Source: Proluteimonas flavola
GTDB lineage: Bacteria; Pseudomonadota; Gammaproteobacteria; Xanthomonadales; Xanthomonadaceae
Length of the DNA stretch: 64,000 nt
Direction: 5' to 3'
Assembly: GCF_021191705.1 (NCBI RefSeq)
Contig: NZ_JAIWPU010000018.1
Coordinates: 1 to 64,000, forward strand
Shown: in pieces, positions 1 to 64,000 of the stretch
Position numbering within the stretch: position 1 is the stretch's first letter
Layout: each line of letters starts with the position of its first letter
Notes under the pieces: generated by a model
The model's database searches: none
What the model was told of the DNA's origin: nothing
What the model saw: the letters and a program-made list of their open reading frames with translations, nothing else
Made by a program: the position numbers and the translations under genes

Positions 1-110
1 GCGGACTGGAGAAGGTGGACCAGATGTTCGTGTTGAACATGGCCGCCTACAACCTGGTGCGAATGCGAACCTTGGCACAGGCGTGCCCGCAATCGGGGAA
101 AGTGGCATGA
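1..110 (+). mobile_element. C-terminal end of a transposase (truncated by window edge)
   Basis: The frame starting at base 3 reads GLEKVDQMFVLNMAAYNLVR, then a short tail, with a TGA at 108-110. The segment MAAYNLVRMRTL is typical of the C-terminus of DDE transposases of the IS5/IS1182 type, where a helix carries an AAYNL(I/V)R motif. Only about 35 residues are visible, so family and completeness cannot be decided. It marks an insertion sequence at the left edge, just outside the decayed flank of the antibiotic locus. I could not identify a terminal inverted repeat downstream of the stop. Confidence 0.7.
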
Positions 111-282
111 ATCGGGCATCTGGAGAGAAAGATGCCGCGCTGTGCAAGCACTGGAATGTCGAATTCAGTACGAAAAGATCAACATCGGCACTGCCCGCTC
201 ACACTGTGGTCAAAGACGGCTTCGTGGCGCTCGGTATTTCAGTAGCCTGCTAAGTCACGAGAATAGTGTCCTTTGGCTCTAT

Positions 283-1631
283 ATGGAACTAGATAACCGT
301 GAGATTGCATTTCTGACATGGTTCTCGCTCATCGGCGGCGCCATTCTCTGGAAGAGCCGGCGTAGCGATGCGGCACGCAAGCTGCTGTGCCTGCTCGTCG
401 AGCCGCCGATCGTACGTCTGCTCGGCGCCATCGTCTGTTACGTGGCAATTAGCGTGTGGCTGCTGTCCCTCCCAAGCTGGTGGCAGTGGTCGAATCTGAA
501 GACTACGCTGCTGTGGACAGGCAGTTTTGCCCTGGTTGCGGTGTTCAACTACGAGAAAGCGGACTCCGGAAAAGCGTACTTCCGGGCCACGATGCTCGAA
601 GCGGCCGGCATCACCGCTCTGCTCTCCTTCATTGCGTCCAGCCATACTTTCGGCCTGCTCGCCGAGCTGGCGATCGCATTCTTGCTGATCGCGTTAGCGG
701 CCATCGTTGCCGTCAGCGAACGCGATGCCAGACTGAAGTCGGCACACACCGTGGCAACCACCCTGCTGGTCCTGCTTTCGTTGCTGATGATCGGTAATTC
801 CATCTACCACATCGTCACCAGCTTCGACGATTTTGCCACGTTGCATACGGCCAGAGAATTTGCACTACCCATGTTGCTGACAGCAATGTTTCTGCCTTTC
901 CTATACGGGCTGTACATCTACGCCACCTACGACCTGGTTTTCAACAGCTTCGATTTCTCGATCAAGGATCCGGCCCTGCGTAGGTATGCGCGGCGCCGGC
1001 TCGTCACGGGCTTTCGGCTTGACACCGCAGGCCTAGGGAAATGGCGACGCCACATCGTGATGTTCGAACCCAAGGACAAGAGCGACATCGATACCTCCAT
1101 TCGCGAGATCAGGCAGGTCCGGCGGCGCGAGAGGCACCCACATCGCGTCCCCCGGCGCTGGGCTGGCTGCCGAACCATGCGACACAGTTCCTAGTTTCAG
1201 CCGGCCTACCGACCAACGACTATCATCGCGGCCATGGAGGATGGTGGGCGAGCTCGAGGTACCTCGATATCGGCGATGAGATGCTGCCCTGCAATATCGC
1301 GTACTACTTGGAGGGCGAGGAATTCGTCGTCACTAAGCTCAAGCTGGTGCTGAACGTCAACGCGCCCAACGAAGCCGATCGTGCGTACAAGCATTTCCTT
1401 GAGGTCATCTCGGCGCTCGCCAACGCCGCAACCCCGGGTGCGCTGCGAAACGGCAATGTACTGGAGATCCGTGCCGACGATGCTCCGCTGTTCGTCAACG
1501 GCTATGCGCTCGTCCTGCGACGCATCGAATGGCCGAACGGAATCCCGGGCGGGCACGAACTCGCCTTTACCATCGAAGTCGCCGATGTGGCGGTTTCCGC
1601 CAAGGATGATCGCAGCGAGGCCGTGAAATGA
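283..1631 (+). pseudogene. Frameshifted gene for a multi-pass membrane protein of unknown function
   Basis: From ATG 283 (MELDNREIAFLTW) the frame encodes six or so hydrophobic segments, then a soluble part ending in SIREIRQVRRR near base 1128. There the frame is lost. The continuing protein (EAPTSRPPALGWLPNHATQF and about 140 more residues) lies one frame over and ends with TGA at 1629-1631. One missing base between about 1117 and 1136 would restore a product of about 448 aa. The C-terminal half has alternating strand-like composition and ends AVSAKDDRSEAVK. I do not recognise the family. The upstream start at 142 exists but has no ribosome-binding site. Either real decay or a base-calling error is possible; several other genes in this flank are broken in the same way. 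Confidence 0.6.
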
Positions 1632-2238
1632 TCACCTCTTGATCAGATCAGAACAGCTCGGGATCTTTCACACTGCTCCGGTCGGGCGGTGCCATCGCCT
1701 ACCCCCGATAAATCCATCTAATCCTTGCCCTCGTCCACCGCTGGTTCCTGGCACCAAGCGACACCAAGCCACTCACGGGTTCCAGGTGAAGATTCTGAGT
1801 TGGCCTTCCAGGCAAGCTAGTTCGAATCGTTCGATACTGCCGGCTTTAGGGGGTTGCGTCACGGTCTGCCTTACGACTAGCGACGCGTGGATGCTGGCTT
1901 CCAGCTCCTCTGATCCTATATCTCCGGGTCCGGTCCATGCGTCTCACAGGTCCGCTCACCACGAGTTGGCGTCCAGCTGGCCTTCTCCATCCACAGCCAT
2001 CGCCAACGACTTCTGACGCAGTCGCAACATCCGCGTGCTGCTCGCACCCTCCCAATTCATCGCCATGCCGCTCAACTAGCTTCGATGCCGAAGTGTGGTG
2101 TGGTGTGGTGGAGGAAGCTGTGGAGGCTTTTATAGCCACGCAACCAAAGGGTATGGGCACTAGCCACGACGCCATATGCAAAGCAAGTGCGAGTCTCATG
2201 CCGAAAATGGAGTGGTCGCTTTTGAGATCGGTCGTGAA
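1632..2238. other. Non-coding stretch without recognisable gene
   Basis: About 600 bases contain only short, low-quality open frames in several directions, none with a plausible composition or ribosome-binding site. A small GTGTG-rich tract occurs near 2093-2112. I see no tRNA, array or terminator. Confidence 0.5.
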
Positions 2239-2865
2239 CTAGAGAATCGCTGATCTAGTATTGCTGACGGGACCGCGAGGCCAAAAGCCGAACTGCGCAT
2301 GTTCGTCAGAGATCTCTTGCATCGCAGCGAGGTCGTGAGCATTATCTGTCACAGGCAGGTCGCATGCCTTTTCGATTCTTGCAGCCAAGGCAATACAGTG
2401 GATGGTTACAAGTGCATAGCTTGCTTGGCGATGAGAGAAGTATTCATCGAGAGATCCGAGATCATGGCGATACGCATCAGCAAGCCTGTCCTGCATTTCC
2501 AAGTAGGCAATGCCAATCTTGAAGACGGGAACCAGTAGTGCGGGGGGGAGAGCAGTCCAGTCGAGATCAGCGTTCCACGTGGGTGCTTCTGGCGACTTAA
2601 CTTGGGCAAGTCGGTACGGTTCTTCGTGAGGTCCACCGCCTGCCGGACGTCCATCCTCCGTACCATCGTCCCATGCAACAAACCGACATCGATTCGCGAA
2701 TAACAGAAGCTCTGAGGCGCAAAGAGCACCTATGAAGGCCCGTCTGCGGCCAAGGTTGCGGCGCTCTCGAAGTATCTCAAACCCGACCGTTATCGCGCCA
2801 CCGACTACCACGCCGACGAGTGGTAGCACTGCAATCCAGAACGGGCTGATAGTGGTATTAGGCAT
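2239..2865 (-). CDS. Hypothetical protein with one N-terminal membrane segment
   Basis: The product is 208 aa. It starts MPNTTISPFW and has a single hydrophobic helix at roughly residues 8-30 (IAVLPLVGVVVGGAITVGF), followed by a basic RERRNLGRRR stretch that would stay in the cytoplasm. The remainder is soluble, helical and rich in acidic residues. It looks like the small single-pass proteins with a membrane anchor and cytosolic tail common in accessory regions, but I recognise no family. No strong ribosome-binding site precedes ATG 2865. It follows the frameshifted gene at 2925-3531 on the same strand, with a hairpin between the two. Confidence 0.6.
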   Translation of the reverse strand: MPNTTISPFWIAVLPLVGVVVGGAITVGFEILRERRNLGRRRAFIGALCASELLLFANRCRFVAWDDGTEDGRPAGGGPHEEPYRLAQVKSPEAPTWNADLDWTALPPALLVPVFKIGIAYLEMQDRLADAYRHDLGSLDEYFSHRQASYALVTIHCIALAARIEKACDLPVTDNAHDLAAMQEISDEHAQFGFWPRGPVSNTRSAIL

Positions 2866-2895
2866 AAGCTGTTCGATGTTCAGGAGCCCACTATG

Positions 2896-2923
2896 AAGGG
2901 CCGTGCATTACACGGCCCTTTTC
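2896..2923 (+). terminator. Stem-loop terminator candidate
   Basis: A perfect 10-bp inverted repeat, AAGGGCCGTG and CACGGCCCTT (2896-2905 and 2911-2920), surrounds a CATTA loop and is followed on the plus strand by TT. The T run is short, so strength is uncertain. The hairpin sits just beyond the stop of the minus-strand gene at 2925-3531 and may act mainly for that gene, reading leftward, or in both directions. Confidence 0.6.
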
Positions 2924-2924
2924 G

Positions 2925-3531
2925 CTAGAGGCGAGTGTTATCATTCGTTGGGTCGGGCCTGCGGCCTTTCGGCAGACTCTTCGTCAGATGTTCGGCAGTC
3001 GCCTCGGCAATGAATGCTTCAAGATGCTCGCGACCGGACGTCCACTCTCGCGGGGATTCAGAGCGCAGCAAAGCGATCGCGACATCAAGGAACTTCTTGT
3101 TGTTCTCGAGAGCAGGCCAAATTGGCTTCAGTTTGTGTTCGTTAGCCTTGAGTACGATCGCAAGTTCAACCCCCCTCCGACGACGTCGACCAAGGCTCTG
3201 GCCTTACGCTGCTGCGTCGAAGTCAGCGACTTACGAACATAGTGGCCTTCCATTTCAGGCTTGACGGCAGGCGTATCCATGCGAGCAACGGACAGTGTGA
3301 GGATCTTGGCCAAATACACAGGAACAAAAACGCTGCTTGCGATCAGGATGTCGTAGATCATTTTGATTGCAAGCTGCCGCTTCTCGGCAGGTGTGAGCTT
3401 CCACCACTTCTCATCAACAGGATCGGGAGCTTGTTTCTTCGATGCAGCGGCTTTCTTCTCAGGTTCGACCGCATTCTTGGGCTTGCCGACCGTCTGTTTA
3501 GCCGTGGATTTTTTTTCTTGTTGCCTGCCAC
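2925..3531 (-). pseudogene. Gene for a small lysine-rich protein, broken by two homopolymer frameshifts
   Basis: Three collinear pieces on the minus strand read as one protein of about 200 aa. A GTG start at 3531 follows an AGGAG and gives MAGNKKK. A run of eight A then shifts the frame. The next piece runs from STAKQTVGKPKNAVEPEKKAA through DEKWWKLTPAEKRQLAIK to ARALVDVVGGG. A run of six G then shifts it again. The last piece is VELAIVLKANEHKLKPIWPA and ends PKGRRPDPTNDNTRL before TAG at 2925-2927. Adding one base to each run restores a single frame. The N-terminus is Lys/Ala-rich and low in complexity; the middle has a hydrophobic helix (IYDILIASSVFVPVYLAKIL). The family is unknown. Because both lesions are in homopolymers, base-calling error is a real alternative to decay. 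Confidence 0.6.
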
Positions 3532-3724
3532 GCCACTCTCCTTCCGATGGTGATTAGCTGAGGGTATTCTTGATGTGCGACGGATAGTGACCGACGACGA
3601 TCTATCTTGTCACCTTCTCCGCAAGGAAATAGATCCGAAAGCACCCTCCGGCCCCGACGCGAGTCACGTCCGGCCACGTGCATGTCTAATGGCAGCCTTC
3701 CGTCCGTCAACCCGCGCGCGGTAA

Positions 3725-3874
3725 GAGTCGGCCCAGACCCTTGGCGCGTTTCGCCACCCCGAATGCCTGCAAGCGATCGCCAAGCCCCGCGTCAGTACGG
3801 ATGCTGCCCGGGTGGTGCTGAAGTCTCTGATCAGCCAGATGGAGACCATGGCCGACAGCCTCTATCGGGTCTAA
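3725..3874 (+). pseudogene. C-terminal gene fragment, unknown function
   Basis: Following an in-frame stop at 3722-3724, the frame reads ESAQTLGAFRHPECLQAIAK, then PRVSTDAARVVLKSLISQME and ends TMADSLYRV before TAA at 3872-3874. The amphipathic helical composition looks like real protein, but no start codon or ribosome-binding site accompanies it. It is probably the tail of a gene whose 5' part is lost or out of frame. No family assignment can be made. Confidence 0.3.
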
Positions 3875-3879
3875 CACGA

Positions 3880-4286
3880 CCAGTCGAAAACCTGCTCACA
3901 TATTTCGACTTGCAGCGCTATATCCGCCACGAGCATGTCGTCACGTTCCGCCAAGTCGGAGATCGCCAGCATCACCTCCTGCCCAAGCCCCAGTCGGTAA
4001 CGCAGGTCGACTCGAGGGACATTTGCGCCGTGCAGCTGGCGAACGTGATGATCGGTGCGACCATCGAGGCGGCGAACACGGTCAGCGGGCGAGGTGTCGG
4101 GACACTGGATGCTAAGGAGGCTATAGCGCTGTATGCGGATCACCAGCTGATGCGATGCTGCTTTCGATCATCGACGAGCAGAAACGCTTCCTACTGGGGA
4201 CGCAAGCGGCGCAGGTCTACGACTACCTCGCAGAGAACGTCCACAAACCATATTCGCGAAGGGAGGTACGCTCCACTCGCCCCTAG
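3880..4286 (+). pseudogene. Frameshifted gene remnant, possibly DUF3800-like
   Basis: The first piece contains ENLLTYFDLQRYIRHEHVV and, later, VDSRDICAVQLANVMIGA. At about 4140-4150 the reading moves one frame and continues ADAMLLSIIDEQKRFLLGTQ, ending VHKPYSRREVRSTRP and TAG at 4284-4286. A D-S-x-x-x-x-x-VQLAxxxxGA pattern resembles the C-terminal part of DUF3800 proteins, but the match is from memory and weak. No convincing start codon is present, so the 5' end is missing too. It is another single-base-shift lesion in the decayed left flank. Confidence 0.35.
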
Positions 4287-4400
4287 GGTGCGGGTGGCCG
4301 ATAGGTACCGCCAAGGACACTACTCAGGGCGTCTTTTTGTGTAGAAGGGTTGCATGGCAAGCATTAATTCGGAATACCACCGCCAGGTTGCGCTTCGCTC

Positions 4401-4438
4401 CATCCTAGTGACGTCTGCCCCATCCGGGTGATGTCTGC
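4401..4438. repeat. Imperfect 18-bp direct repeat pair
   Basis: CATCCTAGTGACGTCTGC (4401-4418) is repeated as CATCCGGGTGATGTCTGC (4421-4438) with three mismatches and a 20-bp period. It lies 38 bp beyond the cefD stop codon, at the junction between the antibiotic genes and the decayed flank. It could be a remnant of an element end or a binding site; nothing in the sequence decides this. Confidence 0.45.
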
Positions 4439-4476
4439 TACCGACTGAGACCGCCGCCCACACGGGGACACGATCG

Positions 4477-5694
4477 TCAGGGCTCCCGCAGCGCGTGCAG
4501 CACACGCTCCAGTCCGTCAGCCAACACAGCGATGTCCGTCGCCGTGTTGTAGGCATGCGGTGCCACCCGCAGCATCCCACGGTCCCCCAGCCCCCCCACC
4601 GACACCTCTATCCTGTAGTGCTCCCAGAGCATGCGCTGCACCGCTCCCGCCGCCACACCACGCGGAAGAGCGAATCCCATCATGCCGTTGGTTGCCTCCG
4701 TTGCCGACCCCGTAGCGGCCTCCACTCCCTTGAGCGCCTCCAGCCGCGCACGCGCGTCCTGAGCGAGGGTCCTGCGGTACGCCAGCATCCGATTTACGCC
4801 GATGGCGCGATGGAATGCAACGGCGTCCGGCACCGCAAGCCACGGGCAGATATCCCGGGTTCCTTCGCACTCCAGGCGACGCAGGCGTGGTGTGCTGCCA
4901 TGGATGTCTGGAACGTCCTGGCCGGGCGATTCCGCAGCACGGTCAGGGCCATCCCCCCAACTGATCGTCTGGGGATGCAACCGTGCCTCACCCGCCCTGC
5001 CCATGTAGAGGAAACTGCTGCCACTGGGGGCGAGCAGCCACTTGTGGCAACTTCCCACATAGAAGTCGCACGGGATATCCCGGAGCACGACCGGGATGGC
5101 GCCGATGGCATGGGCTCCGTCCACCACACTCACGATGCCGCGCGCCTGTGCCTGTTCGCAGATGCGTGCTGCGGGAAGAATGACGCCTGTTCCAGAGATA
5201 ACGTGACTGAAAAACACTAGGCGCGTCGTCGCCCGCATCTCCCTGACCGCGCTGTCCAGAAGGTCGTCCTCGGTGCAGGCCCCAGATGGAAGGCCGAATG
5301 TGCGCAGCCGCAGGCCCGTCCGCGCCGCCACACGCTCCCAGCACCAGCGCATTGTCTGGTACTCCTGATCACTCAGCAGGATCTCGCCTGGCGTACACAG
5401 TTCCAGTGACGCCGCGATCATGCTGACCGCAGCGCTGACACTCGTGCTGAACGCCAACCTGTGTGCATCGCACCCCACATGGTCAGCCAGGCATGTGCGT
5501 GCGTGCCAGAGCAGTCCGGGCACCCTGCGTAGGAGGAACGCGGCTGGGTCGCAGGCGAGTTCATGCCGGAACCCTGCGACTGTCTCATAGACAGACCGCG
5601 GGAGCGGACCGAATGAACCTGCATTGAGATACACAACCGATTGCGGGATCATCATCAGCGCCCGCGCCTGGTCCAAGCTGCCGCCCATCGTCAT
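4477..5694 (-). CDS. cefD: Isopenicillin N epimerase (CefD), class V aminotransferase fold
   Basis: This PLP enzyme converts isopenicillin N to penicillin N, inverting the aminoadipyl side chain, before ring expansion. From ATG 5694 the product is 405 aa, close to the roughly 400 aa of streptomycete CefD. Visible features are the N-terminal VYLNAGSFGPLP substrate region, SVVDGAHAIGAIP with the PLP-binding Asp192 and His195, and CDFYVGSCHKWLLAPSG with the PLP lysine at Lys218. I chose 5694 because GGGAG stands six bases upstream; GTG 5751 and ATG 5733 are in frame but lack a site. It is the last gene of the minus-strand cephem set, 63 bp after cefF. The class V fold alone would also suit a cysteine desulfurase-like enzyme. 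The cephem neighbours make CefD the clear call. Confidence 0.9.
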   Translation of the reverse strand: MTMGGSLDQARALMMIPQSVVYLNAGSFGPLPRSVYETVAGFRHELACDPAAFLLRRVPGLLWHARTCLADHVGCDAHRLAFSTSVSAAVSMIAASLELCTPGEILLSDQEYQTMRWCWERVAARTGLRLRTFGLPSGACTEDDLLDSAVREMRATTRLVFFSHVISGTGVILPAARICEQAQARGIVSVVDGAHAIGAIPVVLRDIPCDFYVGSCHKWLLAPSGSSFLYMGRAGEARLHPQTISWGDGPDRAAESPGQDVPDIHGSTPRLRRLECEGTRDICPWLAVPDAVAFHRAIGVNRMLAYRRTLAQDARARLEALKGVEAATGSATEATNGMMGFALPRGVAAGAVQRMLWEHYRIEVSVGGLGDRGMLRVAPHAYNTATDIAVLADGLERVLHALREP

Positions 5695-5757
5695 GGCGCG
5701 CTCCCGCCAATCGTTCCTTGCGCGGATCACCATGGGCGCTGCGCCCGACACCGCGGG

Positions 5758-6699
5758 TCAGGCGGGCAACTGTCCAACGTGCATTTCCAGATAGTTGGCA
5801 CCGCACCATTCCCCGAAGGTCGCGCGCTCTCCCGTCAGGTCCCCTCCCATGCCGAGCGCTTTGGCCAATGGAACGGAAAAGCAGAACTCATTCCTGGGGC
5901 GCAGGAACAGCACGCTCGACGTCCTGCTGCTGCCCACGCGCTGCTCCATGGCAGGCGACACGACGCGATGCTGGGGGGCCTTGATCCGTCCCTCGGACAC
6001 AAGCGGCGCGACCGAGCCGCAGAACACGACCACGCAACCGGGACGCGGTGGAACGTCCACGAACGCACCGTCCACCTCGACCTGCAGGCTGACAAACCCG
6101 TTTGGGCTCTGGCTTTGCAGGATCAGCGTGATGATCGACAGATCATAGTGCGGCGCCATCCGGTTGGGCTGGTACTCGGCGCAGCGGTCCGGCGGAACGT
6201 CAGGGAAGTAGCGATAGCGCAGCACGGGATTGCAGTCGACCAGCGTATCGATATCGACCTTGTCTTGGACATCCATGCTGCCAAGCAGTGCTCTAGCGAC
6301 ATCCTGAGCGATGCCGTAGTAGAGGTCGAAATAGGTTTCCCAAGTCCGGGCAAATGCCGGGGCAGGGAACAGATTCCCGGACGTTCCCATGGAGTAGACC
6401 ATTGCGTAATCCGAGTAGTCGCCCGTATTGGTACAGCGGGCGGTACTCTCTGACCCGAGCGCGGAGAAGCCTCTGCGCACGTTCGGCTCCGAGTTGGTCA
6501 CGGCGCTCTTTTCCTCTTCGGTGGCCGTTGCGAAGAATGTCAGTGCAGCGTCGCCTGCCTGCGCATGCACCACCTCCAATGGGCCATCGACTACCAGGTA
6601 AAACGCGCCTTTCTCGCCCGCACAGCGGCGTAGTTCATCCATCCGTTCGCCACGCTTCAGGCCATCGAGCGTGAACACAGGTATGTCTATCTCATTCAT
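5758..6699 (-). CDS. cefF: Deacetylcephalosporin C synthase-type 2-oxoglutarate/Fe(II) oxygenase (CefF)
   Basis: The product is 313 aa from ATG 6699, which has AAGGA eight bases upstream. It hydroxylates the C-3 methyl of deacetoxycephalosporin C to hydroxymethyl, giving the oxygen on which a C-3' side chain can be esterified. The iron ligands are His184 and Asp186 (MAPHYDLSIITL) and His244 (APQHRVVSP), and the 2-oxoglutarate Arg259 lies in VGSSRTSSVLFLRP. RRGFSALGSESTA and GDYSDYAMVYSMG match DAOCS/DACS enzymes. Compared with its neighbour, the substrate loop reads LQSQSPNGF instead of QQTPCANGF. That divergence, together with gene order, is why I call this copy the hydroxylase. The CefE/CefF split is by similarity only, and swapped or bifunctional roles are possible. 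It lies 42 bp after cefE. Confidence 0.8.
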   Translation of the reverse strand: MNEIDIPVFTLDGLKRGERMDELRRCAGEKGAFYLVVDGPLEVVHAQAGDAALTFFATATEEEKSAVTNSEPNVRRGFSALGSESTARCTNTGDYSDYAMVYSMGTSGNLFPAPAFARTWETYFDLYYGIAQDVARALLGSMDVQDKVDIDTLVDCNPVLRYRYFPDVPPDRCAEYQPNRMAPHYDLSIITLILQSQSPNGFVSLQVEVDGAFVDVPPRPGCVVVFCGSVAPLVSEGRIKAPQHRVVSPAMEQRVGSSRTSSVLFLRPRNEFCFSVPLAKALGMGGDLTGERATFGEWCGANYLEMHVGQLPA

Positions 6700-6741
6700 C
6701 CACATGGTCCTTGTTGATGTTCCCGTGATCATCCGCGCGCT

Positions 6742-7692
6742 TCATTCCGCAGTTACGGGGCTGGCAGCCGTGCGCAGGTTGCGATAGTTGCCGCCGATCC
6801 AGTCACCGAACGTGGCCGTGTCTCCGGTGAACTCGACATCCAATCCGCTGGCACGCGCCAAAGGCACCGAGAACTCGAAGTCCGGCGTCGGGCGCAGGAA
6901 CAGCACGCTTGACGTCCTGCTGCTGCCCACCCGGCGGTCCATCGGCGGTGATGCCACCTGGTGGCGTGGCGCCCTGATCCGGCCATTGGAGAGCAGTGGC
7001 GCCACCGCGCCACAGAACACCACCATCGCGCCGGGTACGGGCGGGATATCGACGAACTGCCCGTCGATCTCGCACTGCAGGCTGACGAAGCCGTTTGCGC
7101 AAGGGGTCTGCTGGATCAGGGTAATGATCGAAAGGTCGTAATGGGGAGCCATCCTGCGCGGCTCCTGCTCCGCACACCTGTCCGCAGGCACCTCGGGGAA
7201 ATAGCGGAAGCGCAGCAATGGGTCGCAGTCCAGCACCTGCGCCAGGTCCTGTCCGGCGTCGGCGCCCGCTGCACGCAGTACCGCCGCCGCGATGGTCTGG
7301 CTGCGGGCGTACAGCGCATTGAAGTAGTCCTGCCACACCTGCTCGAATGCGGCCGATGGAAACAGATTGTCGCCCAGGCCCACGGAGTAGACCATCGAGT
7401 AATCGGTGTACTGCCCCCCGTTGGTGATCTTCGCTGTGCTCTCCGCCTCCAGCGCCGAAAAGCCACGCCGCATACGCGGCGTCGGATTTGTCAGCGCCTG
7501 TTTCTGCTCCAGCGTACCGTTCTGGAAAAGATCCATGACAACGTCCATTGCGGCGTCATGCATGCGCTTGATGTGCGCATCCTCCCGGACGTAGAACACG
7601 CCATGCTCGAACAGGGCCCTGCAGAAAGCGTCGGAGTGCTGGCCCTGTGCCAGCGCTTCCATCTCGAACATCTGTATTACAGAGTAGTTCAT
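6742..7692 (-). CDS. cefE: Deacetoxycephalosporin C synthase (expandase, CefE)
   Basis: This 2-oxoglutarate/Fe(II) oxygenase expands the five-membered thiazolidine ring of penicillin N to the six-membered cephem ring. The 316-aa product matches the family's 311 aa closely. Seen are RRGFSALEAESTA, QYTDYSMVYSVGLGDNLFPS, His184 and Asp186 in MAPHYDLSIITLIQQTPCAN, His244 in APRHQVASP, and Arg259 in GSSRTSSVLFLRP. The C-terminus TFGDWIGGNYRNLR agrees with the mobile C-terminal arm of streptomycete DAOCS. ATG 7692 is preceded by GAGGTGA at good spacing. It follows pcbC by 57 bp and shares its direction. It is a clear paralogue of the downstream cefF, so a local duplication probably produced the pair. 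Confidence 0.9.
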   Translation of the reverse strand: MNYSVIQMFEMEALAQGQHSDAFCRALFEHGVFYVREDAHIKRMHDAAMDVVMDLFQNGTLEQKQALTNPTPRMRRGFSALEAESTAKITNGGQYTDYSMVYSVGLGDNLFPSAAFEQVWQDYFNALYARSQTIAAAVLRAAGADAGQDLAQVLDCDPLLRFRYFPEVPADRCAEQEPRRMAPHYDLSIITLIQQTPCANGFVSLQCEIDGQFVDIPPVPGAMVVFCGAVAPLLSNGRIRAPRHQVASPPMDRRVGSSRTSSVLFLRPTPDFEFSVPLARASGLDVEFTGDTATFGDWIGGNYRNLRTAASPVTAE

Positions 7693-7749
7693 TGCCAGAT
7701 CACCTCGACTGTGGGCTTCCATGTCTGATGGAGTACGGTACGGCGCTTG

Positions 7750-8727
7750 TCAGGTCTGTCCATTGCTGCGGATCAGATGGGCCAGCCCATGCTTGAGATA
7801 ATGTCCGTAGGGGACGGCGGCGCTCACCTCCGCCGGGCCATCTGCGGCAACGTCGAAAGGCACGATCGCGCTGGAATGCGACAGGTTCACGAAGAACGGA
7901 ATGGATAGCCGCTCCGCGTTGATGAACTTGACGCGATGTTCGGGTGCCGGGTAATAGCCGTACGTGATGTACGCCATGTAGGTGCCGCAGTTGATGAGCA
8001 GGTGCTCGTCGGCGACAGGGATATCCAAGAACCCCTCGGCCGTCTTGACCTGCAGGTTCGGCACCGCCGTCTGATACAGCACCGTGATGAGCGACACGTC
8101 CTGGTGGCTTTCGAAACTCAGTCGAGTGCCATCGGGCGCCACCTTCACCGGTGGATAGTCCTCCAGGTACGGGTAGCGGATGAGCGACACCGCCGACAAG
8201 GTATCCTCGGAGGAAAAGTGCGGCTCGAAAAACCGCTCCTCGCGGCCCAGCGCAATCGCAAAGCCTCTCAGGATCAGCGCAGCAACACCGGACACGTCGC
8301 GATAATAGGCCTCATAGAACTCCCGCATGCCGGGATGCCGGTGCGGGTCTGGCCAGACATTGACCTCATGGGCAGGCAAGGCGTCCACGATGGCTGGATG
8401 CTCAGTTGAGAATGCAGGATTGAGATAGCAGAACGATTCATTGGCCTTCCTGCCCTCGATCGCCATGTAGTAGCCGCTTCGATGACGGGGGCTTGCCTGG
8501 TTGTAGGCATGGATCGCCAGCTCCTTTTTCTCTTCTACGGACATGGCATGGTGCCAATCCATCGTCATGCCCTGCAGCGCTTTCAGGTCCAGTCCGTGGT
8601 TGGCCGCGTAGAAGAACCCCGCGCCCCTGCACGCCGAGTCGATCTGGGCGGCAATCGCGTTTTTCACCATGGCATCGAATCCTGCAAGCCCCGCAATATC
8701 GATGACCGGCACATCTGCAACATTCAT
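7750..8727 (-). CDS. pcbC: Isopenicillin N synthase (PcbC)
   Basis: This non-heme iron oxidase closes the ACV tripeptide into isopenicillin N without 2-oxoglutarate. The 325-aa product aligns end to end with known IPNS, including NHG near residue 43, AGYY/SGYYMAI-type and SFCYLNP segments, and EVNVWPD. Iron ligands are His208 and Asp210 (SFESHQDVSLITVLYQ) and His264 (APEHRVKF). The carboxylate-binding Arg273 and Ser275 are in AERLSIPFFVNL, and the C-terminal NGQT, which in IPNS carries an iron-binding glutamine, is intact. The usual SFEWHED is SFESHQD here, leaving both ligands in place. ATG 8727 has GGAG six bases upstream; the frame is open to 8895 but without a site. It is 70 bp after pcbAB. 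Confidence 0.95.
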   Translation of the reverse strand: MNVADVPVIDIAGLAGFDAMVKNAIAAQIDSACRGAGFFYAANHGLDLKALQGMTMDWHHAMSVEEKKELAIHAYNQASPRHRSGYYMAIEGRKANESFCYLNPAFSTEHPAIVDALPAHEVNVWPDPHRHPGMREFYEAYYRDVSGVAALILRGFAIALGREERFFEPHFSSEDTLSAVSLIRYPYLEDYPPVKVAPDGTRLSFESHQDVSLITVLYQTAVPNLQVKTAEGFLDIPVADEHLLINCGTYMAYITYGYYPAPEHRVKFINAERLSIPFFVNLSHSSAIVPFDVAADGPAEVSAAVPYGHYLKHGLAHLIRSNGQT

Positions 8728-8797
8728 GATCAACTCCATTCCCTTGAGGGTTGCACAACCGCACCGCGGCACCATTACCGAGGGCGGACCGTATCGA

Positions 8798-11700
8798 TCA
8801 GGTGGTGATGGTGTCCTGGACGTGGCGGCGGATGTCGGCGGCAACCATGTCGACCACGGCCGCGTCGTGCACCCAGGAGAAATGCGAGCTGTCACCCAGT
8901 GTCGTCACCGCGAACGAGGACGTTGGTATCAGAAGGTCGAGGTGATTGTTCGCCGAGCGCGCGTAGTACTCGAACACGTCGCGATGCCCCAGGACGCATT
9001 CTTCATCGCGCACCGTCACAGCCTTGAACAGCCGGATCGTCGTTCCTGCATCCGCGAGCGCCCGCAAGGCACCGTTGTCGGGCAGGTAGCGATGGTTGAT
9101 CCGGTCAAGCCCATTCCATGCGTCGGGGAGCCGCAGATCCTGCATCATCCGCGGCACGCAGAAGAACGCGTCGACCATGAACAGGTTCGCCACTGGAGTA
9201 CCGGCCATGGCCAACCGGCACGCCATTTCCAGTGCGACGACGCCACCAAAACTCCACCCCGCCAGACTGATCGGCCCATGCGGCTGCAGGCGCCTGACGT
9301 GGTCCAGGTAATACGCTGCGATGGTCTCGAACGAGGGCATGGGGCTGTGCAGATGGATGTTGTTGAACAGCACCAGCCGTATGTGGGGCAGCTTCCTGGC
9401 GAGATTGGCCAGATAGCTCTCCGCACCGCCTTCTCCCGGCGGGAGCAGGAACAGCGTCGGGCCTGCCACATGCTCATTGACCACGATGCAGGGCTCGAAC
9501 TCGTCCTGCGGCGGCGTGCCGCGCGACACATCCGCGCGTGGACGCATCCTGACGCCCGCGCCGATCGCCAGCATCCGCTGCCTGAGAAGCTCTGCCATGT
9601 CAGCGGTTGCCTGGGCGCCGATGCGGCCCTCCACCTCCACGACGAGACGATCACCGATGCGCTTGGCGGTAATGTCGACACTTCCCTCGGCGGCGTCGGT
9701 GTCCTCCGGTGAGCGACTTGATCCGCAGCGTGCCGGATCGAGCTGCCAGCGTACGCCCACCTCATCGTCATCCTGGGGCGCGGTGCCCGCAACCTCACCA
9801 AACTGCCCGAGATAGTTGAAGCTGACATCTGGCAGCGGTGCGGAAGTACTCCCGTACATTCCACGCACGGCTCCATACCCGATTCCATTGCACGGTACCG
9901 AGGTACGCGTGGAATGCGTGCTTTCCACGCAGCGCAGCGGGTCGTCATCGGCCAGCAGCGGCAATGGATACATGGTCGTGAACCACCCCACCGTGTCCTG
10001 CACATCCGGTGCGCCCGGCCAGGCTTCGCGCCCATGGCATTCCAGCGTTACAAAGTTCTCACGACGGCCGGTCATCGAGGCCAGCGTCTGCGCCAGCGCC
10101 GCCAACATCATGTCCAGACCACTGGCATCGCCCCCCCCATGAATCGGCCCGTACAAGGCGGCGGAGTCCTCGGGGTCAAGGGTGAACTGGTGCCGGCAAC
10201 TGGCTGCACTGCGCACTGGGCCGACAGGCGTGGCGCGCTTGACCTGCTCGACGATCTCGTCCCAGTACAGCCGCTCGGCGTCACTGGCGGGGTAGGCCTC
10301 CACTGCCTCGGACCACCGGCCGTAGTCGCAGACCGGCGTGCCAAGATCAGCACAATGGTAGAGGCCCTCAAGGTCGCGGCAGATGATCTCCCAGCTCACC
10401 GCATCGACGATCAGATGGTGCAACTGCATCCACAGGCGTGCTGATCCATCTTCCAGTCCATGTAGGAACACGGCCTCCCACAACGGACCGCGCTCCAGAT
10501 CGAAACGACGGTGGAGCGTCGCGATGCACGCATCCAGAGCGGCATCCGGCTTACCCTCCATGTCGATGACGCGCAGCGCGATGTCGCCGTGCCCGGCGTA
10601 GAACTGCACGGGCTCCCGCATTCCCTCGCCATCGACACGGTAGCGAAGGCGGAATGCATCGTGATGCTTCGCCAGTGCATCCAGCGCGGCCTGCAGACGC
10701 GTCACCTCCAGTGCAGGGGTGCGGATGACCAGCGACTGGTTCCAGTGCCCCTTGTCGGAGAGTGACTTTGCGAAGAACCATGCCTGGATCGGCAGTAATG
10801 CGCGCTCCCCCTGCGGCACGATGTAGGGCGCGTCCTTCAGCAACGGCGCGTCGCCCAACAGGACATTCTGGTAGAACTCCCGGATCGTGGTATGGCTGAA
10901 GACATCCTTGACGCTGACTTTCCTAGCAAGCCTGCGGCGCGTGTGGCTGACCAGATGCAACGCGGAAATGCTGTCACCGCCCGCCTCGAAGAAGTCATCG
11001 TTCACACCGATGCGTTTTCCACGCAGGACCTCACTCCAGATGCGGCACAGCCGCATCTCCATGCGATCGGCGGGAGCCGCATAGGCAACTCTGGGTTGGC
11101 CGCGTTCGTATGACGCCAACGCCTTGACGTCGAGCTTTCCAGTGACGGTAACCGGAAGCGCGCGCAGGCCCTCGATGCGATGCAACCGCGACGGCATCAT
11201 CGCCGGCGACAGCCTTGCACGCATGTGTGACAGCAGCGCCTGCTCCTCCAGCTGCGGTTCGGCCAGGTAATAGCAGGACAGCCGCAGAGCATCGTCGGGG
11301 GTCGTCCCGGGCACGACCACGACGGCACACTGGATGACGCCAGGACACCCGGAAACGGTCGCCTCGATCTCGGCCGGTTCAAGCCGGATCCCGTTGATCT
11401 TGACCTGGTGATCGTTGCGGCCGAGGAACTGAAGCGCGCCGTCGGCACGGCGCCGTGCCAGGTCGCCCGTCCTGTACAGCGTGGCGACACCTGTGATATC
11501 CGGAAACACCCCTTGCAGGAAACGTTCACGCTCTAGCGCCACCTGGTTGAGGTAGCCGGCACCGACACAGGGCCCCGAGAGGCAGATTTCTCCCACCGCC
11601 CCTGTCGGCAGCTCGCGTTGCAGGTCATCGAGCAGGTGCAGCCGCGAGCCCGGCAGCGGTTCCCCCAGGTCATTGCTGTACTCGGCCCCTGGCGGGAACG

Positions 11701-14700
11701 CGCGCACGAGGTTGTAAACCGTTGTCTCCGTTGTCCCATATGCGCTGTAGAGCATGCCGCCGAATTCGCTCCGGATCCTGTCGAAATGCTGCCGCCTGAA
11801 GGCTTCTCCGGCGACGAGCACGACCTGCAGATGCTGCAGCCTTGCCAAGTCGAACAACTGCAGTTGCGTTGGCGTCCCGCTGAGGTAGCTCAGACGATGC
11901 GCGTTCATCATGGCGATGAAGGCGTCGTCGCAGACGAACCCGTCCTCGGGCACCAGCAACGTATGTCCACTGAGCAGGGACAACGCCATCTGTTCGACGG
12001 AAAAGTCGAATACGTAGCTTGACTGCAGGAGCACCACCTGCGGCTGCGGATCATCGCCGAAGTAACGTGCTGCCAATCCTGCCTGGAATGTGAGTACGTT
12101 GCGATGCGCGACCAGCACTGCTTTGGGTCGCCCGGTGGTACCTGACGTGTAGATGGCGTACGCCGGTGCATCCGCTGTTGCAGCCGGGCGTGGAGTGGCA
12201 TCGGCCACGCCGTGCTCTGCCGCCTGCCGTGGATCCAGGATCATCATCGCCGTATCGGGGTGCAGGCTCCGCATGCGATGCAGGTTGACGCTGTCGGCGA
12301 GAATCGCCTTGGCACCCGAATCCTGCAGCATGAACGCCAAGCGTTCATCCGGGGCAGCGGGGTCCAGCGGCACGTAGGCGGCCCCCGCCTTCCATACCGC
12401 CAGGATCGAGATGATCATCCACTCGCTCTTCTCCAGCACCAGCGCCACCAGATTGCCGGGCCGTAGCCTACCCAACCCCAACAGTGCATCGCAGAGTCGA
12501 TCCGCGCATCCATCGAGCTGGGCGTAGCTGAGCTGCACCGTCCCGTGCACCAGCGCTGTCCGGTCACTACGCATCCTCGCATGGTGTTCAAACAAGGCGT
12601 GGGCCGTTGCAATGCCCGTGTGTGGCAGGGCGGCCGGAGCGCCCTGCGCGCCGTTGCCCGCTGGCAGATACAGGATCTCCGCAAGACGACTGGTCTGTGC
12701 CGTGGAGGCCAGGCGCGTGAACTCGCTGAGGACCCGTGCAAAGGTCGACGCAATGCTTTCCGCTGTTCCGTGGGAAAATAGGGAAGACGCATAGGTCACA
12801 TTGACAGACAGGACGCGTCCAAGATCGGACACCGTCGTGGACAGATCGAACTTCGCTGTCGTCACGCCGCCGGTATCCGGGGTGTAGGTCTGCATGGCGG
12901 GCGAAGCCGCGCTGGCGGTTTCGCGGTCCAGCAGACTGAAAACCGTCTGCACGACCGGGTGGCGTCCCGGATCGTTGGGCACGCGCAGCCGCCCCACGAG
13001 TTGCTCGAACGGCAAGTCATCGTGCAACTGCGCTTGGACGACAGACGCACCGACGGTCCCAAGGTACTGCTGCAGGCTGTCGTCCATGTCCACCCGCGCC
13101 CGCAAGACCAGCAGGTTGGCGAAGAACCCGACCACTCCCTCCAGCTCGCCGTGGCCGCGCTGTGCCGAGGGAGTGCCCACGACGAAGTCATCCTGCCCAC
13201 TGAACGCCCGCATCGTGAGGTAGTAAGCGGCGAGCACGACCGAGAACAGGCTGCAGCGCGTCGTTCGCGCCAACATGCGCAGCTGGTCTGTCGTTGCCGG
13301 ATCAAGCTCCAGCGTGATCTCCCGCCCCTTGTAGTCGAACTGCGACGGTCGCGGAAGATCAAGCGGAAGATCAAGTGGCCTCCAGCCTTCCAGCGTCTGC
13401 AACCAGTAATCGCCCAACGCTTCCTGGCGATGCTGGTTCAACTGGTGGCGCTGCCAGACGGAGAAATCCGCATAGCTGGCGGGGAGCTGACACAATCGTG
13501 CTGCATCCCCCCCTTCCAGCAGATGCTGCAGTTCCTCCCGAAACACACGCCACGACCAGCCATCGAAGCACGTATGGTGGAACACGAGCGACACGATGTG
13601 CTCCTCGCCCAAGGTGTACAGTGCCGCGCGGAAGGGAAGCTCCGCGGACAACGTGAAGACCTTCGTGGCATCCCCTGCCAAGGCAGCATCAAGGGCCTCC
13701 CGCTCCACGACCCTGGCCCTGCCCAGGGAAAAGCGACGCGTCGCAGCTTCCGACGGCATGACCCGCTGCACGAGCCTGCCCTGGTCATCCCGGTCCAGCA
13801 GCGTCCTGAGCGCGGCGTGGCGTATCAGGAGCGTCCGCAATGCCCGCTCCAGCCGCTCCGGCCCGTCCACCGGATCGAGCGCAAGCACGAATGCAAAGGA
13901 AATGTTGTATGCAGGGCTCCCGCCCACGAATTCATCGATGAACAGCAGGCGTTCCTGCGCCAGCGACGCCCTCACCGGCGTGTGCTCGCCTCCCGACAGG
14001 CCCCCCGGCGCCAGCGCCTTGACGTCGCCCTCCTGCTCCATCAGCTTGAGCCGTGCCGCCTGGGACTGGATGTCCGGGCATGCAAACACCGAGGCGACAC
14101 TGAATGCCCGGCCGAACCGGGTGGTGATTGCCTGCGCGAGGCGGATCGCACGCAGACTGTCCCCGCCTACGCCAAAAAAGTCATTCCGGGTGCCGATGCT
14201 GTCCGCGGCGTAGCCGATGACGTTCGCCCACAACAGGCACAATGCACGCTCCGTCTGGTTCGCCGGGGGGACATGTTCTGTCGTGGCCTCCATCACCGCA
14301 TCCGTCGGCGGAAGCCGCTTCACATCCAGCTTTCCGCTCCCGGTTACCGGCACCTCCAGCAGGCGGATGACCCGTACGGGCACGATGGCCTGCGGCAGGC
14401 GCGCGTGGAGCCAATCCAGCAGAGCGGTTTCCTGGAGCTCCTCGGTCGCCACATAGAACGCAACCAGGTACTTCTGGCGCGCGGCGCCACCGTCGGCAGT
14501 CCCCGCGTAGTCACGTGCAATCACAACCGCGCGGCCAACGCCGGGGAATGATGCGAGCACAGATTCTATCTCACCGAGCTCGACGCGTTGCCCGCGGATC
14601 TTGACCTGCATATCGTTGCGCCCAAGATACTCGAGCTCCCCGTTCGGCAGCCAGCGCACTAGATCACCCGTCCTGTACAGGCGTGCATTGCGTCCCTGCG

Positions 14701-17700
14701 CTGCGTCTTCGGTCGTCTGGAACCGGTTGGCGACGAAGCGTTCACGCGTCAGGTCGTCGCGATTGAGGTAGCCACGGGCCACCCCATCCCCCCCGATGTA
14801 CAACTCGCCGATCCCTCCAACGGGCACGCGCTGCATCGCGGGGTTCACCACATAGCAGTGCGTGTTGGCGACAGGATGCCCGATGCTCTTGTCAAGGCGT
14901 GGTTCGTCTTTCCGGTACAGCCGTTTGTGACTGGTGATGGAGATCTCCGTCGGCCCGTAGCCGTTGATGATCAACCCATCGAAGCTGCTCCGGATGCCGT
15001 TGAACACGGCCGTGGTGAAGTCCTCGCCGATCGCGTCGATACGCTTGAGCGAAGGCACCGATGCATAGCGATACATGGACAGGACCGATGGCGTCCCGGA
15101 CAGATAGGTCACTGCATTCCGATTCATGTAGTCGTACAGGCGTACCGCATCGCTGCGCATGGCGTCGTCCAGCATGACCAGCGTCTGCCCGGAGAGCAAC
15201 GCATCCGTCATCTGTTCGATGAAATGGTCAAACGTATAGTTCGAGAAGGACAGCACCACCTCCACGCCTTCGCTCCTCCGCAGAGAGAACAAGGACGCAA
15301 GCGAGGCATGCAGGTTCACGACGCCACGATGCTCCACGAGCACGGCCTTTGGGCGGCCCGTCGTGCCGGACGTGTAGATGGCGTATGCCAGGTCCGTACT
15401 CTTCACAGGCACGTCGACACGCGCCGCCGCGCTTGGCAGCACCGCATCCTGCAGCGCGATGACCTCACACGGCAGTCCGTCGGCGGTTCGGCCAACCCGC
15501 ATGGCGTGCTCGCGATCGGAAAGGACAAGGGCGGTTCGTGTGTCCTCGAGGATGAAACGGAGCCTGTCATCCGGGTACGCGGGATCGATCGGAACGAATG
15601 CGGCGCCCGCCTTCCAGACTGCAAGCATGGCGGTGATCATCCACTCGCTCTTGTCCACGACAAGCGCCACGAGAGCATCCGCGCGTAATGGCGCGCATTC
15701 AAGTAGATGCCGGGCGAGTCTGTTGGCGCGTTCATCCAACTGGCGATATGTCATCCGCCTGTCGCCGGCAACCACGGTCACGACATCCGGCCAGGCTGTC
15801 GCCACCTGTTCGAAAATGCCATGCAGCGACTGATCCTGCGGGTACGCCCGCCGGGTTTCATTCCAGCGGGCAAAGCGCGCAGCATCCGCGCTCGAGATCA
15901 ACGTGAGTTCCGGGACGTTTGCATGCGGGTTGGCGGCGACCTGGCGCAGAAGCGCATCCAGCGTTCCAAGCAGGTTTTCCGCCGTGGCATCGTCGATCAA
16001 CTCGCCCGCATACCACAGATTGATCTCAAGCTCGTCCTGCGTTTCACGCGCGACCACCGCGATGGGATAGTTGACCTTGTCCGAGTCCCAGGATTTCTCG
16101 ACGCCAAGATAGTGCGCATGGAGTGCGGCCTCCTCTTCGCCGAGCAGAAGGGGATAGTTCTCGAGCACCAGGAGCGTCTCGAAGAGCCTGCGCTTGGCGC
16201 CGCCACTGCGTGCCGTGAACAGGTCGATCGTGCTCCGGCTGTTCATGCGGTTGATCGCGTCCTGGATGGAGGCGATGGCTTGGGCAACGGTCATCCTGGA
16301 CTGCGCCTCGTGATCGACGATCGAGGGCAGCGTATTGATGTGCAACCCGACGGATTCTTCGATGCCGTCGATGGGGAGCCCACGCCCGGAAATCACGGTT
16401 CCGACAGATGTGATGCGGCTGCCTCCAACCGCGAACAGCAGCGTATGCCAGGCAAACTGCAGGACCGAATGCAACGTGACCCGGCCGGATGCACACCATG
16501 CACGCAGTGTCGTCGTGCATGTCGCGTCAACGGTGAGCGTCCGGACGCGGTGCTCGGCGATACGGTCGTAGCCGCCGACATCGACACTGTAGCGCCTCTC
16601 CGGTTTCACCAGGCCCGCCAGATCGCCGCGCTCATCGATGCGCTCGAACTCCGCTGCCCAGTAGTCAAGATGGTCATCGCGATGCGCCAGCAGATACCGT
16701 TGTGCTGTGGCATACGCAGCATCGTGGCCAGCACGCACCGGCACGCCGCGGACGATATCGATGTAGTCGCGATGCACCGCATCGTGCAGCAGCGGCAGGC
16801 TCCAGCCGTCCACGATGATGTGATGGCAGCTGAACAGGATCGTGCAGACATTGTCCGGTTGCCGGATGAGGTAGATCCGCAGCAACCGCCCCTGCCCGAG
16901 CCTGTAGGGTTCACGCCGATCATCGCGTTGCAGTTCCTGAAGAAGTTCGGCACGCAGGGCTGCATCCGCCACCCCACGCAGGTCTACCTCCCGCCAGTCC
17001 AGCGGGGCCGGGCTTGCGTCGAGGTGCTGCATCGGGCGCTCATGCCAGTCGAACCTCAAGCTGAGTGCGGGATAGCGACGTTGCGCGCAGCTCCATGCCT
17101 GGCGCATGGCAGCGACATCAATCGGGCGATGGTAGTGATGCAGCGTCTGCATCACGTAGGCATCATCACCGGCCTCGCTTTTCATGGACTGGTAGAGCAG
17201 GCCCTGTTGCAGGCCGGTCGCCGGCAGGCTCCATCCCCCGTCTGCGGACGCCTGGTCGTCATTTTCATGATCGACATCGGGGAGTGGCGCCTGTGCCGCC
17301 TGGTCGATCTTGAGCATGAGATGATGCGCAAGCTGGGCAAACGTCTTCAGTCGATACACATCCTCGACGCTGATGACCACGCGCAGGCATTGCCAGACCC
17401 GCATGATCAGCCGGAGGCAGGTGATGCTCTGGCCGCCCAGACGGAAGAAATCATCATCGTCGCCGATGTCGGCAGTCCGCAGCCCCAGCACCTGTGCCCA
17501 TTCTGCGCGCAGTGTCTCGACGGGGCCGGCGGCATCGGTCCTCGCGACCGGGTCTGCGTCCGGCGCGCGCGTACTGTGCGCACCGACGTCAGGGAGGGCG
17601 CGCCGGTCGATCTTGCCATTGACGTTGACTGGCAGGTGCTGCATGCGCACCATCCGCGCCGGTACCATCACGCGGATCAGGCGGGATTCAAGAAAGGCGA

Positions 17701-19909
17701 GAAGATCGTCCTCATCGACGGGCGCGGCGTCATCGCAGGTGTAGTACCCCACCAGGTGCCAGTTCCCTGTCTCGACGGCCTCCCCACGCGGCACCACGAT
17801 GCACTGTTGCATCCCCGGAAACTCCAGCGCGCGCGCCTCGATCTCGCCCGGCTCCACGCGTATGCCGTTGAGCTTGAGCTGGAAGTCGGCGCGCCCCATG
17901 AATTCGAGCTGTCCATCTGCCAGGAACCTGGCCAGGTCTCCTGTGCGATACATGCGCGCGTTCGTGCCCGCTGCGTGTTCCTGCGGGGTGCGGAACGGAT
18001 TGTCGAGGAACTTTGCGGCGGTCAGTTCCGGCCGGTTGAGGTATCCGGCGGCGACGCCCTCTCCTCCGATGTACAGCTCGCCGATGGCACCGATGGGGAC
18101 CTGCTTCAGGTCATGCCCCAGCACATAGCACTTCACGTTGCGCAGGGGGCGGCCAATGCTGCGATCACGCCGATGTGACTCTCCGGGCGCGTACTCCTTG
18201 CATGCCGTCACGAACGCCGTCTCGGTGAACGCGTACTCGTTGATGACGCGGCCGGTGAAGCGCTCCCGCAGCGTCTGCAGTCCTTTTGGCGTCAGCTCCT
18301 CACCCACCAGGAGCATGCGCTTGAGCGCGGAACAGTCACGCAGTTCGAAATGCTGCAGCACCGAGCGCGTGCCGTTGAGATAGGAAATGCCGTGTTCGGC
18401 GACAAAGCGCGGGAAGGCGATCGGATCCACCCGGACGTCGTCCGGCACCACCACCAGTGTCTGGTGGTTGATCAATGCGATGAGCGTTTGGCGCATGAAT
18501 GGCTCGAACACCACCGCCGCGAACAGCGCCACCACTTCAGTGTGTGGATCGCACATGTCATACCTCACCGAGAGGTCGGTGATGGCATTGACGACGCTGC
18601 GGTGGGTCTTGGCCACACCCTTCGGCACGCCCGTCGTTCCAGACGTGTAGGTCACATAGGCATGTTGGGTGGAGTCCAGTCCCTGTACGGCAGGAAACAC
18701 ACCGTCATGCAGCTCGCACAGCAGTGCGTCGATATCGAGCAGCTCGACATCCGGGCGGGCCGCCGCCACCATACCATGCACTGCGTCGGCATGATGACGA
18801 TGGGTCAGGATCCGCTTGGCTCCGGTGTCGCGCATGGTGAACTGGATGCGCTCGGCTGGATAGCTTGGATCGAAGGGCGTGTATGCGGCCCCGGTCTTCC
18901 ACAATGCGAGTGCGGCGACGACCACACGATGGCTCTTGTCCAGGTACAGCCCGACAACCTCTCCAGGCGCCACCCCTCGCGCCGACAACGCCACGGCAAG
19001 ACGATCGCACATCGCCATCAGGTCGGCATATGACACCCGCTGTTCGCCGCAGACAACGGCGCAGTGGTCCGGCGAACGTCTGGCAGCCTCCTCCACCAAT
19101 GACTCCAACCGCACGTGCTGCGGGAAGTCGCCATCCGTTGCATTCCATTGCAGCAGCTGCGCGCGTTGCTCCGCGGACGTCAGCTCCAGGCGCGCCATCA
19201 GGCATTCCGGCTGCTGGACAATCTGCCTGGCAACCTCCACCAGGATGTCGAGGAAACCGGCCATGACCGCATCCTCGAACAGGGTGGCGCAATAATGCAT
19301 GCGCAGGGTCGCGCCAGATGGCGCCGCCTCATCGTCGACCACGAGTACCAACGGCACCCTGTCCAAGTCCAGCCGGGGGGCGCAGCGCGCGTCGACCAGG
19401 ACCGCATCGAAATGGCCCTGCCCCAGCAGGGCCGTGCCTGGTACGAAGGCGTCGCCTGCGCCAAGCGCCCCAGTGACCGCCTCCAGCGCAGCCCCCGCCG
19501 ACAGGGCCGATTGGGCCCGGTGGTCCACGATCGACGGATGTACTCCCGCCGGACCGGTGTCCTGCCAGGCGTCCTGCCCCCCGTCCTGCGCCACACATGC
19601 GACGACGGTGGTCCCTCCGTTTCCATAGGCCTGCAGCACCTTGTGCAACGCCGTGAGCATCAGGGCGCGCAAGGCCGGCCCGCCCCGCCCGAGGAACTCC
19701 ACCAACTGCTGATCATCGGCAAGGTGCAGATGGGCTTCGCATTCGCGGACCGGGCCGTGTGCAATGCCGTCATCGCGCACCACGATGCGATGGCGCCAGT
19801 CGTCCTTGAGCAGAATATCGAGATCGCCCCGTTCGCTGGCTGCCGCATCGATGCGGTGACGCCAGTTCGATGACTCTGCCATGACTTGCTCCCTGTCATT
19901 CCTGTTCAT
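8798..19909 (-). CDS. pcbAB: ACV synthetase, three-module NRPS (Aad-Cys-Val) with E and TE domains
   Basis: The 3703-aa enzyme makes L-aminoadipyl-L-cysteinyl-D-valine, the beta-lactam precursor. Approximate domain positions: N-terminal ACVS-specific region 1-270; A1 with its core around 420; T1 serine near 823; C with HHIIVDGW near 1031; A2 around 1515; T2 near 1915; C with HHTCFDGW near 2115; A3 around 2590; T3 near 2978; epimerisation with HHLIVDAVSW near 3170; thioesterase with GWSFGG near 3551. Specificity residues, read by aligning to GrsA, are E-P-R-N-L-V-E-F-V (aminoadipate), D-H-E-S-D-I-G-I-T (cysteine) and D-F-E-S-L-A-A-V-Y (valine), as in known ACV synthetases. ATG 19909 and ATG 19882 both have GGAG-type sites; the open frame to 20053 overlaps the permease and is unlikely. 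The length fits the roughly 3700 aa of the family. Confidence 0.95.
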   Translation of the reverse strand: MNRNDREQVMAESSNWRHRIDAAASERGDLDILLKDDWRHRIVVRDDGIAHGPVRECEAHLHLADDQQLVEFLGRGGPALRALMLTALHKVLQAYGNGGTTVVACVAQDGGQDAWQDTGPAGVHPSIVDHRAQSALSAGAALEAVTGALGAGDAFVPGTALLGQGHFDAVLVDARCAPRLDLDRVPLVLVVDDEAAPSGATLRMHYCATLFEDAVMAGFLDILVEVARQIVQQPECLMARLELTSAEQRAQLLQWNATDGDFPQHVRLESLVEEAARRSPDHCAVVCGEQRVSYADLMAMCDRLAVALSARGVAPGEVVGLYLDKSHRVVVAALALWKTGAAYTPFDPSYPAERIQFTMRDTGAKRILTHRHHADAVHGMVAAARPDVELLDIDALLCELHDGVFPAVQGLDSTQHAYVTYTSGTTGVPKGVAKTHRSVVNAITDLSVRYDMCDPHTEVVALFAAVVFEPFMRQTLIALINHQTLVVVPDDVRVDPIAFPRFVAEHGISYLNGTRSVLQHFELRDCSALKRMLLVGEELTPKGLQTLRERFTGRVINEYAFTETAFVTACKEYAPGESHRRDRSIGRPLRNVKCYVLGHDLKQVPIGAIGELYIGGEGVAAGYLNRPELTAAKFLDNPFRTPQEHAAGTNARMYRTGDLARFLADGQLEFMGRADFQLKLNGIRVEPGEIEARALEFPGMQQCIVVPRGEAVETGNWHLVGYYTCDDAAPVDEDDLLAFLESRLIRVMVPARMVRMQHLPVNVNGKIDRRALPDVGAHSTRAPDADPVARTDAAGPVETLRAEWAQVLGLRTADIGDDDDFFRLGGQSITCLRLIMRVWQCLRVVISVEDVYRLKTFAQLAHHLMLKIDQAAQAPLPDVDHENDDQASADGGWSLPATGLQQGLLYQSMKSEAGDDAYVMQTLHHYHRPIDVAAMRQAWSCAQRRYPALSLRFDWHERPMQHLDASPAPLDWREVDLRGVADAALRAELLQELQRDDRREPYRLGQGRLLRIYLIRQPDNVCTILFSCHHIIVDGWSLPLLHDAVHRDYIDIVRGVPVRAGHDAAYATAQRYLLAHRDDHLDYWAAEFERIDERGDLAGLVKPERRYSVDVGGYDRIAEHRVRTLTVDATCTTTLRAWCASGRVTLHSVLQFAWHTLLFAVGGSRITSVGTVISGRGLPIDGIEESVGLHINTLPSIVDHEAQSRMTVAQAIASIQDAINRMNSRSTIDLFTARSGGAKRRLFETLLVLENYPLLLGEEEAALHAHYLGVEKSWDSDKVNYPIAVVARETQDELEINLWYAGELIDDATAENLLGTLDALLRQVAANPHANVPELTLISSADAARFARWNETRRAYPQDQSLHGIFEQVATAWPDVVTVVAGDRRMTYRQLDERANRLARHLLECAPLRADALVALVVDKSEWMITAMLAVWKAGAAFVPIDPAYPDDRLRFILEDTRTALVLSDREHAMRVGRTADGLPCEVIALQDAVLPSAAARVDVPVKSTDLAYAIYTSGTTGRPKAVLVEHRGVVNLHASLASLFSLRRSEGVEVVLSFSNYTFDHFIEQMTDALLSGQTLVMLDDAMRSDAVRLYDYMNRNAVTYLSGTPSVLSMYRYASVPSLKRIDAIGEDFTTAVFNGIRSSFDGLIINGYGPTEISITSHKRLYRKDEPRLDKSIGHPVANTHCYVVNPAMQRVPVGGIGELYIGGDGVARGYLNRDDLTRERFVANRFQTTEDAAQGRNARLYRTGDLVRWLPNGELEYLGRNDMQVKIRGQRVELGEIESVLASFPGVGRAVVIARDYAGTADGGAARQKYLVAFYVATEELQETALLDWLHARLPQAIVPVRVIRLLEVPVTGSGKLDVKRLPPTDAVMEATTEHVPPANQTERALCLLWANVIGYAADSIGTRNDFFGVGGDSLRAIRLAQAITTRFGRAFSVASVFACPDIQSQAARLKLMEQEGDVKALAPGGLSGGEHTPVRASLAQERLLFIDEFVGGSPAYNISFAFVLALDPVDGPERLERALRTLLIRHAALRTLLDRDDQGRLVQRVMPSEAATRRFSLGRARVVEREALDAALAGDATKVFTLSAELPFRAALYTLGEEHIVSLVFHHTCFDGWSWRVFREELQHLLEGGDAARLCQLPASYADFSVWQRHQLNQHRQEALGDYWLQTLEGWRPLDLPLDLPRPSQFDYKGREITLELDPATTDQLRMLARTTRCSLFSVVLAAYYLTMRAFSGQDDFVVGTPSAQRGHGELEGVVGFFANLLVLRARVDMDDSLQQYLGTVGASVVQAQLHDDLPFEQLVGRLRVPNDPGRHPVVQTVFSLLDRETASAASPAMQTYTPDTGGVTTAKFDLSTTVSDLGRVLSVNVTYASSLFSHGTAESIASTFARVLSEFTRLASTAQTSRLAEILYLPAGNGAQGAPAALPHTGIATAHALFEHHARMRSDRTALVHGTVQLSYAQLDGCADRLCDALLGLGRLRPGNLVALVLEKSEWMIISILAVWKAGAAYVPLDPAAPDERLAFMLQDSGAKAILADSVNLHRMRSLHPDTAMMILDPRQAAEHGVADATPRPAATADAPAYAIYTSGTTGRPKAVLVAHRNVLTFQAGLAARYFGDDPQPQVVLLQSSYVFDFSVEQMALSLLSGHTLLVPEDGFVCDDAFIAMMNAHRLSYLSGTPTQLQLFDLARLQHLQVVLVAGEAFRRQHFDRIRSEFGGMLYSAYGTTETTVYNLVRAFPPGAEYSNDLGEPLPGSRLHLLDDLQRELPTGAVGEICLSGPCVGAGYLNQVALERERFLQGVFPDITGVATLYRTGDLARRRADGALQFLGRNDHQVKINGIRLEPAEIEATVSGCPGVIQCAVVVVPGTTPDDALRLSCYYLAEPQLEEQALLSHMRARLSPAMMPSRLHRIEGLRALPVTVTGKLDVKALASYERGQPRVAYAAPADRMEMRLCRIWSEVLRGKRIGVNDDFFEAGGDSISALHLVSHTRRRLARKVSVKDVFSHTTIREFYQNVLLGDAPLLKDAPYIVPQGERALLPIQAWFFAKSLSDKGHWNQSLVIRTPALEVTRLQAALDALAKHHDAFRLRYRVDGEGMREPVQFYAGHGDIALRVIDMEGKPDAALDACIATLHRRFDLERGPLWEAVFLHGLEDGSARLWMQLHHLIVDAVSWEIICRDLEGLYHCADLGTPVCDYGRWSEAVEAYPASDAERLYWDEIVEQVKRATPVGPVRSAASCRHQFTLDPEDSAALYGPIHGGGDASGLDMMLAALAQTLASMTGRRENFVTLECHGREAWPGAPDVQDTVGWFTTMYPLPLLADDDPLRCVESTHSTRTSVPCNGIGYGAVRGMYGSTSAPLPDVSFNYLGQFGEVAGTAPQDDDEVGVRWQLDPARCGSSRSPEDTDAAEGSVDITAKRIGDRLVVEVEGRIGAQATADMAELLRQRMLAIGAGVRMRPRADVSRGTPPQDEFEPCIVVNEHVAGPTLFLLPPGEGGAESYLANLARKLPHIRLVLFNNIHLHSPMPSFETIAAYYLDHVRRLQPHGPISLAGWSFGGVVALEMACRLAMAGTPVANLFMVDAFFCVPRMMQDLRLPDAWNGLDRINHRYLPDNGALRALADAGTTIRLFKAVTVRDEECVLGHRDVFEYYARSANNHLDLLIPTSSFAVTTLGDSSHFSWVHDAAVVDMVAADIRRHVQDTITT

Positions 19910-19970
19910 GTGTGCTCCCACATTCAATGGTCCCGCAAGAGATTCCTGTCCGTCCGCCACGGTCCAGCGC

Positions 19971-21206
19971 TCATGCAGACCGGATGGCCTCCACCGGTGG
20001 GACCCTGGATCCACGGACTGCCGGGACCAGCACGGCGGCCTGACCGACGGCAAGGAGGATCGCCATTCCGGCCACGATGACGGCCAGCGAGATCCTGTTG
20101 AGTTCGAAGGACCCCATCAGCAGAACATTCAGGCCGACCGCGAGCACGCCGCCGAGAGCGATGCCGCCGACCGCGATCAGCAGGTTTTCCGTCAGGAAGT
20201 ACTGCACGATGTCCGCCCGTGTTGCCCCAAGCGCGCGGCGGATGCCGATCTGCTTGCGCCGCTGTTCCACCCAGAAGCTGGTCAGCCCGAAGATGCCGGC
20301 CGCCGTTATCAAGAGCAGCGTGAGCGAGATCGCGCCCATCAGCGTGGCCATGCCACGATCACTGCGGTAGACCTCCTCACGGACATCCTCGAAGGTATGG
20401 ATGCCCTGGAACACGCGCATCCGGTCCAGCGATGCCAGCGCGGCTGGCGCTTCCTGCATGATCCGCTCCATGTCACCCGGCCGGACGCGCAGCAGGTAGG
20501 TCGTGCTGCTGCGTGTCAATGTCGCGGGCAGCAGCGTTGCATGGTCCATGTAGTCGTAGCTGTCTGCCCTGGACCACGACGCCTGCAGGTGATCGACTAT
20601 TCCGATGATCGTCGTCGGCGTGGGACTGTTGTTCCCGATGTAGAAGGGCTTGCCCAGCGCGGAGCCATCCGGATAGACCTTGTCGGCCAGCGCCTTGGTG
20701 AGAATCGCCTGGGCCGGCCAGGCCATGGTCTCCTCGTCCATTGCACGGATGTCGTCCGCCGTGAACATGCGCCCTGCGACGAGCCGCGCCCCCACCACCG
20801 GAAGCGCCTGTTCATCAACGAAATACAGCTCGCTGCGCGCGATCCTGTCACGTGCGGCGGGGTCCAGCCGGATCCCCTCCGGCCAGCTGTCTTCGCCCAG
20901 CGGGAAGGAGCTCATCTCCGTGGCCGCTTCGACGCCAGGCAGCTGTCTCAGCGCATGCAGATCCGCATCGATCAGGGGGCGCAGTTCCTGCGCGGAGCGC
21001 CCGATCCTGTCGCCGCGGATGGTCAGCAGGTTGGACTCCACCATGCCGGTGGGCCTGTCCACCCGCGCGACGCGGTCCTGGATGATGCAGAGCGCATTCG
21101 TACTGATCGCCAGGGTGAGGGCGATCTGCAACGCGATGAGGATGGCGCCTGCCTTGTGCTTTTTCAGGGCCGCGAGTATCGGTCCAACGTGTGCCATGGT
21201 CTTCAT
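19971..21206 (-). CDS. MacB/FtsX-family ABC transporter permease (second of pair)
   Basis: The 411-aa protein has one N-terminal membrane helix (residues about 15-40), a large periplasmic core and three C-terminal helices. The cytoplasmic signature QIGIRRALGATRADIVQYFL lies between the first two of these, and the end reads VPAVRGSRVPPVEAIRSA. This is the MacB_PCD plus FtsX arrangement of export or efflux permeases. ATG 21206 begins one base after the stop of the preceding permease, implying coupled translation. No matching ATPase or HlyD-type adaptor gene lies in the window, so it must recruit one from elsewhere. Its place between the NRPS-PKS and ACV synthetase genes points to export of, or protection from, the product. 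Confidence 0.85.
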   Translation of the reverse strand: MKTMAHVGPILAALKKHKAGAILIALQIALTLAISTNALCIIQDRVARVDRPTGMVESNLLTIRGDRIGRSAQELRPLIDADLHALRQLPGVEAATEMSSFPLGEDSWPEGIRLDPAARDRIARSELYFVDEQALPVVGARLVAGRMFTADDIRAMDEETMAWPAQAILTKALADKVYPDGSALGKPFYIGNNSPTPTTIIGIVDHLQASWSRADSYDYMDHATLLPATLTRSSTTYLLRVRPGDMERIMQEAPAALASLDRMRVFQGIHTFEDVREEVYRSDRGMATLMGAISLTLLLITAAGIFGLTSFWVEQRRKQIGIRRALGATRADIVQYFLTENLLIAVGGIALGGVLAVGLNVLLMGSFELNRISLAVIVAGMAILLAVGQAAVLVPAVRGSRVPPVEAIRSA

Positions 21207-21207
21207 C

Positions 21208-22524
21208 TCAGTTCGTACTCAGCTGCCACGCGGGCTGGATCTGGGCAGTGCGCCACACCGGGTAGAGCGCCACCAGCACGGTCGATACCACGGCCACCAG
21301 GACAGTCAGAATGGCCAGAGGCACATCAAGGACCGCCAGGCGCGCGATCTGCGGCTCGAAGACAAGGCCGGCCCCGACAATCCCCAGGGCAGTGAGCGGC
21401 AGCCCGACCAGTCCCCCTGCCAGTCCAACGGTCCCTGCTTCAACCAGGAACTGCTGGTAGATGGCACTGCGGGGAGCGCCCAGCGCACGACGCACGGCGA
21501 CCTCCTGGGCACGGCGCATGAACCGCGCCAGCAACAGTCCGATCGTGTTGACCAGGCAGATCAGCAGGAAGCCGAAGCCCAGCAGCGCTGACATCTTCGA
21601 TTCGGCCGGCACGATCTTGAGATAGTCCAGCCACTCCAGCACCGTGTGCAGCCGCACGTTGGCGGGCCAGTCAAAACGCCCGGATTGCTGTTGTTGCGAG
21701 GCATAGTTGTGCAGGTAGTTGCGGTACTCCTCCGCCGTGGCGGCGTCCGGCAACTCAACCCAATAGGCGACCCAGGCGCACTCCGACTGCAACCACGCCT
21801 CCCATCCCGCGTCAGGCGTCTTGTAGCAGCTGCGGCTGCCGGCGGTCGGAAGCTCCAGGTTGATGGCCAGCGTGAACGGCATGAACAGTTCCGCGGGCCG
21901 CCCGAAGCCTTTGGTGTTGGCCGCATCGTAGAAGATCGGTTGGGGATTCCAGTCGTCCATCACGCCCGTGACGCGGTAGCTGCGGCCCTCGATCGACACG
22001 GTGCGGCCGACGCTGTTCACGCCACCGAACAGGCTGTCGTTGAGCGATCTGCTGATCACCGTGACGTCCGCGCGCGCTTCGTCGTCCTGGTCGGTCCATC
22101 CCTGTCCATACAGGAACGGCACCTGGAACATCGCAAATGTCTGCGCATACGTGGCATAGCTTTTTGCCGGGAACGGAAGCCGTGCCGGATCGTCGGGAAT
22201 GATCAGGGACGTCAACGGATACATCGCCGTCTGGCGCCGCGCGTGCTGGTCGCGCATGAGCGCGATGGTGTCCCTGTACGTGATGGCCCTTGGCGGCTCT
22301 CCACCGCGCTCCACCGTGACATCCGGACCCCAGTTGTCGATCTGCAGGGTGTACAGCTGCGCAGACCGTTCCGGAATGGGGTCACCTGAGGTCGCTCGGA
22401 AGACGGCATATGTCGTCATGGACGTCGCCACGCCGATCGCAATCGACGCCACCATCAGTGCGGTCAGCGCTGGGTGGCGTGACAGCCTGCGCAGCCCAAG
22501 GCGGAAGTAGTAGCCAAGCATCAT
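21208..22524 (-). CDS. MacB/FtsX-family ABC transporter permease (first of pair)
   Basis: The 438-aa product from ATG 22524 has GAGGAA just upstream. It has an N-terminal helix near residues 18-40, a periplasmic MacB-like core, and three C-terminal helices after about residue 290. The conserved QEVAVRRALGAPRSAIYQQFL follows the first of those helices. The end, YPVWRTAQIQPAWQLSTN, matches its partner's and related permeases' tails. It begins 25 bp after the NRPS-PKS stop codon. Paired, non-identical permeases of this kind usually form a heterodimer with one separate ATPase. Substrate is unknown; the operon position suggests the cephem-peptide product. Confidence 0.85.
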   Translation of the reverse strand: MMLGYYFRLGLRRLSRHPALTALMVASIAIGVATSMTTYAVFRATSGDPIPERSAQLYTLQIDNWGPDVTVERGGEPPRAITYRDTIALMRDQHARRQTAMYPLTSLIIPDDPARLPFPAKSYATYAQTFAMFQVPFLYGQGWTDQDDEARADVTVISRSLNDSLFGGVNSVGRTVSIEGRSYRVTGVMDDWNPQPIFYDAANTKGFGRPAELFMPFTLAINLELPTAGSRSCYKTPDAGWEAWLQSECAWVAYWVELPDAATAEEYRNYLHNYASQQQQSGRFDWPANVRLHTVLEWLDYLKIVPAESKMSALLGFGFLLICLVNTIGLLLARFMRRAQEVAVRRALGAPRSAIYQQFLVEAGTVGLAGGLVGLPLTALGIVGAGLVFEPQIARLAVLDVPLAILTVLVAVVSTVLVALYPVWRTAQIQPAWQLSTN

Positions 22525-22549
22525 GATTCCTCGGATGTCGTCATGGAGG

Positions 22550-25500
22550 TCATTCCACGACCTCGGGGGCGGAGTGGATGACGGTGGAGATGGGCTGGCG
22601 CTCGATGAAGCCACACAGTGGCCCCGCATAGCTCTCCAGTGCTTCGCTGGTCAACAGGATGTTGTGGTGGTAAGGCACCCTGACCTCTTCCACATGGCTC
22701 GGAATGAATGCACGCATCGCGTCGTACTTGCCGGGATGGTCTGAATCCTTGGCGATCACGATCATGGTGTCGCCATGGAACGTCTTAGGATCACGGTAGT
22801 AGGACAGCCGCGTGTTGTTCTCCTGGATGGCACTCATCCGATCGATCATCATCTGCTTGAGTTCGTCGGACGCATCCTGGTAGTCGCGGTACCCGACCAG
22901 ACGCTCCTCGAGGTCGCGCCGATGGTCCGTGATCGCCTGCTCGGGCCACGGATCGTCGCCAAGCGGGGTCGGATCGATCATCACCAGGCCCGCCACGCCG
23001 ATGCCACGCTGCTGCAGTTCGGCCGCCATGGCGTGGGCTACGATCGCACCGAAGGACCATCCCAGCAGCAGGTACGGGCCCTCCGGCTGTATCCGCTGCA
23101 TCTGTTCAATGTAGTCGCTGCACATCTGCGCGATGGTCGATGGCAGTACATCGTCGTCATTGAGGCCCCGCGCCTCCAGCGCATACACGGGACGTTCCTG
23201 CGGAAGATAGCGCAGCAACGCCATGTACGGCCGGGCGAAGCCACTGCCGGGATGGATGCAGAACAGCGGGGGACGCGAACCGCTGCGCTTGAGGGCCAGC
23301 GGCCTTCCCTGCGGAGGGCGTTTGGTCATCTCGTCGATCGTCGCTGCGATGCGTTCGATCGTCTCCTCCTCGAAGACGGTCCTGATCGGCAGGCTGATGC
23401 TGAACTCTTTGTTGATGCGCGCGACCATCATCGTCGCCAGCAGCGAATCACCTCCGATATCGAAGAAACCATCGCGCACGCCCACATCGTGCATACCGAG
23501 AAGTTGCTGCCAGATCGCGACAAGTTCTGTCTCGATCGTCGTACTGGCAGCGACCGGCATGGGGTTGACGCCGCGGACATGCAGGTGTGACGTCGCCTCC
23601 CTGGAGGCAGATCTGTCCACCCATGCATCCCGCCGTCGGCGGAGGTCACCGGTACAGTGGACCAACTGCGGTGCATCGGACCACGACAGGACGTACGCAA
23701 GTGCGGCGGCCCCCTGCTCCCCCGTCATCCGGGAATCGGTCATCCGGGCCTCCGTCATGGAGGACGGCTTGCCACCGACATTCCACCCGTCCCAGTTGAT
23801 GCTCAGCCAGCGCGTATCACCGCGCGCATGGCGGGCCGCGGCGAAGGCATCCATGAACGCATTGGCCGCCGCATAGGCCGCGAAGCCAAGCCCTCCCAGC
23901 ACGGTGGACAGCGAGGACATCAGGACGCAGAAGTCCACCTGTCTGTGCCGTAGCACGCGATGCAGCACCATGGTGCCCTTGGCCTTGGCAAGGAACTGGG
24001 CACGCACACCGGATTGCGTCAATTCGGCGATGGGCATCAACGCGTTGCGCACATCGCCTGCACAGTGGATGACGCCATCGATGCGGCCAAACCGCACTTC
24101 CGCTGCCTCGAAGGCCGCATGCATTGCTGCTTCGTCGGCGACGTCGGCGCTGCAGACAAGGACCTGCGCCCCCTTTGATTCCAGTGCCAGCAGGCGCTCC
24201 AGCTTCACGACCATGGGATCGGACTTGCTGCGCTCCACGACAAGGTTTCCCCATTTCGAGCGTTCGGGCACGGTGTCGCGGATGACCAGCACGATCCTGG
24301 CGGCCATGCCCGCCAAGTGGGCGGCAATGGCATAACCCACGTTGCCGAGCCCACCCGTAATCAGATAGACGCCACCCCGCCGGAGCCGTGCCGTCAGTCC
24401 TGCCTGCGCCCTGTGCACCGGCACATGGGACTGCACCCAGCGCACCCCGCCGCGGAACGCGACGGTCCTGTCCTGGCCCCCCGCAAGAAGCTCCTGCACC
24501 AGCAATGCCATGGACGGGAGCGGGCTTCCGGCCTCGTCCAGCGGTTCCAGCCCGGTGCCGAGGTCGATGTCGGAATCGAGGTCGAGGTCGAGGTCTACAT
24601 GACGGCAATCCAGATGCGGGTATTCCTGGGGCGCAACCCTGCACAGCCCGATCATCGTGGCCTGTTCCGGAGACACCCTCTCGCGCCCGGTGACCAGGAA
24701 GGCATCGCGGGTCACGACATGGACCGGCAGCGGCTGCTCCCGCGCGTCGACAGGAAGCGCGCGGATGAGTTCAACCAGGCTCTGGTGCGCGCCCTGCATC
24801 GCGACCGCGACGGCGTCGTAGGCCTGGACGTCGTCGCCGGCACCTTGGGTACCCATGTCAAGGGCACGCAGATGGACCGCGCCCTCGATGTGCTTGTTAT
24901 CACGCCTCAAGGCTGCAACGGTCTCTGCGCAGCCCGCGAGGAGACCGTTGCTGCTGGCCTGATCGTCATCCGGCGACGCGGATGGCCGCACTGGAGGATG
25001 CAGGATCACCGCGTCCCTTCCCGCTGCGCGCAGCGCCTCGGCCAGCGCGCTGGCCGTGCCACCTGCATCGGCCACCAACAGCCATGTCCCTTGCGCCGCC
25101 TCCGGCTTTGTCCCACCTGGCCCCGCACCGGATGGCCTCCAGACGGGTGCGTGGAACCACTCTTCATGCGACCCCAGAGGCGAAACCGACGGCGTCGGTT
25201 CGGCGGCACCCTGCGCATCAAGCCAGTAACGTTGCCGCTCGAATGGATACGTGGGCAATGCGACGCGACGGCGGCTGCCGGAGGCATGACCAGCCATCCA
25301 GTCGATCCGTACGCCCAGCTCCCACAGCCGTCCGAGCGCCGCCTTGAATGCACGCCAGGCCCCAAGGTCATCGCTGCTGTCACCCAGCACGGACACTGCA
25401 TAATGCGCGCTCCCGCGCGTCAGTCGCGATGACAGTCGTGACAGCACGTGTCCGGGTCCGACCTCCAGCAGCGCACACCGCTCACCCTGTTGGACGGATC

Positions 25501-28500
25501 CGTCGATGGCCGCGCGAAGGCCTTCGGAAAAGCGCACCGTTGCCCGCAGATGCTGCACCCAGTACTCCGGATCCGTCGCCTGCGCGTCGGACAGCCGCTC
25601 ACCACTGACATTGGACATGACAGGAATTTTCGGCGCGTGCAGTTGCACGCGACTGACGACGGAGCGCCATGCGCCGAGCATCGGCTCCATCATGCGCGAA
25701 TGGAACGCGTGCCCCGTCTCAAGCAGGCTTGTCGCCACGCCTTCATCGGCCAGGTGCGCCTGCAACTGCAGGATCAGACCGGACTCACCTGCCACGACAC
25801 ACGCGTCGTCGGCGTTGATCGCTGCCAGCTCCAGTCCCGAGGCCTCCAGCCACGGGCCCAACCGCGTCGCGGACTCGCGAACCGCCAACATCGCGCCGGG
25901 CTCCATCTGCTGCATCAAGCGACCTCGGGCCGCCACCATGGCAAGCCCCTCCTCGACGGAAAACACGCCTGCGACACAGGCCGCGACGTACTCCCCAAGA
26001 CTGTGGCCGATCAGCGCCGAGGGGCGCACCCCGTAGTGCAGGAGCACCCTGGCCAGGCTGTACTCCACCGCAAACAACGCGGGCTGGGCGAACTGCGTCT
26101 GTGCCAGCAGGCGCTCCGCCTGCCGGTCATCCGCCGAGGGATACAGCAGCGCGCGCAGGTCGCATCCGAGTGCGTTCTGCAGGGACTCGCTGCAGGTGTC
26201 CAGCGTCGCGCGGAACACAGGCTCATGCAGATAGAGCGCCCGTGCCATCGCTAGCCGCTGTGTTCCCTGGCCCGGGAACATCCAGACCACCGGGACGCTC
26301 TGCTGCGCCGTCATCGATGCGTGTGCTGGTCGTCCAGACAGCAGCAGAGCCGCCTCCTTGCAGTTACCGCAGGCGACCGTGCGCCGGAACGCATGCGCCG
26401 TGCGCCCGACCTGCAGTGTCCAGGCGACATCGGCCAGCGACAACGTGGCAGACGCGTCCAAGTGGTGCGCCAGGCGCGCGCACGCCATGTCCAGCGCTGC
26501 GGCACTGCGTGCCGAGACGGTCAGCACGTGGACGTCGGGGTCATCCGCCACGTGCGTCGCTGCGGGCGCCGGGGGTGCCTGCTCGAGGATGACGTGGGCA
26601 TTCGTCCCGCCAATGCCGAACGCACTCACGCCAGCACGGCGGGGTCCGCTGGCAGGCGGCCAGGCCGCCAACTGCGTATTGACACGGAAAGGACTGCCGG
26701 AGAAAGGAATCTGCGGATTGGGTTCATCAAAGTTGATGGCGGGGGCCAGAATGCCATCGCGTATTCCCATGACGGCTTTGATCAGTCCGGCAACACCCGC
26801 GGCCGCATCCAAATGCCCGATATTGGGCTTCAATGTCCCCACGGTGCACGTTGCCTCTGCACAGCCTTGGTAGACCCGGCCAAGTGCCTGCGCTTCGATG
26901 GGATCACCCAGCGGTGTCCCCGTCCCATGCGTCTCGACATACTGGACGTCCTCCGCACGCACACCGGCATCACGCAACGCCGACTCGATCACGGCAACCT
27001 GACCGGCCACGCTTGGAGCCGTGTAGCCCACCTTGTTCGCACCATCATTGTTGATGGCGCTGCCTGTGATGACCGCCAGCACCGGATCGCCATCACGCTC
27101 GGCGTCTTCCAGCCGCTTGAGCAGCACGAGCCCTGCTCCGTTTCCTGCACGGGTTCCGCTGGCGCGCGCATCAAAGGCGTGGCATCGCCCATCCCTGGAT
27201 TCGATCGCGCCCTCGCTGTAGAGGTAGCCACCGGGCGCGAACCTGGACACCCCGGCACCACCGGCAAGCGCCATCGCGCACTCCCCGCGTCGCAGGCTCG
27301 TCACGGCCTGGTGGACCGCCACCAGTGACGTGGAGCAGGCGGTGGCCACGTTGATGGCCGGCCCGGTCAGATCCAGCTTGTACGCAATCCGCGTTGCAAG
27401 GTAGTGCGGGCTGTTGGCATGCAGGACCTGCAGCCCCATGTCCTTGAGCAAGGCGACATTGCCGAGCAGCTGGCCCGCCAGGTAAGCACTCTCTCCGCAG
27501 CCGACGAAGACGCCGCAACGACGCGGCGTGCCGGCATCTCCATACCCTGCGCTCTCCAACGCCTCGACGGAGCACTCCAGCAGGAGCCGTTGCTGCGGGT
27601 CCAGCAGCTGGGCCTCGCGCGGGGTCATGCGGAAGAAGTCCGCGTCGAACAGGTCCAGCCCCGCGGGCACGGCACCGCTACGGACGAAGCCCGGGTCCGT
27701 CAGCAGCGCCGCCTCATACCCCTGCGCAAGCAGTTCCTCATCGGTACAGACCTGCAACGCCTCGTGCCCGGCGCACAGGTTCTTCCACAGTGCCTCGGGC
27801 GTCGGCGCATCCGGGAACCGCCCGGCAACGCTGATGACGGCGATGCGCGCCTGCGGATCGCTCGCCGACGCGACCGGTGTTGCGGGCAGGTCCACGCTGC
27901 CCGGTGCCGCGGTGCCGAGGCTCTGCTCGATATACGCGGCCAGCGCAGCGATGGTGGGATGCTCGAAAAATGCCACGATGTCCAGGCGGCACCCGAAGCG
28001 TTCCTCGATCTCTCCGCGCATGCGCAGGAACAGCATGGACGTACCGCCAATCTCGAAGAAGTTGTCATGGATGCCGACATCCTCCACTGCAACAGCCTGC
28101 TGCCACATCGTGCACAGCGCCGCCTCCGTGCCGGTTGAGGGCGGTGCGGCACCGGCACCGGAGAGTGCGGCGACGTCCAGCGCCGACAGTGCCGTCCTGT
28201 CGATCTTTCCGTTCACGGTCAGGGGCAGCACGGGTACCAGTTTGAACAGCGTCGGCACCATGTAGTCGGGAACGATCCCCGCGAGGCAGCGCTTCACTTC
28301 CTGCACGAACGCCGGCAGGTCCTGGACATGCCCGGCTGGCTGAAGATAAGCGACCAGTACAGCGCCGGCATCGCCCGGGTGGGTGAGCACCGCAGCATTG
28401 GACACGCCGTCCACCGTGCGCAGCGCCGTCTCGATCTCCCCTGTCTCCACCCGGTATCCGCGGATCTTGATCTGTTCGTCGTGCCGGTTCACGAACTCGA

Positions 28501-31282
28501 ACAGGCCATCGTGCCGTAGAAGCATCATGTCGCCAGTGCGGTAGAACCGCTGCGATGCCCCCGCTTCGGCCAGCGTCACGAAGCAGCTGGCGGTCAGCTC
28601 GGGCAGGCCGACATACCCGTCGGCCACGCCCGCCCCTCCAATGTACAGCTCGCCCACCATGCCCATTGGCGCCAGGCGGCCGTCGCTGACGATCAGCATC
28701 TGCGTGTTGCGGATCGGTGTTCCGATCGGAACGGCGCCTGTCGTGGCCGCGAGCTGCGTATGCACGTCGACGCGATAGGTGCAGCATCCAACCACCGTTT
28801 CCGTCGGGCCATACTCATTGATGTATGTCGCGTCAGGCAACCAGCGCGAGCGCCACTGGGCCAGTACGGAATGGTCAAGCTGCTCTCCACCGATGACCAG
28901 CACGTGTGCCTTCCCGACCGGCCCCATGGCGCGCAGGTCAGGGGCGAGTGCCGACAGATGCGAAGGCGTCAGCTTGAAGAGCCAGGCATGCGCGTCCTCC
29001 ATGAGATGACGCCGCAGTCCGTCGAACATCGCATCCAAGGCACGTTCGAGGATCAGCACGCGCTTTCCAAGAAGCAGCGGAACCAACAGCGACGTCAAGG
29101 TTGCATCGAAGCTGATCGACGTGCTGACCACGGCCCCGCGCGTCTCCTGGCGGAAGTACCCCACCGCGTGATCCAGATAGTTGGCAAGCGCATCGTGAGG
29201 AATGAGCACGCCCTTCGGCCGCCCCGTCGTGCCGGACGTATACAGGACATAGGCCACGCCGCACCCGACCGGGGGCACAGGTGCACCGGCATCCAGGCCG
29301 TGCGCATCGCAGTGCTCCGGCGCATCCACGTCAAGGTGGATCACGGCATGCCCTGCTGGCGGCATGACGTCGCTGCCCGGAGCCCCCGCCACCACCACAC
29401 GGACGCCGGCATCCTGCAGAATATGGGCGACCCGCGCGGTCGGATAGCCGGGATCGATGGGGACATAGGCCGCGCCCGCGCGCCAGATGCCCAGGATGGC
29501 GGCAACGAGCGCTGGGCCAGGTTCGACGTGGATGCCGACGCATTCGCCTCCGCGCACCCCCTGCCCGCGCAGCCTGCGCGCGAGAGTGGTCGCCAGGGCA
29601 TCGATGCAGGCATAGCTGAAGGTCCGCCCACCATGCTCGACGGCCACCGCGTCCGGCGTCGTCAAGGCGTGGGCCGCAACACGTTCCCAGACCGGCACAC
29701 CCGTGCGTGCACGCACGGGACCCGTGCCGGCAGCCTCGATGGCAGCACGCTCCTCGGCCGGCAGGTGCGGCAGTGTTCCGATACGCGCGTCCGCCGATGC
29801 GATGACCGCCTCCAGGACCACCAGGAAGGAGGCCTGCAGACGCCGGATCGACTCACCGCGGAACAGCCCCGTGGCGTGGACCCAGTCGAGCTCAAGATGC
29901 CCGCCGAAGTCCGTGGCCGTCACCTCGATGTCGTACTTGGCTCCCGCGCCTGCGAGCCTCAAGCGCTCGCAGGTGAGACCGTCCAACGACAGGCGCGTGC
30001 GCCCGGCAACCTGGTAATTGAACATCAGCTGGAATACCGGCGCGTGGGCGGGCGAGCGCACGGCCACGACCTCGCGGACCACATCCTCGAAGGCCGCATG
30101 CTGATGTTCGAATGCATCGAGGATCATGCTCTGGGCATTGGCCAGGTATCCAGCCACCGTCAGGTCATCGTCGATGCGCGTGCGCAGGATCAATGGGTTG
30201 ACCAGGAACCCGACGATCCGCTCCCGCATGGGGTGATCACGCCCGGAACTCGATGTCCCGATCAGGATGTCCTTCTCGTTCGACCACCGGCTGAACGTCA
30301 AGGCGAAGGCCGCCTGCATCACCGTGTACACCGTGACACCACGCTCCAGGGCGAACCCACGCAGCGCGGTCACCAGCGGCGCGTCGAGGGTGTGCCGGCT
30401 GCTCGCGCCTTCGTAGGACTGCACGCGGGGGCGTGGATGATCCAACGGAAGTGCATGTGCCGCCGGTGCTCCGGCGAGCTGCCGCGTCCAGTACGCCAGG
30501 TCGTCGCGTTGCTGCTGCTGCGCCTCTGCGCCAGCGCACCACCGTGCGTGCTCGTGGAACTGGACCGGCACCGCGGGAAGCAGCGTCTGGTCGCCGCCGG
30601 CGTTGTAGAGGGTCTCCAGCTCATCGACGAGCACGGCGCAGGACCAGCCATCGGTGATGATGTGGTTCATGCACAGCAGCAACACCGCCTCCTGATCGTC
30701 GATCAGGAACAGATCCGCACGGATGGGCAGGTCGTGCTCCATATCAAATGGCCGCCAGGCCAGCGCATGGAGGGTGCGCTCAAGCGTGTCGGGGTTGAGC
30801 TGCGACGCTTCCATGCGATGGAGCGTCGGCGCAAGCAGGCCATCGTCGAGTATCGCCACGACGTCACCGTCTGCCTCCACGAACCGGGTGCGCAGCGCGT
30901 GATGCCGGCTGACCAGCCCCTGCAGGGCGCGCAGCAGCGCCTCGATGTCCAGCGTCCCCTTGAGCCTGACTGCGAGGGGAACGTTGTACAGGCCACCGCC
31001 GCTGGAAATCTTCTGTGTCAGCCACAGCCTGCGCTGCGCACCGGTCATCGGCAGCACATCACCGCTGCGGACCGCCTCGCGGGCCGCGCGCTCCCGTGGA
31101 GCGTCGGCGTCCTGACCGCTCTCCAGCAGCGCGACAAGCGCATCGCGGTGATCCCGGATCTGCGCCGCGATCTCCTCGGTCATCGCGCCGGTCGGTGCGC
31201 GCGTCCTCAGGCGGCCGCCCTCCACCGAAACGATGATGTCCCTGGAACGAAGCAGCTCAAGCAGCTTCCCTGCAGTATTCAT
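22550..31282 (-). CDS. Hybrid NRPS-PKS: docking-C-A(Asn)-T-KS-AT-KR-ACP-TE
   Basis: This 2910-aa terminal synthase adds one amino acid and one malonyl unit and releases the chain. In order: a TubC-type docking domain (1-55, KLLELLRSRDIIVSVEGG); C (NHIITDGW near 209, second His kept); A (core near 686); T (GGTS near 1079); KS with TACSTS near 1321 plus HGTGTPLGD and NIGHLDAA; AT with GHSLGEY near 1759 and the malonyl-type HAFHS; KR with TGGLGNVG near 2310 and an intact S-Y-N triad; ACP (GGDSLLA near 2611); TE (GWSFGAI near 2741). Aligned to GrsA, the A-domain residues are D-A-T-K-V-G-E-V-G, the asparagine pattern. The product end would be a beta-hydroxy, gamma-amino (statine-like) acyl group. 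ATG 31282 lies two bases after the previous stop, with GGAG upstream. Confidence 0.92.
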   Translation of the reverse strand: MNTAGKLLELLRSRDIIVSVEGGRLRTRAPTGAMTEEIAAQIRDHRDALVALLESGQDADAPRERAAREAVRSGDVLPMTGAQRRLWLTQKISSGGGLYNVPLAVRLKGTLDIEALLRALQGLVSRHHALRTRFVEADGDVVAILDDGLLAPTLHRMEASQLNPDTLERTLHALAWRPFDMEHDLPIRADLFLIDDQEAVLLLCMNHIITDGWSCAVLVDELETLYNAGGDQTLLPAVPVQFHEHARWCAGAEAQQQQRDDLAYWTRQLAGAPAAHALPLDHPRPRVQSYEGASSRHTLDAPLVTALRGFALERGVTVYTVMQAAFALTFSRWSNEKDILIGTSSSGRDHPMRERIVGFLVNPLILRTRIDDDLTVAGYLANAQSMILDAFEHQHAAFEDVVREVVAVRSPAHAPVFQLMFNYQVAGRTRLSLDGLTCERLRLAGAGAKYDIEVTATDFGGHLELDWVHATGLFRGESIRRLQASFLVVLEAVIASADARIGTLPHLPAEERAAIEAAGTGPVRARTGVPVWERVAAHALTTPDAVAVEHGGRTFSYACIDALATTLARRLRGQGVRGGECVGIHVEPGPALVAAILGIWRAGAAYVPIDPGYPTARVAHILQDAGVRVVVAGAPGSDVMPPAGHAVIHLDVDAPEHCDAHGLDAGAPVPPVGCGVAYVLYTSGTTGRPKGVLIPHDALANYLDHAVGYFRQETRGAVVSTSISFDATLTSLLVPLLLGKRVLILERALDAMFDGLRRHLMEDAHAWLFKLTPSHLSALAPDLRAMGPVGKAHVLVIGGEQLDHSVLAQWRSRWLPDATYINEYGPTETVVGCCTYRVDVHTQLAATTGAVPIGTPIRNTQMLIVSDGRLAPMGMVGELYIGGAGVADGYVGLPELTASCFVTLAEAGASQRFYRTGDMMLLRHDGLFEFVNRHDEQIKIRGYRVETGEIETALRTVDGVSNAAVLTHPGDAGAVLVAYLQPAGHVQDLPAFVQEVKRCLAGIVPDYMVPTLFKLVPVLPLTVNGKIDRTALSALDVAALSGAGAAPPSTGTEAALCTMWQQAVAVEDVGIHDNFFEIGGTSMLFLRMRGEIEERFGCRLDIVAFFEHPTIAALAAYIEQSLGTAAPGSVDLPATPVASASDPQARIAVISVAGRFPDAPTPEALWKNLCAGHEALQVCTDEELLAQGYEAALLTDPGFVRSGAVPAGLDLFDADFFRMTPREAQLLDPQQRLLLECSVEALESAGYGDAGTPRRCGVFVGCGESAYLAGQLLGNVALLKDMGLQVLHANSPHYLATRIAYKLDLTGPAINVATACSTSLVAVHQAVTSLRRGECAMALAGGAGVSRFAPGGYLYSEGAIESRDGRCHAFDARASGTRAGNGAGLVLLKRLEDAERDGDPVLAVITGSAINNDGANKVGYTAPSVAGQVAVIESALRDAGVRAEDVQYVETHGTGTPLGDPIEAQALGRVYQGCAEATCTVGTLKPNIGHLDAAAGVAGLIKAVMGIRDGILAPAINFDEPNPQIPFSGSPFRVNTQLAAWPPASGPRRAGVSAFGIGGTNAHVILEQAPPAPAATHVADDPDVHVLTVSARSAAALDMACARLAHHLDASATLSLADVAWTLQVGRTAHAFRRTVACGNCKEAALLLSGRPAHASMTAQQSVPVVWMFPGQGTQRLAMARALYLHEPVFRATLDTCSESLQNALGCDLRALLYPSADDRQAERLLAQTQFAQPALFAVEYSLARVLLHYGVRPSALIGHSLGEYVAACVAGVFSVEEGLAMVAARGRLMQQMEPGAMLAVRESATRLGPWLEASGLELAAINADDACVVAGESGLILQLQAHLADEGVATSLLETGHAFHSRMMEPMLGAWRSVVSRVQLHAPKIPVMSNVSGERLSDAQATDPEYWVQHLRATVRFSEGLRAAIDGSVQQGERCALLEVGPGHVLSRLSSRLTRGSAHYAVSVLGDSSDDLGAWRAFKAALGRLWELGVRIDWMAGHASGSRRRVALPTYPFERQRYWLDAQGAAEPTPSVSPLGSHEEWFHAPVWRPSGAGPGGTKPEAAQGTWLLVADAGGTASALAEALRAAGRDAVILHPPVRPSASPDDDQASSNGLLAGCAETVAALRRDNKHIEGAVHLRALDMGTQGAGDDVQAYDAVAVAMQGAHQSLVELIRALPVDAREQPLPVHVVTRDAFLVTGRERVSPEQATMIGLCRVAPQEYPHLDCRHVDLDLDLDSDIDLGTGLEPLDEAGSPLPSMALLVQELLAGGQDRTVAFRGGVRWVQSHVPVHRAQAGLTARLRRGGVYLITGGLGNVGYAIAAHLAGMAARIVLVIRDTVPERSKWGNLVVERSKSDPMVVKLERLLALESKGAQVLVCSADVADEAAMHAAFEAAEVRFGRIDGVIHCAGDVRNALMPIAELTQSGVRAQFLAKAKGTMVLHRVLRHRQVDFCVLMSSLSTVLGGLGFAAYAAANAFMDAFAAARHARGDTRWLSINWDGWNVGGKPSSMTEARMTDSRMTGEQGAAALAYVLSWSDAPQLVHCTGDLRRRRDAWVDRSASREATSHLHVRGVNPMPVAASTTIETELVAIWQQLLGMHDVGVRDGFFDIGGDSLLATMMVARINKEFSISLPIRTVFEEETIERIAATIDEMTKRPPQGRPLALKRSGSRPPLFCIHPGSGFARPYMALLRYLPQERPVYALEARGLNDDDVLPSTIAQMCSDYIEQMQRIQPEGPYLLLGWSFGAIVAHAMAAELQQRGIGVAGLVMIDPTPLGDDPWPEQAITDHRRDLEERLVGYRDYQDASDELKQMMIDRMSAIQENNTRLSYYRDPKTFHGDTMIVIAKDSDHPGKYDAMRAFIPSHVEEVRVPYHHNILLTSEALESYAGPLCGFIERQPISTVIHSAPEVVE

Positions 31283-31284
31283 GG

Positions 31285-34200
31285 CTACCACTCCATTTCT
31301 TCGTAGAGGGGGCGCTCGCCGGCGTCGCCCGCGGCATCGGAAGGGGGCTCGGAAGGGGGGCCGGCGTGTTGGTCGATGTGCGCGGCAAGCTCGACCAGGA
31401 CCCGTCGTTCGAACACGGTCCTGAGCTGCAGCGCCCCCTGCCATCTGCGATTGACGTGCTGGACCATGCGCGTGGCCAGCAGTGAATGACCGCCAAGCCG
31501 GAAGAAATCGTCGTCCAGACCGACCGGCTCCGTCCTTTCAAGCAAGCCCTCCCACAGCGTGGCGAGCATCCGCTCGGTCTCCGTCGTCGGCGCCCGATAA
31601 GGACGCGCGAGCGGCGTGGCCAACGCGACGGGCAGCGCGGATCGATCGATTTTTCCATTCCCCGTCAGCGCGAAGCAGTCCACCACAGCCAAGCCGTCCG
31701 GCTGCATGTAGGCCGGCAGCGTGGCGCTCAACCTGTCTCGCAGCGCGAGGACAAGCGCCGGGCGCCCGGCAGGCTCCACCGCGCTGACGACAAACCCCAG
31801 CAGGCGGCGTGCATCTCCATGGCCCTGCACGGTGACGGCAGCATCGAGCACCCGGTCGTCCTGGAGCAGCTGCGCCTCCAGTTCGCCCAGCTCGATGCGG
31901 TGGCCACGGATCTTGACCTGGTCGTCCTGGCGCCCGAGATACTGCAGTCGTCCTTTGTGATCAAGCCGGACCATGTCGCCACTGCGGTAGGCGCGGTACG
32001 GCATCCCGTCCGTGGACACGTGCTGCACGAAGCGCGCATGGGTGAGCGCGTCCTGTCCCAGGTAGCCATGGCCGACGCCGTCACCGCTGATCCACAGCTC
32101 CCCGATGGCTCCCACGGGCACCGGCTGTTGCTGCGCATTGACCACATGCAGCCGCGTGTTACGGATCGGCCTGCCGATGGGGATCGACTGCATGCCATCG
32201 GCCAAGCCGTCCACGTAGTGGACCGAGCATCCCACTGCCGTCTCGGTCGGACCATACTCGTTCACATACTCGGCAAGCGGGAGTCGCTCCACCTGCCAGC
32301 GGCGAACGGTCTCGCCCCGCAGCTGCTCACCGCCAATCACCAGGCAATGGCGCCGCATGACGGGCGCCGCGCCGGCCGGGAACAGCGCGTGCAGGGCGTC
32401 GAGATGGGCCGGCGTGAGCTTGAACAGCCACTCATGCGCATTGGCGAAGAGATAGTCTGCTAACGCCTCCAGGCGCTCTGGCGTCGTTCCTGGAAGCACG
32501 ACCAGGCAGCGTCCCGTCAGCAGCGGGGTGAACAAGGTCGTCACCGTGGCATCGAACCCAAGCGGTGTGCTCATCACCGCACCGCGATGGTGAGGCTTGA
32601 GGTAGCCGACAGCGTGATCGAGATAGTTCACGACGGCGCGATGGGGCATCACGACGCCCTTGGGGGCCCCCGTGGAACCGGACGTATAGATCACGTAGGC
32701 AGGCATCTCAGGATGCCACCGCGCCTCGTCCCCGCCCTCGTCCATGCACACCGCTGACAGGTTCTCCGATGCGGGTGACTCATCGATCAGGTGGACGCCC
32801 TCCGCCCACGACGCGCAGCGGCTGGACAGCGCCTGCGTCGTCACTACCCACCCGGCGTGGCTGTCCGCGCACAGGTGCGCCAGCCTGTCCCCCGGCATGT
32901 CCAGCTCAAGCGGCAGGTAGGCCGCGCCCGCCTTGAGGATTGAGAGGACGCCGATGACCTGCGCCAGCGACGGACCGACGTGGAGCGCCACGATCTCACC
33001 AGGCCGCACCCCGCGATGATGCAATGCACGCGCATGCCGCCCCGCCAGCGCGTCAAGTTCGCCGAATGTCATCCCGCGCCGGCCATCGGTGATCGCCAGC
33101 GCGTCCGGAGTACGTCGCGCCTGCTCCTCGAACAGGGAATGCAGGCCTCGGTCGGGCAGGCGCGGCGCTACGGTGTCGTTCCATTGCGCCAGGAACTGTG
33201 CATCGCGCCTGCTGAGCATTGGGAGTGCGAGGATGGGTGTGTAGGGGGCGTCCATCGCGGCAACCAGCAGCAGCTCGAAATGCTCCGCGATGCCAGCGAC
33301 CGCCTGCGCGCTGAACAGTCCAGCGGCGTAGTGCCAAGACAGCATCAGCGCGCCGTCCTGCTCCCATGCCCCGATCTGGAGGTCGTACTTCGTCACAGGC
33401 GGCGTGTAGTCGACCACATCGATGTCCAGACCGGGCACGTCCGGCACGCCACTCTGGAGGTTGTTCAGGGTAAACAGCACCTGAAAGAGTGGGGCATGGC
33501 TGGGATCGTGCCGGACTCCCGCCACCTCGAGCATCCTGTCGAAGGACACGTCCTGGTGTGCGAAGGCGTCCAGCACGACCGCCCTGCTCCGCGCGATGAA
33601 GCTGGCGAAGGACTCTTCTGGACACAGCGTGGTGCGCAGGGGCAGCACGTTGATGAAGCAGCCCATCATCACCTCCGTGCGCTGGTCCAGGCGTCCGGCC
33701 ACGGGGGTTCCGATGACCACATCATTCTGATCGCTGTAGCGCGCCAGCACGAGTGCAAGGACGGACGCCAGCACCATGAACGGCGTCAGCCCATTGGCAT
33801 GGCAGAACGTCTGCATCTGCCGCATGGTGTCCGCATCAAGCGTACTGCGGTACTCCGCGCTGGTCGCATCGCGACGCGCTGGGCGGGGTGCATCCGCGGG
33901 AAACAACGACAGCGCGGGGACGTTGGCCAACTGCTGCCGCCAGTAGTCAAGCGACGCTTCACCACCATCCGCGTCGGCCTGCTCTTCAAGCGCCACATCG
34001 GCGTACTGCCACGGCAAAGGACGAAGCGAGCCTGGCCTGCCGTGCCGTGCTGCCGCGTAGAGGTGCGCGATGTCGCTGACAAGAACATCCATCGACCACG
34101 CATCGGCAGCAACATGGTGAACGGACAGAATCAGCACGTGCTGCATATCGCCCAACGCCACGAGGACCGCACGCAGCATGAGGTCTGTCCGCGATGCAAA

Positions 34201-37200
34201 GCCGGCGCTCGCTTCTTCGCGCAGCAGGCGGTCGAGGACGTCACCCTGTTGCGCTGGATCCAGCGCGGTTGCGTCCTGCTCGTCCATCGGGACTGCACCG
34301 CAGGGTCGTACGTGTTGCCACAGGCCGTCGTCGTCCAGGCTGAAGACCGTCCGGAGGACTTCATGCCGCTCGACGACGCCATCCACGGCCATCTGCAGCG
34401 CCCGCTTGTCCAGATCGCCTGTGAGGCGCAGCCCCACCACGATGTTGTAGGCGTCGGCCGCATCCCCACCCTGTGCGGCGAGCCACAGGCGCCGCTGTGC
34501 GGCAGACGCTGGCACCCTGGCGGGACGCGCATGGGGCACGGCGGGGCTGGCGACGGCAACGGTCGCCCGCTCAACGCGCCGGGCCTGCTCGCGGATCGTG
34601 TGGCACTCGAAGACGTCGCGCAGTGTGAGCGCGACACCCCATTCGGCGCGGATCGCAGAGACCAGCCGCGTCGCAAGCAGCGAGTGTCCACCCACCGCGA
34701 AGAAATCCGACGTCGCGCCGATCCCATCATGCCCCAGCAGGTTCCGCCAGATTCTGAGCAGCCGCGACTCCGTCTCGCCCAGCGGCTCGACGCGGGAGAC
34801 ATCGGAGTAGTCGGTCGCGTCCGCACGCGGCAATGCCTGGTGATCGACCTTGCCATTCGGTGTCAGCGGCAACTGATCCAGGATGACGAACGCCGCCGGC
34901 ATCATGAAGGGCGCGAGGACGCCCGCAAGCGCGTCCCGGCATGCTTGGCGCCACGCGGACGGATCCGCGATGCGGGACAGGGGAACCAGATAGGCGACCA
35001 GCACCTGCTCGCCTGCGTCGGTGGCCCACACAGTAACCGCGGCATGACGCACCTCGTGCAGCGCCCGCAGTTGCTGTTCGACCTCGGCAGGCTCCACCCG
35101 GTGACCACGGATCTTGACCTGTCTGTCGCAGCGCCCGGACGACAACAACACGCCGTCGTTGGTCCAACGCACGAGGTCACCCGTCCGGTATGCCGTGGTT
35201 CCGTCAGGAAGGCGGATGAATCGCTCGGCAGTCAGATCGTCACGCCCTAGGTAACCGCGCGCGACGCCTGCGCCCCCGATCAGCAGTTCGCCCTGCACGC
35301 CGATGGGGACCGCGCGCAGGTGCGCGTTCACCACGAGGAAACGGGTATTGGCGACAGGCCGCCCGATGCTGACCACGCCATCATCCTGCAGCTCGGCGCA
35401 CGATGACCAGATCGTCGTCTCGGTGGGTCCATACAGGTTGAACAGGCGCGCGCGCGTATGGCGCCTGATCTCTCCCACCAGCGCCGGCGGAAAGCCTTCC
35501 CCCCCCACCATCAGCACCTTGATGCGCGCAAGCGCGCGGCAGAAGTCCGGAAGCTCCATGTACATGTGCAGCAGGGAGGGGGTGCACTGCAGGTGTGTCA
35601 CGGCATGCCGCTCGATGAGCGCCGGAAATGCGCTGTCCTGGTCGGCCCGGCGTGCGTGGTCGCCGAGCACGATACTGTGGCCGTAGGCCAACGGACACAG
35701 CAGTTCCAGGATCGAGATATCGAACGAGCACGCCGTCAGTGCGAGCCAGGTGCCGTCCTGCAATGGCAGGCAGTCCTGCATGGCGGCTGCAAAATTGATC
35801 AATTGCCGGTGTTCGACCATGACGCCCTTGGGCTGCCCCGTCGAACCGGACGTGTACATCACATAGGCAAGATCGTCCGGACCGGCGTCCGCTCCGCAGC
35901 TGGTCGTCTTGGCCGCACCAGCTGCATCAGCCGTATCAAGCGCATCAAGCAGCACCGGCTCGATGCCGGTGGCCAACGCGGCCGCGGCGGAGGCCAGCGA
36001 CCTCGCCGTCACAACACAGCGCACCCCGCTGTCCTGTGCGACATGGGCAAGCCGCCCATGCGGGTAGGACGGGTCCAAGGGCACATACGCCGCACCGGCC
36101 CGCAGGATGCCCACCAGTGCAATGACCAGATCAGCCGTGCGCGGGAGATGGACACCAACAAGCGCCCCGGGCTTCACGCCACGCTGGCGCAGGCACCGTG
36201 CCAACACGTCGGCCCGGGCCATCAGCGCGCGGTAGTCAAGGGGGCCCGCGCTGTCGACCACCGCCGTCGCCGTCGGCGTGCGTGTTGCCTGCGCTGCGAT
36301 CTGCTCATGCAGCGGATGTGATGCATACACACGATCGGTGGTGTTCCAGCAGGCCAACCGCTGCCTGTCTGCCCCGGTTAGCACATCAAACGAACGCAGC
36401 GGCGCGTGCACACTGTCCACGACGGCCTGTGCCAGCAGCAGCCACCCTTGCGCCATGCGCTCGATCGTCGCCGGGTCGAACAGAGAGGTCGCATACCGCC
36501 ATTCCAGCGCCAATGCATCCCCGCTGGGTTGCACGACCAGCTCAAGATCGAACTTGACCTGGTCGTTGCTCCACGGCAGCACGTCCACTTGGAGATCCTG
36601 CATCACGAGCTGATCCTGTTCGGCATCCTGGTAGGACAGGAACACCTGGATCAGCGGATGACACGCAGGAGACCGGTCGACGCCCTGCATGTCGACAAGC
36701 ATCTCGAACGGCACGTGTTGGTGTGCGAAGACCTCTGCGGCCTGCGCCATGTGCAGGTCCAGCAGTGCTTCGAAATCGAGCGACCAGTCCAGTTGATGGC
36801 GGAAGACGAGCGTGTCGGCGAAGAACCCGATGAGCGCCTCGGAACCTGGCTGGCTGCGCCCGGCCGCAGGAACGCCGATGACCACGTCGTCGTGGCTGCC
36901 ATGGCGCGCCAGGACTAGCGACAGCAGGGCCTTGACGACAACGAAGAGCGTGCATCCCTGCCGTGCCGCCAGTGCGCGCAGCGACGACAGCAACGCGCCA
37001 TGCAACCACTCACGGTGCGACGCGCCGGCATGGTCCTGGCGCGCAGGCCGCGCCCTGTCAGTCGCGAGTCCATGGACATGGGGAACGCCTGCCAAGGCGC
37101 GCATCCAGTAGCCGACGTGGTCAGCATAGTCCTGCTGCTCCAGTGCAGCGCGCTGCCATTCCGCGAAAGGGCCGTACTGGAAGGCAAGCCCCGGCAGGCA

Positions 37201-40200
37201 GGCATCGCCTCCCGTGCGCGCCGCTTGGTACAACGCGGCGAACTCGCGGGCCAGGATCCGCATCGACACCCCGTCAACCGCAATGTGGTGGGCGACCAGG
37301 AGCACGACGTGCATATCGGACCGACACCGCACGAGTGTTGCCGCCATGACGTCGCCGGCGACGAGGTCGAAGCATTGATGGGCCTGATCGTCCATCAACG
37401 CGTGCAGGGCCGCGTCGCGCGCATCGCGTTCCAGCGCAGCCAGGTCGTGGAACCGCAGCGCCATCGGCATGGCGGGCATCACCTGCTGCCACGCTTCTCC
37501 CGCACGCTCCACATACCGCGTCCGCAGGATCTGGTGACGATCGACGATGCAGTCCAATGCCTGCCGCAGCGCCCCCACATCGAGCGCGCCCTCCAACGTC
37601 AGGCCAACGCGAAGGTTGTAGTGTGCGGCGCCCGCACCGATGTCACTCAGAAAGTACAGGCGCTGCTGTGGATAGGACAGCGGCCAGATGTCCTGCTGCG
37701 GGTCCTGCTGGATGTCGGGCTGCGTGGCTGGGTACGCCCCTGCCACCAGTGGCGCGCCAAGCTCGCCGTGGCCGCCAGCGTCGATCAAGGCCGCCTGCTC
37801 GGCGATGGTCTGGTGCACGAAAAGATCGGCCAACTGCAGACGGCACCCGAATGCCTCCCCCAGGGCGGCGGACAGGCGCATGGCCAGCAGCGAATGGCCG
37901 CCGGCAGCGAAAAATCCCTGGTCACAGCGCAGGTCGCTGCGTCCCAGCACCGCTGACCAGATGGCGAGTACGCGCGTCTGCGTCGGTGTGCGTGGACCTG
38001 CGTCAACGGATGCGGCGGCGGCGGCCTGCGCGGCATCAGCGAGTGCAACCAAGGCCTGGCGATCCAGCTTTCCACTGGCCGTACGCGGCAGCGCCGCCAG
38101 CAGCTGCAAGCGCGCGGGCACCATGTACGGGGGCAGCAGAGTCATGAGACGACGGCGGATCGCGCGCTCCTGCGCTGGCCACGCCTGCCCGTGTGCGCCA
38201 GCAGTGACAAAGCCGACGATCTGCTCGACGTGGCCGAGGGCGTCGCGCTGCGGGATGACCGCGCACGCCTGCACCCCCGCGCACTCCGCCAGCACGGCCT
38301 CGATCTCGCCAGCCTCGATGCGTTGGCCGTGCAACTTGAACTGGTTGTCACGACGGCCCAGCAAGCGAAGGGTTCCATCCGGCCGCAGGTACGCCATGTC
38401 ACCGGTACGGTAGAACCGCGTTGACACTCCACGGCTGCCGAACCGCTCGCTGCTCAGCGTTGGCTGGCCGAGGTAGCCCGTCGCCAACGCCGTGCTCTCC
38501 ACTACGATCTCGCCGGGCTGGTACAGGCGTGCCACTGCCCGACCTTCGGCTTCCAGCCACAGGCGCGTGCCAGCCACGACCCCGCCCAGTCGTTGACAGG
38601 GCGTCAGTCCCTGCGCGACGCGCCGTGCGTGCATCATCACCAAGGTTGCTTCGCTGCTTCCATACAGATTGACAACCTCACAGGAGCCGGGCAGGCATCT
38701 GGTGGCAAGCGCCAGCGTGGGGGCGTCCACTGCTTCTCCCCCGAACACGACCGCCCGCAGCCCCTCTCCCTCCGCCACGTGCCCGTCGGCGAAGAGGAAC
38801 CTGAAGACAGTCGGGGTGGAGTGGTAGATCGACACGCCGCCACGCAGCACCGCGTGGACCCCCTCGGCACCCGCACGTTTAGGATCGAGCAGGTGCAGGC
38901 AGGCGCCGGTGGTGAGCGCGGCAAACATGTCCAACACCGCCGCGTCATGGCTGAATGAGGCGAGCTGCAGCAATCGGTCCGCTGGCGATATGCGCAAGCG
39001 GGAGACATAGGCCTGCACGTAGTACGCCACGTGCCCGTGGCACTGCATGACGCCTTTGGGACGCCCGGTGGAACCGGAGGTGTACAGCACGTACGCGGGT
39101 GCCGTGGGGTGGGGCTGCATGAACGCCACAGTGGCCATGTCGCTCCCGCGCGGTCCCGTAGGGGCGTCCACCCGCATGAGCGCACACTGGCCAAACTGTC
39201 CAGCCGCCAGCTCCGTGGCATCGTTCACCAGCACGCACGCCACGCCTGCATCTTCGACGATGCCCTGCAGCCGCTCCGCCGGATACTCTGGGTTCAGGGG
39301 CACATAGACCCTGCCCGCCTTGATGCAGGCCCAGATCGCCACCACGATGTCTGCACCATGTGACAGGCACAGGCCAACGTGCGTACCAGGCACGGTGCGC
39401 AGCCTGGAGCAGAGGGTGCTGCTGGCGGCGTCGATGTCCCGATAACTCGCCGCGCCCGCCTCCGAGAGAACCGCGGTGGCATCCGGGCGTTGCTGGACCT
39501 GCTGCAGGAACTGGTCCAGCAGTGGTGGTGGCGCTGCGTCGGCGCCACCGTCAAGGGCTGCCAGCGCCGGCGTGGCATCGAACAGCGCATGCTCGCTGAT
39601 CAGCGTGTCGGGAGCCTCGACGATGGCATCAAGCAACCGATCGTATTGCTGTGCAAGGTTGTCCACCGTCTCCGGTTCGAACAGGGATATGCGCACCACC
39701 CAGTCCAGCGACAGACCGGCATCGTCCTCCACGGCATACAGATTGATGTCATGCTTTGCCGCGTCTACTTGCCAGCGGCTCTCCTCGCGGACGGTGCATC
39801 CCGGCAGCTGCATCTGGATGCGCGCATTGTTCTGCAGGACGAACCACACCTGGAACAACGGGCCGTACGCGCTACTCCTTGGGGGATTCAGTTCTTCAAC
39901 GAGCACGTCGAACGGAAGGTACTGGTACTCATGCAGCATCGGGGCGCGCTGGCGCGCCTGGAGCAGGCGCGACCTGAAGGTGTCAGCGGCGTCATGCCGA
40001 TCGCGCAGGACCACGGTATTGATAAACAGTCCAATCAACGGTTCCAGCCCCGTGTCGGTGCGTCCTGACATCGGAGTTCCCATGACGACGTCGCGCTCAC
40101 CGCCAAAGCGATGCAGCAGAACGGAGAGCGCTGACTGCAGCAGCATGAACAGGGTTGCGCCATGCTCCCTGCACATCGCATGCAGCCGTGCGAGGCGATC

Positions 40201-41121
40201 CGGATCGATCCGCTTCCTGACACGAAGGGCGGCATGGTTCTGGCGCTCCGGTCGCGGGTGATCCAACGGAAGCGCGTGCACCACAGGCGCATCCGCAAGC
40301 TGCTCTCTCCAGAACGCCAGCGCCCGCGTGCGCGCGCCTCCCTGCAGCAGCCCGCGCTGCCAGCGGGCATAGTCCGCATACTGAAGCTCCAGCGGCGGCA
40401 TTGCACCGTGTGCCCCGCGCAAATGCACGCTGTAGTAATGGGCCAGTTCCGCAGACAGCACGCCAAGGGACCAGCCATCCGAAGCGATGTGATGCATGCT
40501 GATCACAATGACGTGCTCATCCGCTCCCAGTTCGATGACACGCATGCGCAGCAGTGGCCCATGCTGCAGATCGAAGGGCGCCGTTGCGTCCTGGCGGATC
40601 AGGCACTCCAATGCGTCGTCACGTGTCCCAGCGGCCACATCCCTCAACGACGTGAAAGCAACGGGTGCATGGGCCTGCACCTCCACCCGCTGGATGAACA
40701 CCCCGTCGACATCCACCAAGTGCGTGCGCAGGATGTCGTGTCGCGCGACGATGCTGTCGATTGCCGCCTGCAATGCGGCGATATCCAAGGGCCCCGTAAC
40801 ATGGTAAGCACCTTGGATGTTGAACTGCGCACTGTGGCTGTCCATGCGATTGACGAGCAATAGTTGCTGTTGCCCGTAAGACAGCGGTGCATCACCGGGT
40901 GGCATCCCGGGCCCGATGCGCGGGAGTGTCCACGCGCCTGCATCGTGATGCTGCCGCTGGCGCAGGTGGTCGATGATGGCGGCCTTGTTGGCCAGGATGT
41001 CCGTGCGCAGCGCATCGGGTACGTCCCTGCCCGCCGCGGTCCGGTAGGACAAGCCGTCGCCCTTCAGGAACAGGACGATGTCCTCCTGCAGCGCCCTTGC
41101 AATGATTGCCTGTGCCGCCAT
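31285..41121 (-). CDS. Three-module NRPS: docking-C-A-T-C-A(Gly)-T-C-A(Asn)-T
   Basis: The 3278-aa middle synthetase starts with a TubC-type docking domain (residues 1-55) and so should accept the chain from the upstream NRPS. Modules: C (HHIASDGW near 212), A (core near 685), T (near 1077); C (HHIAVDG near 1282), A (near 1762), T (near 2144); C (HHVAADAW near 2337), A (near 2817), T (near 3214). Specificity residues by alignment to GrsA are D-A-L-H-V-G-L-L-V (unassigned), D-I-L-Q-M-G-L-I-W (one change from the glycine pattern) and D-A-T-K-V-G-E-V-G (asparagine). The third C domain has Ala where HHxxxDG has Gly. There are no epimerisation domains and no TE. Its ATG shares one base with the TGA of the upstream gene (TGATG), so translation is coupled. 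Confidence 0.92.
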   Translation of the reverse strand: MAAQAIIARALQEDIVLFLKGDGLSYRTAAGRDVPDALRTDILANKAAIIDHLRQRQHHDAGAWTLPRIGPGMPPGDAPLSYGQQQLLLVNRMDSHSAQFNIQGAYHVTGPLDIAALQAAIDSIVARHDILRTHLVDVDGVFIQRVEVQAHAPVAFTSLRDVAAGTRDDALECLIRQDATAPFDLQHGPLLRMRVIELGADEHVIVISMHHIASDGWSLGVLSAELAHYYSVHLRGAHGAMPPLELQYADYARWQRGLLQGGARTRALAFWREQLADAPVVHALPLDHPRPERQNHAALRVRKRIDPDRLARLHAMCREHGATLFMLLQSALSVLLHRFGGERDVVMGTPMSGRTDTGLEPLIGLFINTVVLRDRHDAADTFRSRLLQARQRAPMLHEYQYLPFDVLVEELNPPRSSAYGPLFQVWFVLQNNARIQMQLPGCTVREESRWQVDAAKHDINLYAVEDDAGLSLDWVVRISLFEPETVDNLAQQYDRLLDAIVEAPDTLISEHALFDATPALAALDGGADAAPPPLLDQFLQQVQQRPDATAVLSEAGAASYRDIDAASSTLCSRLRTVPGTHVGLCLSHGADIVVAIWACIKAGRVYVPLNPEYPAERLQGIVEDAGVACVLVNDATELAAGQFGQCALMRVDAPTGPRGSDMATVAFMQPHPTAPAYVLYTSGSTGRPKGVMQCHGHVAYYVQAYVSRLRISPADRLLQLASFSHDAAVLDMFAALTTGACLHLLDPKRAGAEGVHAVLRGGVSIYHSTPTVFRFLFADGHVAEGEGLRAVVFGGEAVDAPTLALATRCLPGSCEVVNLYGSSEATLVMMHARRVAQGLTPCQRLGGVVAGTRLWLEAEGRAVARLYQPGEIVVESTALATGYLGQPTLSSERFGSRGVSTRFYRTGDMAYLRPDGTLRLLGRRDNQFKLHGQRIEAGEIEAVLAECAGVQACAVIPQRDALGHVEQIVGFVTAGAHGQAWPAQERAIRRRLMTLLPPYMVPARLQLLAALPRTASGKLDRQALVALADAAQAAAAASVDAGPRTPTQTRVLAIWSAVLGRSDLRCDQGFFAAGGHSLLAMRLSAALGEAFGCRLQLADLFVHQTIAEQAALIDAGGHGELGAPLVAGAYPATQPDIQQDPQQDIWPLSYPQQRLYFLSDIGAGAAHYNLRVGLTLEGALDVGALRQALDCIVDRHQILRTRYVERAGEAWQQVMPAMPMALRFHDLAALERDARDAALHALMDDQAHQCFDLVAGDVMAATLVRCRSDMHVVLLVAHHIAVDGVSMRILAREFAALYQAARTGGDACLPGLAFQYGPFAEWQRAALEQQDYADHVGYWMRALAGVPHVHGLATDRARPARQDHAGASHREWLHGALLSSLRALAARQGCTLFVVVKALLSLVLARHGSHDDVVIGVPAAGRSQPGSEALIGFFADTLVFRHQLDWSLDFEALLDLHMAQAAEVFAHQHVPFEMLVDMQGVDRSPACHPLIQVFLSYQDAEQDQLVMQDLQVDVLPWSNDQVKFDLELVVQPSGDALALEWRYATSLFDPATIERMAQGWLLLAQAVVDSVHAPLRSFDVLTGADRQRLACWNTTDRVYASHPLHEQIAAQATRTPTATAVVDSAGPLDYRALMARADVLARCLRQRGVKPGALVGVHLPRTADLVIALVGILRAGAAYVPLDPSYPHGRLAHVAQDSGVRCVVTARSLASAAAALATGIEPVLLDALDTADAAGAAKTTSCGADAGPDDLAYVMYTSGSTGQPKGVMVEHRQLINFAAAMQDCLPLQDGTWLALTACSFDISILELLCPLAYGHSIVLGDHARRADQDSAFPALIERHAVTHLQCTPSLLHMYMELPDFCRALARIKVLMVGGEGFPPALVGEIRRHTRARLFNLYGPTETTIWSSCAELQDDGVVSIGRPVANTRFLVVNAHLRAVPIGVQGELLIGGAGVARGYLGRDDLTAERFIRLPDGTTAYRTGDLVRWTNDGVLLSSGRCDRQVKIRGHRVEPAEVEQQLRALHEVRHAAVTVWATDAGEQVLVAYLVPLSRIADPSAWRQACRDALAGVLAPFMMPAAFVILDQLPLTPNGKVDHQALPRADATDYSDVSRVEPLGETESRLLRIWRNLLGHDGIGATSDFFAVGGHSLLATRLVSAIRAEWGVALTLRDVFECHTIREQARRVERATVAVASPAVPHARPARVPASAAQRRLWLAAQGGDAADAYNIVVGLRLTGDLDKRALQMAVDGVVERHEVLRTVFSLDDDGLWQHVRPCGAVPMDEQDATALDPAQQGDVLDRLLREEASAGFASRTDLMLRAVLVALGDMQHVLILSVHHVAADAWSMDVLVSDIAHLYAAARHGRPGSLRPLPWQYADVALEEQADADGGEASLDYWRQQLANVPALSLFPADAPRPARRDATSAEYRSTLDADTMRQMQTFCHANGLTPFMVLASVLALVLARYSDQNDVVIGTPVAGRLDQRTEVMMGCFINVLPLRTTLCPEESFASFIARSRAVVLDAFAHQDVSFDRMLEVAGVRHDPSHAPLFQVLFTLNNLQSGVPDVPGLDIDVVDYTPPVTKYDLQIGAWEQDGALMLSWHYAAGLFSAQAVAGIAEHFELLLVAAMDAPYTPILALPMLSRRDAQFLAQWNDTVAPRLPDRGLHSLFEEQARRTPDALAITDGRRGMTFGELDALAGRHARALHHRGVRPGEIVALHVGPSLAQVIGVLSILKAGAAYLPLELDMPGDRLAHLCADSHAGWVVTTQALSSRCASWAEGVHLIDESPASENLSAVCMDEGGDEARWHPEMPAYVIYTSGSTGAPKGVVMPHRAVVNYLDHAVGYLKPHHRGAVMSTPLGFDATVTTLFTPLLTGRCLVVLPGTTPERLEALADYLFANAHEWLFKLTPAHLDALHALFPAGAAPVMRRHCLVIGGEQLRGETVRRWQVERLPLAEYVNEYGPTETAVGCSVHYVDGLADGMQSIPIGRPIRNTRLHVVNAQQQPVPVGAIGELWISGDGVGHGYLGQDALTHARFVQHVSTDGMPYRAYRSGDMVRLDHKGRLQYLGRQDDQVKIRGHRIELGELEAQLLQDDRVLDAAVTVQGHGDARRLLGFVVSAVEPAGRPALVLALRDRLSATLPAYMQPDGLAVVDCFALTGNGKIDRSALPVALATPLARPYRAPTTETERMLATLWEGLLERTEPVGLDDDFFRLGGHSLLATRMVQHVNRRWQGALQLRTVFERRVLVELAAHIDQHAGPPSEPPSDAAGDAGERPLYEEMEW

Positions 41122-44100
41122 CAGAAGTCCCCCTCCTCCACCTGCACCCCCGATGCCGCCAATCTGCGTTCAAGTGCCTCCACGCGCTGCAGTTCGGTGC
41201 GCGCGTCGACCAGTGCGGCAATCCCGGAAATGGTCGGACTCAGGAAGAACTCCCTGACGCCCAGCGCGGCGCCATCGAGGCCGAACTCGTGGGTCACCCT
41301 GCTCGTGAGTCGAGTTGCCAGCAGCGAATGTCCACCGATCTGGAAGAAGTCGTCCTCCATTCCGATCCTGTCGTGCCCCAGCAGCTCGCGCCAGAGTGCA
41401 AGCAGACGCGCCTCGGTCTGCGTTGACGGCACACGCCTGCCTTGTGGGCGGTGCCACCCCTGCGCGTGCACCGCCTCGCGTTCAAGCAGGCGACGGTCGA
41501 TCTTTCCGTTTGGCGTCAGCGGCAACACATCGCGCGGCACGAGTGCGGCCGGGACCATGAACGCGGGAAGCGCGCGAACGAGGGCGGCATGCACGGCGGC
41601 CAGCTGGGCATCCGTCTCCGTCTGCGCCTGTCCGTCCACACTCCGATGCAGCACAACGAACGCCACCAGAGCGGCGTCGCCGAACGCACCTTCACGTGCC
41701 ACGGTGACTGCGCCGGCTACGCCACCGACGCCGGCAATGATCGCGTCGATCTCTGCGGTCGCGACCCGGAAACCGCGGATCTTGACCTGGCCATCAGTAC
41801 GCCCGACATAGTGGAACACACCGTCGGGCGTGATCCTGGCAAGATCACCGGTCGCGTACAGCATGCCCTCCCCCGGAAGCACGCCGGTGAGAAAACTCTG
41901 CCTTGTCAGGTCATCACGATCGATGTAGCCATCACTGACCCCGATGCCGCCCAGATAGAGATCCCCCACCACGCCAAACGGCTGGAGCTTCAGCGTGCTG
42001 CTCAACACATAGGCCGTGCAGTTCTGGATCGGACGCCCAATCGGCAAAGTGACATTGTGCGAGGCGGCTGCATCAGCGTCATATATGGCAGCGATCCCGA
42101 TGTCGGTGCATTCGCTTGGACCGTACATATTCACGATCGTCGCGTGACAGGCCCCACTGTGCAGCCACGGGTGGAGGTCGGCCAGCCGGACGGCCTCCCC
42201 GCCCATCGCCAGGATGCGTAGTGATGCCAGCGCAGGCCAACGATGGTCGGATGCCACCAAAACACCGGCCGCGCTCGGTGCGCAGTTGATCAGCGTGACC
42301 TTATGCGCGCTCACCAGCGACGCAATCGCTTCAGGATCGAACATGTCATCCGGAATGACAATCGTGCCGCCGGACAGCAACGGTGCGAAGACATTCTTCT
42401 GGGTCATGTCGAATCCAATCGACCCCACCAGCAGGCAGCGGTCCGACGGCGACAACCCGTGGTCGTGGATGTACCAGTGCAGGAGGTTCAGGAAGCTGTC
42501 CTGCCTGACCATCACACCCTTCGGCTGGCCCGTCGATCCAGACGTGTACACCACGTAGGCCAGAGAGCCGGCGGGGGAGAGGACACCCGCGTCGACATGC
42601 GCCGGTTCGCCATGCGCTCCGGCGTGGCTCCTTGCGACGTTGCCCGCCTCGTCATGGCAGAACACGGCTGCCGGCAGCGCCACCCCACTCAGCTGCTCCA
42701 GCGACTGCGCATCGCAGAGCAGCGCGGAGGCCCGAGCGTCTGCCAGGATGAACGCAACCCGTTCGGCCGGATACGCCAGATCCAGTGGCAGGTACGGCGC
42801 ACCCGCCTTCATCACAGCGAGCATCGCCACGACCAGATCGACGCCACGCCGCATATGGATGGCCATCGGCCGGCGCATGTCCAACTGAGCCGATGACAGC
42901 ACGGTGCACAACCGCGTCGACCTGGCATCCAGCTCGGCGTAGTCCACCACGCGATCACCATCGATGATCGCCGGTGCGTGGCGATCGCCAACGACGATGC
43001 GTGCAAAGCGATCAAGGATGGAGCTACCCATCATGACGCCCGGCGCAAACGTCCTGGCGGGCGCCATCAGCATGCGCCGTTCCTCCACGGTAACGATCTC
43101 AAGATCGCGGATACCCGTCGCCGCGTCTTCCGAGAGGCCGTGGAGCAGGTGCAGGAACGAACCGGCCATGCGGCGGACTGTCGCCTCCTGGAATACCGCC
43201 GTATCGAAGGTCCAGCGGCATCGCAGCCCGTCGTCGCTCTCGGAGACCATGAGCTCCAGGTCGAACCTGGCCTGGCACTCGCCGTCCTCCTCCAGCACGC
43301 GCAGTGCCATGCCGTCGACGACGGCGTGCCGCAGCTTCCGTGCCGGATCGTCCTGCACCGAGAACAGGATCTGCGCCAGCGGCCGACTGCCGCCCACGCG
43401 TTCCTTCGATACCGCCTCGACCACCGCATCGAACGGGACATGCTGGTGCTCGAATGCCTCGGTGAACTCTCTGCGCGCCTGCTCCAGCAACGCAACGAAC
43501 GGACGGTTGACAGTACAGTCGGTCCGCAGCACCACGGTGTTGGCGAAGAAGCCAATCAGCGCATCGAGGTCCGGCTGGTGGCGGTTTGCCACGGGCGTTG
43601 CGATGAGGACATCCCCGCTTTCGCTCCATCTGCCCACCAGCACCGCAAAGGCCGCGTGCAGCAACACGAACAGGGACGTGTCATGCGCGCGCGCAAGACC
43701 ACGCATGCGATCGGCCAAGGCGCCAGGAACGTGGGTGGTACAGGCCATGCCACGCGGCGACCGTTGCACATCCTCTGCCCCGTCACGCGGCAACGAATGC
43801 CGCGGCGGAGCCCCGGCAAGACGTCGCGTCCAGAACTCCAGACCCGCCTCCATGCCGCCGGCGTCGGCCCATCGTCGCTGCGATTCTGCGAACTGACGAT
43901 ACTGCAGGGGCAAGGGCGGAAGAGCGTCGCGCCCCACCGTAGACGGCGTTGCGTAGATCCGGGCGAAATCGGCAATGAGCCTGTCCACGGACCAGCCGTC
44001 AGCGGCGATGTGGTGCATCGTCAGGAACAGGGCCGCATGCGCATCATCCTGCAGCAGGGTCGCACGGATCAGCGGACCGGTGCGCAGATCAAACGGTGTG

Positions 44101-47100
44101 GTCTGCTCTCTGGTGCGCAGGCGATGCACATCGGCGTCCCAGGTGCCGCCTTTCCCCTGCAGGACCTGCAGTTGGAAAACGGCATCGATCACCCACTGCA
44201 ACGGCACGCCATCGTCATCCACGCCGAACACCGTGCGCAGGCTTTCATGGCGTTGCAGGACCTCGTCGAGGGCCATCTGGATGCGCGGGGGGTCGATGTC
44301 ACCTTCCAGATGCAGTGTAACTGCCATGTTGTAGTGACAGGAGCCCCCTTCCATCTGGTCGATGAACCATAGGCGCTGCTGTTCGAAGGACAGGCGCACC
44401 GGTGTCCCCGGCAGATTCTTCGCATGCATCGCGGTGGGGGCCATCGGCCTCGTCCCCGCGCCCATCCCCGGTACCGCCTCGGCACCGTCGCCACGTGCCT
44501 GCGCGTCGATCAGCGCTGCGAGCGTCGCGATCGTTCCCGTCTGGAAGAACTGCCGATAGCCCAGAGACACGCCGAAGCGCTCCCGGACTCCGGCGAGTAC
44601 GTCAGCCACCTGCAGTGAGTGGCCTCCCGCCGAGAAGAACCCGTTATCGGGATCCTCCCTCGCCCCATGCAGCACTCCGGCCCAGATGTCCTGTACGCCC
44701 TGTTCGGTCGTCGTCAGGGCGCGATGCGTTTGCGGCGCCGACGATGCGGGGCCGAGCGCCTTGAGGCGCCTGCTGTCGATCTTGCCACTCGGCGTGAGCG
44801 GAAGTGCATCCACCACGTACGCGAGGGACGGCACCATGAACCGCGGAAGCCTCGATTCCAGTGCATGACGCAGCGCCACCGGACAGACAGTCCCCGACGA
44901 CGCTGGCACGATGCAGGCCGCGAGCGTGGGCTCTTCGGCGGCGCCATCATGCACGAACACGACCACGTCGCGCACCTCCGCGCAGGCCCGGATCGCACGC
45001 TCGACCTCGGCACATTCGATGCGATGTCCTCGCACCTTGACCTGGCCATCCGCGCGTCCTTCGAACAGCATGTCGCCGTCTGGAAGGCACCTGACGAGGT
45101 CTCCCGTACGGTACAGCTGGAGAGGTGTCCCCGCCCCCGTCATGACCTCGACGAACGCCGTTTCAGTCTCCTCGGGACGATTCAGATACCCGTTGGCGAG
45201 CCCCACGCCTGAGATGCAGAGCTCCCCCTTGGCGCCAAGCTCCACCGGCCGAAGCCACCGGTCAAGGACATTCACGTGCAACCCGCGCATTCCCTGGCCG
45301 ATAGACACCCTCGCATAGGTAGTGTTGATACCGCCGATCGACGCACATACCGTGGTTTCGCTCGGCCCGTATGCGTTGATGAAGCGGCAATGCCTGGACC
45401 ACCGCGTGGCTTCGTCCAGTGCGATGGGCTCTCCGGCGGAGATGGCATGGGTCAGCGTGGGCAACACGTGCGGTTGCAGCCGCTTGAGCACCGTCGGCGG
45501 CAGTGTCACATGCGTAACGGCATGGTCGTTGATCCAATCCGAAAGCGCCTGCGCGTCCGGCGCGACGCCCTCCGCTACGAGCACCAGTTCTGCGCCGGAT
45601 ATCAGGGCGGTACTCCATTCCGATACCGACGCGTCGAAGCTGAAGGTGGAGAACTGAAGCACGCGTGCCCGGGCGTCGATCGAGAACGCCGCACACTGTG
45701 CGCGTGCCAGATTGGTCAGGCCGCGGTGCGCGATCCTTGCCCCCTTCGGGCGACCGGTGGAGCCGGACGTGTAGACGATGTAGGCATCGTCCAAGGGCGT
45801 TGGGTCAGCCATCGCACGCGGCACATCTTCCGGTGCCTGCTCAGTCAGCGTCGCGCGCACTCCAGGATCATCCAGGACAATCAGCGGCGCATGCAGCATG
45901 TCGGGCTCGTCCATGCTGGTGGTCATGCCATGGACCAGGATACAGGCAGGCCCGGCATCGTCGTAGATTTGCTGGCGCCTGGCCGACGGATAGGCCGGAT
46001 CAACAGCCAGGTACGTACAACCTGCCTTGAGCACGGCAAGCGTTGCCACGATCAGGTCAACGCCACGCGGCAGGCAAAGGGCGACCCTGCGACCTGGCCC
46101 GAGGCCACGCGCAAGGATCAACCTGGCAAGCTGGTTGGCAGCCTGGTTCAGCGCTCCGTAGTGGATGACCTCGCGTCCCATCCGCAGCGCAACCGCATCC
46201 GGGTGGGACTGCGCCACGCGCTCGAACAGCCGGTGCACACATATGTCCTGATCGGGCAGCGGCACGTCGCTGCCAGGCAGGTTCCATGCCGCTCGTGGCC
46301 CGATGACGCCGATACGCTCTCCAGGATCGACCAGAACACTGTCAAGCAACGTAACAAACGCGTCGGCCATCGCCCGGATCGAATGGCGCTCGAACAGGCC
46401 CGGCTGGCCGATCCAGCACAGATGCCACGCGGCATCGCCCCGGCGGACGAGGAGCTCCAAGTCGAAGCGTGTCGCAACGGTGGCCGGATCCCGTCGCCGG
46501 AGCGCAAGCTTGTCCGTCTCCACGGCTGCGGGCAGATCATCCTGGAACGCGAACATCACCTGGAACACCGGATGCACGCCATGCTCGGGCCGACGCTGCA
46601 GCGCATCGACAACCTGGTCGAAGGGCAGCTCCTGATGCTCAAGTGCCTGGGCGACCTGCTGCTGGAATGCACCGAGCTGGTCGGCGAAGCTCTCCTTCGG
46701 ATCGAAGCGGTGCCGGTAAGCCACCAGATTGACCAGCATCCCCACCACGCCATCGAGACCAGGCCCGCCACGCCCGTGGACTGGACTGCCCACCACCACC
46801 TCGTCCTCGTGGCTCCATCGGCACAGCAACAGCGCGAACACGCACTGCATCAGGCTGAACTCCGTCACCGCCAGGCGGCGCGCCACGGCCTGGACACGCT
46901 GTACCTGCTCGGACGTGAGCATCGATTCAACCGGCTCCACCTTCCATGGACCGCCTTGGCGACGACTGCCGTCGAACGCGAGCCCATGCTGTGGCGGTGC
47001 ACCGTCCAGATGCGCACGCCAGTAGCGTTCCTGTCCTGCCCATTGGCCCCGTTCCAGGCCCTGCCGTTGCCAGTCCGCGACATCCCGGAATTGCCGCACG

Positions 47101-50100
47101 GGGTCTGGCAGGACAGCGTGCTCGCCGCGTGCCAGAGCCGCATGCAGATGAAGGAACTCGGAGAACAGGACGCGCACCGACGCGCCATCGGCAGCGATAT
47201 GATGCACGTTCAACGCCAGCAGCGCCTCTGCATCCGCCTGCTGGATCAACAGCGCCCGGAATGGCAGATCGCGCTCCAGATCGAACGGCGCGTCCGCATG
47301 GGCGCACAGCGCCTGCTCTATCCGCTGTGCCCGCTCCGCGGGTGCCCACTGCATGGCGTCCACGATGTCCAGGCACCACTGCACGGGCTCCACGACATCC
47401 AGCAGCAACGCTTCACCGGCCTGCCTCACACGCGTATGCAGGCTTTCATGGCGCAGCACAAGCAGCTTCAAGGCGTGCTCGACCCGCGTGGGCGCGATAT
47501 CGCCGGTGACGGCATACACCACCGGCATGTTGTACCGTCCCGTCCCCGGCTCCGCGACCTGCTGGTACCAGAGCCTGTTCTGGCCAGCAGACAGCCTCAC
47601 GGTGGGTGCATGCGTCCGTGGAATCGACGCTGGTGCATCGTCCTGTTGCGGGGCACTGGACACGCACGCTGCAAACTCGGCCAAGCCCGGACAGCGGAAG
47701 AGGTCACCGATGGTCACCTGCCGCCCGGTCATCGCACGGACCCGGGCGACCAGCGTCGTTGCGACCACGGAATCCCCACCACGTTCAAAGAAGCTGCTCT
47801 CGCGCACGATCGTGGCCGGTTCCACACCGAGCATCGATGCCCATAGTGCCGCGATCCCGCGCTCCAGGTCCGATGCGGGCGCCGTGGCCCCACCACGCAT
47901 GCCATCCGCCCGGGGCAACCGCGCCTTGTCCAGCTTTCCGTTGGTGCCGATAGGAATCGCATCCACCGGGGTGAGCTGCGCGGGCACCATGTACTCGGGA
48001 AGCGCGAGTATCAACTGTGCACTTATCTGCGCCAGTTGAACCGACTCCTGCAGGCAGACGTACGCGATCAACCGGCCCGCACGCTGATCGTCGCCGGGCT
48101 GGTGCAGGACGGCGGCATCCCGCACTCCCTCGATGCCGCACAGCGCTGCGCGGATGTCGCCAAGCTCGATACGATACCCGCGCAGCTTGATCTGGTCATC
48201 ATTGCGTCCGAGGTAGCGAAAACACCCTCCTCCCTGCCCCGTAACGATGTCCCCCGTGCGATACAGCCGCGCTTCCGGCAGCGCCGGAGCGGACACGAAC
48301 TGCCGGCCGTTCAGATCCGGGCGATTGACATACTCCAACGCCAATCCTGTCCCTGCAATCGCCAGCTCACCGGGCATCCCTGGCGGCACCAGCCCCTGCT
48401 GCGTGTCGAGCACATAGTGCCTGTAGCCAGGCAGCTGTGCGCCGATGGTGACGCATCCGCGCGACGCGTGTTCAAGCTCGACGCGGCTGACCAGTGAATA
48501 GACCGTCGCCTCGGTCGGACCGTACCCGTTCCAGAGCACGACGCCGGACTCCAGCAAGCATGTCGCCAGATCAGGCGGCAAGGGTTCGCCAGCGCTGACC
48601 ACGCACAGCCCCGTCTCCGGCACCCAACCCGCCGTCATCAGCTGTTTCAGACGCGAGGGAGTCGCCTGCACGAGGCTCAACCCGGCATCATTGAGAAAGC
48701 TCGCCAGTTGGAAGGGATCGTCCCTCTGCCCGGCCACGGGAATCACGCAGGTGTGGCCCAGACACAGGCACGCCAACCACTCGACCACGGAGATATCAAA
48801 TGCAGGACTGGACGCAAACAACCAGCGCCCACCCGGCACGGACTGGATGCGCGTCGCGAACCCACCCAGCAGGTTCGCCAGCGCTCCCCACGACACAACG
48901 ACACCCTTTGGCATCCCCGTCGAGCCAGAGGTATACAGCACGTACAGGGGATCATCGTGCACGCGCTCGACCACTGGAACGCTGCCCGCACCGCTCTGCC
49001 AAGCCATCAGCGCACCCGCCCTCGCGATAGGCTTTGCCAACAGCATGCTATCGCCCACGGGCGATCGGTCCCCAACGATGAGCAGGCGCGGCTCGCTGTC
49101 ATCCAGAACAGGCTGGATGCGCGCCGCCGGCATGCGCGGATCGATGGGCACATACACGGCACCAAGGCGCATGATCGCGAGCAGGATGACCACTAGCTCC
49201 GGTGCCGGGGGCAGCAGCACTGCGACCCGGTCCCCCTCCACCACGCCATGGCCTTGGCGAAGCGCGGCCGCCGAGGCGATCACGCGGGCCTGGAGGCCGG
49301 CACCATCCAGGCGTTCATCCCCGCATTCCAGCACGATGCGACCGGATCCTTCGACATACTGGCGTTGCAGGTGTGCATGGAGATCAAACTCCACCGCGGT
49401 GGAGGCGTCGCCGTGCACTGCCTCGGCGAGCAGTTGTTCACGTTCCTCGGGTGTCACGCACTCTAGCCGGCCAAGCGGAATCTCCACATCGTCGCTGAGC
49501 TGATCCAGTAGATGAAAGACCCGCTGGATGATGGGCCCGATCTGCGCTTCCGGGATGACATCGAGATTGTGATCGAACAACAGCACGCTGGATTCCTCAT
49601 CCGCTCCCTCCCAGTACGTCACCAGCAGCGGATGCTGCTCGTGGCCATGGGGGCAGTAGACCAATGGAGCGGCGGCGCCATTGATCATGGGAGCCGCGCC
49701 GACACGCAGGTAGCTGAAGGCAAAGTCGAAGGGACGGCTCGTGGATCGCGGGTTGGCTGGATGCGTGGTGATCGTCGATGCCGGATACCGACGGTGGCGA
49801 TGCACCTGCCGCTGCGTCCTGAGAACCTCTTTGATCAATGCCGCCAGGCTGTCCTGGGTAATGATCCCCACACGCAGCGGCAGCATCTGCACGAACAGGG
49901 CGATGCTGTTGCGCTCGCGCTCCGTGGCCCGGCCATGAACCGGCGAGCCCACGACAACGGAAGGCGACCGATGTGTCCGTGCAAAATAGACTGCCAGAAG
50001 CGCCATCACCACATGGTGCGGTTCAGCATCCACTCGCCGCGCAATGCGGTGCAGCTGCGCCAAGCGAGCATCGGTGAGCGGCACACGCACTCGTCCGCTG

Positions 50101-50753
50101 CGGCCAGCCCGTGTTGACGCCGGAACGGACGCGCCAGGGAAGAGACTGTCATTGAAGCCGCGCACCTGGGCCTCCCACCACGCCGCATCCGTCCTGCAGC
50201 GCTCGCTGGAGGCGTACTGTGTCTCCCGCTCCAACAGCGCCAGGTGCGTCATGGCCGGATATGCTTGCAACCAGCGCCCCGAGGGTTCCTCGTAGAAGCG
50301 GGCCAATGCTGCCCCCCAATTCAGGAAGCCCGCGCCATCCAGTAACACGTGGTGGCCCATGCCGACGTAGAAGTGCCGATCGTGACGAAGGCGGAGCAGC
50401 GCCGCGCGATAGAGCGATGTGTCATCGAAGCGGAAGGCCGTCGAGAACACTACTTCGATCCACGCTGCAGCCGCGGCATCCGGATCGCGCTGCCCGGACA
50501 GGTCGACGACTTCCAGCGGTGGATGCCCCTCCACGAGGGTTGCCGCGTAGCCGCCGGATGCGTCCACGCTGATGCGCATGGAAAACGTGTCGAAGGTCTC
50601 GACAAGACGCGCGTGGGCCAGACGGATCCGGTCAACGTCGCAGCGGCCCAGCTCAATATAGCCGCCGACGTTGTAGAAGGGACTTCCGTCGTTTACATCA
50701 TGATGGCGACAAATGGCTTCCTGCGCCGATGTCAGTGGCATCCTTTGCTGCAT
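41121..50753 (-). CDS. Three-module NRPS, initiating: C-A-T-C-A(aromatic)-T-C-A-T
   Basis: The 3210-aa first synthetase of the side-chain line begins directly with a condensation domain (HHVLLDGAG near 136), as in synthetases primed with an acyl group. Then A (core near 608), T (near 992), C (HHIAADGA near 1184), A (near 1666), T (near 2046), C (HHIAADGW near 2249), A (near 2741), T (near 3143). Specificity residues are D-I-V-Q-V-A-G-V-Y (unassigned); D-A-S-T-I-A-A-V-C (the GrsA Phe pattern with Trp239 changed to Ser, so Phe/Tyr-like); and D-M-K-N-A-G-M-D-I (unassigned). ATG 50753 is preceded by GGGAG seven bases away; the frame extends to 50831 with weaker GTG starts. It lies 168 bp downstream of the phosphopantetheinyl transferase gene, the largest gap in this series, so an extra promoter there is possible. 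Confidence 0.9.
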   Translation of the reverse strand: MQQRMPLTSAQEAICRHHDVNDGSPFYNVGGYIELGRCDVDRIRLAHARLVETFDTFSMRISVDASGGYAATLVEGHPPLEVVDLSGQRDPDAAAAAWIEVVFSTAFRFDDTSLYRAALLRLRHDRHFYVGMGHHVLLDGAGFLNWGAALARFYEEPSGRWLQAYPAMTHLALLERETQYASSERCRTDAAWWEAQVRGFNDSLFPGASVPASTRAGRSGRVRVPLTDARLAQLHRIARRVDAEPHHVVMALLAVYFARTHRSPSVVVGSPVHGRATERERNSIALFVQMLPLRVGIITQDSLAALIKEVLRTQRQVHRHRRYPASTITTHPANPRSTSRPFDFAFSYLRVGAAPMINGAAAPLVYCPHGHEQHPLLVTYWEGADEESSVLLFDHNLDVIPEAQIGPIIQRVFHLLDQLSDDVEIPLGRLECVTPEEREQLLAEAVHGDASTAVEFDLHAHLQRQYVEGSGRIVLECGDERLDGAGLQARVIASAAALRQGHGVVEGDRVAVLLPPAPELVVILLAIMRLGAVYVPIDPRMPAARIQPVLDDSEPRLLIVGDRSPVGDSMLLAKPIARAGALMAWQSGAGSVPVVERVHDDPLYVLYTSGSTGMPKGVVVSWGALANLLGGFATRIQSVPGGRWLFASSPAFDISVVEWLACLCLGHTCVIPVAGQRDDPFQLASFLNDAGLSLVQATPSRLKQLMTAGWVPETGLCVVSAGEPLPPDLATCLLESGVVLWNGYGPTEATVYSLVSRVELEHASRGCVTIGAQLPGYRHYVLDTQQGLVPPGMPGELAIAGTGLALEYVNRPDLNGRQFVSAPALPEARLYRTGDIVTGQGGGCFRYLGRNDDQIKLRGYRIELGDIRAALCGIEGVRDAAVLHQPGDDQRAGRLIAYVCLQESVQLAQISAQLILALPEYMVPAQLTPVDAIPIGTNGKLDKARLPRADGMRGGATAPASDLERGIAALWASMLGVEPATIVRESSFFERGGDSVVATTLVARVRAMTGRQVTIGDLFRCPGLAEFAACVSSAPQQDDAPASIPRTHAPTVRLSAGQNRLWYQQVAEPGTGRYNMPVVYAVTGDIAPTRVEHALKLLVLRHESLHTRVRQAGEALLLDVVEPVQWCLDIVDAMQWAPAERAQRIEQALCAHADAPFDLERDLPFRALLIQQADAEALLALNVHHIAADGASVRVLFSEFLHLHAALARGEHAVLPDPVRQFRDVADWQRQGLERGQWAGQERYWRAHLDGAPPQHGLAFDGSRRQGGPWKVEPVESMLTSEQVQRVQAVARRLAVTEFSLMQCVFALLLCRWSHEDEVVVGSPVHGRGGPGLDGVVGMLVNLVAYRHRFDPKESFADQLGAFQQQVAQALEHQELPFDQVVDALQRRPEHGVHPVFQVMFAFQDDLPAAVETDKLALRRRDPATVATRFDLELLVRRGDAAWHLCWIGQPGLFERHSIRAMADAFVTLLDSVLVDPGERIGVIGPRAAWNLPGSDVPLPDQDICVHRLFERVAQSHPDAVALRMGREVIHYGALNQAANQLARLILARGLGPGRRVALCLPRGVDLIVATLAVLKAGCTYLAVDPAYPSARRQQIYDDAGPACILVHGMTTSMDEPDMLHAPLIVLDDPGVRATLTEQAPEDVPRAMADPTPLDDAYIVYTSGSTGRPKGARIAHRGLTNLARAQCAAFSIDARARVLQFSTFSFDASVSEWSTALISGAELVLVAEGVAPDAQALSDWINDHAVTHVTLPPTVLKRLQPHVLPTLTHAISAGEPIALDEATRWSRHCRFINAYGPSETTVCASIGGINTTYARVSIGQGMRGLHVNVLDRWLRPVELGAKGELCISGVGLANGYLNRPEETETAFVEVMTGAGTPLQLYRTGDLVRCLPDGDMLFEGRADGQVKVRGHRIECAEVERAIRACAEVRDVVVFVHDGAAEEPTLAACIVPASSGTVCPVALRHALESRLPRFMVPSLAYVVDALPLTPSGKIDSRRLKALGPASSAPQTHRALTTTEQGVQDIWAGVLHGAREDPDNGFFSAGGHSLQVADVLAGVRERFGVSLGYRQFFQTGTIATLAALIDAQARGDGAEAVPGMGAGTRPMAPTAMHAKNLPGTPVRLSFEQQRLWFIDQMEGGSCHYNMAVTLHLEGDIDPPRIQMALDEVLQRHESLRTVFGVDDDGVPLQWVIDAVFQLQVLQGKGGTWDADVHRLRTREQTTPFDLRTGPLIRATLLQDDAHAALFLTMHHIAADGWSVDRLIADFARIYATPSTVGRDALPPLPLQYRQFAESQRRWADAGGMEAGLEFWTRRLAGAPPRHSLPRDGAEDVQRSPRGMACTTHVPGALADRMRGLARAHDTSLFVLLHAAFAVLVGRWSESGDVLIATPVANRHQPDLDALIGFFANTVVLRTDCTVNRPFVALLEQARREFTEAFEHQHVPFDAVVEAVSKERVGGSRPLAQILFSVQDDPARKLRHAVVDGMALRVLEEDGECQARFDLELMVSESDDGLRCRWTFDTAVFQEATVRRMAGSFLHLLHGLSEDAATGIRDLEIVTVEERRMLMAPARTFAPGVMMGSSILDRFARIVVGDRHAPAIIDGDRVVDYAELDARSTRLCTVLSSAQLDMRRPMAIHMRRGVDLVVAMLAVMKAGAPYLPLDLAYPAERVAFILADARASALLCDAQSLEQLSGVALPAAVFCHDEAGNVARSHAGAHGEPAHVDAGVLSPAGSLAYVVYTSGSTGQPKGVMVRQDSFLNLLHWYIHDHGLSPSDRCLLVGSIGFDMTQKNVFAPLLSGGTIVIPDDMFDPEAIASLVSAHKVTLINCAPSAAGVLVASDHRWPALASLRILAMGGEAVRLADLHPWLHSGACHATIVNMYGPSECTDIGIAAIYDADAAASHNVTLPIGRPIQNCTAYVLSSTLKLQPFGVVGDLYLGGIGVSDGYIDRDDLTRQSFLTGVLPGEGMLYATGDLARITPDGVFHYVGRTDGQVKIRGFRVATAEIDAIIAGVGGVAGAVTVAREGAFGDAALVAFVVLHRSVDGQAQTETDAQLAAVHAALVRALPAFMVPAALVPRDVLPLTPNGKIDRRLLEREAVHAQGWHRPQGRRVPSTQTEARLLALWRELLGHDRIGMEDDFFQIGGHSLLATRLTSRVTHEFGLDGAALGVREFFLSPTISGIAALVDARTELQRVEALERRLAASGVQVEEGDF

Positions 50754-50921
50754 CTGCACGCTCCCTACCCTGCACCATCCGCTGAATACATCCCGCATGT
50801 CGCGCGGGCGTCCTGATCCATCGCACACCACTCCCTGTGACGCCGTACTGCCAAGCGGAGCCCTGCATCACGCACACCGTCGCGCAGGCATGTACGCGAC
50901 CCGCCGCACCGCGCGCGGCGC

Positions 50922-51704
50922 TCACCAGACACAACTGCTCACGACTGTGCTGGCATCAATCCGGGCAACGTTCACCGTGCACTCCACTCCGCCGCGCCAG
51001 CGCTCAGACAGTGTTTCGTCGATGACAAAGCCCAGGACGTCCATGCGCTCTCCTGCCCACCCTCTCCATCGGAGCGCCGTGAAGTCGATGAAGCGCCCGA
51101 CAGAGGGATACACCGCCTTGAAAAAACTTTCTTTCGCGGAGAACACAGCCGTCATCAGCATGTCGCTTGGCCAGCGTCTGCTGGTGCACGGAGCAAGCAA
51201 CGCCATCTCCGCAGGTCCCAGTGCCGCCACGGCGACGGCCTCCAGGGCATCCGCCGGGATCCTGGTCTCCACGTCCACGCCCACGCCGCTGTGGCGCGCC
51301 CGCGGTGCGGCAATGGACACGGCATACCGAGCGTTGTGGGAAATGCTGCCAACGACGCCCTCGGGCCAGACAGGCTCGCGTGAACGCCCCATGGCGACCT
51401 CATGCGGCGCCGGTAGACCCATGGCCCGCATGGCGGCCCGCGCCGCCAAGCGGCCGTGGAAGAACTCGGCCTGCCGCTTGTTCACGCTCCTCACGACGTC
51501 GTCTGGCATGGACATGCGCGCCGCTGCGAACGACTCCGTGCGGAATGAAGCTTCATCGAACTCGATGGCGACCATGGGGGGGACGCAGGGCCACGGAGAC
51601 GCGCGCCATGCGCGCAGGAACGAGGCGTCCTCCGCCGGCGCGACCCGGTCCAGCCGCGTCCGCTTGATACCATCACTGAAAACAGTCTGCACTTCCATTG
51701 CCAT
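50922..51704 (-). CDS. Sfp/EntD-type 4'-phosphopantetheinyl transferase
   Basis: This 260-aa enzyme transfers phosphopantetheine from CoA onto carrier-domain serines, activating the ACV synthetase and the NRPS-PKS proteins here. Visible are VGSISHNARYAVSIA, the metal-binding GVGVDVETRI, and FSAKESFFKAVYP with the K-E-x-x-x-K signature. The length and N-terminal PPMVAIEFDEASF region fit the EntD-like proteobacterial group. ATG 51704 has AAGGAGATCAC immediately upstream and is clearly better than the ORF-maximal start at 51752. It is the first gene of the minus-strand series and faces the divergent thioesterase gene. Transcription probably starts in the 295-bp region between them. Confidence 0.92.
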   Translation of the reverse strand: MAMEVQTVFSDGIKRTRLDRVAPAEDASFLRAWRASPWPCVPPMVAIEFDEASFRTESFAAARMSMPDDVVRSVNKRQAEFFHGRLAARAAMRAMGLPAPHEVAMGRSREPVWPEGVVGSISHNARYAVSIAAPRARHSGVGVDVETRIPADALEAVAVAALGPAEMALLAPCTSRRWPSDMLMTAVFSAKESFFKAVYPSVGRFIDFTALRWRGWAGERMDVLGFVIDETLSERWRGGVECTVNVARIDASTVVSSCVW

Positions 51705-51999
51705 GTGATCTCCTTGCTCTGCTCCAGCATCCGCGTGCAATGTGCAGCACACTCTCTGTTGTAGAACATAGCGGTGATGTTGGAACGTGGTGGCGTGCTA
51801 GCGGATGACCCTAGCGGATTAACAACGCGCCCCGTCCCACATCACATGCAAAACAACTCACACATCCATACGCACAACGAGCCATCCATCGCACATTGCA
51901 CCTATATCTACGACAGACCGCTTTCACGCCCTGCATGATGCACGTATTTCCTTGCGCAGCGTCGCGCTTTGTCACCGCACACAGCTCAAGGAGGCAACA
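51705..51999. promoter_or_regulatory. Divergent intergenic region, probable promoters for both directions
   Basis: This 295-bp, comparatively AT-rich gap separates the leftward PPTase-to-cefD series from the rightward thioesterase gene. It must hold at least the leftward promoter, since no other gap before the giant genes exceeds 170 bp. I cannot name convincing -35/-10 pairs. Its clearest structure is a tandem 9-bp repeat, listed separately. Confidence 0.5.
51798..51819. repeat. Tandem 9-bp repeat, candidate operator
   Basis: CTAGCGGAT occurs at 51798-51806 and again at 51811-51819, a 13-bp period with a GACC spacer. It is about 95-115 bp upstream of the PPTase start and about 180 bp upstream of the thioesterase start, a usual place for a regulator site. 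Which protein would bind is unknown. Confidence 0.4.
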
Positions 52000-52752
52000 T
52001 TGAGCACGGACACCTGGCTCATCCGACCGCACCCACGTTCATCTCCCGCATTGCGCCTGATCTGCCTGCCCTACGCCGGCGGTTCTGCATCCATCTATTG
52101 TCCCTGGGGCCGACACCTCCCCGACAGCGTCGAACTCATCGCGGTCCAGCCTCCGGGCCGCGCCTCACGTATTGCGGAGCCGCCGTGTCCAGATATGCAG
52201 ACACTCGTTGGCGCCGTGGGTGCAGCACTTGCCATGCTTCCCAACTGCCCATACGTGCTGTTTGGCCATAGCCTGGGCAGTCGCGTCGCGTATGCGCTTG
52301 GCATGCACAGCAGCATGCTCGGACTCGTCCCTCCGCGCCTTCTGATCGCCTCCGGCAGCCGTGCGCCGCACCTTCCGGGGCGACGCGCTCCTGTCCACGA
52401 CCTTCCTGACGACCTGTTCAAGGAGTGGTTGCGTGCATTCGGAGGAACACCGCATGCACTACTCGACGATGCCGAATTCATGGACCTGCTGATGCCCGCG
52501 TTGCGCGCCGACTTCAGCATTGCCGACCAGTATCGTGCCGAACCCGCCCCGCTCCCCTGCCCAGTGCAGGTCCTGACAGGCAGCCACGATACGGACGTCA
52601 CGCCTGAAGAGTCGCAAGCATGGATGGCGCTCTCCAATGGCCACTGCGATATCCATTCCATTGATGGCGGCCATTTCTTCATCCACAGCCATGCAGAGCA
52701 GGTGCTGTCGCACATCAAGGACGCAATCTCGCCACTGCTTCCATTGCGCTGA
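52000..52752 (+). CDS. Type II (editing) thioesterase
   Basis: This 250-aa alpha/beta hydrolase removes misprimed groups from stalled carrier domains. Seen are LRLICLPYAGGSAS near the N-terminus, the nucleophile motif LFGHSLGSRVAYA, the acid-bearing VLTGSHDTDVTPEE, and the histidine in IDGGHFFIHSH. I chose TTG 52000 because AAGGAGG stands five bases upstream and the next residues (STDTWLIRPHPRS) begin a typical GrsT-like protein. Upstream codons to 51952 have no site. It is transcribed away from the PPTase and converges with the ATP-grasp gene, with only seven bases between the two stop codons and no terminator visible. Confidence 0.9.
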   Translation: MSTDTWLIRPHPRSSPALRLICLPYAGGSASIYCPWGRHLPDSVELIAVQPPGRASRIAEPPCPDMQTLVGAVGAALAMLPNCPYVLFGHSLGSRVAYALGMHSSMLGLVPPRLLIASGSRAPHLPGRRAPVHDLPDDLFKEWLRAFGGTPHALLDDAEFMDLLMPALRADFSIADQYRAEPAPLPCPVQVLTGSHDTDVTPEESQAWMALSNGHCDIHSIDGGHFFIHSHAEQVLSHIKDAISPLLPLR

Positions 52753-52759
52753 ATCGCTG

Positions 52760-54136
52760 TCATCGCGGCGCCTCGAACACGATCCGCTCCTGCGCGCCAC
52801 GTGCGGAATTGATAATGCCGTCATGTCCATCGTTGGATCGCGGCATCATGCGCAGCCAGGCACCACCATAGCGGCTGCCAAACTGGAACACACCCCACAC
52901 GACATCGAACAACGCCGTCGATTGCCCAGGATGCCCCGAGTGCCCGGGGAACTGCACGGATTCGCAATGCTCTTGGGCAATCCAGTGCTGCGGTTGCGGC
53001 AGGTCGGCAATGATCGATGCCCATTGCTGCGCTGTCTGGTAGCGACCAACGTGCACGTCCGCGCCCTGCATGCCCCGGCACGGCTTGATGACGTACATGT
53101 CTTTGTTTGACAGAACCTGCTGGTGTGTTGCCGGCGAGTGCAGTGCGCCCCCCAGGATGAACGTCCTGGGTACGTACCTGCGCACGAATCCTGCGTCGTC
53201 GCCCGACAGCAGCCCCATGTCCGCCGCATGGTGGAGCAACGCGAGATTGCGCTTGTCACCCAACAATCCGGAAGCGGGGAAGTCCGGGCAGGCGATCTTG
53301 CCTGCAAGGATGCTGCGCAGCAGTGCGATCGGCGGCGTCTGCCCCGCACTGACATCGCCAAACGTCACCATATGTGCACGTCGCCCCCGATGCCAGACGC
53401 CGCGCGCATCCACCTCGACATCCTCGAACCCCGTGATGAAACGGATCTCGCAGCGAGCCCCTGCGCCAGCGATGGCCGCGTCGATCCACTCTCGCAGCCT
53501 GTCACCATAATCCTGCGCGTTGAACGACCTGCCGACCATGAACAGGATTAACAGTTGCTCGCCCCTGGTCCCGCGAGCCGCCGAATCTACTAGGAAGCGG
53601 AAGAACGTTGCGGGCGTGTTCGTACAGGACACCGGATGCCGCGTGAAGAAGTCGCGGTACTGCGCGTGCTCGCGGAATGTCTCCTCCAACCACTGGATCT
53701 GCCATCCACCGATGGACGTACCGACATTGGCCTCGACCACCTTGAAGCCGTCCAAGGTAAGAATCGCGTCCGTACGGAAACAGATATCATCCAGGCACAC
53801 GCCGGACATGAAGAATGTGCACTGCACCGGGTCGATGCCGGTGGCCTCGGCCAGCGCCATCGGGTCGTTGCGGAAGATCGCGCGTATCGCCTTAACCGAC
53901 AACGCGAGGATTCTGGCGTTCATGTCCTTGAGACTCGCCAGGGCCTCCGGGCCAACGAAGAACGGCCACGCGTTCACCGGGTACTCATAGGTGCGCATGA
54001 ACGCGGTGGACGCCCCAGCCTGTACGTCCAATGGTACACAGTCGCCGCGATCGCGCATTTGCTCCATGAACGCTTGGTTGAGATCGGAGACGTCGCTTCC
54101 ATCCACGAATACGGTCTCGCTCACGGTCTCGTTCAT
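52760..54136 (-). CDS. ATP-grasp-like protein of unknown role
   Basis: The 458-aa protein contains FRTDAILTLDGFKVVEANVGTS, a pattern seen in circularly permuted ATP-grasp or glutathionylspermidine-synthase-like proteins (R-x-D, then E-x-N). Near residues 365-420 it has MYVIKPCRGMQGADVHVG and WIAQEHCESV, resembling nucleotide-binding lysine and glutamate segments of the same fold. I infer carboxylate-amine ligase or related ATP-dependent chemistry; the substrate cannot be read. Its start codon overlaps the exporter's stop in ATGA, the last of a three-gene coupled set. It could be a tailoring ligase for the peptide side chain, or part of self-protection. Confidence is moderate for the fold and low for the role. 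Confidence 0.6.
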   Translation of the reverse strand: MNETVSETVFVDGSDVSDLNQAFMEQMRDRGDCVPLDVQAGASTAFMRTYEYPVNAWPFFVGPEALASLKDMNARILALSVKAIRAIFRNDPMALAEATGIDPVQCTFFMSGVCLDDICFRTDAILTLDGFKVVEANVGTSIGGWQIQWLEETFREHAQYRDFFTRHPVSCTNTPATFFRFLVDSAARGTRGEQLLILFMVGRSFNAQDYGDRLREWIDAAIAGAGARCEIRFITGFEDVEVDARGVWHRGRRAHMVTFGDVSAGQTPPIALLRSILAGKIACPDFPASGLLGDKRNLALLHHAADMGLLSGDDAGFVRRYVPRTFILGGALHSPATHQQVLSNKDMYVIKPCRGMQGADVHVGRYQTAQQWASIIADLPQPQHWIAQEHCESVQFPGHSGHPGQSTALFDVVWGVFQFGSRYGGAWLRMMPRSNDGHDGIINSARGAQERIVFEAPR

Positions 54137-55899
54137 CGCGGCGCGTCCGGCAGGGCATGGGGCGGGTGGAAAGGGGGGCTCGCATGCATCTGCATTGCTC
54201 CTTGAAGAACAGATGCCGCGCTCTCACTCCGTCGTGCCCGCATGTCGACGCTCTCGCGGATGCGTCCCTGCTCCATATGGATCAGCCAGTCCGCCTCACT
54301 GAAATAGCGATCGTCGTGGCTGATGACCACGACCGCCTTTCCCGAAGACGCAAGATCGTGGATGACCCGACGGTAGAACAGCTCCTTGAACACCGGATCC
54401 TGGTCGGCTGCCCATTCATCGAACACGTACACATCCTTGTCCTCAAGCAGGGCCGCCAGCAGGGCGACTCGCTTTCGCTGCCCGTCAGACAGCGCAGTCG
54501 TGGAAAACGTCCTGTCGCCATCAATGGATATCTTCTGATCCAAGCCAAGCAACTGGAGATAGGCCTGGATGCGATGCGCCTCGTCGCGCCCTGGTTCGCC
54601 CAGCAGACGGTCGAACAGATGGTAGTCGGAGTAGATCGCACTGATTCGCTGCCTGAAAGCAGCCAGATTCGATGAGGACAAGTGTTCTCCATCAAACGCG
54701 ATGGTACCCTCGCTGGCGGGATAATGCAGCGTCAGGATCTTGCTGAGCGTCGACTTGCCTGATCCATTGCCCCCGACGATGAAGTTCACTTGGCCACGCC
54801 GGATGTCCAGGTCCACGGGACCGACGCCAAAGCCAACATCGCCCGACGCTCCCTTGTGCTGGTAGCACACGCCACGTAGACGCAGCACATCCCAGGCCGG
54901 CATCGCCGCGGGTGGGGCGTCCGCATGCTCCTCAGCCGGGATATCCCGCATGAGCGCCTCCACCTTGGCCAGCGAGATGCGCGCCATGATGACGGACGGA
55001 ACCGTATTGATGACCAGCGAGATCGGCGTGGTGATGTAGAGCATCGCCATGACCACCCCGGTGAGTTCGGAGGTCGTGATCGCGCGATAGTTGACGAAAA
55101 TGTACGCCACGACACCGATGACGAAGAAGCTGATCATGTCACCATAATTGGCAGCGATCCGCATCACGGTGTTGCCGGTTTTGTCCGCGTCCACGACGGC
55201 ATGCTCGTTGCGCAACAGCACGCTGGAGAAGTAGCGTTCGCGCTTGCCTGCATCCAGCTTGAGTTCCTTCGCTCCCGCTATCAGGCCGTGGATGGCCTCC
55301 TGCAGGAGATCGACATGATGGCGTGATCTTCTGAAGAAGCGGTTGGCGATCAACACGGGAATCTGGTACGTCACCACACCGAACGCAATGGCCTGCAGCA
55401 CGATGAAGAACACCGCATGGTTCATGAAGGCCATGAAGCCAAGCATTCCGATGATGGTGACGGCGCTGATCAGCAGATCCGGCAACATGCGTGCGCCGAC
55501 GACCACCCGTCCGACATCGGTCGTGATCGCAGCAATGAGCCTGGCACCCCCGATGCGCTCCAGCTCGGCGATCGGGGCCTTTGCAATACGTCCGTAGATG
55601 TCCTGCCGCATGCTAGATGTCACGTCCATGGCCACGCGCAGGAGCATGACCTGCGAAATCGACCGACCGACCAGCACGAGCAGGCAGGTCCCGAAGAACA
55701 CCAGCGCCAATTTGTATTGATGGACTTCGACGCCCAGGATCAACGTGGCCCCTCCGTCCTGCGCGCCGCCGGCGTCCTGGATCCCCGTCTGGACAAGCGG
55801 GATCAGCAGCGAGTAGCAGATGCCAGCCAGCGCTCCGAGCAGGATGGAGATGAAGACCCGGTTGGGGGCCTGCCGGATGAAGGGCCCGAACAACGTCAT
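54133..55899 (-). CDS. ABC exporter of the PvdE/SyrD (cyclic peptide export) type
   Basis: The 588-aa half-transporter has six N-terminal membrane helices (residues 1-310) and a nucleotide-binding domain. The latter shows Walker A GGNGSGKST, signature LSDGQRKR, Walker B VYVFDEW, and a switch histidine in VVISHDDRYF. The short LLQEAIHGLIAGAKELKL coupling segment is typical of PvdE/SyrD proteins, which move NRPS peptides from cytoplasm to periplasm. Its ATG overlaps the acylase stop in ATGA, so the two are made together. In pyoverdine biology PvdE exports an acylated precursor that PvdQ trims in the periplasm; the same pairing here is suggestive. A 30-residue Pro/His-rich tail is not part of the conserved fold. 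Confidence 0.88.
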   Translation of the reverse strand: MTLFGPFIRQAPNRVFISILLGALAGICYSLLIPLVQTGIQDAGGAQDGGATLILGVEVHQYKLALVFFGTCLLVLVGRSISQVMLLRVAMDVTSSMRQDIYGRIAKAPIAELERIGGARLIAAITTDVGRVVVGARMLPDLLISAVTIIGMLGFMAFMNHAVFFIVLQAIAFGVVTYQIPVLIANRFFRRSRHHVDLLQEAIHGLIAGAKELKLDAGKRERYFSSVLLRNEHAVVDADKTGNTVMRIAANYGDMISFFVIGVVAYIFVNYRAITTSELTGVVMAMLYITTPISLVINTVPSVIMARISLAKVEALMRDIPAEEHADAPPAAMPAWDVLRLRGVCYQHKGASGDVGFGVGPVDLDIRRGQVNFIVGGNGSGKSTLSKILTLHYPASEGTIAFDGEHLSSSNLAAFRQRISAIYSDYHLFDRLLGEPGRDEAHRIQAYLQLLGLDQKISIDGDRTFSTTALSDGQRKRVALLAALLEDKDVYVFDEWAADQDPVFKELFYRRVIHDLASSGKAVVVISHDDRYFSEADWLIHMEQGRIRESVDMRARRSESAASVLQGAMQMHASPPFHPPHALPDAPR

Positions 55900-58370
55900 G
55901 GGCGCGAGTCCGCCGGTCCGTGGGACGGATGCAGCGTCAGGACAGCGTCAGGCCGCGCTGCACCCGCAGCGAGATCGACGAGCTTGCCCTGCGCGAACAG
56001 CTCCATCATGTCGTCGTAGTGACGGCTCATCGGGTGTCCGGACTGACCGGTCGAGTTCATGTAGAAATGCTTTGGCCGTTGCGCGTCCATGACGAAGACC
56101 TGGCGGAATACGGCGCCAAAGGTCTGCTCGAAGCCTTCGAGCGGCGTGTACCGTCCCGCAGCGACGTTCACGGTGTTCTCGGAGCCGCCGGCAGGTAGTT
56201 TGCGACCGAAGACGCGATCCAGCAGGTTGACGTCACTGTAGGGCACGTGCCGGAACGCGGCCTGCTGCTGCCTGTCCCACCGCCATGCCTCTTGTGCACC
56301 CTGGCGCTTGCCCAACTCGCGCAGGGCATCGTCGAGCGCAGCGGCCACCAGTTCCGACGCATCCAGTTCCGACGCCTTCGACTCCGGTGCCTTCAGTGCG
56401 GCTGCCGGTCCACAACACGCACCCGCCTGTCCTTCCAGCAGCATGCGCCTGACCTGCAGTGGCGTGATCCCGCCCACGTAGGAACGCAAAGCATCCAGTG
56501 GCGCTCCCCCCGTTGACGCCCGCAAGGGATCAAGCAGCATGCGCTGCTTGAGCTTGACCACCCAGAGGTTGAACACGGCGGGCATGGCACTGTCGGCGTC
56601 CATGCCGCCGTCCCACGCCCGCAGGTCTTCCAGCACCGGAGGATGGATGCCCGCCTGCGCGAGGACGGAAAGCAGATGGTCCCTCAGTGCCAATGCTTCC
56701 AGATCGATGACATCGGACTGCATCGCCAGCACGTCGTCCAGGGCAACGCCCCGCCCCCGGGCGGTGGCGTCGCGGATCATCGCCATGATCCGTTCCGAGC
56801 GTGCCGACGGCGCCCAGTCATGTGAGATGAAATATGGGTAGTCTTCGTCGACCACGCGGTTGTTTGCGTTGACGATGTAGCCGTCAGGAGGATTGAAGAG
56901 CCTCGGCATCTCCTGGAAAGGGATGTAGCCAGACCATGCTGTAGCGGGGTCATCCGCCGGTACCGGAAGCAGCCTGGCACCTTCGGCGCGCACTGGAATC
57001 CGGCCCGCGCCTACATACCCGATATTGCCGGTGTTGTCGGCGTACAGCACGTTCATGGCGGGGGCAACCACGCGCTCAAGCGCCTTGTTGAACCCGTCCC
57101 AGTCACGCGCATAGGCCAGGCGGAAGATGCCCTCGTACGACGTATCGCCCCGGTCAAGCCCGGTCCAGCGCAGTGCGACAGGCTGATCCACCGCCCCCAT
57201 CACATCGCTGATGATGGGGCCGACATGCGTGCTTCGTACCTGGAGGCGTACCGGCTCCGGTTGGCGCCGCAGCGCCGCCGGAAACGGCGCCCTGACATGG
57301 ATCTGTTCGACCCTGACATGCATTGGCTCCCATCGCCCCTGGTGCCGATACCGACCGGGCTGCTGCGGATCGATCTGCAGGACGTACAGGTCCTGCGTAT
57401 CGGCCATCATGTTCGTGCCCCCCCATGCAATGTCATCGTTCTTCCCGAACACGATGACCGGCAGGCCTACTACGGACATGCCTGCCACCGACACGCCCGG
57501 CGCGGAGATGCTCGCCACATACCACAGCGATGGCATCTGCAGGGCCATGTGCGGATCATTGGCGAGCATTGCATGGCCGTCTGCCGTCAGGTTGCCGGAC
57601 AACACCCAGGCGTTGCTACCCACGTTCCTTCCCCCGATGGCCATGCGTTCTGACAGGGTGATGCCCATCTGTGCAATGCGTTCAACGACAGGCGTGGGAC
57701 GGGTTGTCGTCGGTGCCGCTTCCGGATCCTCACGTTCCAACACCGACCACAGCGAAGGCGGTAAATACCTTCGCGCGACATATCGGTTCGCCTCTGCACG
57801 CATGCCATCGGCCTGCTTGAGCGTAAACACCTTGAACCAGGCAAGCGAATCGATCGGCGTCCACGGCTCCGGCGCGACACCAAGCATGGCGAACTCGGGA
57901 GGGAGCGCATGTCCTTCACGTAGATAGGCATTCACGCCATCGCTGTAGGATTGCAACGATGCCTGCGCGGCAGGACTCAACGCGGGCCAGTCGGTCGATG
58001 CCGCCGCATGGACGCCGAGCGTCCGCATCCACATATCGCCGTCCAAGGCATCGCGGCCCAGGACCTCACTCAGCCGTCCCTGGGCAATCCTCCGGGACAA
58101 CTCGAGTTGCCAGAGGCGATCCTGCGCATGGACATACCCCATGGCGAAATACGCATCTGTGTCCTTCCCTGCTTGGATGTGCGGCGTGCCGTAGCTGTCC
58201 CGACGAATCGTCACGGTCCCCTGGATGCCCTCGACGGCGCGCTCGCCGGCGGGTTCCGGGAGCCCGGAACGCGCCGATCGCACGCCGACGATGCAGAGCG
58301 CGATCAACGGCATAATCACCCAGACCGCGAAACGCACCAGCAACTGATGCTTCCGGCGCACTTCAGCCAT
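55896..58370 (-). CDS. Penicillin-acylase-family N-terminal-nucleophile hydrolase
   Basis: The 824-aa precursor has an N-terminal hydrophobic helix (about residues 11-31) after a basic start, so it should be exported or membrane-anchored and face the periplasm. The alpha part contains IRRDSYGTPHIQA and DRLWQLELSRR. The autocleavage site is IGGRNVGSNAW, giving a beta chain that starts at Ser252. PHMALQMPSLWY, IVFGKNDDIAWGGTN and the Asn-bearing PPDGYIVNANNRV are all typical. ATG 58370 has GGGAGG upstream. Family members cleave penicillin amides, acyl-homoserine lactones or lipopeptide prodrugs (PvdQ). Here it may trim an N-acyl group from the side chain or act on the cephem amide. Substrate cannot be told from sequence. 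Confidence 0.88.
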   Translation of the reverse strand: MAEVRRKHQLLVRFAVWVIMPLIALCIVGVRSARSGLPEPAGERAVEGIQGTVTIRRDSYGTPHIQAGKDTDAYFAMGYVHAQDRLWQLELSRRIAQGRLSEVLGRDALDGDMWMRTLGVHAAASTDWPALSPAAQASLQSYSDGVNAYLREGHALPPEFAMLGVAPEPWTPIDSLAWFKVFTLKQADGMRAEANRYVARRYLPPSLWSVLEREDPEAAPTTTRPTPVVERIAQMGITLSERMAIGGRNVGSNAWVLSGNLTADGHAMLANDPHMALQMPSLWYVASISAPGVSVAGMSVVGLPVIVFGKNDDIAWGGTNMMADTQDLYVLQIDPQQPGRYRHQGRWEPMHVRVEQIHVRAPFPAALRRQPEPVRLQVRSTHVGPIISDVMGAVDQPVALRWTGLDRGDTSYEGIFRLAYARDWDGFNKALERVVAPAMNVLYADNTGNIGYVGAGRIPVRAEGARLLPVPADDPATAWSGYIPFQEMPRLFNPPDGYIVNANNRVVDEDYPYFISHDWAPSARSERIMAMIRDATARGRGVALDDVLAMQSDVIDLEALALRDHLLSVLAQAGIHPPVLEDLRAWDGGMDADSAMPAVFNLWVVKLKQRMLLDPLRASTGGAPLDALRSYVGGITPLQVRRMLLEGQAGACCGPAAALKAPESKASELDASELVAAALDDALRELGKRQGAQEAWRWDRQQQAAFRHVPYSDVNLLDRVFGRKLPAGGSENTVNVAAGRYTPLEGFEQTFGAVFRQVFVMDAQRPKHFYMNSTGQSGHPMSRHYDDMMELFAQGKLVDLAAGAARPDAVLTLHPSHGPADSRP

Positions 58371-58519
58371 CCAGCCTCCCTGCAGTGCTGTCAGCGCCCG
58401 ACAATGGCGGGTTCCTGCACCTCGCCACTGCTTCGGCGCGACAGCCGGACAGTTCCTTGGTCAAGGCACCACGCGGACGGGAGGCCCTGCACGCCATCAG
58501 CACGACGACCATGGAGACG

Positions 58520-59683
58520 TCACGCTTGGACGGCTGCATACGCTGTGTTGTCCGCGCCCATGGAGAAGCTCGTGGCGAGTACGGCGGCGGCGTCCGACCC
58601 ACCACCCCCTGCACCGGATGCCAGACGGGACCTGGAGGGCACGAACTGAAGCATATGCCCCTGCCGGCGCCACACGCCATGACTGATCAGGCCTTTATCG
58701 CTCGTGCCGACCACGAGCCAACCCCCATCTTTGACTGTCGCTGCCAGCCGCTTCAGGACGACACGCTGCATATCCACACTGAAGTACTGCAACATGTTCA
58801 TGTTGCGCACCAGATCGAACTCCTGTTGCGCCATGTCATCGTGCACCAGGTCGATGGTACGACGGCTCATCGCGCCAGCATGACGCTGCATGAACTCTTC
58901 GACGCGCCAGTCGATTCGATCGAATGCAACGCCATCGCCGCGCGCCCACGCATGCTCGAGTGCACGGCGCCCCATTTCGCCGCCTCCATGACACGAAACG
59001 AGTGTTCCGTCGATATCGAAGACTCCGCACGCATCGCCGGAGCGCACCAGCCGCAACTCGAATTCCCTGTCGGAAAACACGACATGGACGCCTCTCTCAT
59101 GCAGCTTCCCGGCAAGGCCGAGCGTTGCCGCACCGGGGCCCGCCGCGGAATCGTGCACCACTGCACCAGGCGGAAGCTCGATATCAAGCACAATTCGATC
59201 GATGCTGTCCTCATAGCGATCCGCGCGGGTGAACAAGCGCCGTGGCCCGAGCGTTCGCGGCACCTCGAGGAAGGTCAACAGGTTGCGTCGCGTCTGGGCG
59301 TCATCCAGATGGCGCCACAGCGGCCTGATCAACGCGATGAACTGGAACTGCGGTGTACCAGGTGGCGCCATGTCCAGAGGCCTGCCTAATGCATCGTAGG
59401 ACGCCATCAGCGCAATCCTGTCGATCATGACCACCGTCAGGTGCGCGTCGAAGTTGCGGAACAGCGCAACCAGCCTGCCACCCTCACTCCGATAGACGCG
59501 TGCGTTCAGCGGACCGTCTGCCAAATCATCCGGCTCGCGCAGGAGATGTCCACTGGCGGCATCGACTTCGAATACGGTCTCTCCGGACTGCACCGACATC
59601 TCGACAACCACGCCATCGCGCACGCGCAGGCGGGCTGGAACTGCGACGTTCGACATCACTGATGTGCTTGGGCTCACGTCCAT
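58520..59683 (-). CDS. SAM-dependent methyltransferase-like protein
   Basis: From ATG 59683 (GAGGA four bases upstream) the product is 387 aa. The centre has VVHDSAAGPGAATLGLA at about residues 176-191, a class I glycine-rich SAM-binding loop, followed by HVVFSDREFELRLV. Near residue 280 FDLVRNMNMLQYFS and then VKDGGWLVVGTSD recall CheR-type methyltransferases (RNxLxYF and GGxLxxG). The first 150 residues match nothing I know. A methyl acceptor cannot be inferred; nucleus or side chain is possible. It lies 149 bp before the acylase gene in the same direction and is divergent from the CmcJ-like gene. Confidence 0.65.
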   Translation of the reverse strand: MDVSPSTSVMSNVAVPARLRVRDGVVVEMSVQSGETVFEVDAASGHLLREPDDLADGPLNARVYRSEGGRLVALFRNFDAHLTVVMIDRIALMASYDALGRPLDMAPPGTPQFQFIALIRPLWRHLDDAQTRRNLLTFLEVPRTLGPRRLFTRADRYEDSIDRIVLDIELPPGAVVHDSAAGPGAATLGLAGKLHERGVHVVFSDREFELRLVRSGDACGVFDIDGTLVSCHGGGEMGRRALEHAWARGDGVAFDRIDWRVEEFMQRHAGAMSRRTIDLVHDDMAQQEFDLVRNMNMLQYFSVDMQRVVLKRLAATVKDGGWLVVGTSDKGLISHGVWRRQGHMLQFVPSRSRLASGAGGGGSDAAAVLATSFSMGADNTAYAAVQA

Positions 59684-60086
59684 GAATCCTCGTCCTTTCA
59701 GTGCGCTGCTGCTCCTGCATCTCTGCACGCATTCTCTTGCAGGGCGCCAGGCCCGTGACACTCGCTGCTGCGGGCATGAGACAGAAAACGGCATGACCAT
59801 GCCCGCTATTGCTCATGCAGGGGCTTCATCAACCTCGCCATTCCGACAGCGGAATGCAGCCTACACCGCTTCCATCACCACAGCATGCTTCAGTGCACAA
59901 CGACATTTCCAGTTGCGAGCAAGGCGATGCGCTAACAGGTGACGCAGTCCACTTTTTTTTGTGGTTTGTTCATCACGAACATCAGCAACTATACCGGACA
60001 CTCGCGTTGACAGTCTGCGCAAGCCGATGCTATATCGACGTGGCTGCACAGGAACGACGCAGCTTCGCGCCTTGGATTGCGAAAGC
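59684..60086. other. Divergent intergenic region
   Basis: Some 400 bases separate the methyltransferase start from the CmcJ-like start. The region holds an uninterrupted run of eight T at 59953-59960 and, on the plus strand, one convincing promoter (listed separately). Open frames here on either strand are short and do not look coding. Confidence 0.5.
60007..60036 (+). promoter_or_regulatory. Sigma-70-type promoter candidate for the CmcJ-like operon
   Basis: A perfect TTGACA (60007-60012) is followed after 18 bp by TATATC (60031-60036). Transcription would begin near 60043, about 44 bases before ATG 60087. That supports the choice of that start and excludes the longer open frame from 59961. 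Confidence 0.5.
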
Positions 60087-61049
60087 ATGACCGTAGTCCT
60101 CCGGCCCATCGTCCATGGTCAGGCACACTCGGTGACACAGATGGAAACTGTCTCTACGACGTTGTATTACTCCGCGCCCCTCACCCCGGGCGGACGCGAG
60201 GACAACTGGCAGTGCGATGCCGCCACGAACCCGCCCGCCGTCATCTGCAACTTTCTGACGGTCGGCGTCGAACTCGGCGTCACCGATCTGCGAAGCGCCC
60301 GGGACGCTCATCCAACACTCGACAGTGCTGGCTTCCAGAAATTCGATGTTCCCACCGCCGTGGATCAGCAGGGATTCCTCGACTACGACAATGCGGCGAT
60401 GGAGCACTACATCGCGGAGACCGTTGAATTCCTTCGCGCACACCTTGGCGCAGACGACGTAATCCACTTCGACACATGCATCCGTCGCAAGGATACCCGC
60501 ACCGAAGTCAAGCTGGTCAGCAACCCATTCGTCGGACCTTATCAACGCGTGCACGTCGATCAGGACCCTGTCAGCGCACAGGCGCGCATCGATCATCACG
60601 TGGGACGCGACCGTCGGTTCCGCCGCTTCCAGATCATCAATGTCTGGCGTGCGTTCCTTGATCCGGTGAAGAACTATTCGTTGGCGCTTCTTGACTACCG
60701 TTCGATCGATCCATCGGCAGACCTCGTGGTGACCCAGCGCATTCTTCCCGACTGGATGCACCAGCGCTGGGTCCAAGATCGCGAAGGCTTCTCGCTCAAG
60801 CATAAGGATTCCCATCGTTGGTACCACTGGAGTGGCCTGGGGCCTGGCGAACTGGTCCTGTTCAAGTGCCACGACAGCGCCAGCGACAGTTTGATGAAAG
60901 CGCACGGTGGATCCGTGGCGCGGGATGGCCAGGAGCGGCTGGATGTGGCCGGCGTCTGTCCACACACCGCGTTTTTCGATCCGCATGGACCGAGCGAGGG
61001 GCATCTTCGAAGCTCCGCGGACCTGCGCTTTCTCGTGCTGTACAACTGA
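60087..61049 (+). CDS. CmcJ-like oxygenase (7-alpha-cephem hydroxylase / NvfI family)
   Basis: The 320-aa protein fits the CmcJ/NvfI iron-oxygenase family. It has YQRVHVDQDPVSAQARIDHH (His156, Asp158), RFQIINVWRAFLDPVKNYSLALLDYRS, HRWYHWSGLGPGELVLFKCHDS, a distal His293 in VCPHTAFFDP, and Arg308 in RSSADLRFLVL. In cephamycin producers CmcJ works with CmcI to install the 7-alpha-methoxy group. Here no CmcI homologue is visible, so it probably oxidises C-7 for a different substituent, as in the 7-formamido group of cephabacins. ATG 60087 lacks a strong ribosome-binding site; ATG 60141 is the alternative. It leads a plus-strand operon. The family call is firm; the exact reaction is inferred. Confidence 0.82.
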   Translation: MTVVLRPIVHGQAHSVTQMETVSTTLYYSAPLTPGGREDNWQCDAATNPPAVICNFLTVGVELGVTDLRSARDAHPTLDSAGFQKFDVPTAVDQQGFLDYDNAAMEHYIAETVEFLRAHLGADDVIHFDTCIRRKDTRTEVKLVSNPFVGPYQRVHVDQDPVSAQARIDHHVGRDRRFRRFQIINVWRAFLDPVKNYSLALLDYRSIDPSADLVVTQRILPDWMHQRWVQDREGFSLKHKDSHRWYHWSGLGPGELVLFKCHDSASDSLMKAHGGSVARDGQERLDVAGVCPHTAFFDPHGPSEGHLRSSADLRFLVLYN

Positions 61050-61096
61050 TCCAGCATCGCTGGATTCCACTCATGCTGCAGACTTGGAGTTGCACG

Positions 61097-61315
61097 ATGC
61101 CGAACGAACCCGATATGGATTCAACTGCTGATCTCTATTCGCAGGCCACGCGTGACGACTGGAAGAGTGTCGACGCACCTGCAACGGATGCCGCATCCGC
61201 TGCGCCTGCCCCCACCCCGGGGCAGGGGACTGAACCGCTTTCGAAAGCGGAGACCATCCGGCTCATGAACGTGGCGCGCTCCATTCTCGTCAACGAAAAC
61301 GGCAGTGTCGGCTGA
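61097..61315 (+). CDS. Small 72-aa protein of unknown function
   Basis: ATG 61097 has GGAG seven bases upstream and lies 47 bp after the CmcJ-like stop. The product MPNEPDMDSTADLYSQATRD continues acidic, then has an Ala/Pro/Thr-rich stretch and ends SKAETIRLMNVARSILVNEN plus GSVG. There are no cysteines, membrane segment or recognisable domain. The C-terminal amphipathic helix is the only likely folded part. Candidates are an accessory subunit of a neighbour or a carrier-like or leader-like peptide; nothing in the sequence selects among these. An upstream in-frame ATG at 61073 is possible but has a weaker site. Confidence 0.55.
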   Translation: MPNEPDMDSTADLYSQATRDDWKSVDAPATDAASAAPAPTPGQGTEPLSKAETIRLMNVARSILVNENGSVG

Positions 61316-61443
61316 CGATGCACTGTGCCCCGCCCTGGCGTTCTGTCGCAGCGTCAGGGAAGCGGCTCTGCCCCCGCCTGCACAGGCAGGCATCGTGTTG
61401 AGCAGGATGCGGGCTTTCACGGAACCTGGCACAAGGAGGTTGC

Positions 61444-62838
61444 GTGTCAACGTATTCCCAGCGCAGGGTCGCCGACGTGGCCAGTGTCACGCCGGCGCAT
61501 GCATTGCATGCGTTCCATGCGGCCCATCTACCCGGCACGCTGGCAAACGCCCTGTCTACACCGTTCTACCGTGGGCACTGGGCAGCATGTGATCCCGGGC
61601 GCGTGCGGACTCCCGTTGACCTCCAGCGACTCCCCCTTGTGGAGAAGTACGACATCCGCACAGCGGGCGGGGATGCGCAGATCCGGGAGGGCGTGGTCTG
61701 CCATGATGTATTCACCACGGGGACAACCGGCGATCCGCTGATCACCGTGCGCAGTGACCGCGAGCAGGCCTATATCGCAGCGTTTTTTTCCCGTGTTGCA
61801 ACGCGGCGGCCATACAACACGCGACTGCGTGGGCTTGAGTTTACCAATCCCTATCATGGCCACCTTCTCAGGATCCCCGGTGCGACGCATTTCCATCGCA
61901 CCAGCATCTACGATGCCGGCAGCTTCGCGTACGGCCGCGCGACACTTGCGCGCCCTCATCGCGATCACGGCGTGGAGCCTCGCTGTACGATTCTCATGGG
62001 GCTGGAGCAGTGTCTGCGGGCATTCACGCTGGATACCCTGGCCCTGCATCCGGACGGTTTCCCCGACAGTCCGCTGGAAGCGGTGGTGACCTACTCCCAG
62101 TACCTTACTGACGCCTGGCGCAGCCGGTTGCAGCGTACCTGGCATGCGCCGGTCATCGATCGCTTCGGCGTCAGCGAGATATTCGGTGGTGCCAGCCAAT
62201 GCCTGCGATGCGGCTGGTACCACTTCGAACCCTTTGTCATCGCCGAAATCGTCGGTGCCCACAGCGGCAACGTGATCCATGAGGGCTGCGGCCTGCTGGC
62301 ACTGACAGCGCTGCACCCGTTCCAGCAGGCCCAGCCCCTGATCCGGTATCTCACCGGTGATCTTGTCGAAACCAGCGCCACCGCGTCCTGCCGTCCAGGG
62401 ACCACCGCCATGCGACCGCTTGGCAGGGCGCGCTACGGCGTTCCGGTGCCCGGCACGGATCTGTGGGCCATCACACCCTCTTCTGTACTGGAAGCGGTGG
62501 ATGAGTGCACCGATATCGAACGGACAGGCCGGTTCCCTGGCCTCGACCAGGTCCGCGATCCACTGGCTCTTGGAGTTCCCAAGTACCGCACGCGCTGGAG
62601 CGAGCAGGACGGAAGGCTGCACATCCGGCTCGACATCGCCATCCGCCCGGAGACGCCGCCGGATCGCCGCGCTAGGGTCGCCGGTAAGGTCAGGGAGCGC
62701 ATCATCGCCCGCAATCCGCGGCTCGCGTCCTCAATTGGCACGGACTCTGCCACCTTGGACGTGTGTCCCTGCGACACCCTGGGTGCGTACGATCTGATTG
62801 CACAGGCCCACTCGGGAGGGGTATGGAGCGCAAGCTGA
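61444..62838 (+). CDS. PaaK/CapK-like adenylate-forming enzyme
   Basis: The 464-aa product begins at GTG 61444 with AAGGAGG four bases upstream. It shows the phosphate loop FTTGTTGDPL (about 90-99), DRFGVSEIFGGASQCLRCGW (about 239-258; a YGxTE-like motif followed by a Cys-x-x-Cys) and LIRYLTGDLVE (about 299-309). These are features of phenylacetate-CoA ligase-like proteins that adenylate a carboxylate and pass it to a thiol. The carboxylate is unknown. It stands between the 72-aa protein and a carrier-thioesterase gene, which suggests it activates an acid for a tailoring step (C-7 substituent or side-chain cap). Its own downstream carrier lacks a serine, so the acceptor thiol must be another protein or CoA. 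Confidence 0.75.
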   Translation: MSTYSQRRVADVASVTPAHALHAFHAAHLPGTLANALSTPFYRGHWAACDPGRVRTPVDLQRLPLVEKYDIRTAGGDAQIREGVVCHDVFTTGTTGDPLITVRSDREQAYIAAFFSRVATRRPYNTRLRGLEFTNPYHGHLLRIPGATHFHRTSIYDAGSFAYGRATLARPHRDHGVEPRCTILMGLEQCLRAFTLDTLALHPDGFPDSPLEAVVTYSQYLTDAWRSRLQRTWHAPVIDRFGVSEIFGGASQCLRCGWYHFEPFVIAEIVGAHSGNVIHEGCGLLALTALHPFQQAQPLIRYLTGDLVETSATASCRPGTTAMRPLGRARYGVPVPGTDLWAITPSSVLEAVDECTDIERTGRFPGLDQVRDPLALGVPKYRTRWSEQDGRLHIRLDIAIRPETPPDRRARVAGKVRERIIARNPRLASSIGTDSATLDVCPCDTLGAYDLIAQAHSGGVWSAS

Positions 62839-62910
62839 CCGTGCTGACGCAGTGGCGTCAGGGAGACCCCGCCGACAGCCGCATGACACACCTCTGACAT
62901 GCAGGACCCG

Positions 62911-63918
62911 ATGACCTCCATCGCTTCGACCACCCACATGCACAGCCTGCACGAGCAGACCATCGCCGCGCTGTTCGGCCAGGCGCTAGGCATGGACATC
63001 CAACAGATCGACCCCACTTCCGGCTACCTCGGACGTGGTGCGCCCCCCATTCTTGCAGCCGATCTTGCAGCGAAGATCGCGCGTGCATACGACGTGGAAC
63101 TGTCCAGCGACAGCCTCAACCAGCATTCGACCGTACGCGACATCGCGGCCATGGTCGAGGACCTGGGCAAGCGCCTCCCACAGGGAGAGCCGCTGCTGCT
63201 GCGTTCCGGCACAGACACGCTGCCACTGTTCTGCGTGCACCCTTCCAGTGGCTTCGGGCGCCCGTATAGCGTGCTGGTTCCACATCTCGCGCCGGGCATG
63301 ATTGTGTTTGCATTGGAGGCACGGGGGTGTCGCGATGACGACGCGTTGCCTGCATCACTCGATGCAATGTGCGCGACATACATGGATCAGATCAGGCACG
63401 TCCATGGCAGCGGCCCCTGCCATCTCCTAGGTTGGTCGTTCGGCGCGATTCCCGCGCATGTCCTCGCCACACGCATGCAGCGCGAAGGAATGAACGTCGC
63501 CAGCCTGGTGCTCGTGGATGGCTTTCCTTTTGATGGAACGCCTTGGATGGACCAGTTGATGGAAGGACATCGCGCATTCTGGCAGCACGAAATCCAGAAC
63601 TTCCGCGAGGTACAGCACGCCTCCGCGGCGCGACGTGCCGAACTGCTTGATCGGCTGTGCGCAATCAAAGAGAACAACATCCGACTGCAGAGATATGCAG
63701 ATCGTCGCACGTTTACCGGCGATGCACTGTTGATACGCTGCGGCCCGCATCCGTTCCCATGGGCTGACCATGTCTCCGGAACCCTCGCCGAGCACACCTC
63801 GTCATTTGGGCACAACGTCCTCATGACCGCGGAAGCCGCAGCGGAGTATGGCCCCGTCATCGCCAGGCATCTTCAACATGCCGAGGCACGCTTCGCTCCC
63901 GCCCAAGGCGCCGCATGA
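62911..63918 (+). CDS. Degenerate carrier domain fused to thioesterase
   Basis: From ATG 62911 (AGGA upstream; ATG 62899 is the alternative) the product is 335 aa. Residues about 13-88 have the helical layout of a carrier domain (IAALFGQALGMD, later TVRDIAAMVEDLGK). Where GGDSL should be it reads YLGRGAPPILAAD, without the phosphopantetheine serine. Residues about 95-330 are a thioesterase with LPLFCVHPSSGFGRPYSVL and Ser176 in LLGWSFGAIPAH. It closely resembles the TE of the NRPS-PKS at 22550-31282, which has PPLFCIHPGSGFARPYMALL and LLGWSFGAIVAH. A duplication of ACP-TE followed by loss of the carrier serine is likely. It may release the chain, or transfer it to the cephem hydroxyl, by recognising the upstream ACP. 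Its stop overlaps the next start. Confidence 0.8.
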   Translation: MTSIASTTHMHSLHEQTIAALFGQALGMDIQQIDPTSGYLGRGAPPILAADLAAKIARAYDVELSSDSLNQHSTVRDIAAMVEDLGKRLPQGEPLLLRSGTDTLPLFCVHPSSGFGRPYSVLVPHLAPGMIVFALEARGCRDDDALPASLDAMCATYMDQIRHVHGSGPCHLLGWSFGAIPAHVLATRMQREGMNVASLVLVDGFPFDGTPWMDQLMEGHRAFWQHEIQNFREVQHASAARRAELLDRLCAIKENNIRLQRYADRRTFTGDALLIRCGPHPFPWADHVSGTLAEHTSSFGHNVLMTAEAAAEYGPVIARHLQHAEARFAPAQGAA

Positions 63919-64000
63919 GCGTTCATGTCGGCAGCAGCCTGGTCGGGTCCTTCACGGCACACACGTGGAACGGCACGCGGGCAGGGGCGCGTCCTGGGCG
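63915..64000 (+). CDS. Unidentified gene, 5' part only
   Basis: ATG 63915 overlaps the preceding TGA in ATGA, the usual sign of coupled translation. The 28 visible residues, MSVHVGSSLVGSFTAHTWNG followed by TRAGARPG, are too few to assign. The gene belongs to the CmcJ-like operon and continues past the window. Confidence 0.5.
   Translation, partial: MSVHVGSSLVGSFTAHTWNGTRAGARPG

Follow-up and report, generated by a model that had tools for sequence, protein, structure and literature searches.

A seven-module peptide line joined to a cephem core in Proluteimonas flavola suggests a cephabacin-type cluster whose peptide-making half was exchanged

The window that we analysed is a stretch of 64,000 nucleotides, bases 1–64000 of an 82,463-base contig in the 4.22 Mb genome of Proluteimonas flavola (103 contigs). 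The cephem genes are located at 4477–20053 and are followed by two permease genes. They are given below with their identities to the corresponding genes of two relatives from the same family, G238 and G240.

4477–5751, minus strand: cefD-like PLP epimerase (Aminotran_5; 57%/55% to the genes at the same place in G238/G240)
5758–6732, minus strand: ring oxygenase 1, cefE/cefF type (2OG-FeII_Oxy; 74%/70% to G238/G240)
6742–7722, minus strand: ring oxygenase 2, cefE/cefF type (2OG-FeII_Oxy; 68%/70% to G238/G240)
7750–8850, minus strand: isopenicillin N synthase (IPNS), pcbC (70%/69% to G238/G240)
8798–20053, minus strand: ACV synthetase, pcbAB (three A domains, three condensation-family domains and a TE; 58% to both relatives)
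19971–21206, minus strand: MacB/FtsX-type permease (67%/69%, same position in G238/G240)
21208–22629, minus strand: MacB/FtsX-type permease (71%/71%, same position in G238/G240)

A true IPNS was found in three of 395 genomes of the family (E < 1e-150), namely the window's own, G238 (70%) and G240 (69%), and the next best match to the query reached 33% (E 4e-33). At E 1e-70 the window's own genome was the only one with a match among 398 genomes of the order and 369 of the class, samples that evidently do not contain G238 and G240, while in the genus of G238 one of 20 genomes, G238 itself, carries the gene. An IPNS search of genome contigs returned two loci, and plasmids gave no match at E 1e-30. 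Outside the family, a contig of Pseudoalteromonas sp. B95 carries a cephem-type set with an ACV synthetase, an IPNS (55%), two ring oxygenases and a thioesterase-like stretch. Its CmcI gene lies about 3 kb or less from the oxygenases, and the stretches examined gave no match to CmcJ at E 1e-10. The metagenome-assembled genome RBC072 has an IPNS homologue (49%) on a contig that ends about 0.5 kb past the gene; in the 11.5 kb examined, neither an ACV synthetase nor a ring oxygenase was matched at E 1e-10.

In the window pcbAB, pcbC, cefE/cefF and cefD lie in one cluster, and by its family the cefD-like epimerase would convert isopenicillin N to penicillin N. The core shares its gene set and order with the cephabacin cluster of Lysobacter lactamgenus: ACV synthetase, IPNS, two 2OG oxygenases and the epimerase match the order pcbABC-cefEFD-bla given for that organism in a passage of PMC4495716. 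The β-lactamase of G238 has no match on the 82 kb contig of the window. Next to the cluster, at contig positions 64073–66106, lie genes for an HlyD-type adaptor and an ABC ATPase that may, together with the two FtsX/MacB permeases, make up a full exporter; neither has a match at E 1e-8 in the examined stretches of G238 or G240. A protein with a Mu-type transposase C-terminal domain is encoded near the cluster edge (contig 73678–75447), possibly a trace of mobility.

Upstream of the permeases, the minus strand carries the peptide line (22550–50831), which consists of seven C-A-T modules distributed 3+3+1 over three proteins and followed by KS-AT-KR-ACP-TE, and the gene of a phosphopantetheinyl transferase.

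41121–50831, minus strand: first assembly protein, starter C-A-T + C-A-T + C-A-T, read as X-(Phe/Tyr)-X (Pfam and motif maps, codes)
31285–41121, minus strand: second assembly protein, TubC-type dock followed by three C-A-T modules, read as X-Gly-Asn (Pfam and motif maps, codes)
22550–31285, minus strand: third assembly protein, TubC-type dock-C-A(Asn)-T-KS-AT-KR-ACP-TE (Pfam and motif maps, codes)
50922–51752, minus strand: 4'-phosphopantetheinyl transferase (Pfam 4PPT_N and ACPS above cut-off)

Eleven genes, the first for the phosphopantetheinyl transferase (51752) and the last cefD (4477), share one orientation, with all gaps at most 90 bases or overlaps. The joining of the line to the cephem genes, which the initial annotation had proposed, is supported by the common strand, these short gaps and a core layout repeated in two relatives. 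The seven modules and their order, also claimed there, agree with our domain and motif maps, and the malonate unit with a KR at the end of the line is borne out by the KS-AT-KR motifs; as in cephabacin clusters, the NRPS line ends in a malonate PKS module with a TE. Pfam counts three, three and one condensation-family domains in the first, second and third proteins, which therefore have no room for an epimerisation domain. The whole genome has 11 condensation-family domains, and ten of them are on this contig (seven in the peptide line, three in the ACV synthetase). The TubC_N dock of the third protein scores 43.0 bits, above the Pfam cut-off of 26, and that of the second protein, at 25.0 bits, lies just under it.

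The three giant ORFs are uninterrupted. A motif scan found A3 and A10 in all seven A domains, the carrier serine is present in all seven T domains and in the ACP of the PKS module, and the KS, AT (HAFH), KR and TE motifs were all found in the third protein; we take HAFH to be a malonyl signature. The HHxxxDG motif is altered in two of the seven C domains, to HHVAADA in the second protein and NHIITDG in the third, and both versions retain the second His and the Asp.

The specificity codes, taken from an alignment of the A domains, are DIVQVAGVYK (A1), DASTIAAVCK (A2), DMKNAGMDIK (A3), DALHVGLLVK (A4) and DILQMGLIWK (A5), while A6 and A7 share the identical code DATKVGEVGK. By published code tables, A2 presumably selects Phe/Tyr, A5 Gly, and A6 and A7 Asn. 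The A4 code resembles a hydroxyphenylglycine code; we take this as a likeness and keep A4 as X. The same procedure gave EPRNLVEFVK, DHESDIGITK and DFESLAAVYK for the A domains of the ACV synthetase, which we take to be the codes for Aad, Cys and Val, and this control supports the reading of the line. The coded peptide contains Phe/Tyr, Gly, Asn and Asn, and three X positions (A1, A3 and A4) that could include other residues. The Gly, the two Asn and the aromatic residue read in the initial annotation are thus supported by the published meanings of the codes, and the four A domains with a reading gave neither Ala nor Arg, with A1, A3 and A4 staying at X. None of the seven codes equals the Ala-type code of the CpbK-like protein of G238. 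The altered C-domain motifs HHVAADA and NHIITDG coincide with the two Asn modules.

Cephabacin of L. lactamgenus is made by an NRPS line of four modules, CpbK (one module) and CpbI (three modules plus PKS), which ends in a PKS-TE, carries Ala/Arg in its peptide and is accompanied by an ABC exporter. In comparison, the window has seven modules in three assembly proteins, codes for Gly, Asn, Asn and an aromatic residue, and an acylase gene. The CpbK plus CpbI arrangement is seen in G238, where the gene order is ACP-TE, ligase, CmcJ (reverse), M28 peptidase, a CpbK-like one-module NRPS (K), exporter, a CpbI-like three-module NRPS-PKS-TE (I), two permeases, ACV synthetase, IPNS, two oxygenases, cefD and β-lactamase; the window has its three proteins instead. 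The codes of the G238 line presumably read Ala, Ser-like, Ser-like and basic. In its CpbI-like protein the first two A domains share the same code and the same segments, and two C domains are nearly identical, which reflects either a recent internal duplication or an assembly effect. The G240 assembly is 75% complete in about 250 contigs: contig C122 holds A(Asn)-T-PKS-TE, permeases, ACV synthetase, IPNS, oxygenases, cefD, CmcJ and CmcI, and contig C190 holds M28, the CpbK-like gene, the exporter and the start of a CpbI-like gene.

Between the window and G238 the core (57–74%), the permeases (67–71%), CmcJ (71%), the ligase (65%), the ACP-TE (54%) and the PKS-TE domains (58–71%) are alike; the CpbK/CpbI-like line, the M28 peptidase and the β-lactamase of G238 set it apart. 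Each domain of the third protein was compared to its best match in the G238 and G240 proteins, and the identities change abruptly within this one protein. The KS (58/57%), AT (58/58%), KR (71/70%), ACP (62/57%) and TE (69/64%) lie at 57–71%, with the AT-KR linker at 34/34%, compared to 33–43% for the best C, A or T match: 37/43% for A, 43/40% for T, and 33% to G238 for C, which has no match in G240, whose contig starts in A. The best C and A matches in G238 fall in modules other than the last, and the C and A domains show 32–43% identity to the window's own other modules, so that even the best match is only at the level of its own paralogous modules. G238 and G240, on the other hand, resemble each other in the peptide half (M28 64%, K 70%, exporter 72%, I 65–68%), and this line has no close counterpart on the window contig. 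The same holds for the K protein of G238 and the NRPS part of its I protein; the CpbK-like K protein of the relatives matches NRPS modules there at 31%, M28 has no match at E 1e-8 on the contig, and the exporters of the window and G238 are 34% identical. This step from 33–43% to 57–71% points to a cephabacin-type cluster in which the peptide half is another, longer one, and from the sequence comparison we infer that this half was probably exchanged just before the KS, at the T–KS junction. The initial view that the predicted side chain is unlike cephabacins fits the peptide half, but the core and the PKS-TE half resemble cephabacin-like clusters.

The features that bear on the start of the peptide and on its export lie at the upstream end of the line and beyond it.

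49428–50753, minus strand: starter-type condensation domain (acyl donor) of the first protein (PDB matches, C-domain tree)
51952–52752, plus strand: stand-alone thioesterase, type II (PF00975, 137 bits; codon-position GC)
52760–54136, minus strand: ATP-grasp-like protein (weak CP_ATPgrasp_2 match, 20.3 bits, under the cut-off of 32)
54133–55899, minus strand: cyclic-peptide/pyoverdine-type ABC exporter (TIGR01194, 370 bits, cut-off 286)
55896–58370, minus strand: Ntn-hydrolase-fold acylase (PF01804, 709 bits; PDB matches to D-succinylase, penicillin G and cephalosporin acylases and PvdQ)
58520–59800, minus strand: SAM methyltransferase-like protein (CheR, 34.8 bits over 55 residues)

An ORF at 52095–52763 on the minus strand was rejected as a gene on the basis of codon-position GC and the thioesterase match on the opposite strand. 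The ATP-grasp-like protein has no PDB match better than E 0.5, and neither it nor the methyltransferase-like protein has a match at E 1e-8 in the examined stretches of G238 and G240. Because the exporter, acylase and ATP-grasp genes lie beyond the opposite-strand thioesterase gene, they probably form a separate transcription unit.

The seven best PDB matches of the first C domain are RzmA (three), ObiF1, EntF and CDA I (two), with weak scores that lie close together (68.6 bits for RzmA vs. 54.3 for Txo2). For an internal C domain used as a control, Txo2/Txo1 came first, and RzmA, ObiF1, EntF and CDA I were absent from 26 matches at E 1e-30. The C domains of ObiF1 and EntF are initiating domains. 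Parts of PMC7804268 describe those of RzmA and CdaPS1 likewise as initiating and name the structure 7C1H as RzmA. We built a tree of 18 C domains, of which 15 were chosen by their motif and three served as references (RzmA, ObiF1 and EntF); it leaves out the other C domains of the G238 I protein and all of G240. The first C domain pairs with the C domain of the CpbK-like protein of G238 (98/92), within a group that contains RzmA, ObiF1 and EntF (100/97); seven of the 15 inner branches are open, and the long sequence ACVS_h3212 is placed with little certainty. For the K domain of G238 itself the RzmA starter C domain is the first PDB match, but Txo2 and Txo1 are mixed into its list. Grouping by sequence thus suggests that the first module is acylated. 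At the gate position, occupied by Arg148 in RzmA, the domain carries Phe, and under the gate-residue rule given in part of PMC7804268 a Phe instead of Arg favours a short acyl chain.

The exporter belongs to the PvdE/SyrD family of pyoverdine-type cycles, and those of G238 and G240 also exceed the TIGR01194 cut-off. Its gene overlaps that of the acylase by 4 bases. The acylase carries a hydrophobic segment N-terminally, and its β-chain is predicted to start at Ser252; it scores 94.6 bits against the PvdQ model, with a cut-off of 950, and its best PDB relative is D-succinylase. The nearest exporter-acylase pair is on G240 contig C184 (exporter 50%, acylase 45%), where an acyl-AMP-ligase-like gene, an NRPS piece, the acylase and the exporter stand together in what is likely a separate lipopeptide cluster. 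According to part of a review (PMC6206403), pyoverdine is acylated, exported most likely by PvdE and deacylated by PvdQ, and part of PMC10587159 describes how glidonins lose their acyl group to a PvdQ-like enzyme whose gene is distant from the glidonin cluster. The starter C domain, exporter and acylase together suggest N-acylation, export and deacylation as in pyoverdine, with which the window shares a presumably acylated start, the exporter family and an Ntn-fold acylase (compared with the pathway outlined in sections of PMC6206403). The two differ in that the cap would here sit on a β-lactam conjugate and that by cut-off the acylase does not qualify as a PvdQ orthologue.

At the far end of the window, three genes may be concerned with the 7α position.

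59961–61049, plus strand: CmcJ-family oxygenase, 7α position by family (NF041278, 218.6 bits, cut-off 80)
61444–62838, plus strand: PaaK-like acyl-adenylating ligase (family matches under cut-offs)
62899–63918, plus strand: stand-alone ACP-TE, paralogue of the PKS tail (aligned over its full length with the PKS ACP-TE tail)

7-Formamidocephalosporins with peptide side chains are represented by the Flavobacterium SQ 28,502 series and the chitinovorins. The biosynthesis of the 7α-formylamino group was not defined as of 2018, according to part of a review of that year (PMC6097109). CmcJ and the ligase each occur in three of 395 family genomes (E ≤ 1e-30), the same three that carry IPNS, in samples drawn by one rule and with CmcJ and ligase results that do not list every genome. 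This co-occurrence makes them candidates for the 7α-formamido step. No ligase match was found in the Pseudoalteromonas and metagenome-assembled genomes that carry IPNS; in plasmids the ligase has 12 matching records, all below 60% identity (10 listed at 26–31%), eight of the 12 from Rhizobium. In the G238 CmcJ match two stops at codons 8 and 9 lie ahead of a 305-residue ORF, and the gene is therefore not taken as broken. The CmcJ-family oxygenase is common to the window and the cephamycin pair CmcI/CmcJ, but CmcI (PF04989) has no match in the window's whole genome, nor in G238; 7α-methoxylation by CmcI is accordingly unlikely in this genome. CmcI was found in G240 and the Pseudoalteromonas genome. 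G240 carries the ligase, CmcJ and CmcI, which makes it harder to divide methoxy from formamido clusters cleanly; its ligase is on contig C214, with no other relative of the queried window genes, and no ACP-TE was found in the contigs examined of this 75% complete genome. The carrier serine of the ACP-TE is retained in G238 and lost in the window, which speaks against loading on that carrier.

On balance we favour a cephabacin-type cluster with an exchanged peptide-making half and an ester-linked, acyl-capped product. The core would make deacetylcephalosporin C. Assembly of the peptide would begin with N-acylation of residue 1 by the starter C domain of the first protein; the seven NRPS modules would build acyl-X-(Phe/Tyr)-X-X-Gly-Asn-Asn, and the PKS module would add and reduce one malonate to give a 4-amino-3-hydroxy acid as the end unit. 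The terminal TE would then esterify the 3'-hydroxymethyl group of the cephem with the chain, a link for which the cephabacin precedent and the conserved PKS-TE tail argue. The PvdE-like exporter would carry the product out in its acylated form, and the acylase, which is probably anchored in the membrane, would remove the cap in the periplasm. More tentatively, and as a doubtful possibility, CmcJ, the PaaK-like ligase and the stand-alone ACP-TE may form a 7α-formamido cassette, in which CmcJ would open C7, the ligase would activate a small donor of an acyl group, and the TE paralogue, a copy of the PKS tail that accepts the cephem, would deliver this group to the cephem nucleus; combined with the acyl-cap cycle, the product would be an acyl-capped pro-antibiotic unmasked outside the cytoplasm.

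Could the adjoining genes instead make two products, a deacetylcephalosporin-type cephem and an independent (lipo)peptide that the PKS-TE frees as an acid or lactone? A peptide half that has no relationship to the one in G238 and G240 and looks like an import from a lipopeptide cluster would fit this, as would the lipopeptide-derived look of the exporter-acylase pair. We nevertheless consider it unlikely, because three genomes retain the PKS-TE tail together with the cephem core although the NRPS part varies, and because the line is co-directional with pcbAB to cefD. That no peptide ester is made at all, the cluster being degenerate or silent, is very improbable: the stand-alone ACP-TE lacks its carrier serine and two C-domain motifs are altered, but the giant ORFs are open and the A, T, KS, AT, KR, ACP and TE motifs are present.

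The ester could also be formed without an acyl-cap cycle, a short acyl group staying on the product and the acylase serving in self-protection or in cleavage of the aminoadipyl side chain. The Phe at the starter-C gate position and the D-succinylase and cephalosporin acylases among the PDB relatives of the acylase are compatible with such a scheme, which we regard as rather improbable given that the acylase gene overlaps that of a PvdE/SyrD-type exporter by a few bases and that G240 has the same pairing next to an acyl-AMP-ligase-like gene and part of an NRPS. In G238 and G240, moreover, an M28 peptidase gene, with a hydrophobic N-terminus in G238, lies directly before K and the exporter, which also argues against it. 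The initial annotation was right in outline and had missed the starter C domain, the exporter-acylase pair and the set of CmcJ, ligase and ACP-TE.

Cephem-peptide esters are a small class of bacterial β-lactams. The core of this cluster is ordinary; the combination is new. The literature searched holds no account of this cluster or of a seven-residue cephem-peptide, a weak negative with the primary cephabacin papers outside its reach. If an exchange at the T–KS junction that kept the PKS-TE tail did occur, the peptide and cephem halves would be interchangeable in nature, and new conjugates might be made at this junction. Through their occurrence in the same three genomes as IPNS, CmcJ and the ligase offer a concrete, testable gene set for 7α-formamido formation.
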